A DNA stretch of 64,000 nucleotides, from positions 4,682,001 through 4,746,000 of the forward strand of contig NZ_LT629791.1 in NCBI RefSeq assembly GCF_900105925.1. Direction: 5' to 3'. A model generated the notes under the pieces. That model ran no database searches, was not told where the DNA came from, and was given only the letters and a program-made list of their open reading frames with translations. This document shows, piece after piece, positions 1 to 64,000 of this stretch. The position numbers and the translations under genes were made by a program. Origin of the DNA: Jiangella alkaliphila (GTDB lineage Bacteria > Actinomycetota > Actinomycetes > Jiangellales > Jiangellaceae). Each line of letters opens with the position of its first letter. The stretch's first letter is position 1.

Positions 1-2
1 AG

Positions 3-1232
3 GGCACCGCCACACCCGACGACGCGCCCACCATCACCACCGGCCAGTACCTCGACACCTTCCCGGCGGAGGGCGGGCTCTGGTACCGGGTCGAACGGAC
101 GGCTCCGAACAGCACCATCCACGTCGGCGTCACCCACCGGAGCATCGCCTTCGGCAGCATGGGCGACTGGGTCAGCGTGAGCACCCATCACCCTGGCGAC
201 GATCCCGGCTCATTGGGCCTGTGCAGCGAGGGCTCGTCGTTCCCGTTGGGCACGCTCGGCTACACGTCGGCGACGAGCTGGGTCGAGAACGCGGACAACC
301 CCTGCAACACCGCCGACGTCCTCTACGTCGAGGTCGCGCCGCTGAAGGGCGACCTGTCCGCCGAGCCGGTCGAGATCGTCGTCTACGAGGAGCCGCCGCT
401 GGCCGACCCGTCCGGCGGCGACCTCTTCCCCCGGCCCCAGGAGCCGGCCTGGACTCCGATCGAGCCGGGCGAAGCCGTGACCGACGTGGTGCCAGGCACG
501 TCCCTCTCCAACGCGCCGGTGGTGTCCGACGGCACCTACGCCTTCGACATCAACCTGGGCGAGACGCAGGTGGTCGCGATTCCGCTCGACTGGGGCCAGA
601 ACCTGCAGGCGCAGTTCGACAGCGCGCTGCCGACCGGCGAGGGCCTGGCCACCCACGGACCCACGGTCCAGATCTCCGGCCCGGTCCGGGACTACGCCAT
701 GGTGGACTTCCTCGCCAGAGAGCCCGAGAACTGGACGGGCGGAGTGTGGGGCGCGTTCCCCGAAGGCACGACGTCCTACGCCATCGGCGCCCAGTCCCAG
801 ACCGTCGGCTACCTCAACCGCAACGGCGGCGCCGGTGCGAGCATCCCCGGACTGCGCTACGTCCAGGTCTCCTTCGACACGTCGGGCGACCCGTTGCCGT
901 ACACCCTGACCCTCAAGACCAACGGCACGGCCGGCGAAGGCGCACCGGAGTACGCCGACGTCGACGGCCTCCCTCCCCCGTCGGCGGACTCGGCGCTGAT
1001 CGACGGGTCCGGCGGCGGCTCCGGCGACTCGGGTGACCAGCCGAGCGGGGACGCCACGCCGGGCGACGAGCCGAGCTCCGGTGACGAGGCGACCCAGAAC
1101 CAGGCCCTGACCAGCGAGGACGACGGGTCCGGCCTGCCGTGGTTGCCGGTCGGGCTGGGCGCCGCCGGGCTGCTGGCGCTGGGTGGAGCGGGCTGGCTGG
1201 TGCGCCGGAACCGGGCTACGCCAACGCCGTGA
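3..1232 (+). CDS. Secreted, C-terminally membrane-anchored protein, 5' end outside window
   Basis: The reading frame is open from the first bases, so the real start lies upstream. An internal ATG at 159 follows more than 50 in-frame codons and is not credible as the start. The visible part is a beta-rich, apparently extracellular region, then a Gly/Ser/Asp-rich low-complexity linker (about 1000-1120), then one hydrophobic segment followed by a short Arg-rich tail (WLVRRNR), the usual layout of a type I membrane anchor. The 3' end overlaps the convergent kinase gene by 17 bp. I do not recognise a family. The domain order suggests a surface protein presenting an N-terminal domain outside the cell. 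Confidence 0.7.
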   Translation, partial: GTATPDDAPTITTGQYLDTFPAEGGLWYRVERTAPNSTIHVGVTHRSIAFGSMGDWVSVSTHHPGDDPGSLGLCSEGSSFPLGTLGYTSATSWVENADNPCNTADVLYVEVAPLKGDLSAEPVEIVVYEEPPLADPSGGDLFPRPQEPAWTPIEPGEAVTDVVPGTSLSNAPVVSDGTYAFDINLGETQVVAIPLDWGQNLQAQFDSALPTGEGLATHGPTVQISGPVRDYAMVDFLAREPENWTGGVWGAFPEGTTSYAIGAQSQTVGYLNRNGGAGASIPGLRYVQVSFDTSGDPLPYTLTLKTNGTAGEGAPEYADVDGLPPPSADSALIDGSGGGSGDSGDQPSGDATPGDEPSSGDEATQNQALTSEDDGSGLPWLPVGLGAAGLLALGGAGWLVRRNRATPTP

Positions 1233-2451
1233 CCACGGCCGCGACCAGCAGGCCGACCCCGACCACGGCGAGCGCCACCGCCGGCCACGGCACCCGACGG
1301 GCCGAGCCGCGCGCCGTGGCCGGTGGCGGGGACGCGGACGTGGGCGTCTTCGTGGCCTGCTGGAGCTCTGCCATCGGAAGCGAGGGCAGAGCACCATCGC
1401 GCGATGGAGGTCTGCCCTCGGATCCGATGGCAGAGCTCGACGGGGGCGAGACGCCGGTGGTCGGTGAGACGTCAGGGGTGGGCGAGGTGCTCGGGTCCGG
1501 GAGCGTCGGGTCCGGCGCCGGTGTGGTGGGGGCGTCGGACGTCTGAGCGGGGGCCGCGGCGGGCGGGGCCGGGACGGCAGTCGGGGCGGCGGGCGCAGTA
1601 GGGGGCGCGGTGGGGACCGGTCCGCCGGGACCCCAGCCGGCCGGCCAGGGCGGCAGCTGGTCGAAGACCTCGACCGGCTCGGCGTCCGGCCCGGGCGGCG
1701 AGACCGGCACGGCCGTCAGCGCCGCCCGCGCCTCCGCCGCGGTCGGGAACCGGGCGTCCGGGTCGGCCGCCACCAGGCGCCCGATCACGCCGGCCAGCGG
1801 CCCGGCAGGCACCGCCGCCGACGCCGCGTCGCCCGGACGCCGGCCGGTGAGCAGCTCGATCAGCACGACCCCGGCGGCGTAGAGGTCCTGGCGCGGGTCG
1901 GGGTCGGCGCCGCGGCGGGCCTCCGGGGACGAGTAGCCGGGCGTGTGCACGACCTCGGTCGTCCGGGTCAGCCGCGGCTCGTCGATGCCGGCGGCGATGC
2001 CGAAGTCGGACAGCCGCAGCACGGGCCGGCCCACGCCGGTCGCCTCGAGCAGCAGGTTGGACGGCTTGACGTCGCGGTGGACGATCCCGGCGGCATGCAC
2101 CGCGGCCAGCGCGTCGAGCAGCTGGCCGCCGAGCGTGGCCGCCCACCACTCCCCCAGCGCGCCGTGGTCGGCGAGGAGGACGGCGACCGACCCGCCGGCG
2201 ACGATCGGCATGACGAACAGGACGCGGCCGTCGTCGGCCCACCAGCTGGCCGGGGCGACGACGTGCGGGTGGTCGACCCGGGTCGAGGACTCGCGGACGA
2301 AGCGCAGCAGCGCCGCGCCGTCGGACTGCCGCTGCAGCTTGGCGGCCCGGAACGCGCGTTCGCGCAGGTCCCAGACCCGCCAGACGTCGCCCATGCCGCC
2401 GCGGCCGAGGATGTCGACCAGCTCGTAGCGACCCGCAAAGACCTCTCCCAC
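1216..2451 (-). CDS. Membrane-anchored Ser/Thr protein kinase (PknB-like)
   Basis: 411 aa. An N-terminal Hanks-type kinase domain shows the Gly loop GRGGMGDV (16-23), ATP-binding Lys 38, catalytic HRDVKPSN (from 125) and DFG (149-151), so it should be active. Residues about 260-385 form a Pro/Ala/Thr-rich linker and residues about 390-410 a single membrane helix at the extreme C terminus. There is no extracellular sensor domain such as PASTA, so the kinase faces the cytoplasm. The start is GTG at 2451, 8 nt after AGGG. A 76-bp palindrome (1363-1438) is translated as part of the linker. The gene converges on the anchored protein at the left edge, and the two may be linked functionally, but nothing else shows that. 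Confidence 0.93.
   Translation of the reverse strand: MGEVFAGRYELVDILGRGGMGDVWRVWDLRERAFRAAKLQRQSDGAALLRFVRESSTRVDHPHVVAPASWWADDGRVLFVMPIVAGGSVAVLLADHGALGEWWAATLGGQLLDALAAVHAAGIVHRDVKPSNLLLEATGVGRPVLRLSDFGIAAGIDEPRLTRTTEVVHTPGYSSPEARRGADPDPRQDLYAAGVVLIELLTGRRPGDAASAAVPAGPLAGVIGRLVAADPDARFPTAAEARAALTAVPVSPPGPDAEPVEVFDQLPPWPAGWGPGGPVPTAPPTAPAAPTAVPAPPAAAPAQTSDAPTTPAPDPTLPDPSTSPTPDVSPTTGVSPPSSSAIGSEGRPPSRDGALPSLPMAELQQATKTPTSASPPPATARGSARRVPWPAVALAVVGVGLLVAAVVTALA
1363..1438. repeat. 76-bp near-perfect palindrome inside the kinase gene
   Basis: The outer arms GAGCTCTGCCATCGGA (1363-1378) and its exact complement (1423-1438) enclose inner arms CGAGGGCAGA (1381-1390) / TCTGCCCTCG (1411-1420) and CCATCGC|GCGATGG at the centre (1400/1401). 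Only four of the 38 pairs mismatch. It is read through in frame in the kinase linker, where insertions are harmless, which suggests a small mobile palindrome that landed in coding sequence. Confidence 0.8.
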
Positions 2452-2472
2452 GCATCGAACCCTAGCGACAAC

Positions 2473-3915
2473 TCAGCTCTGCTGCTCCTCGTCGCGGCCC
2501 TCCGACCAGAGCGTGTGGAAGACGCCGTCGCGGTCGGTGCGGTGGTAGGTGTGGGCGCCGAAGAAGTCGCGCTGGCCCTGGGTCAGCGCGGCCGGCAGCC
2601 GCGGCGCCCGGAGCGCGTCGTAGTACGACAGCGCCGTCGCGAAGCCGGGCACCGGGATGCCCAGCCGCGTCGCCGTGGCCACGACGTTCCGCCACGCGTC
2701 CTGCGCCGCGCCCAACTCGCCCGCGAACTGCTCATCGGCCAGCAGGCTGGGCAGCGCCGCGTCCTTCGCGTACGCCGCGGTGATGCGGTCGAGGAACGCC
2801 GCCCGGATGATGCAGCCGCCGCGCCAGATGCCGGCGATGGCGCCGAGGTCCAGCGTCCACGAGTACTCCGCGCCCGCCGCCTGCAGCTGGTGGAAGCCCT
2901 GCGTGTACGACACCACCTTCGACGCGTACAGCGCCTCCTCGACCTGCGCGGCGAACCGCTCCGCCTCGTCCGCGGGCAGCGGTGACGGCGTGGGCCCGGC
3001 CAGCCCGCGGCCGACGGCCCGGAGATCGGCGTGGCCGGACAGCGACCGTGCGAACACCGCCTCGGCGATGCCGCTGACCGGGACGCCGAGGTCGAGCGCG
3101 ATCTGCACCGTCCACCGCCCGGTGCCCTTCTGCTCGGCCTGGTCGAGGACGACGTCGACGAACGGCTTGCCGGTGGCGGCGTCGACGTGCGCCAGCACCT
3201 CGGCGGTGATCTCGATCAGGTAGGAGTCCAGCCGGCCGGCGTTCCAGCCGCGGAACACCTCGGCGATGCGCGCGGGCTCGTAGCCGGCGCCGTGCCGAAG
3301 CAGGTCGTACGCCTCGGCGATGAGCTGCATGTCGGCGTACTCGATGCCGTTGTGCACCATCTTGACGAAGTGCCCGGCGCCGTCGGCCCCGATGTGCGTG
3401 CAGCACGGCGACCCGTCGTCGGCCTTCGCGGCGATGGTCTCGAGCATCGGGCCGAGCGACGCGTACGACTCCACCGAGCCGCCGGGCATGATGCTCGGGC
3501 CGTTCAGCGCGCCCTCCTCACCACCGGAGACGCCGGTGCCGACGAAGTGCAGCCCGCGCTCGCGCAGCGCCGCCTCGCGCCGCCGGGTGTCGGCGAAGTG
3601 CGCGTTGCCGCCGTCGACGATCATGTCGCCGGGCTCGAGCAGCGGCGCGAACTCGTCGATGACGGCGTCGGTCGGCCCGCCCGCCTTGACCATGATCACC
3701 AGGCGGCGCGGCCGCTCCAGCGCGGCGACGAACTCCTCGGCGGTCTCGGCCGGGACGAACGTGCCCTCGTCGCCGAACTGCTCGACCAGCTCGCGGGTGC
3801 GGCTCGCCGTGCGGTTGTGCAACGCGACCGTGTAGCCGTGACGTGCGAAGTTGCGGGCGAGGTTGCGGCCCATGACCGCGAGCCCGGTGACGCCGATCTG
3901 TGCCGTTCCAGCCAT
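2473..3915 (-). CDS. gnd: 6-phosphogluconate dehydrogenase, decarboxylating
   Basis: 480 aa with the ATG at 3915, the usual length of the long homodimeric type. It oxidises and decarboxylates 6-phosphogluconate to ribulose 5-phosphate with NADP(+) in the oxidative pentose phosphate pathway. The Rossmann motif GVTGLAVMGRNLARN lies near the N terminus, the substrate signature GVSGGEEGA follows, and the all-helical C-terminal half contains SGIWRGGCIIR-type sequence. The frame is open 30 codons further upstream, but GGACAGGAG 8-11 nt before ATG 3915 and the start of homology fix the shorter form. A pair of 16-bp palindromes lies 85-124 bp upstream. Confidence 0.95.
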   Translation of the reverse strand: MAGTAQIGVTGLAVMGRNLARNFARHGYTVALHNRTASRTRELVEQFGDEGTFVPAETAEEFVAALERPRRLVIMVKAGGPTDAVIDEFAPLLEPGDMIVDGGNAHFADTRRREAALRERGLHFVGTGVSGGEEGALNGPSIMPGGSVESYASLGPMLETIAAKADDGSPCCTHIGADGAGHFVKMVHNGIEYADMQLIAEAYDLLRHGAGYEPARIAEVFRGWNAGRLDSYLIEITAEVLAHVDAATGKPFVDVVLDQAEQKGTGRWTVQIALDLGVPVSGIAEAVFARSLSGHADLRAVGRGLAGPTPSPLPADEAERFAAQVEEALYASKVVSYTQGFHQLQAAGAEYSWTLDLGAIAGIWRGGCIIRAAFLDRITAAYAKDAALPSLLADEQFAGELGAAQDAWRNVVATATRLGIPVPGFATALSYYDALRAPRLPAALTQGQRDFFGAHTYHRTDRDGVFHTLWSEGRDEEQQS

Positions 3916-3999
3916 CTGTGCCTGCTCCTGTCCCGAGGTGCCCTCACGCGGCCGAGCCGCAACTACGCACAGTATGCCGAGCCGGCCGACGGCCAGACC

Positions 4000-4038
4000 T
4001 GTCACCCGGGTGACATCAAGGACGTCACTCGGGTGACA
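4000..4038. promoter_or_regulatory. Two tandem 16-bp palindromes upstream of gnd
   Basis: TGTCACCCGGGTGACA (4000-4015) is a perfect palindrome. CGTCACTCGGGTGACA (4023-4038) is a second, slightly degenerate copy whose first bases overlap the TetR stop codon. The start-to-start distance of 23 bp is about two helical turns, as expected for cooperative dimers of a DNA-binding protein. The binder is unknown. Upstream position relative to gnd suggests control of that gene. Confidence 0.6.
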
Positions 4039-4807
4039 TCGCGTCCTGACGCCGCTCGACGTACCGGGCGATGCCGTCGAGAACGAGATCGAGGCCGAAC
4101 CGGAAGTCGTCGCCCAGCCACTCGTCGTCGGGCTCGGCGTAGCCGTCGAACGCGTCCTGGGTGACGATGCGGGCCAGCGTCGGGTGCTCGTCGGGGTTCA
4201 CGAACGTCGTCAGCATGCGGCCGTAGGCCTGGTCCCACACGGCCTGCGAGGTGCCGGTGCGCTTCTCGACGTCGGCGAGGGTGGTGGCCAGCTGCGCGTG
4301 CCCGCGCACGTAGCCGCTGAGCACCACGAGGATCCCGAGCATCTCTCCCCCGCTGAGCCCGGTGTCGTCGAGCGCGGCCAGCCCCTGCTCCATGCGCTTG
4401 ATCTGGTTGGGGCCCATCGGCGGCGAGTTCAGCGGGACGTCGAGGGCCCAGCGCCGGCGCCGGTAGAGGTCGACGGTGTCGGTGGCCCACCAGCGCAGCT
4501 TGTCGCGCCACTCGGTGAGGCCGGCCGGCAGATCGGCGACGTGCATGGCGTGCTCGACCATGAGGTCGAGCAGGTCGGTCTTGCTGGGCACGTACCGGTA
4601 CAGCGACATCGTCGTGTATCCGAGGTCGTCGGCCACCCGGCGCATGGACACCGCGGCCACCCCCTCCGCGTCGGCGATGGCGATGGCGGCGTCGACGATC
4701 TGCCGCACCGACAGCGCGGGCTTGGGCCCGCGGGTCGGCGGCGCCTGCACGTCCCACAGCAGGTCGAGCGTGCGGTTCGGATCGGCCTGACGCGGGTCGG
4801 TGGCCAT
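4025..4807 (-). CDS. TetR/AcrR-family transcriptional regulator
   Basis: 260 aa from ATG 4807. Its N-terminal helix-turn-helix (about residues 30-75) carries the typical run RRVADDLGYTTMSLYRYVPS followed by KTDLLDLMVEHA. The C-terminal half resembles the TetR_C ligand domain found with drug exporters. It is divergent from an ABC exporter, 114 bp away, which is the classic arrangement for a repressor of that exporter and of itself. The same open frame continues far upstream across the exporter, but only the ATG at 4807 matches the family length. Confidence 0.9.
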   Translation of the reverse strand: MATDPRQADPNRTLDLLWDVQAPPTRGPKPALSVRQIVDAAIAIADAEGVAAVSMRRVADDLGYTTMSLYRYVPSKTDLLDLMVEHAMHVADLPAGLTEWRDKLRWWATDTVDLYRRRRWALDVPLNSPPMGPNQIKRMEQGLAALDDTGLSGGEMLGILVVLSGYVRGHAQLATTLADVEKRTGTSQAVWDQAYGRMLTTFVNPDEHPTLARIVTQDAFDGYAEPDDEWLGDDFRFGLDLVLDGIARYVERRQDAMSPE

Positions 4808-4895
4808 GCTCCCCCTTCGGGTGAGGTCTCGGTGAGGTCGGTCGCTTGACGCCCATCCTAGAACTGTGTACAACATAAACCAAGCACTATACGCA

Positions 4896-4908
4896 ATAAA
4901 CAGTTTAT
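4896..4908. promoter_or_regulatory. Probable TetR operator ATAAAC-A-GTTTAT
   Basis: This perfect 13-bp palindrome lies in an unusually AT-rich 50-bp stretch between the divergent regulator and exporter genes, directly before the exporter's GGAGG. A further ATAAAC half site is at 4875-4880 and a TGTACA at 4867-4872. Position and symmetry suggest the operator of the adjacent TetR protein. Confidence 0.5.
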
Positions 4909-4921
4909 CTGGAGGATGGTT

Positions 4922-5893
4922 GTGACCACGAGCGACGCGGCGATCGCCGCCGAAGGGCTGCGCAAGCAGTACGGCAGCAGCTACGCACTGGACGGCCTGG
5001 ACCTGACGGTTGAGCGTGGGGTCGTGCACGGGCTGCTGGGCCCGAACGGCGCCGGCAAGACCACCGCCGTCCGCATCCTGTCCACGCTGCTGCGCTTCGA
5101 CGGCGGCAGCGCGCGGGTCGCGGGCCACGACGTCGTCACCGAGGCCGACGAGGTGCGCCGCCGCATCGGCCTCACCGGCCAGTACGCCGCGGTGGATGAG
5201 ACGCTGTCCGGCCGGCAGAACCTGGTGATGTTCGGCCGGCTCTACCACCTGGGCGCGCGGCAGGCGAAGCGGCGGGCGGACGAGCTGCTCGAGCAGTTCG
5301 ACCTCACCGACGCCGCCGACCGGTCCGGACGGACGTACTCCGGGGGCATGCGGCGCCGGCTCGACCTCGCGGCCAGCCTGATCCTGGCGCCTGAGGTGCT
5401 GTTCCTCGACGAGCCGACGACCGGTCTGGACCCGCGCAGCCGCAACGACGTGTGGGCCGCGATCCGCTCGCTGGTGGCCGGCGGCACGACGGTCCTGCTC
5501 ACCACGCAGTACCTGGAGGAGGCCGACCAGCTGGCCGGCCGGATCTCCGTCATCGACGCCGGCCGCGTCGTCGCCGAGGGCACGTCCGACCAGCTCAAGG
5601 CGCTCATCGGCGGCGACCGCATCGAGGTCGTCGTGCACGACGCCGCCCAGCTGGGCGCCGCCGCCGCCGTCGTCGCCCGTATCGGCACCGCCGAGCCCGA
5701 GCTCGACGCCGACACCCGCCGGGTCAGCGCACCCGTCGCCGATCGCATGGCCGCACTCACCGACACCGTTCGCGAGCTCCAGGCCGCCGGCGTCGTCGCC
5801 GAGGACATCGGCCTGCGCCGGCCCACCCTCGACGAAGCCTTCCTGCACCTGACCGGCCATCAGGCCGCCACGAACGAGGAGACCGCCGCATGA
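4922..5893 (+). CDS. ABC exporter ATP-binding protein, DrrA type
   Basis: 323 aa. It has Walker A GPNGAGKTT, signature YSGGMRRRLDLA, Walker B VLFLDEPT and a TTQYLEEAD switch region with Gln in the usual His position, the form common in daunorubicin-type DrrA proteins. The C-terminal extension after the nucleotide-binding domain is also typical. GTG 4922 is chosen because GGAGG (4911-4915) is 6 nt before it, whereas the in-frame ATG at 4916 abuts the Shine-Dalgarno sequence. The stop overlaps the permease start as ATGA. It presumably exports a hydrophobic or amphipathic compound; the substrate is unknown. Confidence 0.93.
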   Translation: MTTSDAAIAAEGLRKQYGSSYALDGLDLTVERGVVHGLLGPNGAGKTTAVRILSTLLRFDGGSARVAGHDVVTEADEVRRRIGLTGQYAAVDETLSGRQNLVMFGRLYHLGARQAKRRADELLEQFDLTDAADRSGRTYSGGMRRRLDLAASLILAPEVLFLDEPTTGLDPRSRNDVWAAIRSLVAGGTTVLLTTQYLEEADQLAGRISVIDAGRVVAEGTSDQLKALIGGDRIEVVVHDAAQLGAAAAVVARIGTAEPELDADTRRVSAPVADRMAALTDTVRELQAAGVVAEDIGLRRPTLDEAFLHLTGHQAATNEETAA

Positions 5894-6744
5894 GCATCGC
5901 ACTGCAGCCGACCCCGGCCGTCGTCGCTCCCCCGCCGGCCCGCACACCGCTCGGCCGGCTGCGCTGGGCCGCTGCCGACGGCTGGACGATGACGAAGCGC
6001 AACATGGCGCACGTCGTCCGGGCGCCCGAAGAGGTCGTCATCTACTTCAGCCTGCCGATCATGTTCGTGCTGGTCTTCGGCTACGTGTTCGGCAGCGGCA
6101 TGGGGCTGCCCGGCGGCGGCAACTACCGCGAGTTCCTGCTCCCGGGCGTGTTCGCGATGACCATGCTGTACGGCCTGGGGGCCACCGCCACGGGCATCGC
6201 GTTCGACGTCGACCGCGGCGTGGTCGACCGGTTCCGGTCCATGCCGATGGCGCGGTCGGCCCTGGTCGTGGGCCGCAGCGGGGCCGACCTCATCCGCGCC
6301 GTCCTGGAGATGACGACGCTGGTGGTGTGCGGCCTGCTGGTCGGCTGGCAGTGGCGCAACGGCATCGGCGACGCCCTCGCCGCGGTCGGGCTGATCCTGC
6401 TGCTGCGCTTCGCGATCACCTGGATCGGCATCTACCTCGGCCTGGTCGTGCCGAACCCCGACACCGTCGGCGTCATCGTCTTCCCGGCCGCGTTCCCGCT
6501 GACCGCGCTGTCCAACGTGTTCGTCGCGCCGGAGCTGATGCCGGGCTGGCTGGGCGCGGTGTCGGAGTGGAACCCGCTCTCGTCGACGGTGGCCGCGTCG
6601 CGCGAGCTGTTCGGCAACCCCGGCCTCGGCGGCGACTCGTGGGCCGCCCAGCACAGCCTGCTGCTGGCGGTCGGCTGGCCGCTGCTCATCCTGGCGATCT
6701 TCGTCCCGCTGTCGATCCGCCGGTACCAGAAGCTGAGTCGCTGA
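5890..6744 (+). CDS. ABC-2 type exporter permease, DrrB type
   Basis: 284 aa. The ATG at 5890 overlaps the stop of the ATPase gene (ATGA), so the pair is co-translated. After a cytoplasmic N terminus of about 50 residues there are six predicted membrane segments, with the ABC-2 features VFGYVFGSGMGLP and FPLTALSNVFVAPELMPGW near the last helices. It forms the membrane half of the exporter with the preceding ATPase. Control is most likely by the divergent TetR protein. Confidence 0.92.
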   Translation: MSIALQPTPAVVAPPPARTPLGRLRWAAADGWTMTKRNMAHVVRAPEEVVIYFSLPIMFVLVFGYVFGSGMGLPGGGNYREFLLPGVFAMTMLYGLGATATGIAFDVDRGVVDRFRSMPMARSALVVGRSGADLIRAVLEMTTLVVCGLLVGWQWRNGIGDALAAVGLILLLRFAITWIGIYLGLVVPNPDTVGVIVFPAAFPLTALSNVFVAPELMPGWLGAVSEWNPLSSTVAASRELFGNPGLGGDSWAAQHSLLLAVGWPLLILAIFVPLSIRRYQKLSR

Positions 6745-6847
6745 CGCGGTGGCGAATTCAGCTGTGACACGTGTGACGCACAATTAGCTGAGTCTCATTG
6801 CTCCCGGTTAGTCTGCAATCCCACCGACCCGCCCGGAGCCGCCATCC

Positions 6848-8515
6848 ATGCCAGGACGCCACGCCTCGCACCGGCCTGCCGCGCCGTCGCCCTGGCCGCG
6901 ACGGCTCGGCCTGTCCGTCATGGCCGTCGCGCTGATCGGCGCGGCCGGACTCGGCGTCGCCTCCGTGCTGGACACCGCCGACGGCGAGTGTGACGGGCCG
7001 CTGCCGGTCACCGTCGCCGCCGACGCGACCATCACGCCGGTGCTGACGGAGCTGGCCACGACGTACGCCGATACCGACCCCCGCCAGGGTGACCGGTGCA
7101 TCGAGGTCGACGTCGTCGCCAGCAGCACGGCCGACGCCGTGGCGACGTTCGGCAACGCCGAGGCGCCGGACCTGTGGATCCCGAAGAGCCGCGCGTTCGG
7201 CCCGGCGCTCGACGAGGGCCTCGCCGAGCAACTGGCCAACGTCGCCTTGTCGCCGCTGGTCGTCGTCATGCCGGAGGAGGCCGCGGCGGCCGTCGGCGGC
7301 GACGAGGCGCAGATCTCCTGGGCCGCGCTGGTGCAGGGCGACGGGCCGGCCGTCATCGCCGACCCCGCCACCAACGACGAGGGCCTGGCCAGCCTGGTCG
7401 CCGTCCGCACCGCGCTGGGCGAGGAGGTCGACCGCGACCAGCTGGTCCAGGTGATGACGCAGGTCTCGCAGGCCGCTGTGCCCACCGTCGAGGACGCGTT
7501 CGCGGCGGCCGCGGAGTCGCCGGGCGCGTTCACCGCGACCGAGCAGTCCGTCGTCGCGTTCAACCGCGAGACCTCCGGGCCGCGGCTGGCCGCCCTCTAT
7601 CCGGCCGAGGGCACGTTCGGGTTCGACTACCCGGCACTCGCGGTGACCGGCGCCGAGGACGACGCCGCCGCGCGGTCGGCGGCCGCCGCGTTCGTCACGT
7701 ACCTCGGGTCGGCGGAGGCGCAGGAGACGATCCGCGAGGCCGGCTTCCGCAGCCCCGACGGCACCGCCGCGGCCGACGCCGGGGTGGTCGACGGCATTCG
7801 CCCGGCGATGCCTGAGCTGCTGCCCGCCCCCGACCCCGCCCTGGTCACCGAGCTGTCCCGGCAGTGGGCGGCGCTCGCGCTGGACATGCGCATGCTCGCC
7901 GTCATCGACGTGTCCGGGTCGATGAACGAGCAGGTCGACGGCGGCGCCACCCGCATGGAGCTGACCCGCGACGCCGCGCTCGAGGCGCTGAGCCTGTTCC
8001 CGCCGGACGCCTCGGTCGGGCTGTGGGCGTTCTCGATCCTGCAGGACCCGCCCAACGACTACGTCCAGCTGGTCGACGTCGGGCCCATGAACGAGCAGCT
8101 CGAGGACGGCACGCCGCGGCAGGAGGCGCTGGTCGCAGCCGTCGAGTCGCTGCCGTCCATCGCCGACGGCGGCACCGGCCTCTACGACACCGCGCTGGCG
8201 GCGTTCCAGGAGATGCGCAGCAGCTACCAGGCCGGCATGGTCAACTCGGTGGTGCTGCTCACCGACGGCCGCAACGAGGACGACCCCGACGGCATCGACC
8301 TCGAGACGCTGCTCACCCAGCTCACTGCGCAGTTCGACCCGGCCGCGCCGGTGCCGATCATCACCATCGGCATGGGGCCGGAGGCGGACATGGAGGCGCT
8401 GCAGCAGATCTCCGCCGCCACCGGCACGAACGCGTACCACGCCGAGGACCCCAGCGACATCCAGAGCGTGTTCATCCAGGCCATGATCGAACGGCAGTGC
8501 CGCCCGAACTGCTGA
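6848..8515 (+). CDS. Membrane-anchored solute-binding and von Willebrand factor A domain protein
   Basis: 555 aa. A signal anchor at residues about 20-42 is followed by an extracellular solute-binding-protein-like region (about 50-330) and a vWA domain (about 345-550) with a complete MIDAS start DVSGSMNEQ and the later LLTDGRNEDD strand. Two Cys pairs (near 50/80 and at the C terminus, RQCRPNC) could form disulfides. Fusion of a substrate-binding fold with a metal-dependent adhesion fold is found in actinobacteria, but I know no assigned role. It is monocistronic, with 103 bp to the exporter genes. Confidence 0.85.
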   Translation: MPGRHASHRPAAPSPWPRRLGLSVMAVALIGAAGLGVASVLDTADGECDGPLPVTVAADATITPVLTELATTYADTDPRQGDRCIEVDVVASSTADAVATFGNAEAPDLWIPKSRAFGPALDEGLAEQLANVALSPLVVVMPEEAAAAVGGDEAQISWAALVQGDGPAVIADPATNDEGLASLVAVRTALGEEVDRDQLVQVMTQVSQAAVPTVEDAFAAAAESPGAFTATEQSVVAFNRETSGPRLAALYPAEGTFGFDYPALAVTGAEDDAAARSAAAAFVTYLGSAEAQETIREAGFRSPDGTAAADAGVVDGIRPAMPELLPAPDPALVTELSRQWAALALDMRMLAVIDVSGSMNEQVDGGATRMELTRDAALEALSLFPPDASVGLWAFSILQDPPNDYVQLVDVGPMNEQLEDGTPRQEALVAAVESLPSIADGGTGLYDTALAAFQEMRSSYQAGMVNSVVLLTDGRNEDDPDGIDLETLLTQLTAQFDPAAPVPIITIGMGPEADMEALQQISAATGTNAYHAEDPSDIQSVFIQAMIERQCRPNC

Positions 8516-8599
8516 CGCACCTGTGGCGCGCCTGTCCGGTTTCGGCCCCGCCGAACTCTATGATCATGGGTCGATGGGCGCCCGAGGGAGGTGGCACCG

Positions 8600-9451
8600 G
8601 TGAACAACCTGTCCTGGCCGGCCACCATCCTCATCGGCATCCTGCTCGGCCTCATCGCGGTCGCGGCGGGGAACGGCGAGACGCGCGGTGACGACCCGAC
8701 GGCGAGCCCGTCGGAGTCGCCGTCCGCCTCGCCCGGCGCCGGTGGCGGATCGGGGTCGGACGACTCCGGCGGCGGGTCCGGGTCCGGGGGCGACTCAGGC
8801 TCCGGCTCGGGTTCCGGTGACAGCGACGGCGGCGACAGCGACGGAGAGACCAACCCGGACACCGGCGGCGACGCCGAGGACTACACCGTCACGCTCACCT
8901 TCGACGACGGCCCGCACCCGGTCTACACGCCGCAGGTGCTGGACCTGCTCGAGAAGCACGACGCCATCGCCGTCTTCTGCATGGTCGGCCAGCGGGTCCG
9001 CGAGCACCCCGAGGTCGTCCGCCAGGTCGTCGACGCCGGGCACGCGCTGTGCAACCACACCGACACCCACGACGAGCAGCTGTCCGCGCGCACCCGCGAG
9101 CAGATCGAGCAGCAGATCGACGAGACCGACGAGGCCCTCGACGACGCCGTCGGCGGCGACACCGAGGTGCGCTGGTTCCGCCAGCCCGGCACGTACGTCG
9201 AGCCGCAGCTCGCGCCCATCCTCGACGAGCGCGACCTCGAGCCGCTGGACTGGACCCTCGACCCGCGGGACTGGTCGCGGCCGGGCGCGACGTCGATCGT
9301 GCAGGACGTCCTGGGTCACGTGGAGCCGGGATCGGTCATACTGCTGCACGACGGCGGCGGCGACCGGTCGCAGACCGTCGCGGCCCTGGACCAGATCCTC
9401 ACCGGGCTCGACGCCGCCGGCTACCGCTACGTCCTGCCTGGAGACTCATGA
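8600..9451 (+). CDS. Polysaccharide deacetylase (NodB domain), signal-anchored
   Basis: 283 aa. A short N terminus and membrane anchor (about 7-25) are followed by a Gly/Ser/Asp-rich spacer (about 30-90) and a carbohydrate esterase 4 domain. Motif 1 TFDDGPH, motif 2 NHTDTHDE (H-x3-H metal ligands), motif 3 FRQPG and the terminal LLHDGGG are present, so a metal-dependent deacetylase acting on cell-wall or capsule N-acetyl sugars outside the membrane is expected. GTG 8600 sits 9 nt after GGGAGG; an in-frame GTG at 8591 would overlap that site. It is translationally coupled (ATGA) to the next gene. Confidence 0.92.
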   Translation: MNNLSWPATILIGILLGLIAVAAGNGETRGDDPTASPSESPSASPGAGGGSGSDDSGGGSGSGGDSGSGSGSGDSDGGDSDGETNPDTGGDAEDYTVTLTFDDGPHPVYTPQVLDLLEKHDAIAVFCMVGQRVREHPEVVRQVVDAGHALCNHTDTHDEQLSARTREQIEQQIDETDEALDDAVGGDTEVRWFRQPGTYVEPQLAPILDERDLEPLDWTLDPRDWSRPGATSIVQDVLGHVEPGSVILLHDGGGDRSQTVAALDQILTGLDAAGYRYVLPGDS

Positions 9452-9927
9452 ACCGCCCCGTCGCCGTCGTCGACATCGACGGCGTCCTCGCCGACGTCCA
9501 GCACCGGCTGCACCACCTGAACCGGCGCCCGAAGAACTGGGCTGGCTTCTTCGGTGCGATGAGCGACGACACGCCGTACGCCGAGGGCATCGAGCTGGTC
9601 ACGCTGCTGGCGAACGAGCATGAGGTCGTCTACCTCAGCGGCCGGCCCGAGCGCACCCGCGCCGTCACCCGGTCGTGGCTGGCCGAGAACGGCGCGCCGG
9701 CCGGCACGATCATGCTCCGCCCCGACGACGACCGCCGGCCCGCGCGCCAGTTCAAGGTCGGCGTGCTGCGCCGGTTGTCGGCCCACCGCGACGTCGCCAT
9801 GCTGGTCGACGACGACCCCGCCGTCTGTACCGCCGCCCGTGCGGCCGGGTTCACCGTCTACGAGGTCGAGTGGAGCCGCCCCGACCCGACGCTGTTCAGC
9901 GCCCAAGAGGCCGACGGCCGCACCTGA
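9448..9927 (+). CDS. HAD-family phosphatase, polynucleotide-kinase 3'-phosphatase-like
   Basis: 159 aa. The HAD motif I DIDGVLADVQHR is at the N terminus, motif II is YLSGRPE, and motif III/IV are FKVGVLRRL and LVDDDPAV. This arrangement without a cap domain resembles the phosphatase half of phage PseT and bacterial polynucleotide kinases. The ATG overlaps the deacetylase stop by 4 nt, so the two are made together, although one is cytoplasmic and the other extracytoplasmic. The substrate cannot be inferred. The gene ends 20 bp before a long palindrome that may end its transcript. Confidence 0.8.
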   Translation: MNRPVAVVDIDGVLADVQHRLHHLNRRPKNWAGFFGAMSDDTPYAEGIELVTLLANEHEVVYLSGRPERTRAVTRSWLAENGAPAGTIMLRPDDDRRPARQFKVGVLRRLSAHRDVAMLVDDDPAVCTAARAAGFTVYEVEWSRPDPTLFSAQEADGRT

Positions 9928-9947
9928 GGGCGGCCCCCTCCCGCCGC

Positions 9948-10031
9948 CCCCAAGTTGATCTTGGAGTCGTTCGGCCATCTACCGGACATTTCACCCCGTG
10001 AATGCCGAACAACTCCAAGATCAACTTGGGG
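9948..10031. repeat. Dispersed palindromic repeat, family A, copy 1
   Basis: 28-nt arms (9948-9975 and 10004-10031) match with one mismatch. The arms contain GTTGATCTTGGAGT and GTTCGGC. The 28-nt loop begins CATCTACCGGACATT, which is also found in the second copy at 60226-60297. It lies between convergent genes and could act as a bidirectional terminator, but the conserved loop shows it is a repeat and not a simple hairpin. Confidence 0.85.
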
Positions 10032-10038
10032 TGGGGGA

Positions 10039-11004
10039 TCAGGTGAGCAGGAGCGACTTGCCCAGCGTCGCGCGGGCCTCGAGGGCGGCGTGCGCGTCGG
10101 CGGCGCGGTCCAGCGGGTGGGTGGCGCCGATCGCCGGGCGGATGCGGCCGGCCGCGGTCAGCGTCAGCGCCTCGGCGAGCAGCTCGCGGACGGCCGGCCG
10201 CTCCAGCTGCCTGGCCAGCGCGTTCGTCACCTGGACCCGGCGGGCGGCGGCCAGCTCGGGGTCGATCTCGGTGAACCCGCCGCCGGCGGTGCCGTAGGTG
10301 ACGAACTTTCCGCCGGGCGCGACGGTGTCGAACGCCGCGCCGCCGAGCCCGCCGCCGGCACCGTCGAACGCGACACTGACGCCGTCGCCGCCGGTGGCCG
10401 CGCGGACGCGGTGCTGCCAGCCGTCCTCGGAGTAGTCGACGGCGACGTCGGCGCCCAGCTCGCGGGCCAGGGCCAGCTTGCGCTCGCCACGGGCGCCCGC
10501 GACGACCCGGGCGCCGGAGCCGCTGGCCAGCTGGACCAGCAGGGACCCGGCTCCCCCGGCGGCCGCCGCGACGAGGACGGTGTCGCCGGCCGCGACCGGC
10601 GCGTGGCGGAGCAGCTCGATCGCCGTCACGCCGTCGTGCAGCAGGGCGGCCGCGTCGGCCCAGCCGACCTCGTCGGGCACCGGCACGATCTGGTCGACGT
10701 CGGTGGCCATGCGCGCCGCGTAGCCGCCGGCGCCGCGGGCCAGCACCCGCCGGCCGACCCAGGCGGGGTCGACACCGTCGCCCACGGTCAGGACGGTGCC
10801 CGCTCCCCCGCCGCCGGGCACGTACGGCAGGTTGATCGGGAAGTGCTCCCCGCCCCACCCACCGCGCAGCAGCGTGTCCAGGTAGATGACGTCGGCCGCG
10901 GCCAGCCCTACGACGACCTGGCCGGGCCCGGCGACGGGGTCGGGCAGCTCGCGGGCGATGAGGACCTCGGGTCCGCCGAACTCACGCACTTCGATGGCAT
11001 GCAT
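10039..11004 (-). CDS. Zinc-independent quinone oxidoreductase / MDR-family reductase
   Basis: 321 aa. This is a medium-chain dehydrogenase/reductase of the quinone oxidoreductase branch: GroES-like N-terminal half, then a Rossmann half with the nucleotide-binding run VAAAAGGAGSLLVQLA and GADVAVDY. The catalytic-zinc Cys/His set is absent, as in NADPH:quinone reductases. Start ATG 11004. It probably reduces a quinone or activated enone using NADPH; the physiological substrate is unknown. The gene stands alone between a palindrome and the prepilin peptidase operon. Confidence 0.88.
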   Translation of the reverse strand: MHAIEVREFGGPEVLIARELPDPVAGPGQVVVGLAAADVIYLDTLLRGGWGGEHFPINLPYVPGGGGAGTVLTVGDGVDPAWVGRRVLARGAGGYAARMATDVDQIVPVPDEVGWADAAALLHDGVTAIELLRHAPVAAGDTVLVAAAAGGAGSLLVQLASGSGARVVAGARGERKLALARELGADVAVDYSEDGWQHRVRAATGGDGVSVAFDGAGGGLGGAAFDTVAPGGKFVTYGTAGGGFTEIDPELAAARRVQVTNALARQLERPAVRELLAEALTLTAAGRIRPAIGATHPLDRAADAHAALEARATLGKSLLLT

Positions 11005-11038
11005 GCTCGCCAGTCTTCAACCTCAACAAGTGTTGAGG

Positions 11039-11788
11039 TCAAGCCAGCAGCAGGGCGGCCAGCGCGCCGACGAGCATCGGCGGGCCGAACGGCAGGCTCG
11101 TCCGCCGGCCCGCCCGCCCCACCGCCAGCAGCACGATCCCGATCGCGGCGCCGGCCAGGAACGCCAGGAACACCCCCGACGCGACCGTCGTCCAGCCGAC
11201 CCAGCCGAGCAGCAGCCCCAGCGACGCCGACAGCTTCACGTCGCCGAGCCCCAGGTCGGCCGGTCGCAGCAGCGCCAGCAGCAGGTAGAACGCCAGGCAC
11301 GCGCCGGCCGCCGCCCAGGCCCGTCCGTACGCGCCCCAGTCGCCGGTGAGCGCGGCCGCGACCGTCAGCCAGGCGCCCGCCGCGCCGAGCGCCGTCAGGT
11401 TCAGCCAGTCGGGCAGCAGCTGGGTGCGCAGGTCGACGTAGGCCAGCGCGACGCCGAGCAGCCCGGCCACGAGGTAGGCCGGGAGGTCCTCCGGCGCGTT
11501 CGCCGCGCCGTCCCGGGCCAGCGCCAGCAGTGCCCACACGGCCGCCGTCGCGACCGCCAGCCAGAGGACCAGCCGGGGCGCGGCGGCAAGCTCGCGGTAC
11601 GGGATCGGGGTGGGCGGGCGGCCGCCCTCGACCAGCTCGGGCGAGAGGTGTTCCGGTGCGGGCTCCGGGCCCGGCGCCGGCTCGGACGGGACGGTGACCG
11701 GCGGCCGGTCCGGGATCCGGGCGATCAGCAGGGGCAGCAGCGCACCGGCGACCAGGCCGGCCGCGGCCAGCACGAGCACCAGGGTCAC
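11039..11788 (-). CDS. Prepilin peptidase, A24 family, without methylase domain
   Basis: 249 aa from GTG 11788, which overlaps the aroE stop (GTGA). It is a membrane aspartic protease that cleaves type IV prepilin-like leader peptides on the cytoplasmic side. The two catalytic aspartates lie in YVDLRTQLLPDWLN and GLGDVK (the GxGD motif), within about seven membrane helices. The N-terminal Cys-rich N-methylation domain of PilD is missing; a Pro/Glu-rich spacer replaces it. No pilin genes are in the window. Confidence 0.88.
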   Translation of the reverse strand: MTLVLVLAAAGLVAGALLPLLIARIPDRPPVTVPSEPAPGPEPAPEHLSPELVEGGRPPTPIPYRELAAAPRLVLWLAVATAAVWALLALARDGAANAPEDLPAYLVAGLLGVALAYVDLRTQLLPDWLNLTALGAAGAWLTVAAALTGDWGAYGRAWAAAGACLAFYLLLALLRPADLGLGDVKLSASLGLLLGWVGWTTVASGVFLAFLAGAAIGIVLLAVGRAGRRTSLPFGPPMLVGALAALLLA

Positions 11789-12627
11789 GTGCGGGCGCCG
11801 ATCGCCGCCAGCGCCGCCGAGCGCAGCAGGTCCGCCGGGACGTCGGCGCCGGTCATCAGCCGCAGCTGTCCGGCCGCCTGGTGGACGAGGAGGTCGAGGC
11901 CGCCGGCCACGACACCCCCGGCCGCCTGCCAGGCCGCCGCGACCGGCGTCGGCCACGGGTCGTACACGACGTCGAACAGCACCCGGCGCGGCCGCTCGGC
12001 GCCCGCGGCGGCGCCGGCCGCCACCTGGCGCGAGAGTTCGTCCAGGGCGCCAGCCGGCGCCGTCGACACCGTCACGCCGGCGTCGGCACAGGCGGGCAGG
12101 ACGGCCCACGGCGCGGGCTCGGCCGGGTGACCGAGCGCGGCCGCGACGGCCAGCGCCGCACCGGCCCGCGCCTCCGAGCGGACGTGCACATGCACCGGCC
12201 CGCTCTCCAGGAACGCCAGCGCCGCCAGCACGCCGGCCGCCGTCGCGCCGCCGCCCCACACGCAGACCGGCGCGGCCACCGCCGCACCGGCCTCGCGCAG
12301 CGTCGCCACGACGCCCGGGACGTCGGTGTTGTCGGCGTCCCAGCCGCCGTCGTCGCGGCGGATCAGCGTGTTCGCCGCTCCCACGGTCGCCGCGACGTCG
12401 GACACTGTCGTGGCGACGTCCAGCGCGGCCCGCTTGAGCGGCATCGTCAGCGAGAGGCCGCGCCACTCAGGGCCGAGCGCGCCGACGTACGCGGGCAGCT
12501 CCGCCTCGCCGACCTCGTGCGCGGTGTACTCCCAGTCCAGCCCGAGCTGCCGGTACGCGGCGCGGTGGATGACCGGCGACAGCGAGTGCGCGATCGGCGA
12601 GCCGAGCACCGCGCAGCGGGTCAGCAC
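11785..12627 (-). CDS. aroE: Shikimate dehydrogenase
   Basis: 280 aa. It reduces 3-dehydroshikimate to shikimate with NADPH in aromatic amino acid synthesis. Motifs seen are GSPIAHSLSPVIH (shikimate binding), SLTMPLK with the catalytic Lys, GAANTL, DNTD, and a nucleotide-binding stretch VWGGGATAAGVLAAL. Start GTG 12627 overlaps the mltG 3' end by 7 nt. It is part of the minus-strand alaS-ruvX-mltG-aroE operon, an order conserved in actinobacteria. Confidence 0.95.
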   Translation of the reverse strand: MLTRCAVLGSPIAHSLSPVIHRAAYRQLGLDWEYTAHEVGEAELPAYVGALGPEWRGLSLTMPLKRAALDVATTVSDVAATVGAANTLIRRDDGGWDADNTDVPGVVATLREAGAAVAAPVCVWGGGATAAGVLAALAFLESGPVHVHVRSEARAGAALAVAAALGHPAEPAPWAVLPACADAGVTVSTAPAGALDELSRQVAAGAAAGAERPRRVLFDVVYDPWPTPVAAAWQAAGGVVAGGLDLLVHQAAGQLRLMTGADVPADLLRSAALAAIGART

Positions 12628-13772
12628 AGGTCGCTCTCCTCGCAGTACGCGTCCAGACGCGCGATGTTCGCGTCGTGGTCGGCCGCCGTGACCGCGAACG
12701 CCGTCTCGCCGGTCTCCAGGTTCACCGCGACGAAGTAGCAGTCGCCGTTGCCGGCCGGGTTGAGCGCGGCCGCCAGCGCCGCCTCCCCCGGCGACGCGAT
12801 CGGGCCAGGCGGCAGGCCGGACTCGCGGTACGTGTTGTACGGCGAGTCGACCTCGCGCATCTCCGGCGTCGTGTACACGCTGGAGTAGTCGTCGACGGCG
12901 TAGTGGACGGTGGAGTCCATCTGCAGCCGCTCCTGCACCACGCCGTTCGCCTCGCAGGCGCCGTTGAGCCGGTTGTAGATCACCTCGGCGACCCGGGGCA
13001 TGTCCTCCTCGTTGCTCACCTCGCGCTGCACGATGCTGGCGACGGTGACGATCTGGCGCGGCGTGTAGCCGAGCGCGTCGGCGCGGTTGACGAGGTCGAC
13101 GCTGGTGGCGGTCTGCTCGAACTGGGCAACCATCGCGGCGACCAGCGTCTCGGGCGTGACCTCGCCGCCGAGGTCGTAGGAGGCCGGATAGAGGAAGCCC
13201 TCGGCCTCGCCCTCGGCGTACTCGGGCAGCATCGCGGCGTCGACGGCGGCCTGCAGCTCCTCGGCGGTGAACCCGGACACCTCGGCCAGCCGCGCGACGG
13301 TTTGCCGGACGCGGTAGCCCTCGGGCAGCGAGACCCGCGCGCCGCCCTCACCGGCGACCAGCGCGGCGACGGCGTCGGCGGCGGTCATCTCGCTGCGCAG
13401 CACGTAGTTGCCGGGCTGGATGGAGCGCGCCTCGGGGTTCTCGTCGGCGGCGGCGATGAACGCGTCCTGGCTGGCGACGACGCCGGCGTCGACCAGCGTG
13501 GCGCCCATGGCCCGCAGCGTCGCGCCGTCCTCGATCGTGACCGGTACCTCGCCGGTGCCCGGCCCGGGGAAGTCCTCGGCCTCGCCGAACAGGCCGTCGA
13601 CGCTGTTCAGCACCGCGCTGCCGCCGTAGTAGATTCCGCCCAGCACCGCACCGATGACGGTGAGCGAGGCCAGGACCGCCACGAACGAACCGAACCGGCT
13701 GCGTTTGCGCCGGCGGCGCCGCTGACGCCGGGGGCGGACGATCTCCTCCTCCGACGTGTACAGGTCACTCAT
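12621..13772 (-). CDS. mltG: Endolytic murein transglycosylase
   Basis: 383 aa. A cytoplasmic Arg-rich N terminus and one membrane helix (about 28-50) are followed by LysM-like and YceG catalytic regions: EGFLYPASY, ASIVQREVSNEEDMPRVAEV with the catalytic Glu in IVQRE, LQMDSTVHYA, DSPYNTY and GLPPGPIASPG. It cleaves nascent glycan strands to end peptidoglycan chain elongation. ATG 13772 overlaps the ruvX stop by 8 nt. Confidence 0.95.
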   Translation of the reverse strand: MSDLYTSEEEIVRPRRQRRRRRKRSRFGSFVAVLASLTVIGAVLGGIYYGGSAVLNSVDGLFGEAEDFPGPGTGEVPVTIEDGATLRAMGATLVDAGVVASQDAFIAAADENPEARSIQPGNYVLRSEMTAADAVAALVAGEGGARVSLPEGYRVRQTVARLAEVSGFTAEELQAAVDAAMLPEYAEGEAEGFLYPASYDLGGEVTPETLVAAMVAQFEQTATSVDLVNRADALGYTPRQIVTVASIVQREVSNEEDMPRVAEVIYNRLNGACEANGVVQERLQMDSTVHYAVDDYSSVYTTPEMREVDSPYNTYRESGLPPGPIASPGEAALAAALNPAGNGDCYFVAVNLETGETAFAVTAADHDANIARLDAYCEESDLC

Positions 13773-14225
13773 CCGTTACCGTCAGCACCTCTCCAGGCGG
13801 CTCACCGGTCGCACGCTCCGCGTCCAGCGCATCTTGCAGGATCACCATCGCCGCGGCCTGGTCCACCGCCGGGCGACCCGCACGCGACGAGACACCACTG
13901 GCTCGCATCCCGCGCGCGGCGACGGTCGTGCTCAACCGCTCGTCGACCAGTCGCACCCGGCATGGTGCCACATAACGGGCTAAATCGGCACCAAAGGCCC
14001 GGGCGTGCGCGGCCGCCGCGTGCTCCTTCCCATCGAGACTACGCGGTAATCCGAGCACGATCTCGATCACGTCGTACTCGTGCGCCAGATCGCGGATCCG
14101 CCGCAGATCGCCCTTCCCCCGGCGGACCGTCTCGACCGGCGTGGCGATCAGCCCATCGCGGTCGCACGAGGCGACCCCGATGCGGACCGTCCCGACATCG
14201 ACCCCCAGTCTGGCGCCCCGCCTCA

Positions 14226-14226
<1 letters not shown>
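13765..14226 (-). CDS. ruvX: Holliday junction resolvase-like protein RuvX (YqgF)
   Basis: 153 aa from GTG 14226, whose first base is the last base of the alaS stop (TAGTG). It has the RNase H-like fold with LGVDVGTVRIGVASCD, the VLGLPRSLDG loop, LVDERLSTT and the terminal DQAAAMVILQDAL helix that carries the last acidic ligand. The family acts in processing of 16S pre-rRNA and possibly on Holliday junctions. The open frame runs 55 codons further upstream into alaS, but that part has no homology. Confidence 0.94.
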
Positions 14227-16901
<2,675 letters not shown>

Positions 16902-16903
16902 GG

Positions 16904-17206
16904 TCAGAACGTGCCTCTCGGGTGCGTGTGGAACAGGTCGTCGACGGCGTCGGGGTCGGCGACGCCGGGCTTGCCGGTGCCGTCGGGTGCGATGCCCAGG
17001 GCGTAGCGCAGCTCGGCGTCGCGCTCGGCCATGCCGGCGCGGACCTCGTCGGTGAACCCACGGACGGCGTCGCCGACGTTGCGCAAGCCGCCGGCGACGC
17101 GGTCGGCCGCGCCCTCGGGCGTCAGGCTCTCGGCCGCCTTGGTGAGCCGGCGGACGACGAGGACCCCGGCGGTGGCGCCGAGGGCGATCCAGAACAGCTT
17201 GCTCAT
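16904..17206 (-). CDS. Small membrane-associated protein (DUF6167-like)
   Basis: 100 aa. The N-terminal hydrophobic segment is SKLFWIALGATAGVLVVRRL. The rest is amphipathic and charged and ends in a short disordered tail (DLFHTHPRGTF). Small proteins of this type are regularly found just upstream of alaS in actinobacteria, next to a DUF948 protein. The function is unknown. Its ATG overlaps the stop of the DUF948-like gene (ATGA). Confidence 0.85.
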   Translation of the reverse strand: MSKLFWIALGATAGVLVVRRLTKAAESLTPEGAADRVAGGLRNVGDAVRGFTDEVRAGMAERDAELRYALGIAPDGTGKPGVADPDAVDDLFHTHPRGTF

Positions 17207-17571
17207 CGCCGGCTCCGGCGGGCGGCGAGGGCCCGGCGCACGCCGTAGGTGAACGCCGCCGTGCGCACCAGCGGCCCGCCGAGCGTCGCCGCGAACAGCG
17301 ACGACATGGCGGCGACGTTGGTGGTGACGGTCTGCGCGTTCGACGTGATGGCGTCGATGCGCTGGAGCTGGGCGTTGGTGGACGCCAGCAGCTCGTTGGT
17401 CTCGTCGACCGTGACGGCGGTCTTGGCGACGTGCTCCTTGCGGATGTCGCGCACCACGAGGGTGAACTCGTCGACCGTGCGGCCCAGTTTCAGGATCGGC
17501 ACGGCGAGGAAACCGACCAGCGCGACCAGGGCGGCGGCGGCCAGCAACCCGGCGATCTCGCCTACGGACAT
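17203..17571 (-). CDS. DUF948-family membrane protein
   Basis: 122 aa. One N-terminal membrane helix (about 5-27) is followed by a helical, coiled-coil-like region (about 30-100) and a basic C terminus with ARRSRR. This matches DUF948 proteins of Gram-positive bacteria, which have been linked to general stress in Firmicutes but have no assigned biochemical role. It is the first gene of the operon leading to alaS. Confidence 0.87.
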   Translation of the reverse strand: MSVGEIAGLLAAAALVALVGFLAVPILKLGRTVDEFTLVVRDIRKEHVAKTAVTVDETNELLASTNAQLQRIDAITSNAQTVTTNVAAMSSLFAATLGGPLVRTAAFTYGVRRALAARRSRR

Positions 17572-17619
17572 GGGTGGAGCTGCCTCTCTTCGGACGGTCG
17601 TCTCAAGCGTCTGACCCTA

Positions 17620-17642
17620 CCGCGCCGGATCACCCGGCGCGG
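17620..17642. terminator. GC hairpin between the YdeI gene and the DUF948 operon
   Basis: 9-bp perfect arms CCGCGCCGG (17620-17628) and CCGGCGCGG (17634-17642) with a 5-nt loop, 45 bp downstream of the YdeI-like stop. There is no T-tract, so it is only a candidate terminator. Confidence 0.4.
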
Positions 17643-17686
17643 TCACGACCAGGAGACGGCTGCTGCCCTGAGACCACCCATGTCAT

Positions 17687-18241
17687 TCAGGGTAGGCGAC
17701 CGGACCGCAGCCCGGCCAACGCCTTTCCCAGCGCCTTCTCGCGGGCCGCCGGGGTGCGGGCCTTCATCAGCGCCAGCAGGATCGCGTACCGGCCGGTCTT
17801 CGTCAGCGCGTCGAACGCGGTCCGCGCTTCCGGGTCGGCGTCGAGGGCCGCCGCGAGGTCCGGCGGGACCGTCGCCGTCGCCTGGGAGGCGTAGGCGGCG
17901 TCCCACCGGCCGTCGGCCTTGGCGGCGGCGACCTGGGCCAGTCCCCCGGGACCCATCCGGCCGGCCGCCGTCAGCTCCTCGACCAGCGCGACGTTCACCG
18001 CCGACCACGGGCTGCCGTCGCGGCGCGGCGAGTAGCGCTGCAGGAAGTACTGGTCGTCGCCGCGCCGCCGGACGCTGTCGATCCAGCCGTGGCACAGCGC
18101 CACCTCCAGCGCCGCGCCGATCGTCAGGCCCGGCGCGCCCTTCCGCGCGATCCGCAGGACGACGCCGTCGCTGCTGTCGTGGTGCGCGGCCAGCCAGGCG
18201 TCCCAGCCGGCCGCGTCCACGAACGTGAGCACCTCGCTCAC
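17687..18241 (-). CDS. YdeI/OmpD-associated family protein
   Basis: 184 aa from GTG 18241, overlapping the VOC gene stop (GTGA). Signatures are KGAPGLTIGAALEVALCHGWIDS and YFLQRYSPRR(x)4PWSAVN, followed by a C-terminal helical part with FDALTKTGRYAILLAL, as in the YdeI family (pfam DUF1905-associated/OmdA). Members have been described as bacteriocin-protection or stress proteins, but the mechanism is unknown. It forms a two-gene unit with the VOC protein and is divergent from a WYL regulator. Confidence 0.85.
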   Translation of the reverse strand: MSEVLTFVDAAGWDAWLAAHHDSSDGVVLRIARKGAPGLTIGAALEVALCHGWIDSVRRRGDDQYFLQRYSPRRDGSPWSAVNVALVEELTAAGRMGPGGLAQVAAAKADGRWDAAYASQATATVPPDLAAALDADPEARTAFDALTKTGRYAILLALMKARTPAAREKALGKALAGLRSGRLP

Positions 18242-18678
18242 GCCTCCTCCGTCCCGTCGGCCATGGCCTTCCAGTGCGGGTTGTACATGAGGCCGAGGAG
18301 GTTGCCGAACGGGTCGGCGACGGTGGCGTTGGCGAACCCGGCGGTGCGGTCGACCCGCGGCTGGTGGACGGTGGCGCCCAGCTCGACCAGCCTTTCCAGC
18401 GTGCCGTCGAGGTCGTCGACGTGCCAGTTCATCACCGCTCCGCCGGGCGCTTCCGGCGTGGTCGGGTCGGCCGGCGACCGCCACGCCCGGTTGATGACGC
18501 CGAACTCGTCCTGGTGGTCGCCGACGCGCCACTCGTAGTAGCCGACGGCCCCGGACGCCGGGTCGGTCGCCTCGAAGTACGGCTCCTGGCCGAGCACCTC
18601 GGTGTACCAGGCGCGGGCGGCGGCCATGTCGTCGGCGTAGAAGTTCAGGGTGCAGAAGCCGCGCAGTTCGACGCTCAT
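18238..18678 (-). CDS. VOC-superfamily (glyoxalase/bleomycin-resistance-like) protein
   Basis: 146 aa. It has two beta-alpha-beta-beta-beta modules: FCTLNFYADDMAAARAWYTEVLG at the N terminus and MNWHVDDLDGTLERLVELGA with VADPFGNLLGLMYN at the C terminus. Metal ligands cannot be confirmed in every position. It is coupled to the YdeI-like gene and faces a divergent WYL regulator 95 bp away, which probably controls both. Confidence 0.87.
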   Translation of the reverse strand: MSVELRGFCTLNFYADDMAAARAWYTEVLGQEPYFEATDPASGAVGYYEWRVGDHQDEFGVINRAWRSPADPTTPEAPGGAVMNWHVDDLDGTLERLVELGATVHQPRVDRTAGFANATVADPFGNLLGLMYNPHWKAMADGTEEA

Positions 18679-18773
18679 CGATCTCTCCTTCGTCCTGTTC
18701 GCTTGCTGATGAGAACGACGCTATCGGCGGTTGTGGAACGTGCGGTTCCTCAATCGATGGCAGAGTTCTCTCC

Positions 18774-19748
18774 ATGTTGGAGACGTCGGTACGGCTGCTG
18801 CGGCTGCTGTCGTTGCTGCAGGTCAGGCGCGAGTGGTCGGGTGCGGAGCTGGCGGCGCGCCTCGAGGTGACCACGCGGACGGTGCGCAACGACATCGAGC
18901 GGCTGCGGATCATGGGCTACGAGGTCGACTCCACCACCGGCCCGGCCGGCGGCTACCGCCTGGGCGCCGGGTCGTCGCTGCCCCCGCTGATCCTGGACGA
19001 CGACGAGGCGGTCGCGGTCGTGCTGGGGCTTCGCGCGGCCGCCGCGGGCTCCGTCACCGGCATCGAGGAGACGTCCCTGCGGGCGCTGGCCAAGCTGGAG
19101 CGGACGCTGCCGTCGCGGCTGCGCCACCGCATCGACGCCCTTCGATCCGCGACGGCGTCCGCTGCCGGCGTGGGGGCCCGGGTCGACGCCGATGTGCTGA
19201 CGGCGGTCGCGGCGGCCGTGCACGGGCGCGAGCAGCTGCGGTTCGACTACGCGGGCCACGACGGCGCGGCCACGGTGCGCCGGACCGAGCCGTACCAGCT
19301 CGTCTACACCGGGCGGCGCTGGTACCTGCTGGCCTGGGACCTCGACCGCGACGACTGGCGCACCTTCCGGGCCGACCGCATCCGGCCGAAGATCCCCACC
19401 GGCCCGCGGTTCGCCCCGCGCGAGCCGCCCGGCGGCGACGCCGTCGCGCATGTCCTTCGCGGAGTCGGGTCGCTGGCCTACCGCGAGCAGGCCCGGGTCC
19501 GGCTGGACGCGCCGATCGACGTCGTCCGCGACAAGATCACCGCCATGGGCGGCCTGGTCACCGAACTGGAGGACGGCAGCTGCCTGCTCCAGACCGGCGG
19601 CGACTCCTGGCACGACCTCGCCGGCTACCTCGGCAGCCTCGGCGTCGGGTTCGAGGTGCTCGACCCGCCGGAGCTGCGCGACCACCTCCGCTCGCTGGCC
19701 GAGCGCTACCTCGCCGCCGCCACACGACGACCCCCTGACCCGAGTTGA
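18774..19748 (+). CDS. WYL-domain transcriptional regulator (YafY/DeoR-like)
   Basis: 324 aa. An N-terminal HTH_11 domain (about 1-60; LAARLEVTTRTVRNDIERL) is followed by a WYL domain with RRTEPYQLVYTGRRWYLLAWD and WRTFRADRI, and a WCX-type C terminus. This family senses small molecules or nucleic acids and usually regulates an adjacent gene; here the divergent VOC/YdeI pair is the obvious target. The last codons and the TGA stop are supplied by the left arm of a dispersed palindromic repeat. Confidence 0.92.
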   Translation: MLETSVRLLRLLSLLQVRREWSGAELAARLEVTTRTVRNDIERLRIMGYEVDSTTGPAGGYRLGAGSSLPPLILDDDEAVAVVLGLRAAAAGSVTGIEETSLRALAKLERTLPSRLRHRIDALRSATASAAGVGARVDADVLTAVAAAVHGREQLRFDYAGHDGAATVRRTEPYQLVYTGRRWYLLAWDLDRDDWRTFRADRIRPKIPTGPRFAPREPPGGDAVAHVLRGVGSLAYREQARVRLDAPIDVVRDKITAMGGLVTELEDGSCLLQTGGDSWHDLAGYLGSLGVGFEVLDPPELRDHLRSLAERYLAAATRRPPDPS

Positions 19749-19814
19749 TCATGGAGAAGGTCGGCTCAAAACCGCGCTGGGACCCCACCTTCTCCATGAT
19801 CAACTCGGGTCAGG
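19734..19814. repeat. Dispersed palindromic repeat, family B, copy 1
   Basis: Perfect 28-nt arms (19734-19761 and 19787-19814) contain GTTGATCATGGAGAAGGT. The loop contains CGGCTCAAAACCGCGC. The same arm-plus-loop sequence occurs inverted at 42148-42208. It lies between convergent genes and overlaps the stop codon of the WYL regulator gene. Confidence 0.85.
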
Positions 19815-19847
19815 CACAGTAACGAACTGGCGTCGTCGGACAGGACG

Positions 19848-20819
19848 TCAGCCGCGCAGGGTCAGTTCGGCGACGCAGCCGTCGCCGGCGGGGCCGGGCG
19901 AGGTGAGGGTGATGTCGCCGCCGTGGGCGAGCGCGATCTGCCGGGCGATCGGCAGGCCGAGACCGGTGCCGGGCCCGTCCCTCCCGTCGCCGTGCCAGAA
20001 CGGCTCGAAGACGTGCGCCAGCTCGGCCGACGGGATGCCCGGCCCGTGGTCGGTGACCACGATGGCCAGCACGTCACCGCGCCGGTCCGACTCGTGCCGC
20101 TCCAGCATGACGTCGACGACGGAGCCGGGCGGGGCGTGGCGGACGGCGTTGTCGAGCAGGTTGGCGGCCGCGCGGCGCACCGTGGCCTCGTCGACCGCGG
20201 CCACGACCCGGGGCGGAGCCGTCACGGTCACGGTCACGCCGCCGGGCGCGGCTACCACTCGGGCGTCGTCGACGACGGCGCGGACAAGGGCGGCGACGTC
20301 GGCCGGCTGGCGGTCGATGGTGCGGGCGCGGCCGCGGGCGTCGACCAGCAGCTCGTCGATGACCGCCCGCAGCCGGGTCGCGGCCCGGCCGGAGCGCTCC
20401 AGTCCGTCGCGGTAGACCTCGAGCGTCGGCGCCGGATGGGCCAGCAGCACCTCGGCGTTGGTCGCCAGCACCGACAGCGGGATGCGCAGCTCGTGGCTGG
20501 TCTCCTCGATCAGCCGCCGCTGGGCGTCGGCGGCGTGCCGCAGCCGCTCGTACATCGCCTCGTACCGCCGCACGGCGCGCCCGGACCACCACCACGCCAG
20601 GTACGCCGACCCTGGGGCGAGCGCCAGCACCGTCCCGGTGACCCAGGGCGACCACGTGACGTTCGAGTAGGTGGTGATCTCGACACCGTTGATCACCTCG
20701 GTCGTCGCGTCGTACTCGGTGTAGGCGGTGACGCCGTACAGCAGCAGCACCGGCAGATAGATGGCCAGGAACCCGAGCACCGCCAGCCGTACGCGCAGCG
20801 ACCGCCACGCCCGGCTCAC
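19848..20819 (-). CDS. Sensor histidine kinase
   Basis: 323 aa from GTG 20819 (GTGA overlap with the response regulator stop). Two membrane helices (about 9-28 and 60-80) flank a short extracytoplasmic loop of about 30 residues. A HisKA helix with ETSHELRIPL carries the phospho-acceptor His, and an HATPase domain has N box NLLDNAVRHA, DHGPGIP and GTGLGLPIA. The small loop suggests sensing within or close to the membrane. It forms a two-component system with the preceding regulator and probably an operon with the lipoprotein gene before that. Confidence 0.94.
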   Translation of the reverse strand: MSRAWRSLRVRLAVLGFLAIYLPVLLLYGVTAYTEYDATTEVINGVEITTYSNVTWSPWVTGTVLALAPGSAYLAWWWSGRAVRRYEAMYERLRHAADAQRRLIEETSHELRIPLSVLATNAEVLLAHPAPTLEVYRDGLERSGRAATRLRAVIDELLVDARGRARTIDRQPADVAALVRAVVDDARVVAAPGGVTVTVTAPPRVVAAVDEATVRRAAANLLDNAVRHAPPGSVVDVMLERHESDRRGDVLAIVVTDHGPGIPSAELAHVFEPFWHGDGRDGPGTGLGLPIARQIALAHGGDITLTSPGPAGDGCVAELTLRG

Positions 20820-21487
20820 GGCGCCACCCGCAGCACGTAGCCGGCGCCGGTGACGGTGTCGATCAGCGGCGGGTCGCGGAGCTTGCGGCGCAGCCGGCTG
20901 AGGATCACCCGCACCGACGTGGTGAACGGGTCGGCGTTGACGTCCCACACGTGTTCGAGCAGCTGCTCGGCCGACAGCACCTCGCCGGGGTGGTGCATGA
21001 AGTAGCGCAGCAGCGAGAACTCGCGCGCGGTGAGCCGCAGGTCCTCGACGCCGCGCCAGGCCCGGTGCGCGGCGAGGTCGAGGCCGAGGTCGCCGACCTG
21101 CAGCGTCGAGCCGGTCTCGTCGCCGCGGCGGCCCAGCGCCCGGACCCGCGCCACCAGCTCGGCGAAGTGGAACGGCTTGACGAGGTAGTCGTCGGCGCCG
21201 GCGTCGAGGCCGGCCACGCGGTCGTTGACGGCGTCGCGGGCGGTCAGCACCAGGGTGCGCCGCGGCCGCCGCAAGTCGGGGTCGGAGCCGAGCCGGCGCA
21301 GCAGCTCCAGCCCGTCGCCGTCGGGCAGCCCGAGGTCGAGGCAGGCGACGTCGTAGGCGGTGGTGACCAGCAGCTCCTCGGCCTCGGCCCGGGTGCCGGC
21401 GAGGTCGACCGCGTACGACTCGTTGCGCAGGCCCAGCGCGACCACCTCGGCCAGGTCGGCCTCGTCCTCGACCAGCAGGATGTGCAT
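20816..21487 (-). CDS. OmpR/PhoB-family response regulator
   Basis: 223 aa. The receiver domain (1-115) has acidic residues VEDEAD, phospho-acceptor Asp in CLDLGLPDGDG and switch Lys in DDYLVKPF. The C-terminal winged helix carries LTAREFSLLRYFM and SVRVILSRLRRKL. It starts 2 nt after the serine-hydrolase lipoprotein gene and overlaps the kinase gene, so the three are one operon. Confidence 0.95.
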   Translation of the reverse strand: MHILLVEDEADLAEVVALGLRNESYAVDLAGTRAEAEELLVTTAYDVACLDLGLPDGDGLELLRRLGSDPDLRRPRRTLVLTARDAVNDRVAGLDAGADDYLVKPFHFAELVARVRALGRRGDETGSTLQVGDLGLDLAAHRAWRGVEDLRLTAREFSLLRYFMHHPGEVLSAEQLLEHVWDVNADPFTTSVRVILSRLRRKLRDPPLIDTVTGAGYVLRVAP

Positions 21488-21489
21488 GG

Positions 21490-23133
21490 TCAGTCCCGCC
21501 GGGCCGTGACGGCGCCGTCAGGGCTGGTCAGCGTCACGGCGTCGCCGGCGAACGCCACGGTCACGTCGGGCCCGGTCCCGGCCGGGTCGGCGGGTCGGAA
21601 CCCGTCGCCGTCGGGCACCAGGGTCAACGCCGGCGGGTCGGTGCCGACCTCCACCCCCTCGACGCCGCCGTCGTCGTTCAGCGCGTACCAGGCGAGCAGC
21701 GGCCCTTCGCCGGTGTCGAGAGTGACGTACGTGCGCAGCTCGCCCTCGATGACGGCGGTGCCGGCCGGCTCGGCCCCACGGACGGGCCCGAACTCCTCGT
21801 CCAGCGCGGCCAGCTCGTCCCTGCCGGCATCGGTCTCGCCCGCGAGCAGTTCCGCGACCAGCCGCTCGTGGGCGCGGACGGCCTCTGGGTCATCGGGCGG
21901 GAACAGCGCCTGGACGGCGTCGGCGCCGCGCGCGGCGACGCGCAGCCCGTCGTCGTCGTGGGTCACCTGGTACGCACCTCCCGTGTCCAGCCGGTAGTCG
22001 CCGACGATAGCCGCGGCGGCGCCGGGATCGACGGTGCCGCCCGGAACGTCCGGCGCCGGGACCGGGTCGCCGGCCACCAGCGCCGGGCCGGCCGCGGCCA
22101 GCAGCTCCTCGGCCGAGACGTCGGGCCCGTTGGACGCGACCGCGATGACGCGTTCGCCCTCCGGGACCCACACCACCACGGCGTCGTGGCCGACGTCGCC
22201 GCCCCCGCCGGCCGCGGCGAGGAACGGGACGCCGAACGCGGATGCGTCGGACGAGACCCAGCCGGGCGTCTCGGCCGCGCCGTCGCCGAGGTCGACCTGC
22301 GGCGTGGCGATCGCCTCCGCCGACTCGGCCGACACGACGCCGCCGGTGAACAGCGCGTGCGTCCAGGCGGCGAGGTCGGGCATGGTCATGGCGAGGCCGC
22401 CGTTGCCGTCGAGCGCCCAGTGCGGCCCGGCGAAGTCGCCGGCCTGGCCGGTGCCGCCGTCGTCGAGATAGCCGACGGCGCGGTCGCCCGTCGCCGCCGG
22501 TGCGCCGTCCCAGAAGCCCGCCGACGGCAGCCCGTCGAGGATGCGCGTCGTCGCGTGCTCGCGGTAGCCGCCGGCCACCTCCTCGACCACCAGCGCCAGC
22601 AGCGTGTAGCCGGCGTTGGTGTACACGTAGTCGGTGCCCGGCGCGAACGCCGGTTCCATGGCGCCGATGGCCGTCAGCGCGTCGTCGCGGCTCAGCGGCT
22701 CGTGGTCGGCGCCGGCCTGGCCGTTCAGCCCACTCGTGTGCACCAGCAGCTGCCGCAGCGTGGCGTCGCGGACCGGCCCGGTCAGCTCCGGCAGCAGTTC
22801 GCCGACCGGGTCGTCGAGGGACAGCAGACCCTGGTCGGCGAGGTCGAAGACGGCCGCCGCGGTGAACGCCTTCGTGACCGAGCCGATCGCGAAGACGGTG
22901 TCCGCGGTGTTCGGGCGGTCGGTGTCGCGGTCGGCGAGCCCGTAGCCCGCCTCGCACACCGGCTCACCGGCCGCGGTGACGGCGACGGCGACGCTGAAGC
23001 CGGCGTCGGCCCACGCGCTCAGCGCGGCGTCGCACCCATCGCCGGCGACGCGCTCAGGGGTGTCGGTGTCGGACGTGCACGCGGCGAGCAGCACCACGAC
23101 GGCCACGGCGGCGCCCAGCAGGAATCTGGTCAT
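21490..23133 (-). CDS. Serine hydrolase lipoprotein, class C beta-lactamase/PBP4* fold
   Basis: 547 aa. A lipoprotein signal peptide ends in LLAAC (lipid-attached Cys 19). The beta-lactamase-like domain has the nucleophile motif SVTK (Ser 85, Lys 88) and YTN, the equivalent of YxN. The last ~190 residues form an extra beta-rich domain. The family includes D-aminopeptidases, esterases and penicillin-binding proteins, so activity on a D-amino-acid peptide or ester at the cell surface is likely. It is the first gene of an operon with a response regulator and kinase, which suggests that the signal or its product concerns the cell wall. Confidence 0.88.
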   Translation of the reverse strand: MTRFLLGAAVAVVVLLAACTSDTDTPERVAGDGCDAALSAWADAGFSVAVAVTAAGEPVCEAGYGLADRDTDRPNTADTVFAIGSVTKAFTAAAVFDLADQGLLSLDDPVGELLPELTGPVRDATLRQLLVHTSGLNGQAGADHEPLSRDDALTAIGAMEPAFAPGTDYVYTNAGYTLLALVVEEVAGGYREHATTRILDGLPSAGFWDGAPAATGDRAVGYLDDGGTGQAGDFAGPHWALDGNGGLAMTMPDLAAWTHALFTGGVVSAESAEAIATPQVDLGDGAAETPGWVSSDASAFGVPFLAAAGGGGDVGHDAVVVWVPEGERVIAVASNGPDVSAEELLAAAGPALVAGDPVPAPDVPGGTVDPGAAAAIVGDYRLDTGGAYQVTHDDDGLRVAARGADAVQALFPPDDPEAVRAHERLVAELLAGETDAGRDELAALDEEFGPVRGAEPAGTAVIEGELRTYVTLDTGEGPLLAWYALNDDGGVEGVEVGTDPPALTLVPDGDGFRPADPAGTGPDVTVAFAGDAVTLTSPDGAVTARRD

Positions 23134-23204
23134 GAGAGCGACGTTAGGAACCCGGGCGCGAACGCCGTGTGAACGAGCCCAGACGCGTAGGGTGGCTCAC
23201 CGTG

Positions 23205-24056
23205 ATGCGCATCGGGGTGGCCGGGACGGAGAGCAGCCACGTCGACCAGTTCGTCCGTCTGCTCAACGTCGAGCACCGGCACGGCGACGCCCGGGTCGTG
23301 GCGCTCGCCGGCGGCGACACCGAGCGCAACCGCGCCCTCGCCGCGGCCGCCGTCGACAACGGCGCCGGCAACGCCGAGGACGTTCCCCGCCTGGTCGGCG
23401 CGCCCGCGGACCTCGTCGGCCTCGTCGACGCGGTCCTCATCTGCACGCGCGACGGCCGGGCGCACCGGGCCGAGGCGGTCCCGCTGATCGAGGCCGGGCT
23501 GCCGGTGTTCGTCGACAAGCCGCTGGCCGGATCCGCGGCCGACGCGGCCGCCGTCGTCCACGCGGCCAAGAAACACGGCGTCCCGCTCTACGAGGGGTCG
23601 GCGCTGCGGTTCGTCCCCGCGATCGCCGAACTGGCCGGCGACCGCCCCAAGGCCGTCCACGTCACCGGGCCGGCCGACCCCGCCGGTCCCTCCGGCGGGC
23701 TGTACTTCTACGGCGTCCACCTGGCCGAGGCGGCCCTGCAGCTGACCGGCGACGCGGACGGCTTCGGCCCGGTCGACGTGCGGTCCGGCGACGGCGTCGT
23801 CACCGCGCTCACGACGCTCGGCGACACCCACGCCACGCTGACCTTCACCGCCGCGCAAGGCCCGTTCCACGCCACCGTCGTGCGGTCCGGCGGGGTCGAC
23901 GCGCGCGAGCTGGCGCTGCCGCGCGACTACCTGGCGCCGGTGCTGGACCGGTTCATGGCCGTCGCCGCGAAGGGCGAGCCGCCGTCGGACGCCGAGGCGG
24001 CCGCGATGGTGGCGCCGGTCGCGCTGCTCGACGCGATCACGGCGCGCCTCTCCTGA
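23205..24056 (+). CDS. Gfo/Idh/MocA-family oxidoreductase
   Basis: 283 aa from ATG 23205 (GTG 23202 directly before it is equally possible; AGGGTGG lies 6-9 nt upstream). The N-terminal Rossmann fold is MRIGVAGTESSHVDQF, and the characteristic PLIEAGLPVFVDKPLAG holds the conserved EKP-type lysine. The protein is shorter than the usual 330-390 aa, with a reduced C-terminal sheet. Members oxidise or reduce sugars or cyclitols with NAD(P). No pathway context is visible here. Confidence 0.85.
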   Translation: MRIGVAGTESSHVDQFVRLLNVEHRHGDARVVALAGGDTERNRALAAAAVDNGAGNAEDVPRLVGAPADLVGLVDAVLICTRDGRAHRAEAVPLIEAGLPVFVDKPLAGSAADAAAVVHAAKKHGVPLYEGSALRFVPAIAELAGDRPKAVHVTGPADPAGPSGGLYFYGVHLAEAALQLTGDADGFGPVDVRSGDGVVTALTTLGDTHATLTFTAAQGPFHATVVRSGGVDARELALPRDYLAPVLDRFMAVAAKGEPPSDAEAAAMVAPVALLDAITARLS

Positions 24057-24064
24057 ACCAGGGC

Positions 24065-25414
24065 CTACTCGCCGCGAATGATCTTGCGCAGTCTCGCGTA
24101 GCGCTCGGCGTAGTCGCGCTCCGCGCCCCGCGTGCCCGGCTCGTAGTACTGCTTCTCCACGACGGTGTCGGGCGCGTACTGCTGCTCGACGACGCCGCGC
24201 GGGTCGTCGTGGGCATACGAGTAGGACGTGCCGTGGCCGAGCTTCTTCGACCCGGCGTAGTGCGAGTCGCGCAGGTGTGGCGGGACCGCGCCGGCCAGCC
24301 CGGCCCGCACGTCACCGACGGCGGCGCCGATGGCCTTCACCACGCTGTTCGACTTCGGCGCCAGCGCCAGCGCGATGACCACCTGGGCCAGCGTGATCTG
24401 CGCCTCCGGCCAGCCGATCAGCTGCACCGCCTGGGCGCCCGCGACGGCCGTCTGCAGCGCCGTGGGGTCGGCCATGCCGATGTCCTCGCTGGCCAGGATG
24501 ACCAGCCGGCGGGCCAGGAACTTCGGGTCCTCGCCGGCCTCGGCCATGCGGGCGAGGTAGTGCAGGCCGGCGTCGACGTCGCTGCCGCGGATCGACTTGA
24601 TCATGGCGCTGGTGACGTCGTAGTGCTGGTCGCCGTCGCGGTCGTAGCGGACGGCGGCGCGGTCGACCGCCTTCTCGGCCACCTCCAGGGTGATGACACC
24701 GTCGGCCGCTCCCCCGGCCGCCGCCTCGAGGTAGGTCAGGGCGCGGCGGGCGTCGCCGCCGGCCAGCCGGAGCAGGTGGTCGTGCGCGTCGTCGTCGATG
24801 GTGACGGCGCCGCCCAGCCCGCGCTCCTCGGCCAGCGCCCGGCGCATGACCTCGCGGATGGCGTCGTCGTCGAGCGGCTCGAGCGTGAGCAGCAGCGACC
24901 GCGACAGCAGCGGGCTGATCAGCGCGAAGTACGGGTTCTCAGTGGTGGCCGCGACCAGCGACACCCACCGGTTCTCCACGCCGGGCAGCAGGGCGTCCTG
25001 CTGAGTCTTGGAGAACCGGTGCACCTCGTCGACGAACAGGACGGTGCCGGCGCCGGTGCGCACCAGCTCCTTACGGGCGGTGTCGATGATGGCGCGGACG
25101 TCCTTCACCCCGGCTGTGACGGCGGACAGCTCGACGAACCGGCGCTGCGTGGCCCGGCTGACGACGTAGGCGAGCGTGGTCTTGCCGGTGCCGGGCGGTC
25201 CCCACAGCACCAGCGCCATCGGCTGGTCGTCCTCGACCAGCCGGCGCAGCGGCGTGCCCGGCCCGAGCAGGTGCTGCTGCCCGACGATCTCGTCGAGCGT
25301 GCGCGGGCGCATGCGCACCGCCAGCGGCTTGCCGGCGACGCCGTCGTCGGCGCCGGACAACGAGCCCGCGGGCACCGACGGCAGGGCGCCGCCGAACAAT
25401 CCATCCTGCTCCAT
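24065..25414 (-). CDS. rarA: Replication-associated recombination protein A (MgsA/WRNIP1 family AAA ATPase)
   Basis: 449 aa. AAA+ ATPase with Walker [10 protein letters not shown] (72-80), Walker [12 protein letters not shown], sensor 1 ATTENPYF and arginine finger region [11 protein letters not shown], followed by the tetramerisation/C-terminal MgsA domain with [17 protein letters not shown] and [11 protein letters not shown]. It acts at stalled replication forks. Full length. It converges with the Gfo/Idh gene with 8 bp between stops. Confidence 0.95.
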
Positions 25415-25451
25415 GCGGGTTGACCTTACGCGCTGACGCTGACACCCCGTG

Positions 25452-26402
25452 TCAGCGGCGCACCTGGTCGCGGCACTGCCGCACCACCCGGACCACTTCG
25501 TCGCGCTCGGCGTCGTCGAGGTCGCCGGGCCGGTACGGGTCGACGGCGAACTCGGCCGGCACGGTGCCCTCGTCTGCGGCCAGCCACAGCATGCGCTGGA
25601 CGTAGCCCTCGTACGGCGGCCGGAACGTCACCCGGGCCACCTCGTCGACGATCGCGGACACCTCCAGGAACCGGGCGGCGGCGTCGCGGTTCGACGTGTG
25701 CACCGCCGCCGCGAACGTCTCGACCGCCGCGACGGTGATCTGCACCGCGGCCGCCGCCAGCCCGATCAGCGCGCCCTCGGCGCCCCACATGAGCGACGCG
25801 CCGAGCATGCGGTCCTCGCCGGTCAGCACCAGCAGGCCGCGCGACCGGGCGGCCGCGATGGTCTCCTGGCAGGCGATGGCGTCGTGCAGCCTGGCCGGCT
25901 TGAACGCGCACACGTCGGGGAGGTCGAGCACCCGGCCCAGCGTCTCGATCGGGTACGGCCGGGTATAGAGGTCGAACGCGACCAGCGGCAGCCCGGACGC
26001 CTGTGCGACCGCCTGATGGTGTGCGACGACGGCGTCCGGGTCGGCCTCGGCGGGCGGGAACACCAGCAGCGCGTCGGCGCCGGCCGCGCCCGCCCTGGCC
26101 GCCCACTCGAGGTCGTGCTCGGGACCTTCGGCGCTGCCGCCCACGCCGGCGAGGACGGGGACGTCCAGCGCGGCGGCGCGGCCGACCAGCTCGGCCTTGG
26201 TGGCAATGGACAGCCGGTCGCCGCGCCCGGTGTGCGCGGCGACGGCCAGCCCGCCGGCGCCACCCCGGACCAGTTGGCCGAAGTACGCCTCACAGACGTC
26301 GGGGTCGGTGCTGCCGTCGGCCCGCATGGGCGTGGCCGCGGCGGCCACCAGCGACCACCGCAGCCGTCCCGTCAGCTCCGCCGGACCTCGCGTGTTGCCC
26401 AC
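25452..26402 (-). CDS. Dihydrodipicolinate synthase-family aldolase/dehydratase (paralogue 1)
   Basis: 316 aa. TIM barrel of the DapA/NAL family with the Schiff-base Lys 168 in CAFKPA and a Tyr 146 in FDLYTRPYP at the catalytic tyrosine position. It is not the biosynthetic DapA: the motif around Lys and the context differ. Family relatives include 2-keto-3-deoxy sugar-acid aldolases and dehydratases. It begins 34 bp after the propeller gene upstream on the same strand and is probably the third gene of the operon starting at 31484, under the 31505 operator. The second paralogue is at 39685-40719. Confidence 0.87.
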
Positions 26403-26436
26403 CGATGCAGACTACCCATTCCCCAGCCGCCGCCGG

Positions 26437-29127
26437 TCACGGCCGTCCAATGGAACACTGCCCGCGGACGGGTCCGGTGACGTCGTTCGGCTCGTCCTGG
26501 ACCGGCGCCGGGTCGTTGCCCGAGCAGGACAGCCCGCCGGTGACCCGGTTCCCGGCGAACCGGACGCCGCCGGTGTTGCCGGCCAGCGAGACCGAGCCGC
26601 TCACCACCGACCCCGTGATCGACACCGCGCCCGCGCTGCCGGTCAGCGTCACCGGACCGGACACCGTCGCGCCGGACAGCACCACGCCGCCGGCGCGGGT
26701 GGACCGCACCGGGCCGGACACCGTCGAGTCGGTGACCGTCAGCATCGCGCCCGGGCTCACGTCGACCGGCCCCGAGACCGTCGCGCCGGTCAGGCAGGTG
26801 GTGCCTGACGCGGCGCGCAGCGGCACGGCGTGCGGACCGTCGACCGTGACGTCGCACAGCGGCGCCGCGGCCTGGAACGACGTGCTCAGCACGCCCCGGG
26901 TGGAGAGCCGGCGGGCCTCGACGGTCAGCTCGCCGGCGCGGTCCAGCGGGACGGTGAAGGTGAGCCGCGCCGTGCCGGTGGCGTCGGCCCGCACCGTGCC
27001 GAGCGACCGCGCGTCCGGCCGCAGCCACAGCTCGACCTCCTCGCCCGGGCCGAGGCCGGAGAAGGTGACCGTCTGCGGCCGCCCGGCGGGGACGGATTCC
27101 GTCGCGGTGGCGGCGGTCGCCGCGGGCCGGGCGCTCGGGGTGTACTCCCAGTACTTCAGGTCGCGGGCGATGAACACGTTGCCGTTGTTGTGCAGGAAGC
27201 CGTACGAGGACGGCTGGAACACCCGGGCGCGGTCCAGCGTCACCGGGTCGATCGTGAACATCTTCGCCTGCGAGACGACGTAGAGCTGGTCGACGTACGG
27301 GTCGAACCAGACCCGCGAGCCGACGTGCGCGTACGCGATGGTGTCCCACGGGTACGGCTCGTAGGTGCGCGTCGCCTCGACCTCCCGCGTCTCGACGTCC
27401 ATGCGGAACACCGTCACCGGCGTCTGGCTCCAGAGCTTGCCGTTCTCGTCGAAGGCGAGCTCGCCGATGGCGCCCTCGCCGGGGACGGGCACGACCTCCC
27501 ACAGCTTGCGCCGCTGCTCGATGTCGTAGGCGAAGACCACCGCGTCGGTCTCGGTGGGCCGCGGTCCGCCGACGCCGCCGTAGACGGACGTGGCGCCGTA
27601 CAGGATGCCGTCGCGGTAGGTGAGCGCGACGACGCTGTGGCCGGGCACGACGTCGGTGAACCAGGACTTGCCGGTCCGCGTGTTCAGCAGCGTCAGTCCG
27701 CCGCCGGGCGAGCCGTTCTTGGCGACGGTGCCGATGGCGAGGTAGTCGCCCGCCGACGCCAGCGCGAACGGCCGCGACTGGCCGTGGTCCTCGTACAGCC
27801 TGAGCACCGACCTCGGGTTGACGCCCGGCTCGGCCGGCTGGTCCGGGTCGTAGCGGAGGATGTCGCCCCACGGGTAGGTGCCGACGTACAGGGCGCCGTC
27901 GTGGGTGACCATCCCCTCGGCCTGGCTGACCTCGCCGGCGAACTGGGTCTTCGCGCCGGTCTCCGGGTCGTAGCTGGCCAGCCCGCCGGCCAGGAAGGTA
28001 CCGACGTAGAGCAGGCCGTCCGGCCCTTCGGCGATCGAGCGGACCGGGCCCGGCGCCGCGACGGCGTCCGCGGTGCGCAGCTCCGAGCGCCCGGTCTGCG
28101 GCGAGTAGACGAAGTAGCCGCCGATGTGGCTCAGCCCGACGAGAGTGTCGCCGGGCCAGTCCGGGTCGCCGAGGTCGACGAAGCCGAAGCCCCGCACGTC
28201 GCTCACCCCGGTCAGGGCGGTCGCCGCGTAGGTCCGGTCCACCAGGTCGTACGTGTGCAGGGTCTGGTCGCGGACGAAGTAGACGGTGCGACCGTCCGCC
28301 GCGACCGGCGACAGGTTCAGCCCATGGACGTCCGGGATCTCCTGCACCCAGGCGCCCGCGTCGAGGTCGTAGACGTGCAGCGGTTCGGGCGAGCCGGACA
28401 GGCTGAACCGGGCGAACAGCAGCCGGCCGCGGACGTCGAGGTCGTACACCCCGGCCGCCGGGTCGGCGCCCGGCGGCAGCCCGAGGTCGCGCCGCTCCCC
28501 CGTGGTCGGGTCGATCTCGACGACGGTCGTGGCGGCGTGCGTGCCGGCGTAGACCTTGCCGCCGGCCGCGGCGATGCCGCGCACGATCAGCGGATCGGCG
28601 TCGGGCGCGAGCGAGCCGAGGTTCGTCGTCACGCCGGTGGCCGGGTCGTACCGGAACACGTTCGCCCGCGACTGCCCGGTGCCGCCGTAGACGACGCCGT
28701 TCTCGTCGGTCGTGATCGACCAGACGAACGTCTCGCCCGGCACCGCCACGCCGAGGTTCTCGACCGCGGCCGCGCCGGGCCGGTACCGGTACACCCGGCC
28801 CTCGCCGTAGGTGCCGACGTAGACGTCACCGTTCGGGGCGACCTCGACCGCCCACGACCCGGACGCCCCGGGCAGCGGGAACTGGTGCACCCGGCTGCCG
28901 TCGCGGGCGTCGACGACGCTGAGCACCGCCGGGCTGCCGGACGACACCAGGTACAGCCACGGCTCGCCGTTCGGCCCGGTGCCGACGCCGGAGCCGGGTG
29001 CGGTGACGGCGTCCAGCGGCATCGCGCCGAGGTCCTTGAACGACGGATAGTCGGCCGCGCTCGCGCTGGTCGAGAGCGTGGCCGCCGCGACCAGCACCAC
29101 CGTCAGCCAGGCGATCAAGCGTCGCAT
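26437..29127 (-). CDS. Secreted beta-propeller protein with C-terminal Cys-containing repeat domain (propeller B)
   Basis: 896 aa. A Sec signal peptide (to about 27, STSASA) is followed by about 640 residues of YVGT...YDPxTG blade repeats of the quinoprotein/WD40-like kind, an Ig-like stretch (about 690-750) and a C-terminal ~140-residue region of short GPV/GSV repeats with four Cys (CDVTV, TTCL, LSCSGND, RGQC). AGGGAGG lies 1 nt before ATG 29130 and 4 nt before ATG 29127, so the second is preferred. The frame is open far upstream but only this start gives a signal peptide. It overlaps or abuts the gene before it. One of six related exported propellers in the regulon. No catalytic motif is recognised. 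Confidence 0.85.
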   Translation of the reverse strand: MRRLIAWLTVVLVAAATLSTSASAADYPSFKDLGAMPLDAVTAPGSGVGTGPNGEPWLYLVSSGSPAVLSVVDARDGSRVHQFPLPGASGSWAVEVAPNGDVYVGTYGEGRVYRYRPGAAAVENLGVAVPGETFVWSITTDENGVVYGGTGQSRANVFRYDPATGVTTNLGSLAPDADPLIVRGIAAAGGKVYAGTHAATTVVEIDPTTGERRDLGLPPGADPAAGVYDLDVRGRLLFARFSLSGSPEPLHVYDLDAGAWVQEIPDVHGLNLSPVAADGRTVYFVRDQTLHTYDLVDRTYAATALTGVSDVRGFGFVDLGDPDWPGDTLVGLSHIGGYFVYSPQTGRSELRTADAVAAPGPVRSIAEGPDGLLYVGTFLAGGLASYDPETGAKTQFAGEVSQAEGMVTHDGALYVGTYPWGDILRYDPDQPAEPGVNPRSVLRLYEDHGQSRPFALASAGDYLAIGTVAKNGSPGGGLTLLNTRTGKSWFTDVVPGHSVVALTYRDGILYGATSVYGGVGGPRPTETDAVVFAYDIEQRRKLWEVVPVPGEGAIGELAFDENGKLWSQTPVTVFRMDVETREVEATRTYEPYPWDTIAYAHVGSRVWFDPYVDQLYVVSQAKMFTIDPVTLDRARVFQPSSYGFLHNNGNVFIARDLKYWEYTPSARPAATAATATESVPAGRPQTVTFSGLGPGEEVELWLRPDARSLGTVRADATGTARLTFTVPLDRAGELTVEARRLSTRGVLSTSFQAAAPLCDVTVDGPHAVPLRAASGTTCLTGATVSGPVDVSPGAMLTVTDSTVSGPVRSTRAGGVVLSGATVSGPVTLTGSAGAVSITGSVVSGSVSLAGNTGGVRFAGNRVTGGLSCSGNDPAPVQDEPNDVTGPVRGQCSIGRP

Positions 29128-31484
29128 CATGCCTCCCTGCACTGGCCGGCCACCGGGCCGGTGACGTCGACGTTCTCCAGCACCGGTGCGGGATCGTTGC
29201 CCGAGCAGGCGAGTGGCCCGATCACGGTCGTGTCGACGATCCACACGCCGCCGACGCTGCCGACCACCGACACCGGGCCGGTCACCGTCACGCCGTCGAG
29301 GATGACGCCGCCGGCGCCGACCGCACTGACCGGGCCGCGCACCGTCGAGTCCTCCGCCACCAGCACCGCACCCGGGCTGACCTGCACCGGCCCGCTGACC
29401 GCGGCGCCGTCGAGGCAGGTGGTCCCGGACCGGACGGTGACGGGGCCGGCGTGCGGGCCGGTCACCGTCACGTCGCAGACCGGTTGCGGCCGCAGCGCGA
29501 AGTTCCACCGGTACAGCGCGGCGCCGCGGGCGTAGTAGAGGTTGCCCGCCTCGTCCACGGCCAGCGAACTCACGCCGGACGACGCCAGCTCGGTGACCGT
29601 CCAGGCCTCCGGGTCGACCCGCCACAGGCTGCCGGAGCTGGTGACGTAGAGGTAGCCGTCGTCGCGGAAGTGCAGGTCGCGGTCCTGGCCGTACATGCCG
29701 GTGCTGTGCGGGAACAGTTGCTCGGCGCGGGTGACGGCGCGTGCGTCCGGGTCGTAGGTGAACAGCGTCCCGTCCGAGACGCCCCACAGCGTGCCGTCGT
29801 CGTCGAAGGTCAGGCCGTTGACCGCGCGGCCGCCGGCGACCGGCACGACACTGTGCAGGACGTCGCCGGAGGCGGGGTCGGCCACGAACAGCTCCGCCTC
29901 GGTGGCCACCGGGTCGATGCCGTAGCCGCCGTTGACCGACGTGCCGCCGTACAGCAGCCCGTCGCGCTCGGCCAGCGACACCACGCTCTGGTCCGGCACC
30001 ACGTTCCGGTGCGTCACGACCGCTCCGGTGGCCGGGTTCCACAGCGTCAGTGCGCCGCCGAGCCGGCCCGACTTCGGCACGCTGCCCACCGCCATCAGGT
30101 CGCCGACCTGCGCGAACGCCTGCGGGCGGTCCTGCTCGTCGGCGATGACGGCGGCCGGGCCGGGGTTGGTGCCCATACTCCACGGCCGGGTCGTGTCGAA
30201 GTCCAGCAGCCCGGCGTTCGGGTAGCGGCCGAACACCAGGTGGTCGCCGTACGTGCCGAACCCCTCGACCTGACCGGCGCCGGCCAGCAGGCTCGTCGTG
30301 CCGGTGGCGGGGTCGAACCGGGCCATCCCCGGCGGCGACAGGAACGCGCCCACGTAGACGGCGCCGTCCGGGCCGGTGCCCAGCTCGGTGATGGTGTTCG
30401 GCGCACCCTGCAGGTCAGTCTCGCCGAGGTATCGGGTGGCCCTTGTCTCCGGGTTCCAGACGTAGATGCGCCCGTAGTAATACGTCATCGCCAGCGACAG
30501 GCCCGGGAACTCCGGATCGTCGAGGTCGACCCACGCCCAGCTGCCCGGGAACGCGTTGGGCCCCCAGCCGACCGGCGCGTACGTGTGGGTGTCCAGGTCG
30601 TAGGCGACCACGCCCACGGAGGCGATGCGGAAGTAGACGTACTTGCCGGCCGGGTCCGGCGCGGACATGGCGCGGCCGGAGATGCCCGGGACGATGTTCA
30701 CGAACTCGCCGCTGCCGGTGTCGTAGACCAGCAGGTCGTTCGACGGCTGAACGCGCAGCAGCAGGTACTCGCGGGCCAGCGTCATGTCGTAGACGACCTC
30801 ATGGGTCGCGTACTGCGCCGGCAGCGCGACCTGGGCGAACTCACCGGTCGCGCGGTCGAACTGGGTCAGCCGCGCCCGCGGCTGGGTGCCGACCCAGACG
30901 CCGTCCTCGTCCGCCTCGAGCGTGCGGGCGTAGGTCTCCCCCGGCACCGCCTGGCCGTGGTTGGCGAACTCGCCGGTGGCCGGGTCGTACGAGAACAGCT
31001 CGCCGCCCGGGTAGGTGCCGCCGAAGACGACACCGTCGGGTGCCGCGTCCAGCCGCCAGATCCCCTCGCCGGGGAACGGCACGCCCAGCGCCGTCACCGC
31101 GTCGTCGCCCGGCGTCCACGAGTAGAGCTGCCCCTCCGTCATGCCGAAGTAGACGGTGCCGTCCGCGGCGCTGAACGTGCTGGCCCAGCTGTTGATGCCG
31201 GCCGGCAGCCGCTCGGCGAACACGACGTCGCCGCTGCGCAGGTCGGTCACCTGGAACATGCCCGGGGTCTCCTCGTTGCCCGCGGTCACCCAGTACGCCT
31301 GCGGCCGCCCCTCGGCGTCGACCCCCTGGGACTGTTCCTGCGACAGCACCCGCCCCTCGATCGGATACCCGAGGGACTCCTCGGCCCCGACGACCGGAGC
31401 CGGGGGTGCGGCGGCGTCCGCCATCGGCACCGTCGACGTCAGGACGAGCGCGGCGGCGACCGCCACCAGCTGCAGCCTCTTCAA
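29127..31484 (-). CDS. Secreted beta-propeller protein with C-terminal Cys-containing repeat domain (propeller A)
   Basis: 785 aa from TTG 31484, preceded by AGGAGG with 4 nt spacing, which decides the start; the open frame continues upstream into antisense sequence. Signal peptide about 1-25. Blade repeats include VFGGTYPGGELFSYDPATG. The C terminus repeats the short GPV units and the four Cys seen in propeller B (CDVTVTG, TTCLDGA, LACSGND, GQC). It is the first gene of a minus-strand operon with propeller B and a DapA-family enzyme. Operator 31505-31522 lies 20 bp upstream. Confidence 0.85.
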   Translation of the reverse strand: MKRLQLVAVAAALVLTSTVPMADAAAPPAPVVGAEESLGYPIEGRVLSQEQSQGVDAEGRPQAYWVTAGNEETPGMFQVTDLRSGDVVFAERLPAGINSWASTFSAADGTVYFGMTEGQLYSWTPGDDAVTALGVPFPGEGIWRLDAAPDGVVFGGTYPGGELFSYDPATGEFANHGQAVPGETYARTLEADEDGVWVGTQPRARLTQFDRATGEFAQVALPAQYATHEVVYDMTLAREYLLLRVQPSNDLLVYDTGSGEFVNIVPGISGRAMSAPDPAGKYVYFRIASVGVVAYDLDTHTYAPVGWGPNAFPGSWAWVDLDDPEFPGLSLAMTYYYGRIYVWNPETRATRYLGETDLQGAPNTITELGTGPDGAVYVGAFLSPPGMARFDPATGTTSLLAGAGQVEGFGTYGDHLVFGRYPNAGLLDFDTTRPWSMGTNPGPAAVIADEQDRPQAFAQVGDLMAVGSVPKSGRLGGALTLWNPATGAVVTHRNVVPDQSVVSLAERDGLLYGGTSVNGGYGIDPVATEAELFVADPASGDVLHSVVPVAGGRAVNGLTFDDDGTLWGVSDGTLFTYDPDARAVTRAEQLFPHSTGMYGQDRDLHFRDDGYLYVTSSGSLWRVDPEAWTVTELASSGVSSLAVDEAGNLYYARGAALYRWNFALRPQPVCDVTVTGPHAGPVTVRSGTTCLDGAAVSGPVQVSPGAVLVAEDSTVRGPVSAVGAGGVILDGVTVTGPVSVVGSVGGVWIVDTTVIGPLACSGNDPAPVLENVDVTGPVAGQCREA

Positions 31485-31504
31485 GGATCCTCCTCGGACG
31501 TTGA

Positions 31505-31522
31505 TTTCGGCCTGGCCCGTTA
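31505..31522. promoter_or_regulatory. Operator site 1 of the CGG-N6-CCG regulon
   Basis: TTTCGGCCTGGCCCGTTA, with core CGGCCTGGCCCG at 31508-31519. It is 20 bp upstream of the propeller A start. It matches TWWCGGNCNNGNCCGWWA like six other sites in the window. Confidence 0.75.
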
Positions 31523-31571
31523 GGCGGTCATCTTGGCAGCGCTGCGCTCGCCAGGGCAAGACCCGGACCAA

Positions 31572-31589
31572 TTTCGGCCTTGCCCGATA
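31572..31589. promoter_or_regulatory. Operator site 2 of the CGG-N6-CCG regulon
   Basis: TTTCGGCCTTGCCCGATA, core at 31575-31586, 60 bp upstream of propeller C. It contains the -35 hexamer of the promoter at 31580-31608. Confidence 0.78.
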
Positions 31590-31608
31590 TCCGAACGGCC
31601 GATAGCCT
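31580..31608 (+). promoter_or_regulatory. Promoter of propeller C
   Basis: -35 TTGCCC (31580-31585), 17-bp spacer, -10 TAGCCT (31603-31608). The -35 lies inside operator site 2, the same geometry as the promoter at 48106-48134. Confidence 0.6.
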
Positions 31609-31649
31609 CCGGGGTCAGATCCCCGTCCCGCCGTCTCGGAGGTCCCCCG

Positions 31650-34043
31650 ATGAGAGCCTTCCTGTCCGGTTCGGCCGTCCTCGTGCTGGCCCTCACCACT
31701 GCGGCGGTGGCGCCCGCGGCGTCGTCGGCCGAGGCCGAGCCCGTCGACGCGCCCGCGCCCGGCGAGATCACCTCGCTCGGCACGCCGCTGCAGGACGTGC
31801 TGCTGATCGGCGGCACCCTCGGCGCCGGCCCGGAGGGCACGCCGGTGCTGTGGAGCGCGTCGTCCGGCGCGCCCGCGCACCTCAACGCCGTCGACCCCGC
31901 GACCGGCGAGGCGGTGGGCCGGTACGACCTGACCGGCGCGGGCGGGTCGTGGGCGGTCGACGCCGGAGCGGACGGCTCGGTGTACGTCGGCACCTACGGC
32001 GCGGCCGGCCTGTACCGGTGGACCGCGGCGGGCGGCGTCGAGGCGCTCGGAAACCCCATCGCCGGCGAGACGTTCGTCTGGGACGTCACGGTCGCCGACG
32101 ACGGCCAGGTGTACGGCGGCACGTCGCCGACCGGCAAGCTGTTCGGCTACGACCCCGTGACCGGGGAGTTCCGCGACTACGGCCGGCTCTCCCCCACGCA
32201 CGCCTACGCGCGCAGCGTCGCCGTGCACGGCGACACGATCTTCGCCGGCACCGAGAACCCGGCCGCCGTCTTCGCCGTCGACCGCGCGACGGGCGCCAGC
32301 ACCGCGCTGCCGGTGCCCGACGGCCTGGACGTCTCGACCGCGTGGGCCTACGACGTCGACGTCGTCGGCGACTACCTCTACGTCCGCTACGGGACCGCGT
32401 CGCCGAGCCCGCTCTACGTCTGGGACATCGCCGCCGGTCAGTGGGTCGACAGCATCGAGACCGCGCACGGGCTGGAGCCGTCGCCGCCGGACGACGAGGG
32501 CCGCGTCTACCTGATCGTGGCCGGCGAGCTGGTCCGCTACGACCCGCGCGACGGCAGCACGGTGAGCACCGGCATGCCGTTCACCGGCCGCGTCGCGAAC
32601 ACCCGCGGCATCGGCTGGGCCGAGCTGGGGCTGCCCGACTACCCCGGCCGCAGCCTCGTCGGGCTGCTCTGGCGCGGGATGATGTTCCGCTACAACCCGA
32701 CCACCGGCGCGCAGTCGTTCGTCCCCACCACCATCGAGGGCGAGCCGATCGACATCACCGCGCTCAGCGAGGGCCCGGATCGGCGCGTCTACGCCGGCGG
32801 GTTCCTCAACGGCGGCTTCGCGGCGGTCGACCACGCCACAGGCGTCCGCGAGGAGTTCCACACGTTCTCGCAGAGCGAGGCGATGACGTCGCACGACGGC
32901 AAGCTGTACATCGGCGCCTACCCGGACGCCCGGGTGTACTCGTACGACCCCGCGCTGCCGTGGCACAGCCCGGAGTACTCGCCGTCGCCCGAGCCCGGCG
33001 CCGCCGAGAACCCGGCACGGCTGTTCGACTTCAAGGCCGACCGGCAGATCCGGCCGCGCGCGCTGGCCTCGGCCGGCGACCACCTGGCCGTTGGCACCAT
33101 GCCCGATCTCGGCGAGCTGGGCGGGGTGTTCGCGCTGTACGACGCGGCCGGCGGCGAGCTGGTGCACGCCGAACGCGACCTGATCGACGACGAGAGCATC
33201 ATCGCGCTCGCCTTCCGCGACGGCGTCGTCTACGGCGCCACCAGCATCTACGGCGGGCAGAGCGCCACGCCGCCGACGCAGCCCGAGGCGACCGTCTTCG
33301 CGTGGTCGGTGGCCGAGCGGCGGCTGCTGTGGGAGCTGAACCCGGCGCAGGGCAAGCCGACGATCGGGGCGCTGACGTTCGACGACACCGGGCGGCTATG
33401 GGGCCTGGCCGGGACCAGCCTGTTCGCCATCGACGTCGAGGCCGCCGAGGTGGTCGAGCGGCTGAGCTTCGGCTCGAGCGGCAGCAGCTCCGGCGACCTC
33501 GTCCTCAACCCCGTCGACGGCCTGCTCTACGCCTCGCCGGCCGGCAACCGGCTGGTCCGGGTCGACCCGTCGACGCTGGTCACCGAGCAGCTGCGGACCG
33601 GGACGACGACGCACCTGGCCGCACACAGCTCCGGCGACGTGTACCTCTCGTCGGGCAACGAGCTGCTCCGGTTCACGCCCACCTGCACGACGACGCTCAC
33701 CGGCACACACCGCGGCGCGCTGACGGCGTCGTCCGGCACGCTCTGCCTCGACGACGCCACCGTGCTCGGGTCGGTGACCGTCACCGGCGGCGCCGGCCTG
33801 CGCATCGACGGCGGCGCGGTGTACGGCTCGGTGACAGCGGACGGTGCGTCACCGGTCGTGATCTCCGGCGCGACCGTGCGGGGCGCGGTGGCGGTGAACA
33901 ACGGCCCGGCGCCGGCCGCGGTGATCTCCGGGTCGACGATTCTCGGGTCGCTGGCCTGCGCGGGCAACGCCGAGGCGCCCACCGACGACGGCGTCCCGAA
34001 CCGGATCCGTGGTGCCCGCTCCGGGCAGTGTGCGACGCTTTAG
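31650..34043 (+). CDS. Secreted beta-propeller protein with C-terminal Cys-containing repeat domain (propeller C)
   Basis: 797 aa from ATG 31650, 7 nt after GGAGG. The signal peptide is about 1-27 (AAVAPAASSAEA). Blades include VYVGTYGAAGLYRWT and VYGGTSPTGKLFGYDPVTG; later blades have the TLYDAAGGE and VYGATSIYGGQ segments shared with the other propellers. The C terminus has the same four-Cys short-repeat domain as propellers A and B (TCTTTLTG, LCLDDA, LACAGN, SGQC), here with GSV units. Divergent from propeller A across 165 bp holding two operators. An SDR gene follows after 32 bp. Confidence 0.85.
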   Translation: MRAFLSGSAVLVLALTTAAVAPAASSAEAEPVDAPAPGEITSLGTPLQDVLLIGGTLGAGPEGTPVLWSASSGAPAHLNAVDPATGEAVGRYDLTGAGGSWAVDAGADGSVYVGTYGAAGLYRWTAAGGVEALGNPIAGETFVWDVTVADDGQVYGGTSPTGKLFGYDPVTGEFRDYGRLSPTHAYARSVAVHGDTIFAGTENPAAVFAVDRATGASTALPVPDGLDVSTAWAYDVDVVGDYLYVRYGTASPSPLYVWDIAAGQWVDSIETAHGLEPSPPDDEGRVYLIVAGELVRYDPRDGSTVSTGMPFTGRVANTRGIGWAELGLPDYPGRSLVGLLWRGMMFRYNPTTGAQSFVPTTIEGEPIDITALSEGPDRRVYAGGFLNGGFAAVDHATGVREEFHTFSQSEAMTSHDGKLYIGAYPDARVYSYDPALPWHSPEYSPSPEPGAAENPARLFDFKADRQIRPRALASAGDHLAVGTMPDLGELGGVFALYDAAGGELVHAERDLIDDESIIALAFRDGVVYGATSIYGGQSATPPTQPEATVFAWSVAERRLLWELNPAQGKPTIGALTFDDTGRLWGLAGTSLFAIDVEAAEVVERLSFGSSGSSSGDLVLNPVDGLLYASPAGNRLVRVDPSTLVTEQLRTGTTTHLAAHSSGDVYLSSGNELLRFTPTCTTTLTGTHRGALTASSGTLCLDDATVLGSVTVTGGAGLRIDGGAVYGSVTADGASPVVISGATVRGAVAVNNGPAPAAVISGSTILGSLACAGNAEAPTDDGVPNRIRGARSGQCATL

Positions 34044-34075
34044 CGCCTGATTCGAGTCGTCGGAGGAGCTGCGGC

Positions 34076-34828
34076 ATGCACGTCCTGGTCATCGGCGGCG
34101 CCGGCATGGTCGGCAGCAACGTGGTCCCGCACCTGGCGCAGCGGCACACCGTCCGGGTGCTGGACCAGCGCCCGCTCGACGTGGGCGGCGTCGAGTCGGT
34201 GACCGGCGACGCCCGCTCCCCCGACGACGTCGCGGCCGCGGTCGAGGGGGTCGACGGCGTGGTGCACATGGCCGCCGCGATCCCCCGTGCCAAGGGCTAC
34301 GACGCGGCCGCGAACCGGCTGGCGTTCGAGGTGAACGTGGCGTCGCTGCACCTCGCGCTGTCGGCGGCGGCGTCGGCCGGAGCACGGTCGTTCGTTCACA
34401 TCAGCACCATGTCGGTGTTCGGCGACTACTCGACCCGGCTGATCGACCCCGCGGCCGCGCCTGACTCCGTCGAGCCGTACGGGCTGACCAAACGGCTCGG
34501 CGAGCAGGTGGTGGCGGCGCTGTCGCCGACGCTGGGGCTGCCGGCCTGCTCGCTGCGGCTGATCTTCCCGACGCCGGACGCCGACTGGCCGCTCTGGCGC
34601 TCGCCCGAGGGGTTCGCGCCGCGGGAGATGCGGATGCGCGACGGCACCAGCACTCAGATCCCGCCGCTGGCCGCCGCCGACCTCGCCGCGGCGATCGACC
34701 GGGCGCTCGCGTGGACCGGGCCGTACCGGCCGTTCACCGTGACCGCCGACGTGGCCGGCGTCTCCGTCCGTCCCGACGACACGCAAGCCGCCTTGGGGTG
34801 GGTGCCGGGCCGAGTGCTGGCACACTGA
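34076..34828 (+). CDS. NAD(P)-dependent epimerase/dehydratase (extended SDR)
   Basis: 250 aa. Rossmann motif GGAGMVGSN at the N terminus, HISTMSVFG and the YGLTKR pair giving the catalytic Tyr and Lys, then a short C-terminal substrate domain. The length resembles uronate- or aldose-dehydrogenase-type SDRs and not nucleotide-sugar epimerases. GGAGGAG lies 8 nt before ATG 34076. It is probably co-transcribed with propeller C, which places it in the regulon. Suggested role: NAD-dependent oxidation of an imported sugar (inference). Confidence 0.85.
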   Translation: MHVLVIGGAGMVGSNVVPHLAQRHTVRVLDQRPLDVGGVESVTGDARSPDDVAAAVEGVDGVVHMAAAIPRAKGYDAAANRLAFEVNVASLHLALSAAASAGARSFVHISTMSVFGDYSTRLIDPAAAPDSVEPYGLTKRLGEQVVAALSPTLGLPACSLRLIFPTPDADWPLWRSPEGFAPREMRMRDGTSTQIPPLAAADLAAAIDRALAWTGPYRPFTVTADVAGVSVRPDDTQAALGWVPGRVLAH

Positions 34829-34832
34829 GGAC

Positions 34833-35618
34833 GTGCGCACCGTAGAGCCTGAAGTCCACCTCATCGCCCGGCCCGACTTCGACTACGAGGAGGTCGCGGC
34901 CTATCTCAAAGAGGTCGGCGGTGAGAGCTGGCTGGAGCGGGTCGACCGCGGCGACCTCGACGACGCGCAGAACCTCGCCGAGTTCGCCGGCCGCATCTGC
35001 TACCGGTCGTGGGAGCCCGGGCTGAACCCCAACGTCAGCCGCATCCGCACCGACCAGGCCGAGTACCTGCGCAACATCCTGGCCAGCGCGCACGGCTCCG
35101 TCCTCGAGCACGTCAACTTCTCCTTCGTGCTGCACAACGTCAGCCGGGTGGCCACCCACGAGCTGGTCCGCCACCGCGCCGGCGTCGCCGTGTCGCAGGA
35201 GTCGCTGCGCTTCGTCCGCCTCGACGACATCCCGTTCTGGTTCCCCGACTGGGCCCGCGAGGACCCCGAGCTGATGGAGCGCGCCACTGCGCTGCTCGGC
35301 CAGCTGGAGGAGTTCCAGCACTGGATGGCCGGCCACTTCGGGCTGGACGAGGAGGGCGTGAAGTTCGGCGAGAAGAAGCACAAGACGTCCTTCATGCGCC
35401 GCTTCGCCCCCGAGGGCCTGGGCACCGGCATGGTGTGGACGGCGAACGTCCGCACGCTGCGCCACGTCATCGAGAACCGCACCGCGCCGGGTGCCGAGGA
35501 GGAGATCCGGCTGATCCTCGGCAAGGTCGGCGCGCTGATGGTCGAGGAGGCGCCCGCCCTGTTCGGCGACTACACCGTCGAGGACGGCGTCTGGACCCCC
35601 GGCTGGCGCAAGGTCTGA
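34833..35618 (+). CDS. thyX: Flavin-dependent thymidylate synthase
   Basis: 261 aa. It methylates dUMP to dTMP using methylenetetrahydrofolate and reduced FAD. The signature is RHRAGVAVSQESLRF (113 on), with RHR and the later Ser; one residue more lies between them than in the classical RHRx7S motif. Other conserved parts are ASAHGSVLEHVNFSF and TANVRTLRHVIENR. GTG 34833 begins 4 bp after the SDR stop. The gene may share the upstream transcript but has no obvious link to sugar metabolism. Confidence 0.93.
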   Translation: MRTVEPEVHLIARPDFDYEEVAAYLKEVGGESWLERVDRGDLDDAQNLAEFAGRICYRSWEPGLNPNVSRIRTDQAEYLRNILASAHGSVLEHVNFSFVLHNVSRVATHELVRHRAGVAVSQESLRFVRLDDIPFWFPDWAREDPELMERATALLGQLEEFQHWMAGHFGLDEEGVKFGEKKHKTSFMRRFAPEGLGTGMVWTANVRTLRHVIENRTAPGAEEEIRLILGKVGALMVEEAPALFGDYTVEDGVWTPGWRKV

Positions 35619-35630
35619 GCGGCTCGCGTG

Positions 35631-35672
35631 AAGGTCGAGTTGCTGCTGCTCTGGCGGTAGTGACTCGACCTT
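35631..35672. terminator. Inverted repeat between convergent thyX and amidohydrolase genes
   Basis: Arms AAGGTCGAGT (35631-35640) and ACTCGACCTT (35663-35672) with a 22-nt loop, placed between two convergent stop codons. Probable bidirectional terminator; no T-tract is seen. Confidence 0.5.
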
Positions 35673-35694
35673 GACGGCGAGGGCCAGCTCACCG

Positions 35695-36417
35695 TCAGAG
35701 GCGGAATACCTCGGCGGCGTTGCGCCACATCACCAGCTCCTCCTCCGCGGCACTGAGCCGCGCCGCCCGGACGGCGCCCAGCGTGACCGCCGGGTGGATG
35801 AGCGTCGCGTCGCTGCCGAACATCAGCCGCTCCGGCCCGATGCGGTCGAGCACCCAGCGGATCCGGCCCGGCGCGGGCGTCGACCAGCAGGGCTCGAACC
35901 AGAGCCGGTCGGTCCGCTCCGCCGCCGACGGCGCCAGCCGCCAGGACGGCCCGCCGAGGTGAGCGGCGACGACGCGGGCGCCGTCGACCGAGGCGACGAC
36001 GTCGGCCAGGCCGACGAGCTCCTCGCCCCACGTGTGCGCCAGGACGGGCAGGTCGTGCGCGGCCAGCAGCCGCAGAGCGTCGGCCATCGCCGGTGAGCCG
36101 CCGGGCGAGCCCGCATAGTGGGTGTGGATCTTCGCGCCCACGAACAGACCGGTCGGCAGCAGCGACTCCAGCTGCGCCGCCGCCAGGTCCAGCTCGCGCG
36201 GGTCGACGACCAGCAGGCCGCGCAGCCGCGGGTGCGCCTCCAGGACGGGCACCAGCGCCGGGTTGCCGGTCAGCGGGTCGTAGACCACCGCCTCGACCGA
36301 CGACACCAGCTGCACGTCGATGCCGCACTCGTCCATCACGCGCAGGTTCGCCGCCGGGTCGGCGACGTCGGTGTGGAAGAACCACGGGCCCCAGTGGCCG
36401 TGCACGTCGACGATCAC
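35695..36417 (-). CDS. Amidohydrolase-2 family metal-dependent hydrolase (intact member, module 1)
   Basis: 240 aa. TIM-barrel hydrolase with N-terminal metal motif VDVHGHWGP (HxH), HTWGEEL and AAHLGG in the middle, and GSDA with the catalytic Asp near the C terminus. Relatives include sugar-lactone hydrolases and decarboxylases (COG2159/COG3618). Start GTG 36417 overlaps the stop of the next upstream gene (GTGA). It is the last gene of a DegT - degenerate amidohydrolase - intact amidohydrolase unit, driven from the operator at 38395. Confidence 0.88.
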   Translation of the reverse strand: MIVDVHGHWGPWFFHTDVADPAANLRVMDECGIDVQLVSSVEAVVYDPLTGNPALVPVLEAHPRLRGLLVVDPRELDLAAAQLESLLPTGLFVGAKIHTHYAGSPGGSPAMADALRLLAAHDLPVLAHTWGEELVGLADVVASVDGARVVAAHLGGPSWRLAPSAAERTDRLWFEPCWSTPAPGRIRWVLDRIGPERLMFGSDATLIHPAVTLGAVRAARLSAAEEELVMWRNAAEVFRL

Positions 36418-37130
36418 GCCGTCACCCCCGGATCCCCCAGCAACCGGCGCAGGTTCCCGCCGGTCACCAGCTCCCGCTCCGACGACGACAGCCCCGAGAC
36501 CGTCAGCCGGTCCACGACGGCGGCCGCCTCGAACCAGCCGGGCCGGCTGCCGAACACCAGCCGCTCCACACCGGCCTCGGCGGCCAGCCGCTCCCAGCCG
36601 TCGACGTCGCCGAGCAGCCGGGTCGACGCGTGGAAGCCGGGCTCGTCGCGGGCCAGCAGCACGAAGTCGCCTAGGTGGTAGAAGTGCGCGTCGACGAAGA
36701 CGGCCGACGCGCCCAGGCCGGCCAGCGCGGGCCCGAACACTCGAACGTCGCCCTCGACCAGCAGCACCAGACCCGCCCCGACCGCGGCCCGCGCCACCGC
36801 CAGCAGCCCGGGCGCCGACACTGGGACGCCCTGCCGGTCCGGCGCCAGCCGCACCGCCCGCACCCCGAGCGACGCCACCCGCGAGACCTCCGCCAGCGCG
36901 GTCAGTGGGTCGCGCAGGTCGACCCCGGCGGCCGCGTGCCAGCCCTGCTCCGCGGCCACCGCACGGGCCTCGTCGTTGCCGCTCGGCGCGTCGAACAGCA
37001 GCGCCCGCAGCGACGTCACCAGCCCGCCGCCGATGCCCAGCGGCTCCAGCGCCGCCGCCAGCTCCGGGCCGGGCAGCCGCACGCCGGTCTCGACGTCGCG
37101 GCCGGCCAGCAGGTCGGCGTCGAGGATCAC
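36414..37130 (-). CDS. Amidohydrolase-like protein lacking metal ligands (module 1)
   Basis: 238 aa from GTG 37130, overlapping the DegT stop (GTGA). It aligns in layout with the amidohydrolase that follows, but the N-terminal HxH position reads LDADLLAGR, and the C-terminal GSDA position reads FGSRPGW, so both metal-binding ends are lost. A His-rich DAHFYHLGD stretch remains in the middle. Probably a pseudoenzyme, perhaps a structural or regulatory partner of the intact protein with which it is translationally coupled. The equivalent in module 2 is at 44161-44880. Confidence 0.8.
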   Translation of the reverse strand: MILDADLLAGRDVETGVRLPGPELAAALEPLGIGGGLVTSLRALLFDAPSGNDEARAVAAEQGWHAAAGVDLRDPLTALAEVSRVASLGVRAVRLAPDRQGVPVSAPGLLAVARAAVGAGLVLLVEGDVRVFGPALAGLGASAVFVDAHFYHLGDFVLLARDEPGFHASTRLLGDVDGWERLAAEAGVERLVFGSRPGWFEAAAVVDRLTVSGLSSSERELVTGGNLRRLLGDPGVTA

Positions 37131-38359
37131 GACGCCACCAGCGCGGTGTGCACCTTCGTGACCGCGGCGACGATGTCGTCGACGTCGGCGTCGGTGAAGT
37201 TCTCGTTCCACGGCACCACCACGAGCCGCCGGTAGACGAGGTCCTCGGCGACCGGGCAGAGCCCGTCCGGGTAGTCGCGCCCGGCCAGCGGATAGCCGGA
37301 CGCGCCGTACGTGAGCGGCTTGCGCAGCACCGGCTCGGCGTAGAGCGGCCGCGCCAGGTAGCCCGACAGAGAAAGGACGCCCTCGGCCGTCAGCGCCTCC
37401 GCGTACCGCACCAGCCCGCCGTGGTCCAGGCCGTCGACCAGCAGCGGGAGGTACCAGTAGACGTGGTCGCCGTCGTCGGGCGGCAGCACCAGCCCCGGCA
37501 GCCCGGCCACGCGGGCGGCGAACTCCGCCGCGCTCGCCCGCCGCCGCGAGACGACGCCGGGCAGCTTGCGCAGCTGCTCGCGGGCGACGGCGCCGACCAG
37601 CTCGGTCATCCGGTAGTTCAGCGCGTAGGACAGGTAGGCGCGCTCGCCGGTCTCGCGCGGCCAGCCCTTGTCGGCGAACCGGCGCAGCCGCAGCGCCAGC
37701 TCGGGGTCGTCGGTGGTGACCAGGCCGCCGTCGCCGGTGGTGATGTGCTTGTACTGCTGCAGGCTGAAGCAGCCCAGCTGCCCGACGGTGCCCACGAGCG
37801 GCCCGCCGTGGCGGGTCGGCGCGAGGTAGGCCTGGGCGCAGTCCTCGATCAGCATGATGCCGGCGCGGTCGGTGAGCTCGCGCAGCCGCGCGACCGGCGC
37901 CGGCTTGCCGAACAGGTGGACGGCGACGACGGCGCGGGTGCGCGGGCCGATCAGCGCGGCGACGGCGTCAGGGTCGAGGTTGCCGGTGACCGGGTCGACG
38001 TCGGCGAAGACGGGAACGGCGTTCTGCGCGATGATCGGCGTGACCGAGCCCATGTCGGAGATCGGCGGGACGATGATCTCGTCGCCCGGCTCCGGGTCGA
38101 CGGCGGCGACCGCCAGGTGGATGGCCGCGGTGCCGCTGCTGCAGGCCACCGCGTAGCGGGTGCCGATGAGCGCCGCGAACTCCTCGGTCAGGGCGTTCAC
38201 CTCGGTGCCCCACACGCTGGACAGCATGCCGCTGCGCAGGACCCGCAGGACCGCGGCCTCCTCCTCGGGGCCGATGGTCCGCCCGCTCGGCTCCATGGGC
38301 GACGGCAACGGCCGCCCGGCCCGCACCGGCGTTCCACCGTCGATGGCCAGCGTCCGCAC
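37127..38359 (-). CDS. DegT/DnrJ/EryC1/StrS-family PLP enzyme (module 1)
   Basis: 410 aa. Fold-type I sugar-aminotransferase family: CSSGTAAIHLA (phosphate loop), IEDCAQA with the PLP-pyridine Asp (173), and Schiff-base Lys 204 in QQYKHITTGDGG. GTG 38359 is chosen because its (V)RTLAIDGGTP aligns with the MTTLAIDGGDP start of the paralogue at 42204-43388. An ATG at 38392 in frame lies only 2 bp from the operator and inside a possible -10 element. Family members transaminate keto-sugars, and some act as dehydratases. In a catabolic setting it may remove an amino or hydroxyl group (inference). Confidence 0.86.
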   Translation of the reverse strand: MRTLAIDGGTPVRAGRPLPSPMEPSGRTIGPEEEAAVLRVLRSGMLSSVWGTEVNALTEEFAALIGTRYAVACSSGTAAIHLAVAAVDPEPGDEIIVPPISDMGSVTPIIAQNAVPVFADVDPVTGNLDPDAVAALIGPRTRAVVAVHLFGKPAPVARLRELTDRAGIMLIEDCAQAYLAPTRHGGPLVGTVGQLGCFSLQQYKHITTGDGGLVTTDDPELALRLRRFADKGWPRETGERAYLSYALNYRMTELVGAVAREQLRKLPGVVSRRRASAAEFAARVAGLPGLVLPPDDGDHVYWYLPLLVDGLDHGGLVRYAEALTAEGVLSLSGYLARPLYAEPVLRKPLTYGASGYPLAGRDYPDGLCPVAEDLVYRRLVVVPWNENFTDADVDDIVAAVTKVHTALVAS

Positions 38360-38394
38360 TGCCTCGCCTGCTTCCTGTCGAGTGACACTCATCG

Positions 38395-38412
38395 TATCGG
38401 CCTAGCCCGAAA
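38395..38412. promoter_or_regulatory. Operator site 3 of the CGG-N6-CCG regulon
   Basis: TATCGGCCTAGCCCGAAA, core at 38398-38409, in the 81-bp gap between the divergent DegT gene and the regulator at 38441. It lies 28 bp before the regulator ATG and 35 bp before the DegT GTG, so one site can serve both and would give autoregulation. Confidence 0.75.
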
Positions 38413-38440
38413 TCTGGAGTGGGTGGCTACAGTTGTCGCC

Positions 38441-39667
38441 ATGGACACCTCCATCGGCGTGGTCGGCCCGCACGACCTGGTCGACAGCGTCGCGACGGTC
38501 TGCGAAGAACAGGCCGGGGTGCGGGTGCACCGGTTCGACTACGACCACGAGACCCAGGCCAGCGCCATGGTCACGACGCACGCGTCGGGGGTCGACGCCT
38601 GGTTGTTCACCGGCATCGTTCCGTACACCCTCGCACACGACGCGCTGACCCGCCCGGCCGCGTTCGTCGACTACAGCGGATCGACGCTGCTCGAAGCCCT
38701 GGTACGGCTGCTGCGCGACGGCCACGACGTCACCCGGCTGTCGGTCGACACCCTCGACCCCGCGCAGGTGCACGGCACCCTGCGCGACGCCGGCGTGCCG
38801 GTCTCCGACGTGCGCACGCTGCCGTACCGGCCGGGCGCCACGGCCGCCGACTTCGCCGCCTTCCACCGCCGCCACGCCACCCGTCACGACGGCACCGTCG
38901 CCGTCACGTGCCTGGCGTCGGTGCACGACGAGCTCAGCGGCCACCTGCCGGTGTTCCGGCTGGCGCCGTCCGGGCAGTCGGTGCGCGCGGCGCTGCGCCA
39001 GCTGCTGCTGTCGGCGACCAGCCAGATCCAGGAGGACGCGCAGGTCGCGCTCGGGCTGGTCGAGGTCTCCCCCGCCACCGAGCTCGACGACCTCGCCCGC
39101 GAGGTGGGGCTGCTCGGCGGCTCGCTGTCGCAGTACTCCGAGACGCTGTCGCTGATCGTGACCACCCGGGGGCCGCTGCACGACGCCTCGCGCGGGTTCA
39201 CCGCGCTGCCGTTCCTGCACCGCCTCGGGCAGCGGCACGACGTCGTGCGCGTCGGCTTCGGCATCGGGCACAGCGGCGCCGAGGCCGAGCGGCTGGCCCG
39301 CCGGGCGCTGGCCCGGGCCCGCAGCCACGGCGACGTCGCCGCCGTCGTGTCGTCGCGCAACGACGTCGACATCCTGCTCGAGACCGTCGCGCCGGCCGAG
39401 GCGCCCAAAGCGGCGCAGAGCCGGGCGGTCGTCGCCAGCCGGGTCGGGCTGTCCGTCGGCACGCTCGACCGCCTCCGCGACATCACCGCCGCCACCGACG
39501 ACCGCCCGCTCACCACCCGCGACGTCGCCGACGGGCTCGGCGTGCAGCTGCGGACGGCACGCCGCATCCTGCAGCGGCTGGAGCTCGCGGGGTGTGCGGA
39601 ACGGTCCGGCAGCCTGGAGTCCGGGACGATCGGGCGGCCGCTGACGCTGTACCGCATCACGCTGTGA
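38441..39667 (+). CDS. Transcriptional regulator with degenerate GGDEF-like region and C-terminal winged helix
   Basis: 408 aa from ATG 38441. The N-terminal part (about 1-150) begins SIGVVGPHDLVDSVATV and looks like a ligand-binding alpha/beta fold. The middle part (about 190-320) ends VGFGIGHSGAEAERLARRAL, resembling GGDEF-like regions that have lost the active motif, as in PucR/CdaR-type regulators. The C terminus (about 340-400) is a winged helix-turn-helix (TTRDVADGLGVQLRTARRIL). It is divergent from a regulon operon, with an operator in the shared promoter, and is the only DNA-binding protein in the 26-58 kb set. It is therefore the best candidate for the factor binding the CGG-N6-CCG sites. 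Confidence 0.8.
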   Translation: MDTSIGVVGPHDLVDSVATVCEEQAGVRVHRFDYDHETQASAMVTTHASGVDAWLFTGIVPYTLAHDALTRPAAFVDYSGSTLLEALVRLLRDGHDVTRLSVDTLDPAQVHGTLRDAGVPVSDVRTLPYRPGATAADFAAFHRRHATRHDGTVAVTCLASVHDELSGHLPVFRLAPSGQSVRAALRQLLLSATSQIQEDAQVALGLVEVSPATELDDLAREVGLLGGSLSQYSETLSLIVTTRGPLHDASRGFTALPFLHRLGQRHDVVRVGFGIGHSGAEAERLARRALARARSHGDVAAVVSSRNDVDILLETVAPAEAPKAAQSRAVVASRVGLSVGTLDRLRDITAATDDRPLTTRDVADGLGVQLRTARRILQRLELAGCAERSGSLESGTIGRPLTLYRITL

Positions 39668-39684
39668 CATGGCGCTGGGACCTG

Positions 39685-40719
39685 TCACGGGCCGAGCCAG
39701 CGGTCCAGACGCTCGGCGATGAACTCGTCGTCGCGCAGCTGGGGGTACGCGGCCCAGATGCGGTCGATCTCGTTCAGCTGACCCGGCGAGAGCACCTCGG
39801 CCTCGTCCAGGCACCACAGGCCGGCCAGCAGGCCCTGCCGGCGCAGCACCTCGTGGATGCCCGGCACACAGCCGTGGAACCCGTGCGCGGCGTCGAAGAT
39901 GGCCGCGTTGGCGTCGGTGAGGACGGGGTTCAGCGCGAGCAGCTCGCGCAGCGCGGCATCGTCGCCGGCCCGTGCGCGGCCCGCGGCGGCGAGGACGTCC
40001 ACCGCGCCGCGCACCCACACCGCCCACTGCCCGAGCAGGCCGCCGACCACCTCGATCCGCTGCCCGTCCAGCTCGTACGTCGTGAGCAGGTCCATGACGA
40101 TGTGGTCGTCGTTGCCGGTGTACAGCGCGATGTCGCCGGCGCGGCCGGACAGCGCCAGGCCGTGGACGACCTCGAGCGTGGCGTACCGGTCGAACGGCGC
40201 GACCTTGACGCCGGTCACCGCGGGCTGCTCGGCCAGCCGCCGCCAGAAGTCGCGGCCGAGGACGCGGCCGCCGACGGCCGGCTGCAGGTAGAAGCCGATG
40301 ACCGGGATGACCTCGCCGACGGCGCGGGCGCGGGCGAGCAGGTCGTCCTCGGAGGCGTCGCCGGTGCCGTACGGCGTCAGCAGCGCCAGGTCGTAGCCCA
40401 GGTCGCGGGCCAGCTCGGCCTCGGCGACGGCCTGCTCCGTCGGCCCGACGATGCCGGTGACCAGAACGGGCGCCTGCTCGGGGTACTCGGCGGCGGTCTC
40501 GGCGGCCAGTTCCAGCACCGGGGCGAGCAGGCCGCGGCCGGGCTCGTGCACGGCGAACTGGGTGGTGTGGACGGCGACCGCCAGGCCGGTGGCGCCGGCC
40601 TCGACGTAGTACCGCGAGAGCGCCCGCTGCCGCCGTTCGTCCAGCTTGCGGTCGTCGTCCAGGGCGAGCGGATGCGCGGGGATCACGCCACCGGCGCGGA
40701 ACCGGTCCAGGGCGGTCAT
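39685..40719 (-). CDS. Dihydrodipicolinate synthase-family aldolase/dehydratase (paralogue 2)
   Basis: 344 aa from ATG 40719, which overlaps the preceding stop by one base (TGATG). DapA-like barrel with Schiff-base Lys 172 in TGVKVAPFD and Tyr 144 in GFYLQPAVGG. The long C-terminal extension (about 290-344) is unlike DapA. Likely to cleave or dehydrate a 2-keto-3-deoxy acid or similar (inference). It forms a two-gene operon with the SDR gene upstream, under the operator at 41762. Confidence 0.87.
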   Translation of the reverse strand: MTALDRFRAGGVIPAHPLALDDDRKLDERRQRALSRYYVEAGATGLAVAVHTTQFAVHEPGRGLLAPVLELAAETAAEYPEQAPVLVTGIVGPTEQAVAEAELARDLGYDLALLTPYGTGDASEDDLLARARAVGEVIPVIGFYLQPAVGGRVLGRDFWRRLAEQPAVTGVKVAPFDRYATLEVVHGLALSGRAGDIALYTGNDDHIVMDLLTTYELDGQRIEVVGGLLGQWAVWVRGAVDVLAAAGRARAGDDAALRELLALNPVLTDANAAIFDAAHGFHGCVPGIHEVLRRQGLLAGLWCLDEAEVLSPGQLNEIDRIWAAYPQLRDDEFIAERLDRWLGP

Positions 40720-41735
40720 CAGAACTTCCCGTCGCGTCGCTGGAACTTGGTCGGCTTGCCCAGCGTCGGCAGGCCGGCCCGGACCCAGTGCGCGGTCGCC
40801 TCGACCAGCTCGGGCACCGCCACGTCCGGGTAGCCGAACAGCCCGTGGCAGCGCTGCGCGTTGGCCAGCAGGGCCGTCGGCTCCTCCTCGCCGGTGAACG
40901 TCACCGGCTTGTCCAGCGCCGCGGACAGGTCGGTGGCCAGCCGGCGGACGCTGTGCGTCTCGGGGCCGGTGACGTTGAGCAGCAGCGGCGGGGTCGACAC
41001 GTGCAGCAGCGCCCGCAGCGTCACCTCGTTCGCGTAGCCCTGCCAGACCAGGTTGAGGCTGCCCATCGTGATGTCGACCGGCTCGCCCGCGTCGATCGTC
41101 TGGGCGAGGTCGACCAGCACGCCGTAGCGCATCTCGACGGCGTAGTTGAGCCGGATGATCGCCATCGGCGTGCCGTCGCGCCGCGACGCCGCCTCGAGGA
41201 TCCGCTCGCGGCCGAGGCAGGACATCGCGTACTCGCCGATCGGCCCGGGCAGCGCGTCCTCGGTGGCGCCGCCGCTGCCGACCCCGACCAGCGGGTACAC
41301 GTTGCCGGTCGAGAGCGCGCTGATGCGGCTGCCGGCGTAGCGGCGGGCGACGCGGCCGGGCAGGTAGACGTTCGTCTCCCAGGTGCCGGACTGGTTGCCC
41401 TCGGTGCCGAACTTCGCGCCGACCAGGTACACGACGTTCGCGGCGTCGGGCAGCGCGGCCAGGGCGTCGTCGTCGGCCACGTCGGCGGCGACGACCTGCG
41501 CGCCGGTCGCCTCCATGGCCTCGCGGGCGCCTGGCCCGCTGTACCGGGACACCGCGATGACGCGGGCGCCGGTGCCGGCCTCCTCGACGCCCCGCACGGC
41601 CAGCCTGACCAGGCTGACGCCCAGCTTGCCGCTCGCGCCGAGCACCACCAGGTCGCCGTCGAGCCGGCGCAGGTCCTCCACCAACTCCGGCCGTGGCCGC
41701 GACAGTCGCTCGTCCAGCTCGTCGATGCTCCGCAC
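40719..41735 (-). CDS. NAD-dependent epimerase/dehydratase (extended SDR)
   Basis: 338 aa. Rossmann motif VVLGASGKLGVSLVR begins near residue 30, after a leading helix. ALSTGNVYPL precedes the active-site region, which reads EYAMSCLGRER, with the Lys of YxxxK replaced by Gly-Arg spacing. The exact catalytic residues are therefore uncertain, and the enzyme may use an atypical site. GTG 41735 follows GGAGGGG. It is the first gene of a two-gene operon in the regulon and would fit oxidation of a sugar before aldol cleavage. Confidence 0.82.
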   Translation of the reverse strand: MRSIDELDERLSRPRPELVEDLRRLDGDLVVLGASGKLGVSLVRLAVRGVEEAGTGARVIAVSRYSGPGAREAMEATGAQVVAADVADDDALAALPDAANVVYLVGAKFGTEGNQSGTWETNVYLPGRVARRYAGSRISALSTGNVYPLVGVGSGGATEDALPGPIGEYAMSCLGRERILEAASRRDGTPMAIIRLNYAVEMRYGVLVDLAQTIDAGEPVDITMGSLNLVWQGYANEVTLRALLHVSTPPLLLNVTGPETHSVRRLATDLSAALDKPVTFTGEEEPTALLANAQRCHGLFGYPDVAVPELVEATAHWVRAGLPTLGKPTKFQRRDGKF

Positions 41736-41761
41736 CCGCGCACCCCTCCGTGTTCACGTAC

Positions 41762-41779
41762 TTACGGTCCAGACCGTAA
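41762..41779. promoter_or_regulatory. Operator site 4 of the CGG-N6-CCG regulon
   Basis: TTACGGTCCAGACCGTAA, a perfect palindrome with a 2-bp centre, core at 41765-41776, 26 bp upstream of the SDR start. It covers the -10 element of the promoter 41773-41802. Confidence 0.8.
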
Positions 41780-41802
41780 TTTGCGGGACGTGAAAATGTC
41801 AA
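41773..41802 (-). promoter_or_regulatory. Promoter of the SDR/DapA-like operon
   Basis: On the minus strand: consensus -35 TTGACA (41802-41797), 18-bp spacer, -10 TACGGT (41778-41773). The -10 is inside operator site 4, so an occupied operator would block RNA polymerase. Confidence 0.65.
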
Positions 41803-41853
41803 GAGCGCGGAGAGCGGTGCTGTCAAGGCAGGTACTTGCGGTGAAATGGGTGG

Positions 41854-41991
41854 TTACTCGGCGGCCAGTCCGGCCCCGAAGACGATGGCGAACCCCACGG
41901 CGAAGCCCGCGGCGGAATGGTCGAAGATCAGGGCCAGCAGCAGGCCCAGTCCGAACGCGACCATGAATCTCTTAGCCAGCTTCTGACCCAT
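41854..41991 (-). CDS. Small membrane protein of 45 residues
   Basis: ATG 41991 is 6 nt after GGGAG. The product is a basic N terminus (MGQKLAKRF) followed by two adjoining hydrophobic segments, about residues 9-22 and 28-42, with a DHSA turn. I do not recognise a family. A real gene is supported by the good ribosome-binding site and the hydrophobic hairpin. It lies between the SDR operon promoter and the DegT operon end. Confidence 0.6.
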   Translation of the reverse strand: MGQKLAKRFMVAFGLGLLLALIFDHSAAGFAVGFAIVFGAGLAAE

Positions 41992-42147
41992 CGCCACTCC
42001 CTGCAGTGGTGGGGACAACGCTGGTTCCATGATCAGCCAGAAAGCCGGGTCGGGCGCAACCGAAAGTCTCACATTGAGGGACGCCGTCTCGCGGTTCGTC
42101 CCGGTTCTGCCGGAAATCAGGCCAGGCAACACGCCGCACCCAGCAAA

Positions 42148-42208
42148 GTTGATCATGGAGCAAGGAGGCTCCCGGCGCGGTTTTGAGCCGACCTTCTCCA
42201 TGATCAAC
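42148..42208. repeat. Dispersed palindromic repeat, family B, copy 2
   Basis: Arms GTTGATCATGGAG (42148-42160) and CTCCATGATCAAC (42196-42208). Read on the minus strand, the right part and loop (GAAGGTCGGCTCAAAACCGC) are nearly identical to copy 1 at 19734-19814, so it is an inverted, partly diverged copy. It supplies the stop codon of the DegT-family gene at 42204. Confidence 0.8.
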
Positions 42209-43388
42209 GGGGTGGGGCCGGGAATGCCCTGACGTCGCCGAAGACCCGCCGGACCGCGGCCACGACGTCGTCGGCGCCGTCCGGTCCGGCCATGAGCTGC
42301 GGCTGGCGCAGCCAGAACACCGTCGCGGCGGCCGCCTCCGCCCCCGGGGCCGGCAGCGCCCGGGCCTGCCCGCGCAGCGGCTCCAGGCCGCCCAGCGGGG
42401 GGTAGCCGGCGTCGACGGGCACGCCCTCGGCCGCCAGCGCACGGCCGGCCCAGTCGCGGTCGACGCCGGGCGCGGCCCGCAGCATCAGCAGGTGCCGCGA
42501 GTCGGCCGTGGTCCCCGGCGGCTGTGGCACCACCTCGACCGGCCGGTCCGCGGCCGCCAGCCCGTCGACCACCCGGCGGGCGAACGCGTCGCGCGCGGCG
42601 ACCTCGTCGTCCAGGCGCTCCAGCCAAGGCAGCAGCAGCGCCGCCTGCAGCTCCGTCATGCGCAGGTTCCAGCCGATCTCGGCGTGGTGGTACCAGGCGC
42701 CGTCGCGGACCCGGCCGACGTTGCAGGCCGACCAGATGCGGGCGGCGAGGTCATCGTCGTCGGTGACGATCAGGCCGCCCTCGCCGGCGGTCATCGCCTT
42801 GCTGGACTGGAAGCTGAACGTGCCGGCCGTCCCGTGCGCGCCGACCGGCCGGCCGTTGTACGCGGCGCCGTGCGCCTGCGCGCTGTCCTCGACGACCGCC
42901 AGGCCGTGCTCCGCGGCCAGCGCCAGCAGCTCGTCCAGCGGCGCCGGGCTGCCGGCCAGGTGCACCGGCATGACGGCGCGGGTCCGGTCGCTCAGCGCGG
43001 GCCGGACGGTGCCGGCCGTCAGGTGCAGGTGGGCGGGGTCGACGTCGGCGACCACCGGCACGGCGCCCAGCAGCAGCACCGCCGTGGCGCAGGCGACGAA
43101 CGTGTACGCCGGCACCACCACCTCGTCGCCGGGCCGGACGCCCGCGGCGCGCAGCGCGACGAACAGCGCCAGCGTCCCGTTCGTCAGCACGATGCCGTGC
43201 TTCGCGGCGTGCCGCCGGGCGAACTCGGCCGCCAGCTGCTCGCACAGCGGCCCGGACGTCGCGCCCCAGTGGCCGCTGTCGACCACCTCGGCCAGCAGCT
43301 TGCGCTGCGCGTCCGACGCGGGCGGCGGCCAGGCCGGCCAGGGTGCGCGGCGGACCGGGTCGCCGCCGTCGATCGCGAGTGTCGTCAT
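42204..43388 (-). CDS. DegT/DnrJ/EryC1/StrS-family PLP enzyme (module 2)
   Basis: 394 aa. ATG 43388 follows AGGAG with 6 nt. LTNGTLALFVAL is the phosphate loop, VVEDSAQAHGA carries the PLP Asp (168), and Lys 197 in FSFQSSKAMTAGEGG forms the Schiff base. It is a diverged paralogue of the enzyme at 37127-38359, so the two may act on different intermediates or form a heteromer. It is the last gene of the six-gene unit that begins with the solute-binding protein. Confidence 0.88.
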   Translation of the reverse strand: MTTLAIDGGDPVRRAPWPAWPPPASDAQRKLLAEVVDSGHWGATSGPLCEQLAAEFARRHAAKHGIVLTNGTLALFVALRAAGVRPGDEVVVPAYTFVACATAVLLLGAVPVVADVDPAHLHLTAGTVRPALSDRTRAVMPVHLAGSPAPLDELLALAAEHGLAVVEDSAQAHGAAYNGRPVGAHGTAGTFSFQSSKAMTAGEGGLIVTDDDDLAARIWSACNVGRVRDGAWYHHAEIGWNLRMTELQAALLLPWLERLDDEVAARDAFARRVVDGLAAADRPVEVVPQPPGTTADSRHLLMLRAAPGVDRDWAGRALAAEGVPVDAGYPPLGGLEPLRGQARALPAPGAEAAAATVFWLRQPQLMAGPDGADDVVAAVRRVFGDVRAFPAPPR

Positions 43389-43396
43389 GGCGTCTC

Positions 43397-44155
43397 CTAC
43401 GAGGCGAGGGTGAGGCGCCGGCCGAGCAGCCGGACCGCGTTGCCGCCCAGCACGAGCGCGCGGTCGGCGTCGGACAGCCGGGCGAGGCGGACCTTCCCCA
43501 GGCCCAGCCGCGGGTCGAGGAAGCACGCGTCGGTGCCGAACAGCACCCGGTCGGCGCCGGCAGTGGCGACCAGGCGCTCCAGCCAGCGGGTGGTCAGCCG
43601 GGAGCCGCAGATCTCCAGGTACAGGTTGGGCTGCGCGGCGGCCAGCCGGGCGGCGCGGTCGAAGCCGTCCTGCCAGAGCCCGGCGTGCCCGACGAGGATC
43701 GGCAGCGTGGGGTGCCGGCGGGCCAGCTCGGCGAGGTCGCCCGGGTCGGAGTACGGCGAGCGCGTCTGCCCGTGCGACAGCACCGTGGCGCCGGCCGCGG
43801 CGGCCAGCTCGAGCAGCGGCTCGTACCGCGGGTCGGTGGCGGCGCACAGGTGAGTGTCCGGGTGCAGTTTCAGGCCCCAGACGCCGGGCCGGTCCAGCTG
43901 GTCGCGCAGCCGCGCGGCTGCGTCCGGATGGTGCGGGTCGGCGACCAGCCAGACGCCGATGCGGCCCGGGTGCCGGGCGGCCTCGGCCAGCGCCAGCTCG
44001 TTGCCCGCGGCGACGTCGCGGCCGACGGCGACCAGGTGCGACACGCCGACGGCGTCGATGCCGATCTCGGTGTTGACGTCCACCAGCCAGGCCGCGCCGG
44101 GCTCCGGGACGAAGAAGTCCGCCCAGCCGCCGACGTGGCCGTGCGCGTCGATCAC
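43397..44155 (-). CDS. Amidohydrolase-2 family metal-dependent hydrolase (intact member, module 2)
   Basis: 252 aa from GTG 44155, aligned with the start of the module 1 homologue (VIDAHGHVGG versus MIVDVHGHWG); TTG 44164 is an alternative. HxH is present, followed by KLHPDTH, LSHGQ, VGHAG and FGTDACFLD, giving the complete set of metal and catalytic positions expected for COG2159-type hydrolases. Suggested role: lactone hydrolysis or decarboxylation of a sugar-derived acid (inference). It is coupled with the degenerate homologue just upstream. Confidence 0.86.
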   Translation of the reverse strand: MIDAHGHVGGWADFFVPEPGAAWLVDVNTEIGIDAVGVSHLVAVGRDVAAGNELALAEAARHPGRIGVWLVADPHHPDAAARLRDQLDRPGVWGLKLHPDTHLCAATDPRYEPLLELAAAAGATVLSHGQTRSPYSDPGDLAELARRHPTLPILVGHAGLWQDGFDRAARLAAAQPNLYLEICGSRLTTRWLERLVATAGADRVLFGTDACFLDPRLGLGKVRLARLSDADRALVLGGNAVRLLGRRLTLAS

Positions 44156-44160
44156 CGGGG

Positions 44161-44880
44161 TCAAGATCTCACCGCCTCGAACGAGCCGGACGCGATCAGC
44201 TCGATGTCCGCCTCCGGCAGCCGCAGGTGGTCCAGCTGGAACCGTGGCCCCGCGTCGTCCCACACCGGGGCGCCGGTGCCGAACACCAGCCGGTGCGCGC
44301 CGGCCTGCCGGGCCAGCCACTCGACGGCGCCGGCCGCGGCGAGCGTCCCGGTCTCGACGTACACGCCCGGGTTGGCGTCGAGCAGCTCGGCCAGCTCGCG
44401 CAGCGACCGGTAGCCCGGCGAGAGCACCAGCACCCGCAGCTCCGGCACCGCCGTGGCCAGCGCACGGACGCGGTCCAGGCCGGTCTCGAGCGCGTCCAGC
44501 GCGAGCGGGACGCCGGCCGCGGCCAGCTCGTTCCACCACCGCAGCGCCACCGGCCCGGTGAGCGCGAACCGGTGCCTGACCGGGCAGGCCCGCACCATCG
44601 CCGGCGCGGCGTCGACGACCGCGCCGGGGCCGTCCGGCCAGCCTGCGCCCGGCACCGCGGGCAGGATCACCGGGACGCTGACCAGCCGCTCGTGCGCGTC
44701 GTCGCCGCCGGGACGCTCGTGCGCCGGGTCGCCGTACAGCCCGTTGCTCGGGGTGACGGCGGCGCCGTCGATGCCGAGGTGGTCCAGCTCCGCGAGCAGG
44801 CCCGCGACGTCGACTGACGGCACGTGGTCGCCCGGCACCGGCCCGAGCAGCCGGTGGGCGTCGAAGATCCGCACCGGCAA
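44161..44880 (-). CDS. Amidohydrolase-like protein lacking metal ligands (module 2)
   Basis: 239 aa from TTG 44880, 6 nt after GAAGGG; GTG 44874 is the alternative. Same overall length and order as its neighbours, but the first motif reads FDAHRLLGP (second His lost) and the C-terminal Asp motif reads FGTGAPVWD (Asp replaced by Gly). The His residues of the middle strands are also missing. It is probably inactive as a hydrolase, and mirrors the degenerate member of module 1. Confidence 0.8.
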   Translation of the reverse strand: MPVRIFDAHRLLGPVPGDHVPSVDVAGLLAELDHLGIDGAAVTPSNGLYGDPAHERPGGDDAHERLVSVPVILPAVPGAGWPDGPGAVVDAAPAMVRACPVRHRFALTGPVALRWWNELAAAGVPLALDALETGLDRVRALATAVPELRVLVLSPGYRSLRELAELLDANPGVYVETGTLAAAGAVEWLARQAGAHRLVFGTGAPVWDDAGPRFQLDHLRLPEADIELIASGSFEAVRS

Positions 44881-44882
44881 AG

Positions 44883-45761
44883 TCAGCCCTTCAACCCGGT
44901 GGTCGCGATGCTGTTCACCAGGTACCGCTGGAGGACGCCGAAGATGACCAGGCACGGGATGACGCTGATCGCGGCCGACGCCATGATGCGCGCCCGCGCC
45001 ACCGTCTCGGCGTTCAGGGTCGACAGCCCGACCGTCAGCGTGCGCATGTCGTCAGTCTGCGCGATCACCAGCGGCCACAGGAAGTCGTTCCAGTGCCACA
45101 GGAACACGAAGATGCCCAGCGTCGCCAGGACCGGCTTGGTGAGCGGCAGCACCAGCCGCCAGAACACCGTCCACTCCCCCGCGCCGTCGATCTTCGCCGC
45201 GTCGAACAGGTCGTCCGGCAGCCCCTTGATGAACTGGCGCATCAGGAACACCGCCTGCGAGTTCGCCAGCGTCGGCACGATCAGCCCCCAGAACGTGTTG
45301 ACGCCCTCCATCCGCGACACCAGCACGAACATCGGGATCAGCGTGGCCTGGGCCGGCACCATCAGCGTCGCCAGGAACGACCACATCAGCGCGTTGCTGC
45401 CGGGGAACCGCTTGCGGGCGAACGCGTAGCCGGCCATCGCCGCCGTCAGCAGGATGACCACGACGGAGACGATCGAGTAGATGAACGAGTTCAGCGTCCA
45501 GCGCAGGAACGAGGACGCCGACAGGACGGCGGACAGGTTGTCCCACGTCACCTCCTCGGGCCACCGCTGCGGGATCGTCTGCGCGCCCTCGGGCGTCACC
45601 GCGAGCACGATCACGGCGACGAACGGCACCACGGTGAAGACCGACGCCAGGATCAGCAGGACGGTCAGCCAGATGTTCGCCCCGCTCCGCCGGCGGCGAC
45701 GGCGCCCGGTGCCGGCCGGGTCCGTCGCCGCCGGAGCGGGGGGTGCGGTGAGCGTGGTCAC
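44883..45761 (-). CDS. Carbohydrate ABC transporter permease (MalG type)
   Basis: 292 aa from GTG 45761, overlapping the preceding permease stop (GTGA). Six membrane segments. The EAA loop reads DAAKIDGAGEWTVFWRLVLP, which contacts the ATPase, and the family ending VNSIATTGLKG is present. An Arg-rich N terminus precedes helix 1. It forms the import channel with the next permease and the binding protein. No ATPase gene is nearby, so a shared MsiK-type ATPase encoded elsewhere is likely. Confidence 0.94.
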   Translation of the reverse strand: MTTLTAPPAPAATDPAGTGRRRRRRSGANIWLTVLLILASVFTVVPFVAVIVLAVTPEGAQTIPQRWPEEVTWDNLSAVLSASSFLRWTLNSFIYSIVSVVVILLTAAMAGYAFARKRFPGSNALMWSFLATLMVPAQATLIPMFVLVSRMEGVNTFWGLIVPTLANSQAVFLMRQFIKGLPDDLFDAAKIDGAGEWTVFWRLVLPLTKPVLATLGIFVFLWHWNDFLWPLVIAQTDDMRTLTVGLSTLNAETVARARIMASAAISVIPCLVIFGVLQRYLVNSIATTGLKG

Positions 45762-46663
45762 GTGTTCTCCCGGTCCAGGACGTAGCGCTGCACCAGGGAG
45801 ATCACGAGGACCACGAGGAACAGCATGACGCCGATGGTGGCTGCGTAGCCGAAGTCGAAGAACTTGAAGCCCTGGTCGTAGAGCATGTAGACCAGCCCGT
45901 ACGACGCTCGGGCCGGGCCGCCGCCGGTCATGACGTAGATCGTGTCGAACACCTGGAACGCCACGATCGTCTCGATGACCAGCACGAAGAAGATCACCGG
46001 GCGCAGCAGCGGCAGCGTGATGCGGCGGAACTTGGCCCATGCGCCGGCGCCGTCGAGCGTCGCCGCCTCCATGAGGTCCTCGGGGATGTTCTTCAGCCCA
46101 GCCAGCAGGATGAGCATCGAGTAGCCGAAGCTCTTCCACACCGACACGATGGCCAGCGAGCCCAGCACCATCGCCTGGTTGCCGGTGAGGAACGCCACCG
46201 GCCCGAGGCCGATGCGCTCCAGCGCGCCGTTGATCAGCCCGTCGGACTGGTAGATCCAGATCCAGATGATGCCGGCCATGACGAACGAGGTGACGTACGG
46301 CAGGAACAGCAGCCCCCGGAACAGCCCGCGGCCGCGCACCACGTGGTGCAGCATCGTCGCCGTGCCCAGCGACACCACCAGCGTGAGCGGCACGTACATC
46401 AGCGCGTAGAGCAGCGTGACGCGCAGGCTGTCGAAGAACAGGTCGTCCTCGATCAGGCGGCGGTAGTTCTCCGCGCCGATGAAGGTGAACTCGCCGCTGA
46501 GCCGGTAGTCGGTGAAGCTCATCCCGACCGCGCCGAGGCTCGGCACGAACCGGAAGATCACGAACAGCACCAGCATCGGCAGGACGAAGATCAGTCCCCA
46601 GCCGGGGTCGCGGACGCGCTGCCGCCACGTCGGGCGAGGAGCGGCCGTGCGTTCCAACGTCAT
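45758..46663 (-). CDS. Carbohydrate ABC transporter permease (MalF type)
   Basis: 301 aa from ATG 46663, which follows GAGGAG with 6 nt; an in-frame ATG at 46684 overlaps no such site. Six membrane helices. The EAA loop is EAATLDGAGAWAKFRRITLP. FVLPMLVLFVIFRFVPS marks the first helix. Partner of the MalG-type permease. Confidence 0.94.
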   Translation of the reverse strand: MTLERTAAPRPTWRQRVRDPGWGLIFVLPMLVLFVIFRFVPSLGAVGMSFTDYRLSGEFTFIGAENYRRLIEDDLFFDSLRVTLLYALMYVPLTLVVSLGTATMLHHVVRGRGLFRGLLFLPYVTSFVMAGIIWIWIYQSDGLINGALERIGLGPVAFLTGNQAMVLGSLAIVSVWKSFGYSMLILLAGLKNIPEDLMEAATLDGAGAWAKFRRITLPLLRPVIFFVLVIETIVAFQVFDTIYVMTGGGPARASYGLVYMLYDQGFKFFDFGYAATIGVMLFLVVLVISLVQRYVLDRENT

Positions 46664-46705
46664 ACGGTTCTCCTCGCCCGCCATGGGGCGTCAGCGGTGG
46701 CGGCG

Positions 46706-47968
46706 TCAGCCGCCACGGGCGATCAGGTCGCGCGCCTCCGACGCGGCGTCGGCGAGCGCGTCCTCGGGCGACTTCGAGCCCTGCAGCGCGGCCTGGAGCT
46801 GCGCCGACAGCACCGCCATGACCTGACGTGCGGTCGGCGTCACCTCACCCGGGCGGGCGTACTGGAGCGCGTCGCTGAACGTCGCCAGGGCGTCGTCGCC
46901 GGTGGGCGCGTCGACGTCGGTGCGCGCCGGGAAGGTGCCGGCGCCGGCGTTCAGCGCGGCCGAGACCTCCGGCGAGGCGATGTAGGACGCCACCTCGTAG
47001 GCCGCCTCCTCCTCGTCGCTGATGCTGGTCAGCGCCAGGACACCGGGGATGCCGAAGCTCACCTGCTCTTCACCGGTCAGCGGCGCTCCGACCACCACGT
47101 TCTCCTCGCCGATGCCGGCCCGCATGTGCACGACGTCAGGCAGTGTGATGGCGTAGGTCATGGCCGCCCCGCCCGTGGTCAGCGGTCCGCCGTCGACCAG
47201 GTTCGTCTTGGTCGCCGCGTCGGCCGGGAGCCCGCCCGCCTCCTGCAGGTCGAGCAGGAACTGCAGGGTCGCGAGCCCTTCGGGTCCGTCGAAGGCGACG
47301 TCGGAGCCGTCCTCGGTGAAGACCGAGCCGCCGGCCTGCCACAGCAGCGGGTAGAAGGTGAGGTTCAAGGTCGTCTCCGGCGAGCCGGAGTAGTCCATGA
47401 CGGCGACGCCGTTCGCGGCCAGCGCCGGCGCGGCGGCGAGCAGGTCGTCCCACGTCTCCGGCGGCTCGGTGATGCCGGCGGCCTGGAACGCCGCCATGTT
47501 GTACGCCGTGGTGGTGCTGGTGTGGTAGATCGGGACGCCGTACAGCTCGTCCTCGAACGTGACGACGTCCAGCGCGCTCGGCAGGTAGGCGTCGCGGTCG
47601 TCCTCGACGGCGCCGTCGAGCGGCTTCAGCCCGCCGCTCACCTGGTACTGCAGCGTCTGGTCGGGCGTGAGCAGCACGAGGTCGGGACCCTGACCGGAGG
47701 CGATCGCCGTGGCGATCTTCTCGTCCTTGCCCTCCCACGGCTGCTGCTCGATCGTCAGGTCGATGTCCTCGTTCTCGGCCTCGAAGTCCGTCTCGACCTG
47801 GTCCCAGAACTCGATGCTGGCGTCCTGGTCAGGGATCACCGGGTACATCCACACCGTGATCTCGGCCGAGCCACCACCACCGCCGGCAGTGTCGTCGTCG
47901 TCCGAACCCCCGCACGCGGCGACGGTCAACAGCGCCGCCAACCCGACCGCCATACCTCGAACTCGCAC
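46706..47968 (-). CDS. Extracellular sugar-binding lipoprotein of ABC transporter
   Basis: 420 aa from GTG 47968, 6 nt after GAGGAGG. The lipoprotein signal is MAVGLAALLTVAAC, then a GGSDDDD spacer. The family 1 solute-binding fold includes ITVWMYPVIPDQDASIEFWD and VMDYSGSPETT. The ligand is not predictable, but the family binds oligosaccharides. It is the first gene of a six-gene operon (binding protein, two permeases, two amidohydrolases, DegT) under the operator at 47998. Confidence 0.93.
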   Translation of the reverse strand: MRVRGMAVGLAALLTVAACGGSDDDDTAGGGGGSAEITVWMYPVIPDQDASIEFWDQVETDFEAENEDIDLTIEQQPWEGKDEKIATAIASGQGPDLVLLTPDQTLQYQVSGGLKPLDGAVEDDRDAYLPSALDVVTFEDELYGVPIYHTSTTTAYNMAAFQAAGITEPPETWDDLLAAAPALAANGVAVMDYSGSPETTLNLTFYPLLWQAGGSVFTEDGSDVAFDGPEGLATLQFLLDLQEAGGLPADAATKTNLVDGGPLTTGGAAMTYAITLPDVVHMRAGIGEENVVVGAPLTGEEQVSFGIPGVLALTSISDEEEAAYEVASYIASPEVSAALNAGAGTFPARTDVDAPTGDDALATFSDALQYARPGEVTPTARQVMAVLSAQLQAALQGSKSPEDALADAASEARDLIARGG

Positions 47969-47997
47969 CGGAAACCTCCTCGCCCAGGGCCGGCAAA

Positions 47998-48015
47998 TAC
48001 CGGCCTGGGCCGAAA
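47998..48015. promoter_or_regulatory. Operator site 5 of the CGG-N6-CCG regulon
   Basis: TACCGGCCTGGGCCGAAA, core at 48001-48012, 29 bp upstream of the binding-protein start. Its right end overlaps the -10 of the promoter at 48013-48041. Confidence 0.75.
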
Positions 48016-48041
48016 CTATAGCTGACCAGGCCAACCGTCAA
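48013..48041 (-). promoter_or_regulatory. Promoter of the ABC importer operon
   Basis: On the minus strand: -35 TTGACG (48041-48036), 17-bp spacer, -10 TAGTTT (48018-48013), directly followed by and overlapping operator site 5. Confidence 0.65.
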
Positions 48042-48097
48042 GGCGCCGCGCGAATCGCACTCGTGGCCCGTCCATGCAGGGTGAAGACACAGGAGAA

Positions 48098-48115
48098 TAA
48101 CGGCCTTGACCGAAT
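48098..48115. promoter_or_regulatory. Operator site 6 of the CGG-N6-CCG regulon
   Basis: TAACGGCCTTGACCGAAT, core at 48101-48112, 47 bp before the propeller D start. It contains the -35 of the promoter 48106-48134. Confidence 0.78.
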
Positions 48116-48134
48116 ATAGGGCGCTCACTACGCT
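48106..48134 (+). promoter_or_regulatory. Promoter of propeller D and E genes
   Basis: -35 TTGACC (48106-48111) inside operator site 6, 17-bp spacer, -10 TACGCT (48129-48134). Confidence 0.65.
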
Positions 48135-48162
48135 GCGGGCACGCCAAGGCTGAGGAGGCCGC

Positions 48163-50469
48163 ATGCTCCGCCGCTCCCCGATCGCCGCAGTCCTGCTCGT
48201 GCTCGCCCTGGTCCTCTCGCCCGCAGCGGCCACGGCCGAGCCGGCGACGCCGGCCCCCGCTGCCGCGGATGCGGCCTGGACCGCGGTGCCGCTCGGGCCG
48301 GCCAGCGTCGCCACGCCTACCGGCTCGGGCGGATTCATCGGCGACATGCTGTGGTTCTCGACCCGGCAGGCCAACCCGCCGGCCCTCATCGGTCTCGATC
48401 CCGCCAGCGGCGAGGCGGTCAGCCAGATCCCGCTGCCGGACAGCCTGGGCGCCTGGGTGAGCGCGGTCTCCGGAACCGACGTCTACGTCGGCACCTACAC
48501 GCCCGCCAAGCTCTACCGCGTCGACACCGTCAGCGGCGAGGTCGAGGAGATCCTCACGGCCGGAGGTTCCGGCGCGGTCGTCTACGCGCTGACGGTGGCG
48601 CCGGACGGGGTCGTCTACGCCGGGACGTACGAGTCGTCCGGCGGGCGGATCCTCGCCTACGACCCGGCCACCGGAGCGGTCACCGACCTGGGCGTCACCG
48701 TGCCGGGCCAGGACTACGTGCGCGCGCTGGTGGCCGACGAACGCTACCTCTACGCCGGCATCGGCTCGGCCGCGTCGCTGGTGCGCATCGACCGCGCCAC
48801 GCACGAGAGCATCGACCTCACTCCCCCGGACCTGGCCGGCGCCACCTTCGTCTCGTCGCTGGCGCTGCACGAGGGCGTGCTGCTGGGCGGCGTCTCGCCG
48901 CGCGGCCAGCTGCTCGTCGTCGAGACCGCCGACCCGTCCCGGTACGAGCTGGTCCAGGCGCCGGCCGAGACGTTCGTCGTCGCCGTGACCGGCGGCGAGC
49001 CGGGCCGGGCCTACTTCGCCGCCCGGCCGTCGGGGACGCTGTACGGCTACGATCTGTGGTCCGGCACCGCGGAGGCACTCGCCGTACCGGCGCCGGAGAA
49101 GGCGGCCAGCGGCCTCACCTTCAACGACGGCCAGGTCTGGGGCCTGGTCGACGGCCTCGCCTACGCCTACGACCCGGCCGGCGGCGGCGTCACCGGACTG
49201 CCGCTGGACGCGGCCGGCGTCACCCCCAGCCCGGAAGGGCCGATGGCCCTCGCCGCCGACAGCGAGCACGTGTACGTGTCCGGTTCCGGCGGCGTCCAGA
49301 TCCACGACATCGCCCGCGGCGGCAGCAGCCGGGTCTTCGTCCCGGGCGAGGCGAAGTCGCTGTGGCCCACCGGCGACACCGTCTACCTGTCGGTCTACAC
49401 CAGGGCGCTGATCTACGAGCTGCCCTCCACCGCCGGTCCGGTGCGGCAGCTCGCGGAGATCGGCCACGAGCAGACCCGGCCGCGCGACTCGTTCCTCGAC
49501 GACGGCACCGGACGGCTCTACGTCGGCACCGAGCCCGACTACGGCCGTTACGGCGGTGCGCTGGCGGTCTACGACACGGCCACCGGCGAGCTGGACGTCT
49601 ACCGCGACATCGTCGAGGACCAGACGATCTCCGCCGTCGCGGCCGAGGGCGACACCGTCTACATCGGCAGCGACATCAAGACCGGCCTCGGCACCTCACC
49701 GGTCGCGACCCGCGCCGAGGTGGCCGCCGTCGACGCGGGCACCGGCGCGGTGCGCTGGTCGATCCCGGCACCGGCCGGGGCCACCGTCGTCGGCGACCTC
49801 CGGCTGATCGGCGCCGAGCTGGTCGGCCTGACGTCCACCGGGCTGCTGTTCGGGCTCGACCCGGCCACCGGGACGCTGCGCTGGCAGCACGCACTGGGCG
49901 TGAACGCGTCGATCCTGACGCCGTCGGCCACCGGGGTCTACACGACGGACGGGAAGTCCATCCTCCGGCTGACCTGGCCCGAGCCGGGCGCGCCGGTCGT
50001 CTCGACCGTGTACACGGGTCTGGCCGGCGAGTGGTATGGCCCGGCCTCGGTCACCGCCACGCCGGACGGGTCGGCGCTGTTCGCCGTCCAGGGCCGGACC
50101 CTCGTGCGCCTGGACGTCCCCGGCGAGCTCTTCGCAGACGTGTCGGCGGCGTCCTCGTCGGCCTGGGTGGGCGACCCGGACCGGTCCCGGGTGTGGCGCG
50201 CGTCGGTCACCGTCACCGTCCTCGGCGCGGACGGGTCGCCGCTGGCCGGCGCCCGGGTCACCGCCGGCTGGCGGGCCGGCGACCGCCCGGCGGCCACGAC
50301 CTCCTGCGTGACCGGCGGGGACGGCAGCTGCGTGCTGCGCCGCACCGTGGCCGACGCCGCGGCCGTCACCGCCGACGTCACCGCCGTCTCGCACCCGTCC
50401 CTGCCGCGGGGCGCCGTCGAACTGTCCAAGACCGTCACCGTCACCGCTCCGGAACGAGGTTCCCGATGA
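48163..50469 (+). CDS. Secreted beta-propeller protein with C-terminal Ig-like domain (propeller D)
   Basis: 768 aa. Sec signal peptide (about 1-27, LSPAAATAEP). Blades include VYVGTYTPAKLYRVD and GGRILAYDPATGAVTDLG, and the shared late segments RLYVGTEPDYGRYGGALAVYD and VEDQTISAV. The C-terminal ~100 residues form an Ig-like/Cna-B-type domain (VTVLGADGSPLAGARVTAGW) with one Cys pair, instead of the Cys-containing repeats of propellers A-C. It is divergent from the sugar-importer operon across 194 bp containing two operators and overlaps the next gene by ATGA. Confidence 0.86.
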   Translation: MLRRSPIAAVLLVLALVLSPAAATAEPATPAPAAADAAWTAVPLGPASVATPTGSGGFIGDMLWFSTRQANPPALIGLDPASGEAVSQIPLPDSLGAWVSAVSGTDVYVGTYTPAKLYRVDTVSGEVEEILTAGGSGAVVYALTVAPDGVVYAGTYESSGGRILAYDPATGAVTDLGVTVPGQDYVRALVADERYLYAGIGSAASLVRIDRATHESIDLTPPDLAGATFVSSLALHEGVLLGGVSPRGQLLVVETADPSRYELVQAPAETFVVAVTGGEPGRAYFAARPSGTLYGYDLWSGTAEALAVPAPEKAASGLTFNDGQVWGLVDGLAYAYDPAGGGVTGLPLDAAGVTPSPEGPMALAADSEHVYVSGSGGVQIHDIARGGSSRVFVPGEAKSLWPTGDTVYLSVYTRALIYELPSTAGPVRQLAEIGHEQTRPRDSFLDDGTGRLYVGTEPDYGRYGGALAVYDTATGELDVYRDIVEDQTISAVAAEGDTVYIGSDIKTGLGTSPVATRAEVAAVDAGTGAVRWSIPAPAGATVVGDLRLIGAELVGLTSTGLLFGLDPATGTLRWQHALGVNASILTPSATGVYTTDGKSILRLTWPEPGAPVVSTVYTGLAGEWYGPASVTATPDGSALFAVQGRTLVRLDVPGELFADVSAASSSAWVGDPDRSRVWRASVTVTVLGADGSPLAGARVTAGWRAGDRPAATTSCVTGGDGSCVLRRTVADAAAVTADVTAVSHPSLPRGAVELSKTVTVTAPERGSR

Positions 50470-52412
50470 CCGAACTCAGCCGCCGTACCTTCCTCTCCGC
50501 CGTCGCCGCGGCCGGTGCGCTGCCCGCGGTGCCCGGCATCGCCGGGGTCGCCGCCGCAGCCGGCTCGCCGGCACCGGAGCTGTTCGGACCCGCGGCGGTG
50601 ACGGCGGCCATCGTGGGCATGGCGGTCGAGGGCGACACCGGCTACCTCGTGACCCGCGGCCAGACCCCGCCCAAGGTCGTCACCGTCGACCTGGCCGCCC
50701 GGACCGTGACGCGCATCGACCGCCTCGACCGCGGTGACGGCGGCTGGGCGTGCACGATCTCGGGCGGTCAGGTGTACGCGGGCACCTACCCGACCCCCGA
50801 CCTGTACCGCTACGACCCCGTCAGCGGCGAGGTCGAGCTGCTCGGCACGATCGGGCCGTCCGGCGGCTTCGTCTGGTGCCTGACGACGGCGCCCGACGGC
50901 ACCGTGTACGCCGGCACGTCGCCGCGCTGCGAGCTGTGGGAGTACCGGCCGGACACCGGCGTGCTGCGCAAGGTCGGCCGGGTCGCCACCGACACCCAGT
51001 TCGCCCGCGTCGTCGCCGCCGACGACACGACGGTGTACGTGGGCACGACGCCGCTGCGGCACGTCATCGCCGTCGACCGCGCCACCGGGGCGATGCGCGA
51101 CATCTACCCGGCGGACCTGGAGCGCACCGGGTCGGTCGACGCGATCATCGCCACCGGCGACCGCGTGCTCGTCTCGGCCGGCGGCCAGGTGCTGGACCTC
51201 GCGCCCGACGGCTCCGACTACACGGTCGTCGCGCCGCCCGAGCCCTCGACCATGATCGACGGCCTGACGCTGACGCCGTCGGGCGAGCTGCTGGGCGTCG
51301 CGCGCCGCACCGGCGCGCTGTTCCGGCGGGTGGGCGACGCGCTCGAGCCCGCTGGTGTCGCCAACGCCGGCGACGAGACCCGCGGCCTCTGGCTGCGCGA
51401 CGAGTCGGTGCTGCTGGGCGCCGGCGGCAGCGGGGTGCTGTGGTTCCACGACCTCGCCACCGGCGACACCGAGACGTTCGACCTCACCGAGACCGACGTG
51501 GCCGGGCCCGACCTCGTCCAGTACCTCAGCTACGACCGCAGCGCCGTGTACGTCGGCGGACACTTCTACGTCACCGTGCACCGGCCGTGGGCCGGCGTCG
51601 AGCCCCGCCGGATCCGGGTGAACGGCGAGATCAAGGCGATGCTGCCGCACGAGGGCCGAGTGCTGGGCGCCATCTACCCGAGCGGCGAGCTGATCAGCAT
51701 CGACCCGGCGACCGACACCGTCACGTCGCTGGGCATGCTCGGGAACGACCAGCAGCGTCCGTGGGAGCTGGCGCTCGATACCGAGCGCGGCCTGCTCCTC
51801 GTCGCGTCGGCGCCGGGGACCGGCCGGCTGAACGGCGCGCTGACCGTGCTGGACCTCGCGACCGGCGCGATGGACGCCTACGTCGGCCTGCTGCAGGACC
51901 AGAGCGTCATGTCCGTCGCTCTGCACGACGGCGTCGCGTACCTGGCCGGCGACACCTGGGGCGGCGGCGGCGCCACACCGACCCAGCCGGCCGCGCAGGT
52001 GGCCGCGTTCGACCTGGCGACCCGGACGGTGCTGTGGCGGACCGAGCCGATCGCCGGGCAGGCCAGCCTGCAGCACGTCGAGGTCCACGACGGATATCTC
52101 TACGGCGTGTACAAGCGTCTGAGCGGCACCTGGTTCGCGATGGACCTCGCCACCCGCACCGTCGTCAGGCAGGGCAGGATCAGCGGCTACGGCGAGATCG
52201 TCGTGCACAACGACCAGGTCTTCGCGGCGACCAACTTCGGCGACTACCTCTACCGGCTGCGCCCCGACCACGACGCGGAGCAGCTGGCCGGGCCGCTCGT
52301 CGCCAGCTGGTTCACCGTTCCTCAGCTGGAGTTCGAGCGCGGCTGGACCGCTTGGGGGGTTGCGGGCCGCGAGCTGGCCCGCTTCGACCTGCATCCGCGG
52401 CATCGGCGCTGA
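50466..52412 (+). CDS. Tat-exported beta-propeller protein (propeller E)
   Basis: 648 aa from ATG 50466, overlapping the propeller D stop (ATGA). A Tat signal SRRTFLSAVAAAGALPAV is followed by propeller blades such as VYAGTYPTPDLYRYDPVSG and no accessory C-terminal domain. Tat export implies folding, and perhaps cofactor or metal loading, before secretion, unlike the four Sec-exported relatives. The last 101 bp overlap the convergent Erm gene. Confidence 0.86.
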   Translation: MTELSRRTFLSAVAAAGALPAVPGIAGVAAAAGSPAPELFGPAAVTAAIVGMAVEGDTGYLVTRGQTPPKVVTVDLAARTVTRIDRLDRGDGGWACTISGGQVYAGTYPTPDLYRYDPVSGEVELLGTIGPSGGFVWCLTTAPDGTVYAGTSPRCELWEYRPDTGVLRKVGRVATDTQFARVVAADDTTVYVGTTPLRHVIAVDRATGAMRDIYPADLERTGSVDAIIATGDRVLVSAGGQVLDLAPDGSDYTVVAPPEPSTMIDGLTLTPSGELLGVARRTGALFRRVGDALEPAGVANAGDETRGLWLRDESVLLGAGGSGVLWFHDLATGDTETFDLTETDVAGPDLVQYLSYDRSAVYVGGHFYVTVHRPWAGVEPRRIRVNGEIKAMLPHEGRVLGAIYPSGELISIDPATDTVTSLGMLGNDQQRPWELALDTERGLLLVASAPGTGRLNGALTVLDLATGAMDAYVGLLQDQSVMSVALHDGVAYLAGDTWGGGGATPTQPAAQVAAFDLATRTVLWRTEPIAGQASLQHVEVHDGYLYGVYKRLSGTWFAMDLATRTVVRQGRISGYGEIVVHNDQVFAATNFGDYLYRLRPDHDAEQLAGPLVASWFTVPQLEFERGWTAWGVAGRELARFDLHPRHRR

Positions 52413-53250
52413 GCTCGCCGGCGAGCAGCAGCCAGGTGGCGGCGGGCACCGTCGCGGCGGCGGCCGGCGGGTCGATGCCCGTCGACGTGAGCAACCGGTG
52501 CGCGCGCTTCTTCGGCACGTGCGCCCCGAGGACGTCCCGCGCCGCCCGGCGCGGCTGCCGGTACGCGTCCTGCAGCAGCCGCCGGGCCAGGCGGGCCTGC
52601 TGCCTGGACACGTCCGTGCGGCGGCGGACCACCAGGTGCGCCGAGTCGACCGACGGCGCCGGCCGGAAGCTGCCAGGACCGACCCGCCCGGCGATGCTGA
52701 GCTCGAACCGGGCCCGCCACCACGCGACCTCCAGGTCGCGCGGGTGCGTGTCGGTCATCCGCTTGGCGAACCCCCACTCGACCAGCAGGTCCGCCTGCCG
52801 CACCGAGGTGCCCTCGGGGTCGAGCAGCCGGCGCAGCAGCGCCGTCGAGATCGCGTACGGGATGTTCGCGACCACGGCGTACTGGCGGTGCGGCAGCATG
52901 ACCGTGCGCGCGTCGGCCTCGACCACCCGCACGCCGTCGTCGTCGGAGAACCGCCGCTGCAGCTTCGCGACGAACCGCGGGTCGCGTTCCACGGCGATGA
53001 CGCGGGCGCCGGTGGCGGCCAGCGGCCCGGTCAGCGCGCCCAGGCCGGCGCCGAGCTCGACGACGAGGTCGCCCGGCCCGGCGCCGGACGAGCGGACCAT
53101 CCGGGCGCTGACCGCCGGGTCGCGGAGCAGGTGGATGCCGGCGTGGTTGGGCGCCTGCGCGGCGGTCTTCGCGGGGGCGCGCTTCGCGCCGTTCTGGCGG
53201 TTCGGGCGGCCGGAGCGCTGGTGGGTACGGGAATGGCGCGGCATGGCCAT
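52312..53250 (-). CDS. erm: 23S rRNA (adenine-N6)-methyltransferase, Erm family
   Basis: 312 aa from ATG 53250. Class I methyltransferase: HLLRDPAVSARMV, the SAM-binding VVELGAGLGALTGPL, VEADARTVML, and the catalytic motif NIPYAIST. The C-terminal rRNA-binding domain includes FELSIAGRVGPGSFRPAPSVDSAHLVV. It dimethylates or monomethylates A2058 to give macrolide-lincosamide-streptogramin B resistance. The open frame starts at GTG 53319, but the ATG at 53250 gives the basic, family-like N terminus. Upstream lie a leader peptide gene and hairpins that would hide this ATG, so expression is probably drug-inducible. The C-terminal tail overlaps the convergent propeller E gene by 101 bp. Confidence 0.9.
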   Translation of the reverse strand: MAMPRHSRTHQRSGRPNRQNGAKRAPAKTAAQAPNHAGIHLLRDPAVSARMVRSSGAGPGDLVVELGAGLGALTGPLAATGARVIAVERDPRFVAKLQRRFSDDDGVRVVEADARTVMLPHRQYAVVANIPYAISTALLRRLLDPEGTSVRQADLLVEWGFAKRMTDTHPRDLEVAWWRARFELSIAGRVGPGSFRPAPSVDSAHLVVRRRTDVSRQQARLARRLLQDAYRQPRRAARDVLGAHVPKKRAHRLLTSTGIDPPAAAATVPAATWLLLAGELSADAADAGRSGPARGPQPPKRSSRARTPAEER

Positions 53251-53365
53251 CACACCAATCGAGATCACGAGGGGACGCGGACGTCGAAGAGCCGCGCCGT
53301 GCGCCTCGGGTGTGATCACCGAGGGACGGACGCGGCTGCGGCGTGCTCCCGTGTGCCGGCCTCGG
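53249..53365 (-). promoter_or_regulatory. Attenuator hairpins before erm
   Basis: On the minus strand four segments can pair in exclusive ways: CCGAGG (53365-53360), CCTCGG (53324-53319), ATCACACC plus CCGAGG (53316-53304) and GGTGTGAT (53256-53249). The last pairing covers the start codon and the six bases before it. This is the 1:2/3:4 logic of erm translational attenuators. Confidence 0.6.
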
Positions 53366-53402
53366 ACCGCTTCAGATCGCGGTCAGCCGGCGGTGCGTGA
53401 AG

Positions 53403-53459
53403 CTACGCCGTGACGGACAGGCGGGGACGCCAGTACGCCACAGCGCCGTTCTTTGTCAT
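53403..53459 (-). CDS. Erm leader peptide MTKNGAVAYWRPRLSVTA
   Basis: 18-codon open frame ending in TAG, 153 bp upstream of the erm ATG. It contains Arg-Pro-Arg, which fits the R/K-x-R/K motif known to stall ribosomes when macrolides are bound. A -10-like TATGCT (53477-53472) would start transcription about 5 nt before its ATG, so it would be translated from a nearly leaderless transcript. No strong Shine-Dalgarno sequence is visible. Confidence 0.65.
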   Translation of the reverse strand: MTKNGAVAYWRPRLSVTA

Positions 53460-53487
53460 TCCCACGCCGCCAGCATAACGGGTCGGG

Positions 53488-54042
53488 TCACGCCGACACC
53501 AACGCTTTCGGTGTGACGGTCACCTCGAACGGCTGCGTGAGCGTGACGCTCTGGTCGCCGGCGGCCCGGCCCACCTCGACGTACGCGCCATCGACCAGGT
53601 CGTAGGCCACGATGGACGGCTCGACCGGGTCGACGATCCAGTACGACGCCACGCCGTGCTCGGCGTACGTCGAGTACTTGAGGGCCTGGTCCGTGCGCCG
53701 CGTGCTCCGAGACAGCACCTCGATGGCGAGACTCAGCGGCGCCGTGATGGGCGCCGCCTGGTCGTGTTCCCGGCGGATCACGAAGACATCGGGCTGGAAC
53801 GACGTCCGGTCGTCCGGCTGCCAGTCGCGAGGTGCGATGTACAGCTTCAGGTCTTCAGGCGTCTTGGGCCCCAACAGCAAGGCGAGCCCGAGGACCGCGT
53901 CCTGGTGCGGCCCCAGCGGTGCGGGCGTCACCAGCAGCGCCCCGTCGACGAGTTCGTAACGCAGGCCGTCGTCGGGGAAGTGCTCGAGGTCACCCACGGT
54001 CCATCCGTCAACCGCATGTGGCCGCTCCATCATGGTTGTCAT
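53488..54042 (-). CDS. Uma2-family (PD-(D/E)XK nuclease-like) protein
   Basis: 184 aa from ATG 54042, after GAAGGGGG. It shows the family pattern GLRYELVDGALLV, FQPDVFVIRRE and LAIEVLSRSTRRTD, the D and ExV elements of the restriction-endonuclease-like fold. Uma2 proteins are abundant in actinobacteria and cyanobacteria and have no established function. It lies between erm and the ABC-F gene and could be transcribed with them. Confidence 0.86.
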   Translation of the reverse strand: MTTMMERPHAVDGWTVGDLEHFPDDGLRYELVDGALLVTPAPLGPHQDAVLGLALLLGPKTPEDLKLYIAPRDWQPDDRTSFQPDVFVIRREHDQAAPITAPLSLAIEVLSRSTRRTDQALKYSTYAEHGVASYWIVDPVEPSIVAYDLVDGAYVEVGRAAGDQSVTLTQPFEVTVTPKALVSA

Positions 54043-54126
54043 GGTGCCCCCTTCCGGGCTCGGTCGCCACTCAGCCTTCATGGCGACACCACGTCCCGCA
54101 ATCGGCAATCGCCGGATTGTGGACAA

Positions 54127-55767
54127 CTAGCCGACCAGCAGTTCGTTGTGGACAACCTCGGCGCGTTCGCCCTGCCAGCGGCGCCGCGCCCAGCGGTCAT
54201 GGGTCACGACGACGACCGCAAGGCCGGCGCCGTCGACCGCCGCCTCCAGCTCTTCCACCAGGCCGAGCGACAGGTGGTTCGTCGGCTCGTCGAGGAGCAG
54301 CACCTGGGGCCGGGTCACCAGCAGCCGGGCCAGCGCGAGCCGGCGCTGCTGCCCGACCGACAGCGCGCCGACCGGCATGCCCAGCGCCGGTCCGGGCAGC
54401 AGGCCGAGGCCGGCCAGCTCGGCCTGGTACTCGGGGGCCGGGCCGGGGCGACCGGCGGCGAACGCCTGCACCGCCGTCAGCGACAGGTCGGGGAAGCTGC
54501 CGGTCTGCGGCAGCCAGCCGATCCGCAGCCGCCGCGACCGCAGCACCTCGCCGGTCTGCGGCTCCAGCGCCCCGGCCAGCACCGCCAGCAGCGACGACTT
54601 GCCCGAGCCGTTGCGGCCGGTGATCATCAGCCGGGTGTCGCGGGTGACGTCCAGCGCGCGGGCGGCGATGCGGCCCGGGACCTTCACGTCGCGGACGGCG
54701 ATCAGCACGCCGTCGGGCACGCCGGCGCCCAGCGCGGCGTCGAACCGGAGCAGCCGCGGCGGCTTCGGGATGCGCAGCTCCTCCAGCCGGCGCAGCCGCA
54801 CCTCGGCCTCGCGGACCCGCCGCGACACGGCCGCGTCGACCTTCTGGCTGGCGAAATGCGCGGCGAACTTGTCGTTGTCGCGCCGGCCGCGGCCGTCGTG
54901 ACCGACCCGGCGGGCGTCCTGCTTGACGACCGCGCGCGCCTCGTCGACGTCGTCGGACCAGGTGGCGTACGCCTGCTCCCACCGCAACCGGGCGGCCGCC
55001 TTGCCGGCCAGGTAGTCGGTGTAGGCGCCGGTGTAGCGGGCCGGGCCGATGTGCGGGGTGCCGTCGCGCTCCACCGTCAGGACGGGGTCGAGGTCGAGGA
55101 TCGACGTGGCCACGCCGTCGAGGAACGCGCGGTCGTGCGACACGGTGACGACGGCGCCGCGGTACTCCTTCAGCGCGTCCTCGAGGAAGGCGATGGCGTC
55201 GTCGTCGAGGTGGTTGGTCGGCTCGTCCAGCAGCAGCACGTCCGGCGCGCGGACCAGTGCCAGCGCCAGCGCCAGCCGGGACCGCTGGCCGCCCGACAGC
55301 GTGTCGACCGTCCGGTCCCCCGCGATCTCGGCCAGGCCCAGCCCGGCCAGCGCGCGGGCGGCCCGGGCGTCGGCGGCCCAGCCGTCGCGGTGCTCGAACT
55401 CGGCCAGCAGGTCGCCGTACTCGTCCAGCACCGACTCGTCGCCGTCGGCGAGCCGCGCTTCGGCGGCGCGCATGCGCTGCTCGAGGACGCGGAACTCCGC
55501 CAGCGCGGCGTCGACGGCGCCGTCGACGGTGCTGCCGGCCGGCAGGTCGGGCTCCTGGGTGAGGTAGCCGAGCGTGCCGTGCCGCTCGACGGTGCCGGAG
55601 TCGGGCGCCTCGACCCCGGCCGAGAGCCGGAGCAGGGTCGACTTCCCGGCGCCGTTCTCGCCCACGATGCCGAGCCGCTCCCCCGCGGCGGCGTCATAGC
55701 TGACGCCGTCGAGGACCCGGCGGCCGGCGTAGGCGATGCAGAGAGCGCGAACGGAGAGGAGAGACAC
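54127..55767 (-). CDS. ABC-F family ATPase, ribosome-protection type
   Basis: 546 aa. Two nucleotide-binding domains in one chain and no membrane segments. NBD1: GENGAGKST, LSGGQRSRLALA, VLLLDEPTNHLDDD. NBD2: GRNGSGKSS, LSVGQQRRLALA, VLLLDEPTNHLS. The linker between them (about 230-320) is long and charged, as in the antibiotic-resistance ABC-F proteins that displace drugs from the ribosomal exit tunnel. Start GTG 55767 has GAGG 7 nt upstream. It is separated from the next divergent gene by a 149-bp leader that could be regulatory. Proximity to erm suggests a joint MLS-resistance function. Confidence 0.9.
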   Translation of the reverse strand: MSLLSVRALCIAYAGRRVLDGVSYDAAAGERLGIVGENGAGKSTLLRLSAGVEAPDSGTVERHGTLGYLTQEPDLPAGSTVDGAVDAALAEFRVLEQRMRAAEARLADGDESVLDEYGDLLAEFEHRDGWAADARAARALAGLGLAEIAGDRTVDTLSGGQRSRLALALALVRAPDVLLLDEPTNHLDDDAIAFLEDALKEYRGAVVTVSHDRAFLDGVATSILDLDPVLTVERDGTPHIGPARYTGAYTDYLAGKAAARLRWEQAYATWSDDVDEARAVVKQDARRVGHDGRGRRDNDKFAAHFASQKVDAAVSRRVREAEVRLRRLEELRIPKPPRLLRFDAALGAGVPDGVLIAVRDVKVPGRIAARALDVTRDTRLMITGRNGSGKSSLLAVLAGALEPQTGEVLRSRRLRIGWLPQTGSFPDLSLTAVQAFAAGRPGPAPEYQAELAGLGLLPGPALGMPVGALSVGQQRRLALARLLVTRPQVLLLDEPTNHLSLGLVEELEAAVDGAGLAVVVVTHDRWARRRWQGERAEVVHNELLVG

Positions 55768-55916
55768 GTGACGACCTCGACGAGGTTGCTGGGAGCCCGC
55801 CGGGTGGACGCACCTCGGGCACGGGCGGAGTCACGCGTTCAGATCACATCACTGTCAAGGATGCCACGTGGGTACTGTCCCGGGCAAAGCGATTTCCCGG
55901 ACCGTGAGGAGCTGCT

Positions 55917-56342
55917 GTGCAGAAGATCGCCAACATCGTCGTCGACTGCGCCGACCCGCGACTGCTCGCCCACTTCTGGTCCGACGTCCTGGGCTACCCG
56001 CGCCTGGAGTACCCCGAGGAGATGCGCCGCGAGCTGCTGGCGTCCGGCCTCACCGAGGACGACCTGCTCGCCCGCGTCGTCGCCGAGGACCCCACCGGCG
56101 AGGGACCGCGGTTCTACTTCCAGCGGGTGCCCGAGGCCAAGCTGGGCAAGAACCGCGTCCACGTCGACGTCCGGTCGGTGCCGGGCCGGCGCGCCGAACC
56201 GCACGAGGTCGACGCCGAGGTCGAGCGCATCACCGCCCTCGGCGCGACCGTCCTGCGCAAGGCCGACGACGCGTGGGGCCCGTACACCGAGTACTTCTAC
56301 GTGCTCGCCGACCCCGAGGGCAACGAGTTCTGCGTGTGCTGA
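55917..56342 (+). CDS. VOC-superfamily protein (glyoxalase-like domain)
   Basis: 141 aa from GTG 55917, 5 nt after GAGGAG. It carries IANIVVDCADPRLLAHFWSDVLG at the N terminus and VLADPEGNEFCVC at the C terminus, the two halves of a Glyoxalase_6-type fold common in actinobacteria, with no assigned substrate. It lies between the ABC-F leader and the operator of propeller F and shows no link to the regulon. Confidence 0.87.
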   Translation: MQKIANIVVDCADPRLLAHFWSDVLGYPRLEYPEEMRRELLASGLTEDDLLARVVAEDPTGEGPRFYFQRVPEAKLGKNRVHVDVRSVPGRRAEPHEVDAEVERITALGATVLRKADDAWGPYTEYFYVLADPEGNEFCVC

Positions 56343-56365
56343 CGCCGGCGCGGCATCTCGCGCTC

Positions 56366-56395
56366 TCGACATTACGGTCAGGCCCGTAATACCAT
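56366..56395 (+). promoter_or_regulatory. Leaderless promoter of propeller F
   Basis: -35 TCGACA (56366-56371), 18-bp spacer, -10 TACCAT (56390-56395). Transcription would start at about 56402, the A of the ATG, giving a leaderless mRNA. The spacer is exactly filled by operator site 7. Confidence 0.6.
56372..56389. promoter_or_regulatory. Operator site 7 of the CGG-N6-CCG regulon
   Basis: TTACGGTCAGGCCCGTAA, core at 56375-56386, occupying the space between -35 and -10 of the propeller F promoter. Confidence 0.78.
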
Positions 56396-56401
56396 CCGCG
56401 C

Positions 56402-58357
56402 ATGATCCCCCGCCGCCGCTTCCTCCAGGCAGCCGCCGCCACTGGCGCGGCCGTCGCCGTTCCCGCCGTCTCCTCCCTCCCGGCCTCGGCCCGGCCGTCG
56501 TCGCCCGCCGAGGGCACCGTCACCGACCTCGGCCCGGCCAGCGTGGCCAGCCCCCTGGGCAACGGTGAGTTCGTCGGCGACGTCCTCTACATGGGCTCGC
56601 GCGGACTGGCCCCCAACGTCGTCGGCGCCTGGGACCTGGGCACCGACACCATCGCCACCCATGTCGAGATCACGACGGGCATCGGCATCTGGGCGATGTG
56701 CAAGGTCGGCACCGACGTCTACGTCGGCACGCACTCGCGCTCCGACCTCTACCGGATCGACTCGATCAGCGGCGAGGTGAGCAAGCTCGCCGAATACCCC
56801 GACCACTTCATCTGGACCATGGCCGCCTCCCCCGACGGCAAGATCTACATGGGCATGTCCGAGCCGGGGCGCGTGGTCGAGTACGACCCGGCCACCGGCG
56901 CCAGCCGCGACCTGGGCCAGCCCGCGCCCGGCGAGGCCTACGTGCGCAGCATCCAGGCCGACGACACCCACGTCTACGCCGGCATCGGGGCCAACGCCCA
57001 CCTCATCGCCATCGATCGGCAGACCGGCGAGAAGCGCGAGCTGCTACCCGCCGAGCTGCTGGACCGCGACTGGGTCTCCAGCATGCACATCAGCGCCACT
57101 CACATCGCCGGCGGGCTCAACTCCACCGCCGAGCTCGTCGTCCTGGACAAGGCCGACCCCAGCAGCTACCGGATCGTCAAGGCGAGCGCCGCGGGCGAGA
57201 AGTACACCGTCGCCGTCCTCATCCACGACGGCTGGGTCTACTTCGCCGGCCGCCCCACCGGGACGGTCTACCGCGTGCCGGTGGACGGCGGGGAGCCGGA
57301 GGTCCTGGGCGTGCCGTTCCCGGAGGCGCAGACGGTGCGCCTGCTCGAGCACGGCGGGCGGATCTACGGCCTGCAGGATCCCGGCATCTTCGTCTACGAC
57401 CCGGCCACGGGCTCGATGGACTACGTCAGCCACGTCCAGCGCGGCTTCCGCGCCGCCGCCGAGGCGCCGATGTCGGTGCACTCCGACGGCAAGGTCATCT
57501 ACGTCGGCGGCAAGAGCGGGGCCGATCTGCACGACCTGGCCTCGGGCGAGGTCACCCGGCTGCCCATCCCGGGCGAGCCGAAGACTGCCATCACCGTCGA
57601 CGGCACCACCTACCTCGGCATCTACACCCAGGCCGCGCTCTACTCGCACCGCGCCGGCGACGCGGAGGCCGAGCTGCTGTTCCGCACCGGCCAGAACCAG
57701 GACCGGCCCAAGGACCTGGCCTACGACCGCGCCACCGGCCTGATCGCCATGTCCACCCAGCCCGAGCCCGGCCACCCCAACGGCGCCCTGGACCTCTACG
57801 ACCCCAGGACCGGCCGGCTGGACACCTACCGCCCGGTCATCGAGCGGCAGACGGTGTTCTCGCTGACCGCCGTCGCCGGAACGCTGTTCATGGGCACCAG
57901 TACGCAGGAGGGCCTCGGTTCGCCGCCCGTCACCCCCACCGCCAAGCTGGCCGCGTTCGACCTGCGGACCAGGACGGTGACGTGGGAACTGGAGGTGCTC
58001 CCGGGCATCGGCGCCATCATGGACCTGGCGCACACCCCGCGGGCCGTCTACGGCATCACCAACACCGGCGTGCTGTTCGAGTACAGCCTGGTGCAGCGCA
58101 GGATCACCCGGACGATGCAGGTCAGCGAGCGCGGCGGCGACCTGTTGATCGCCGGCTTCACCGCCTACACCAGCGACGTGAACGCCGTGTACCGGATCGA
58201 CCTCGTCCCCTTCACGGCGAAGAAGATCGTCGACGGCCTCGCGAGCGACTGGTTCGGCGGCGGGTCGCGGCTCAACATCGCGCCCAACGGCCGCGCCCTC
58301 TACGCGTTGAAGGGGCGTGACCTGGTCAGCATCGCGATCCGCCCGCGCCTCGGCTGA
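56402..58357 (+). CDS. Tat-exported beta-propeller protein (propeller F)
   Basis: 651 aa. The Tat signal PRRRFLQAAAATGAAVAV starts at residue 3. Blades include VYVGTHSRSDLYRIDSISG and RVVEYDPATGASRDLG; late shared segments are QDRPKDLAYD and GALDLYDPRTGRLDTY. No C-terminal accessory domain, as in propeller E. It is monocistronic and isolated from the rest of the regulon by the resistance genes, yet has its own operator. It ends 18 bp before the convergent aspS. Confidence 0.87.
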   Translation: MIPRRRFLQAAAATGAAVAVPAVSSLPASARPSSPAEGTVTDLGPASVASPLGNGEFVGDVLYMGSRGLAPNVVGAWDLGTDTIATHVEITTGIGIWAMCKVGTDVYVGTHSRSDLYRIDSISGEVSKLAEYPDHFIWTMAASPDGKIYMGMSEPGRVVEYDPATGASRDLGQPAPGEAYVRSIQADDTHVYAGIGANAHLIAIDRQTGEKRELLPAELLDRDWVSSMHISATHIAGGLNSTAELVVLDKADPSSYRIVKASAAGEKYTVAVLIHDGWVYFAGRPTGTVYRVPVDGGEPEVLGVPFPEAQTVRLLEHGGRIYGLQDPGIFVYDPATGSMDYVSHVQRGFRAAAEAPMSVHSDGKVIYVGGKSGADLHDLASGEVTRLPIPGEPKTAITVDGTTYLGIYTQAALYSHRAGDAEAELLFRTGQNQDRPKDLAYDRATGLIAMSTQPEPGHPNGALDLYDPRTGRLDTYRPVIERQTVFSLTAVAGTLFMGTSTQEGLGSPPVTPTAKLAAFDLRTRTVTWELEVLPGIGAIMDLAHTPRAVYGITNTGVLFEYSLVQRRITRTMQVSERGGDLLIAGFTAYTSDVNAVYRIDLVPFTAKKIVDGLASDWFGGGSRLNIAPNGRALYALKGRDLVSIAIRPRLG

Positions 58358-58375
58358 GGCGCGGGCGGCGTCGCG

Positions 58376-60136
58376 TCAGTTCCCGGGCTGCTCCGGTACG
58401 GCGTCGATGCCGGCCTCCTTGCGCTGCTGCGCGGTGATCGGCGCCGGCGCGGCCGTCAGCGGGTCGTAGCCGCCGCCGGTCTTCGGGAACGCGATGACGT
58501 CGCGGATCGAGTCCGAGCCGGCCAGCAGCGCCGTGATGCGGTCCCAGCCGAACGCGATGCCGCCGTGCGGCGGCGCGCCGTACTTGAACGCGTCGAGCAG
58601 GAAGCCGAACTTCTCCTGCGCCTCGTCCGGGCTCAGGCCCATCACCTGGAAGACGCGTTCCTGCACGTCGCGGCGATGGATACGGATCGACCCGCCGCCG
58701 ATCTCGTTGCCGTTGCAGACGATGTCGTAGGCGTAGGCGAGCGCGCTGCCCGGGTCGGTGTCGAAGGTGTCGATCGACTCGGGCTTCGGCGACGTGAACG
58801 CGTGGTGCACGGCTGTCCAGGCGCCGGACCCGACGGCGACGTCGTCGGTCTCGTCGACCGGCTCGAACAGCGGCGCGTCGACCACCCAGGTGAACGCCCA
58901 TGCGCTCTCGTCGATGAGGCCGGCCCGGCGGCCGATCTCCAGCCGGGCCGCGCCGAGCAGCGCCTGCGACGACCGCCGCGGTCCGGCCGCGAAGAACACG
59001 GCGTCGCCCGGGACCGCGCCGACCAACTTCGGCAGGCCGGCCGTCTCGTCCTCGGACAGGTTCTTCGCGACCGGGCCGGCCAGCTCGCCGTCGGCCCCGA
59101 CCAGCACGTACGCCAGGCCGCGGGCGCCGCGCGCCTTGGCCCAGTCCTGCCAGCCGTCGAGCTCCTTGCGGCTCTGCGACGCGCCGCCCGGGTGGACGAC
59201 GGCGCCGACGTAGGCCGCCTGGAACACCCGGAACGAGGTGTTGGCGAAGTGCTCGGTGACCTCGGTGAGCTCCTGCCCGAACCGCAGGTCGGGCTTGTCC
59301 GAGCCGAACCGGTCCATGGCGTCGTGGTAGGTCATGCGCGGGATCGGGGCGCTGATCTCGTGGCCGACCAGCGCCCACAGCGCCGTCAGCACCTTCTCGG
59401 CCAGCGCGATGACGTCGTCCTGCTCGACGAAGCTCAGCTCGACGTCGAGCTGGGTGAACTCGGGCTGGCGGTCGGCGCGGAAGTCCTCGTCGCGGTAGCA
59501 GCGGGCGATCTGGAAGTAGCGCTCCAGCCCGGCCACCATGAGCAGCTGCTTGAACAGCTGCGGCGACTGCGGCAGGGCGTACCAGGACCCCGGCCGCAGC
59601 CGGGCCGGCACCACGAAGTCGCGCGCCCCCTCCGGCGTCGACCGGGTCAGCGTCGGCGTCTCGACCTCGACGAAGTCCTCGGCCAGCAGGACGTCGCGGG
59701 CGGCCTTGTTGACGGCACTGCGGAGGCGGATCGCGGTGGCCGGACCGGACCGGCGCAGGTCGAGGTAGCGGTACTTCAGCCGCACCTCCTCGCCGACGTC
59801 GACGTGGTCGTCGATCTGGAACGGCAGCGGCTCGGCCTCGCTGAGCACCTCGAGCGCCTCGGCGACGACCTCGATCTCGCCGGTCGGCAGGTTCGGGTTC
59901 TCGTTCCCCTCCGGGCGGCGGCCGACCTGCCCGGTGACCTTGATGCAGAACTCGTTGCGCAGCCCGTGCGCCACGGCCTCGTCCCGCACCACCACCTGCG
60001 CCACCCCGGACGCGTCGCGCAGATCCAGGAACGCCACTCCCCCGTGATCGCGGCGGCGGGCGACCCAGCCGGTGAGGGTGACGGTCTGGCCGGCGTGGCC
60101 GGCACGCAACGTGCCGGCCTCGTGGGTGCGGAGCAC
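58376..60136 (-). CDS. aspS: Aspartate--tRNA ligase, bacterial type
   Basis: 586 aa from GTG 60136, with AGAGGAA 7 nt upstream. It has an N-terminal anticodon-binding OB fold ([23 protein letters not shown]), class II catalytic motifs with [18 protein letters not shown] and [22 protein letters not shown], a bacterial GAD insertion domain, and motif 3 [16 protein letters not shown]. It charges tRNA-Asp, and possibly tRNA-Asn if no AsnRS exists. The upstream in-frame codons to 60250 overlap a palindromic repeat and are not coding. Confidence 0.96.
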
Positions 60137-60225
60137 GGGTGTTCCTCTCGGATCGTGCGTTGTACGTGGACCAGCCGATCCTACGGAACCCGCTCCGTCC
60201 ACGGCGAGGCGATTCCCCCAACCCC

Positions 60226-60297
60226 GTTGATCTTGGAGTTGTTCGGCCATCTACCGGACATTCCAGGCCCTATGTGCCGAACAACTCCAAGATCAAC
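60226..60297. repeat. Dispersed palindromic repeat, family A, copy 2
   Basis: Perfect 22-nt arms (60226-60247 and 60276-60297) with GTTGATCTTGGAGTTGTTCG. The 28-nt loop opens with CATCTACCGGACATT as in copy 1 at 9948-10031. It lies between aspS and the radical SAM gene. Confidence 0.85.
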
Positions 60298-60340
60298 TTT
60301 GGAGGGACGGCGGGCGGCGGCGGGCGGCGGGCGGTGTGCG

Positions 60341-61876
60341 TCAGAAGAGGGGGTCCTGGCCGGGTACGACGGTGGCAGCCTCGGTTCCGCTGCCCGACGG
60401 GGTCAGCCGGGTGCCCCAGCGCTTCCCGTGCAGTGGCCGCCGCCGGTCGTCGACCAGGTCTTCGTCGTCGTCGCCGCGGAGCCGGTACGCCTTCAGGTGC
60501 GGCTCGACCCGGGCGCGCAGCCAGTCGCGGTAGCGCTGGTCGGAGTAGGAGCCGCGGTGGTAGAGCCGCCGGTACAGCGGCAGCAGGTCGGGCCGGGTGG
60601 ACTCCAGCCAGCCGAGGTACCACTCGCGAGCGCCCGGCCGCAGGTGCAGCGGGATGTAGCTGATGCCCGTCGCGCCGGCCTCGGCCACCGCCGCGACCAG
60701 CGCGGACAGCTGCTCCTCGGAGTCGGTCAGGCCGGGCAGGATGGGCGCCAGCAGGACGGTGCACGGCAGCCCGGCCGCTCGTACGGCGCGGACGAGGTCG
60801 AGCCGGGCCTTCGGCGTTGGGGTGCCGGGCTCGACGGAGCGGTGCAGCCCCTCGTCGAGCAGCGCCAGCGACACGCCGACGCCGACCTGGACGTCCTCGG
60901 CGGCGCGCTGGAGCAGCGGCAGGTCGCGGCGCAGCAGCGTGCCCTTGGTGAGGATGCTGAACGGCGTGCCCGACCCGGCCAGCGCCTCGATGATGCCCGG
61001 CATCAGCCGGTACCGGCCCTCGGCCCGCTGGTAGGGGTCGGTGTTGGTGCCCATGGCGACGTGCTCGCGGGCCCAGCCGCGCCGGCCGACTTCGCGCCGC
61101 AGCACGTCGGCGACGTTGACCTTGACGATCACCTGGCGGTCGAAGTCGTCGCCGGCGTCGAGGTCGAGGTAGGTGTGAGTGTTGCGGGCGAAGCAGTTGT
61201 GGCTGACGACGCCGTGCGCGATGAAGTCGCCGGTGCCGGTGGTGAGGTCGAACATCGGCAGCTCGACGTCCATCGCCCGCACGTAGCTGACCGCCAGCGC
61301 GTCCTCGCCCCGCACCGCCGCGCCGACCACGCTGCGGCGCAGGCCCATCAGGCGGTCGCGGGTGGTGAGGTACGGCCGCGGCGGGTCGCCCTCGCCGGGC
61401 GGCGCCACGTGCTTCCAGCCGTCCAGCGTCAGGAACCGGTGGTCGCCGCTCGCGACGATGGAGGTGCCGCCGTCGAGCTCGACCCGGAACGCCGGCTTGG
61501 ACGTGCGCCAGTGGTCGACCACCTGGGTGCGCACCAGCCGCCGGCTCAGCCCCTCGCGCCGGGTGCCGAGCACCTGGTCGCCCGGCCGCACCCGCGCGAG
61601 CGGGACGGTGGTGCCGTCGGCCATGCTGATGGGCGCGTAGCCGGACAGGCAGTACGTGCACGCGTGGCTGCAGCCGCGGTACGGGTTCACCGTCCACCGG
61701 AACGGCACGTGCGAGGCCTCGGGCACCTTGTTCAGCGCCGACTTGGACGTCACCTCGTGGAACGTGATGCCCTCGAACTCGGGCGTGCGCACGCTGCGGA
61801 CCAGCCCGGACAGCCGCTGCAACCCCGGCAGCGCGGCCCCGTCGGTGACGGCGAGCTCCTGACCTTCCCAGCGCAT
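60341..61876 (-). CDS. Rv2578c-family radical SAM protein interrupted by a mini-intein
   Basis: 511 aa precursor. The start MRWEGQELAV at 61876 matches the MRW start of Rv2578c-like proteins; an upstream GTG at 61894 is inside the SOS box region. The extein reads SALNKVP...NPYRGCSHACTYC | CFARNTHTYLDLD, the CxxxCxxC cluster motif of this SplB-related (DNA repair photolyase-like) family. Residues 76-227 are an intein inserted at the third cluster Cys; after splicing Cys 228 takes its place. The rest includes PRxxGIGVS-like barrel strands. The function is unknown, though LexA-type control suggests DNA damage. Confidence 0.92.
   Translation of the reverse strand: MRWEGQELAVTDGAALPGLQRLSGLVRSVRTPEFEGITFHEVTSKSALNKVPEASHVPFRWTVNPYRGCSHACTYCLSGYAPISMADGTTVPLARVRPGDQVLGTRREGLSRRLVRTQVVDHWRTSKPAFRVELDGGTSIVASGDHRFLTLDGWKHVAPPGEGDPPRPYLTTRDRLMGLRRSVVGAAVRGEDALAVSYVRAMDVELPMFDLTTGTGDFIAHGVVSHNCFARNTHTYLDLDAGDDFDRQVIVKVNVADVLRREVGRRGWAREHVAMGTNTDPYQRAEGRYRLMPGIIEALAGSGTPFSILTKGTLLRRDLPLLQRAAEDVQVGVGVSLALLDEGLHRSVEPGTPTPKARLDLVRAVRAAGLPCTVLLAPILPGLTDSEEQLSALVAAVAEAGATGISYIPLHLRPGAREWYLGWLESTRPDLLPLYRRLYHRGSYSDQRYRDWLRARVEPHLKAYRLRGDDDEDLVDDRRRPLHGKRWGTRLTPSGSGTEAATVVPGQDPLF
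61196..61651 (-). other. Mini-intein (152 residues) in the radical SAM gene
   Basis: It begins with Cys 76 (CLSGYAPISMADGTTVPLAR, block A with RPGDQVLG), has block B GTSIVASGDHRFLTLDGW, block F MFDLTTGTGDFIAHG and ends VVSHN before Cys +1. No LAGLIDADG or HNH endonuclease segment fits in its length, so it can splice but not home by itself. Confidence 0.9.
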
Positions 61877-61884
61877 CCATCTAT

Positions 61885-61900
61885 TCGAACACACGTTCGG
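61885..61900. promoter_or_regulatory. LexA-type SOS box
   Basis: TCGAACACACGTTCGG matches the actinobacterial/Gram-positive LexA consensus TCGAAC-N4-GTTCGA at 11 of 12 fixed bases and lies 9 bp upstream of the radical SAM start codon. Confidence 0.75.
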
Positions 61901-62000
61901 AGCGCTGGCAAATCCCCCAGTCGGTGTCGGATCGGGGCGGCGGCGTTCGTGGAAGGGGTAAGAGGCCGCCTACAAGGGGCGGCCCGAGGAAGGGACCGAC

Positions 62001-62609
62001 ATGAAACTGACGACTGTCACGAACGTCTCCGTCGACGGCGTCATCCAGGGACTGGGCGGGTCGAACGAGGACCGCAGGGGCGGGTTCGAGCGCGGCGGCT
62101 GGGCGCTGCCGCTGTTCGGCGGCGACGCCGAGACGTACCTCAGCGACGTCTACCAGCGTGCCGACGCGTTCCTGTTCGGCCGGCGAACCTATGAGATCTT
62201 CGCCGGCTCCTGGGGCACGATCGAGGACATGGCGAACGCGCCCATCGGGCAGGCCCTGAACGAGCGGCCCAAGTACGTCGCGTCCACCACCCTGACCGAC
62301 CCGCGCTGGGCGGGCAGCACCGTCTTCTCCGGCGACGTCGCGGGAGCCGTCCGCGAGCTGAAGGCCGGGCGGGAGGGTGAGCTGCAGGTGCACGGCAGCG
62401 GCGCTCTGGTCCGCTGGCTCCTCGACCATCGGCTGGTCGACGAGATCGCCCTGTTCACCTATCCCGTGGTCGTCGGCCAGGGCACCCGGCTGTTCCCCGA
62501 CGCCGGCCCGGACGCGGCGCTCGATCTGGTTGACTTCCGCTCCTTCACCAACGGCATCACCCACCACGTCTACCGGCCCACCGGGCGCCCCCAGTACGCC
62601 GCCGGCTGA
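62001..62609 (+). CDS. RibD C-terminal-domain (dihydrofolate-reductase-like) protein
   Basis: 202 aa. AGGAAGGG lies 7 nt before ATG 62001. It has a DHFR-like NADPH fold with TNVSVDGVIQG, DAFLFGRRTYEIF, VASTTLTDPRW, LQVHGSGALVRWLLDHRLVDE and YPVVVGQGTRLFPD, the usual string of the YyaP/YwjB group of uncharacterised reductases. It is followed after 15 bp by an ECF sigma factor with which it is probably transcribed. Confidence 0.91.
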   Translation: MKLTTVTNVSVDGVIQGLGGSNEDRRGGFERGGWALPLFGGDAETYLSDVYQRADAFLFGRRTYEIFAGSWGTIEDMANAPIGQALNERPKYVASTTLTDPRWAGSTVFSGDVAGAVRELKAGREGELQVHGSGALVRWLLDHRLVDEIALFTYPVVVGQGTRLFPDAGPDAALDLVDFRSFTNGITHHVYRPTGRPQYAAG

Positions 62610-62624
62610 GGAGCTGATCTGACG

Positions 62625-63854
62625 ATGACGTCCGACGTCCGGGAGGCGGTCACCCGGGCCCATCGCGAGGAGTGGGCCCGGCTGGTCGCGTCCCTGACCA
62701 GGCGTTTCGGCGACCTCGACGTCGCCGAGGAGGCGGCGGCCGAGGCGTTCGGGACCGCCGTCCAGCGGTGGCCGTCCGACGGCGTGCCGCCGAACCCCGG
62801 CGGCTGGCTGACCACCACCGCCACCCGCAAGGCGATCGACCGCGTCCGCCGCGAGCTCAAGCGCGACGAGAAGCAGAAGGAGGCCACGATGCTGTTCGAC
62901 GGCGACCCGCCCGAGCCGCTCGGTGCCATCGACGACGAGCGGCTCCGGCTGATCTTCACCTGCTGTCACCCGGCGCTGGCGATGCCGTCTCGCGTGGCGC
63001 TGACACTGCGCATGGTCGGCGGCCTGACCGTGGCCGAGATCGCCAGCGCCTTCCTCGTGCAGGAGACCGCGATGGGCCAGCGGATCACCCGCGCGAAGGC
63101 CAAGATCAAGGCGGCCCGCATCCCCTACCGGGTGCCGTCCGCCGCGGACCTCCCGGCCCGCGTGTCCGGCGTCCTCGCCGTCCTCTACCTCATCTTCAAC
63201 GAGGGCTACCTGGCGACGGGCGCCGACGCCGGCCCCGTCCGGCACGACCTGACCGCCGAGGCGATCCGGCTCACCCGCCTGATCCGGGCCCTCCTGCCCG
63301 ACGACGGTGAGGTGGCCGGCCTGCTCGCGCTGATGCTGCTCACCGAGGCCCGCCACACCGCGCGCTTCTCCGCCGGCGGCGACCTGGTCACGATCGACGC
63401 GCAGGACCGCGGCGCCTGGGACGCGGCGCTGATCGCCGAGGGGCACCGGCTGGTGCGCGAGCGCCTCGCCACTGGAGTGGCGCCGGGCCGCTACCAGATC
63501 CTCGCCGCGATCAACGCCGTGCACACGTCCGCCCGCCAGATGCGCGACACCGACTGGTCCCAGGTCGTCGCCCTCTACGACCAGCTCGTCCGCGTCGACC
63601 CCTCGCCGATCGTCGCCCTCAACCGGGCCATCGCTGTCGCCGAGCTCGACGGCCCGGACGTCGCTCTCGCCGCCGTCGACCGCCTCCGGGACGACCTCGC
63701 CGGCTACCACCTGTTCCACGCCACCCGCGCCGAGCTGCTGCGCCGCCTGGGCCGCGGCCAGGACGCGCGCGCGGCCTACGACGCGGCCATCGGTCTGGCC
63801 GGCAACACCGCCCAGACCGCCCACCTCACCCGCCGCCGCAACGAGCTCGCCTAG
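62625..63854 (+). CDS. ECF sigma factor with C-terminal TPR-like/DUF6596 extension (ECF42 type)
   Basis: 409 aa. Sigma region 2 (about 10-80; RFGDLDVAEEAAAEAF, WLTTTATRKAIDRVRRE) and region 4 (about 110-165; RVALTLRMVGGLTVAEIASAF) are followed by a long helical extension (about 180-409) with LNRAIAVAELDGPDVAL repeats. Such sigma factors lack an anti-sigma factor and are normally paired with YCII/DGPF genes; here the partner is a RibD-C reductase. The extension probably controls activity (family knowledge). Confidence 0.9.
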   Translation: MTSDVREAVTRAHREEWARLVASLTRRFGDLDVAEEAAAEAFGTAVQRWPSDGVPPNPGGWLTTTATRKAIDRVRRELKRDEKQKEATMLFDGDPPEPLGAIDDERLRLIFTCCHPALAMPSRVALTLRMVGGLTVAEIASAFLVQETAMGQRITRAKAKIKAARIPYRVPSAADLPARVSGVLAVLYLIFNEGYLATGADAGPVRHDLTAEAIRLTRLIRALLPDDGEVAGLLALMLLTEARHTARFSAGGDLVTIDAQDRGAWDAALIAEGHRLVRERLATGVAPGRYQILAAINAVHTSARQMRDTDWSQVVALYDQLVRVDPSPIVALNRAIAVAELDGPDVALAAVDRLRDDLAGYHLFHATRAELLRRLGRGQDARAAYDAAIGLAGNTAQTAHLTRRRNELA

Positions 63855-63874
63855 CGCCCGCCTCCCACCAGCCG

Positions 63875-63926
63875 CGATGGTTGGCAGTTTGGTGGGTCTA
63901 TGACACCACCAAACTGCCAACCATCG
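63875..63926. terminator. Perfect 20-bp-arm palindrome after the sigma factor gene
   Basis: Arms CGATGGTTGGCAGTTTGGTG (63875-63894) and its complement (63907-63926), 12-nt loop. It lies between convergent genes. It is not related to families A or B. Terminator or a further dispersed repeat. Confidence 0.65.
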
Positions 63927-63965
63927 GCGGAGTGAGGCACGCAGGCAACAGCAGAAGGCGGCCCG

Positions 63966-64000
63966 CTAGACCAGCCGCTTGAGGTGCGTGACCAGCCCGT
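63966..64000 (-). CDS. C-terminal end of a gene running off the right edge
   Basis: On the minus strand the window edge reads in frame GLVTHLKRLV and then TAG (63968-63966). The ending looks like a genuine amphipathic C terminus and lies just after the palindrome on the convergent side. Too short to identify. Confidence 0.45.
   Translation of the reverse strand, partial: GLVTHLKRLV

Follow-up and report, generated by a model that had tools for sequence, protein, structure and literature searches.

What connects the genes of a locus in which exported propeller proteins, a sugar-type importer and several families of enzymes are interspersed with seven copies of an 18-bp palindrome? The locus lies in a stretch of 64,000 nucleotides of the soil actinobacterium Jiangella alkaliphila (positions 4,682,001 to 4,746,000 of contig NZ_LT629791.1; hereafter the window), and the original prediction was that the palindromes tie its genes into one regulon together with a regulator encoded at 38441. 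Sites, enrichment, conservation, regulator co-occurrence and promoter placement were computed directly. The reading preferred here, to which a probability of roughly 0.8 is assigned, is that the palindromes are operators of the 38441 regulator, whose dimer would repress the promoters it occupies until an imported breakdown product releases all units.

Genes of the locus

Genes were called with a gene caller built for this analysis and trained on the window, and were annotated with Pfam and, for ten proteins, with NCBIfam. The genes of the locus are:

25452..26348, minus strand: DapA-like enzyme DapA1 (Pfam DHDPS)
26437..29130, minus strand: exported propeller 1, 897 aa (Reg_prop, DUF6923)
29127..31466, minus strand: exported propeller 2, 779 aa (DUF6923, Reg_prop)
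31650..34043, plus strand: exported and propeller-like Hyp797, 797 aa (without a Pfam match; identity to the two neighbouring propellers 37-39%)
34076..34828, plus strand: NAD-dependent epimerase Epim1 (Pfam Epimerase)
35695..36417, minus strand: amidohydrolase AmidA (Pfam Amidohydro_2)
36414..37130, minus strand: amidohydrolase-like AmidB (Amidohydro_2 at 25.2 bits, just under the curated cut-off of 26.4)
37127..38359, minus strand: DegT-family aminotransferase DegT1 (GTG at 38359 taken as start in preference to ATG at 38392)
38441..39667, plus strand: regulator, 408 aa (predicted three-domain model)
39685..40719, minus strand: DapA-like enzyme DapA2 (Pfam DHDPS)
40719..41735, minus strand: NAD-dependent epimerase Epim2 (Pfam Epimerase)
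42204..43388, minus strand: DegT-family aminotransferase DegT2
43397..44874, minus strand: amidohydrolases AmidC (43397-44155) and AmidD (44161-44874) (Pfam Amidohydro_2)
44883..46684, minus strand: two ABC permeases (Pfam BPD_transp_1)
46706..47953, minus strand: sugar-type solute-binding protein SBP (Pfam SBP_bac_1, PDB relatives)
48163..50469, plus strand: exported propeller 3, 768 aa (PQQ_2, DUF6923)
50466..52412, plus strand: exported propeller 4, 648 aa, Tat signal (DUF6923, TAT_signal)
56402..58357, plus strand: exported propeller 5, 651 aa, Tat signal (predicted tandem beta-propellers)

The alternative ATG start of DegT1 at 38392 would be situated 2 bp from the palindrome at 38395; the GTG is preferred because the orthologue in another Jiangella locus (L072) lacks this ATG. 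The predicted structure of propeller 5 consists of two beta-propellers (pLDDT 90.5) and gave generic matches only in a fold comparison; an alignment of this protein with 27 proteins from the loci of relatives, leaving out genes cut by locus ends, was used as alignment A2. Both DegT proteins are similar to AHBA synthase and to aminotransferases acting on sugars and cyclitols, and the PDB relatives of SBP are sugar-binding proteins. Taken together, the genes would serve the uptake and breakdown of a substrate, most likely a glycan or a sugar-acid conjugate.

The seven palindromes

All seven palindromes were found where the original prediction had placed them. They are listed here without strand, together with their score under a matrix (matrix A) trained on 95 distinct sites from 71 loci outside the Jiangellaceae:

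31505..31522: TTTCGGCCTGGCCCGTTA, upstream of the minus-strand propeller unit (29127-31466); score 20.4
31572..31589: TTTCGGCCTTGCCCGATA, upstream of 31650; score 20.7
38395..38412: TATCGGCCTAGCCCGAAA, between the divergent regulator (plus) and DegT1 (minus); score 20.8
41762..41779: TTACGGTCCAGACCGTAA, upstream of Epim2-DapA2; score 31.1
47998..48015: TACCGGCCTGGGCCGAAA, with one mismatch, before the SBP/permease operon; score 18.8
48098..48115: TAACGGCCTTGACCGAAT, with one mismatch, before the propellers at 48163 and 50466; score 21.8
56372..56389: TTACGGTCAGGCCCGTAA, 12 bp before the propeller 5 gene (56402); score 25.7

Under the gene calls of the window, all seven sites are located between genes and before unit starts, as had been claimed. 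One pair (31505/31572) separates divergent propeller units and another (47998/48098) separates the importer operon from two propellers. The proposed consensus TWWCGG-N6-CCGWWA fits five of the sites exactly, and those at 47998 and 48098 deviate by one flank mismatch each; across relatives, a position-by-position consensus of 251 distinct sites refines it to TTWCGGTCYRGACCGWAA. The shared core CGGNCNNGNCCG is indeed present in all seven, but it is common in the window by itself (42 occurrences against 21.3 expected) and fails as a diagnostic mark; the feature is thus defined by its AT flanks and not by its core. Matrix A ranks the seven sites as the top seven of the window (18.8-31.1), followed by an eighth at 8.8, and the maximum score in 30 Markov-1 control windows of 64 kb was 13.9.

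The original prediction also mentioned that no site had been noticed before housekeeping genes. In the window this holds for genes directly behind a site; however, thyX (34833) belongs to the same-strand run behind the 31572 site and may be read through from that unit. No site belongs to the MocA-like gene at 23205.

Conservation in the loci of relatives

Eighty named loci with a regulator homologue, the best 80 of 105 relatives, were selected with an alignment of 19 regulator homologues (alignment A1, drawn from the best 120 of 374). They span Jiangella, Haloactinopolyspora, Micromonospora and relatives, Nonomuraea and relatives, Actinophytocola, Pseudonocardia, Kribbella and others. Within their 1,585,424 bp, 289 sites were identified (119 perfect and 170 with one mismatch) and the reversed pattern once; at least one site occurs in 78 of the 80 loci and none in two. 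As to whether the motif is equally common inside genes, the answer is no, since 275 of the 289 sites are intergenic, compared with 1,693 of 16,000 random positions in the same loci, and in 265 of these 275 the centre of the site falls between -40 and 200 bp relative to a start. The importance of the flanks is again apparent, as 219 of 234 cores with five or six of the six AT flank bases lie between genes, compared with 61 of 702 cores with zero to four.

Gene order and strand around the regulator vary among these loci, and in the rearranged loci of other bacterial families the sites again stand in front of the same families of genes, including a conserved site before the regulator gene. Among the 71 loci outside the Jiangellaceae, the window families found around the regulator include DegT1 (58), DapA2 (54), Epim2 (51), Perm1 (51), AmidA (50) and SBP (49), followed by Prop5 (26), Prop4 (24) and DegT2 (15). 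A MocA-type-like oxidoreductase, which lies outside the window families, occurs in 47 of the 71.

Recurrence before these families was assessed with a second matrix (matrix B), which was trained on 23 distinct Jiangellaceae sites only and applied to the 71 other loci. Sites were counted up to about 220 bp from the start, and units starting 260 bp or less from a locus end were left out. Under these rules, a site precedes 245 of the 330 units that contain a gene of the regulon families, compared with 14 of 301 other units. Sorted by first gene, the proportions are 49/50 for DegT1, 31/32 for SBP, 25/26 for Epim2, 23/26 for AmidB, 41/48 for the propellers together and 57/67 for the regulator gene. 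Perm2 (0/17), DapA2 (0/11) and Perm1 (0/5), which are normally internal genes, score zero. The units without a site number 85 of 330, including ten of the 67 regulator genes. Many of the 40 misses listed are such internal genes (Perm2, DapA2) split off by a 100-bp rule, and two regulator genes and several propellers among the same 40 are true misses.

The regulator and its co-occurrence with the site

The predicted model of the 38441 protein comprises a PrpR_N-like domain (residues 1-198), a cyclase/GGDEF-like domain (200-315) and a winged helix (327-408). The PrpR_N fold is present at the N-terminus of the model, and the corresponding profile (PF06506) is absent from the 11 Pfam matches of the regulator at E 0.1 as well as from the 25 of 39 Pfam families listed for the 19 aligned homologues. 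In Pfam the regulator gives generic HTH matches only, all of them at residues 346-390, and residues 1-198 form the sensor fold of the model; NCBIfam gives no match. An N-terminal LacI HTH is seen neither among the Pfam matches nor in the predicted fold. Likewise, no sigma54-activation domain occurs among the 11 Pfam matches, the 408 residues being filled by the three predicted domains. One homology search returned at least 374 relatives, and the closest named regulators are from Jiangella, with identities up to 96%.

Selection of the 80 loci was based on the regulator, whose presence there is therefore given by construction, and the link between site and regulator rests on a comparison of 393 genomes of the class. 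A regulator, defined by at least 45% identity over its length, is present in 17 of them, and 15 of these 17 carry perfect sites (55 in all; reversed controls 0). The two exceptions are G209, with one-mismatch sites at its locus, and G359, whose 47% identical regulator has other neighbours and no site. The remaining 376 genomes contain 30 perfect sites in 28 genomes, which does not exceed the reversed control (about 40, counted by hand). Six genomes of the same family (G019, G102, G174, G192, G200 and G217) encode propellers and no regulator at the 45% level; perfect sites are absent from three of them, and the single one in each of the other three is separated from every listed propeller match by at least 190 kb. 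Eleven stretches read from these six genomes gave a best site of 14 and otherwise none of 13 or more, and five of the 11 hold a regulator of 28-30% identity together with relatives of the propellers, DegT, SBP, DapA2 or Epim2. Across these genomes the site follows the regulator orthologue and not the propellers, and this co-occurrence points to the 38441 protein as the probable binder of the palindromes. In G154 and G209, tandem regulator paralogues (43-50%) are found beside divergent propellers with a variant site scoring 20.

Promoter placement and proposed mechanism

Promoters of the form TTGNNN-16..19-TANNNT were searched in 350 distinct upstream regions (351 minus one duplicate), many of which are orthologues and therefore non-independent, and a recognisable sigma70-like promoter was found in 186. 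The site overlaps the -10/+1 region in 174 of these 186, the -35 element in seven and other parts in five, while the overlap class averages 5.65 in a control with shuffled flanks. In the commonest geometries, a TTG-type box lies 17-18 bp before a -10 element that abuts or falls inside the left half-site. The -10 sequence TACGGT is supplied by the motif itself; the -35 element and the spacing are not built in. In the window, a promoter was recognised in four of 12 site-directions. The 31572 palindrome (plus) contains a -35-like TTGCCC with TAGCCT 17 bp further on, and that at 48098 (plus) contains TTGACC with TACGCT 17 bp further on. The palindrome at 41762 (minus) encloses a -10-like TACGGT with TTGACA 18 bp upstream, and that at 47998 (minus) is overlapped by TTGACG-17-TAGTTT.

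Overlap with -10/+1 is the position expected of a repressor-type operator and suggests repression; blocking of RNA polymerase is the simplest reading of this placement. We infer binding, direction of control and ligand. In the proposed mechanism, the 38441 protein would be a one-component transcription factor that senses through its PrpR_N-like domain, carries a cyclase-like domain in the middle and ends in a winged helix. Its dimer would sit across the -10/+1 region, or at some promoters the -35 element, of housekeeping-type promoters. These would drive its own gene and the units for exported propellers, the sugar importer and sugar-processing enzymes, and the bound dimer would block RNA polymerase. 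When the nutrient is present, an imported breakdown product would bind the sensor and all units would be freed together. A shared operator stands before several units, the regulator's own gene among them, and is conserved in relatives, as in the regulon of a one-component catabolic regulator.

Alternative explanations

The same regulon and regulator could also operate by activation, for instance through distortion of the promoter spacer, with the ligand acting through the bound protein. Re-shaping of the spacer is known from activators such as MerR, some of the sites fill part of the region between -35 and -10, and in the window Prop2, Prop5, the regulator and DegT1 have no TTGNNN-TANNNT promoter. 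However, the overlapped promoters mostly have spacers of 17-18 bp and a TTG-type -35 element that need no help, and 174 of 186 are covered at -10/+1, so that activation is considered unlikely. Less probable still is that the sites belong to a transcription factor encoded elsewhere and that the 38441 gene is merely another of its targets. A nearby site is expected of any target, and the 80 loci, having been selected by the regulator, cannot alone separate the two readings; evidence against this reading comes from the 393 genomes, across which the site tracks the regulator orthologue, and from the propeller genomes below the 45% level, whose listed propeller matches have no perfect site nearby. 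In addition, inspection by eye of the first 200 residues revealed no DNA-binding protein among the 14 largest clusters of proteins from outside the window families in the 71 loci.

Inverted repeats can fold as RNA, and the window contains two pairs of copies, which brings to mind attenuator hairpins, terminators or interspersed palindromic repeats. Such an origin is nevertheless highly improbable. The palindromes have no Rfam match at gathering scores and are located before starts, mostly on -10/+1 where a promoter is seen, and many would therefore be transcribed only in part; moreover, a sequence with five perfect copies per 7.7 Mb that are confined to a single locus is not a dispersed repeat. 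Chance occurrence in GC-rich DNA, where CGG...CCG palindromes are common and the core alone is found 42 times in the window, was rejected as practically negligible in view of the genome scan, the conservation across 80 loci, the intergenic bias and the ranking by matrix A. Operators of the 38441 regulator, acting in repression, thus remain the preferred reading.

Relation to known regulons

In general kind this is a local catabolic regulon, which is well known from comparative genomics, for example for the LacI family (PMC4052901). Local regulons of that family combine one regulator, palindromic operators and genes of sugar transport and catabolism, and the locus resembles them in each of these respects and in operator placement. 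The 38441 regulator differs from the LacI family in lacking an N-terminal HTH and in its C-terminal winged helix and different sensor domains. It shares a PrpR_N-like fold with PrpR, the propionate catabolism regulator (N-terminal domain 2pju; also 2q5c), but has a winged helix and no sigma54-activator domain. CdaR/PucR-type regulators carry a GGDEF-like domain; the N-terminal domain and the HTH class of the 38441 protein differ from theirs. Within the portions of the literature surveyed, which took in few subscription journals, neither the regulator nor the operator nor the gene set was found to be described, and the 12-mer and 18-mer of the palindrome do not occur in the portions surveyed for them. 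As far as that search goes, regulator architecture, operator and propeller-centred gene set are new.

A candidate operator is thereby assigned to a regulator family that is known in Pfam only by generic HTH matches and unmatched in NCBIfam. Exported propellers, an importer and otherwise generic enzymes are tied into one putative pathway across several actinobacterial families, the substrate of which becomes a testable question. A more far-reaching and doubtful extension would be that the combination of PrpR_N, cyclase-like and winged-helix domains defines a separate actinobacterial class of regulators and that the exported tandem propellers under its control, instead of being passive binders, are a new family of glycan-cleaving enzymes. 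An amino- or keto-sugar-acid product would then be imported, processed by DegT, the paired amidohydrolases, the DapA-like aldolase and the epimerase, and sensed by the regulator.

Sites outside the locus

The home sequence scanned comprises 7,716,500 bp. The pattern TWWCGGNCNNGNCCGWWA has five perfect matches, all of them inside the window, and nine with one mismatch, two of which are inside; the reversed control pattern gave two in all at up to one mismatch. Each of the seven one-mismatch sites outside the window was read, and none precedes a propeller: the one at 6876288 (score 21.2) precedes a Tat-like exported protein, the one at 4616417 (score 21.5) is followed after 110 bp by an aminotransferase-like gene whose link to the system is not evident, and the other five score 6.9-14.0. 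Here and elsewhere, the names guaA-like, aminotransferase-like, Tat-like and MocA-like were given by eye, without a Pfam search.

A relaxed pattern, TTNCGGNCNNGNCCGNAA, has five perfect matches in the home genome, two of them in the window. A further two form a pair at 2.079 Mb, 65 bp apart, before an unlinked exported protein and propeller, and one at 7,081,287 precedes a Tat-like exported protein. A second unlinked propeller run at 5.966 Mb has a weak candidate only (score 12.9). The genome-wide scan suggested with the original prediction confines perfect sites to the locus and places the strongest unlinked pair before another propeller operon. With the recurrence of sites before orthologues, neither of the two refuting outcomes named in that prediction came about. 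The view of the seven sites as one system is supported, but they are not the whole regulon, which, given sites before unlinked exported-protein and propeller genes, probably extends beyond the locus to the latter.

Eleven further perfect sites in relatives, among the places listed, were read. Two (L154, L155) have no evident link and two are upstream of a PhoD-type phosphatase, an assignment made with Pfam for one of them. The other seven precede propellers: one belongs to propeller 5 of the main G226 locus and another is in G090. The remaining five propellers adjoin a guaA-like gene in five other Jiangella genomes, an example of how the operator can be used to find unlinked members.

Further sites in the home genome

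Units and a site unlinked to the window locus were identified in Jiangella alkaliphila itself:

L187:5394-8630 (stretch at 2.079-2.083 Mb of the home genome): exported 329-aa protein and propeller
L186:5495-13535: same-strand run (M14 peptidase; 644-aa protein; propeller; PTE-family hydrolase)
G000:C1:6876288 (= L014:1501): TTACGGTCCGAGCCGTTA site with one core mismatch, score 21.2

Two palindromes, TTGCGGCCGTGACCGCAA and TTCCGGTCTAGACCGGAA, spaced 65 bp apart, are located upstream of the L187 pair. The L186 run, whose 644-aa protein has no Pfam match, exhibits only a weak site candidate, at L186:10566. The TTACGGTCCGAGCCGTTA site is situated ~50 bp upstream of a Tat-like exported 256-aa protein.

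Sites and regulators in relatives

Perfect sites in two Jiangella genomes (L150:3001 and L151:3001) lie ~40 bp upstream of a Tat-exported PhoD-type phosphatase, a possible additional regulon member. At the Jiangella asiatica locus L069, three sites (5355, 5429 and 9956) share a G-to-C change at position 11, and two others retain the G. The variant TAACGGTCGCTACCGTAA or its reverse was found in L158, L159, L188 and L189, where tandem regulator paralogues, ~43-50% identical, adjoin divergent propellers.

Propellers, DegT aminotransferases and solute-binding proteins are also present in same-family genomes (stretches L193-L199 and L201-L204), five of these stretches encoding distant regulators (28-30%). 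The palindrome is absent from these stretches, where the best-scoring site reaches 14, and the operator may have diverged in these genomes.

Neighboring features in the window

34833-35618: thyX-like gene (Pfam Thy1)
11123-11200, - strand: tRNA-Arg (CCT), called by ARAGORN

Only 32 bp separate the propeller gene Hyp797 from Epim1, and 4 bp separate Epim1 from the thyX-like gene; therefore, this housekeeping gene may be transcribed by read-through from the 31572 site. The tRNA-Arg call falls within a called gene (11039-11788) and is possibly spurious.
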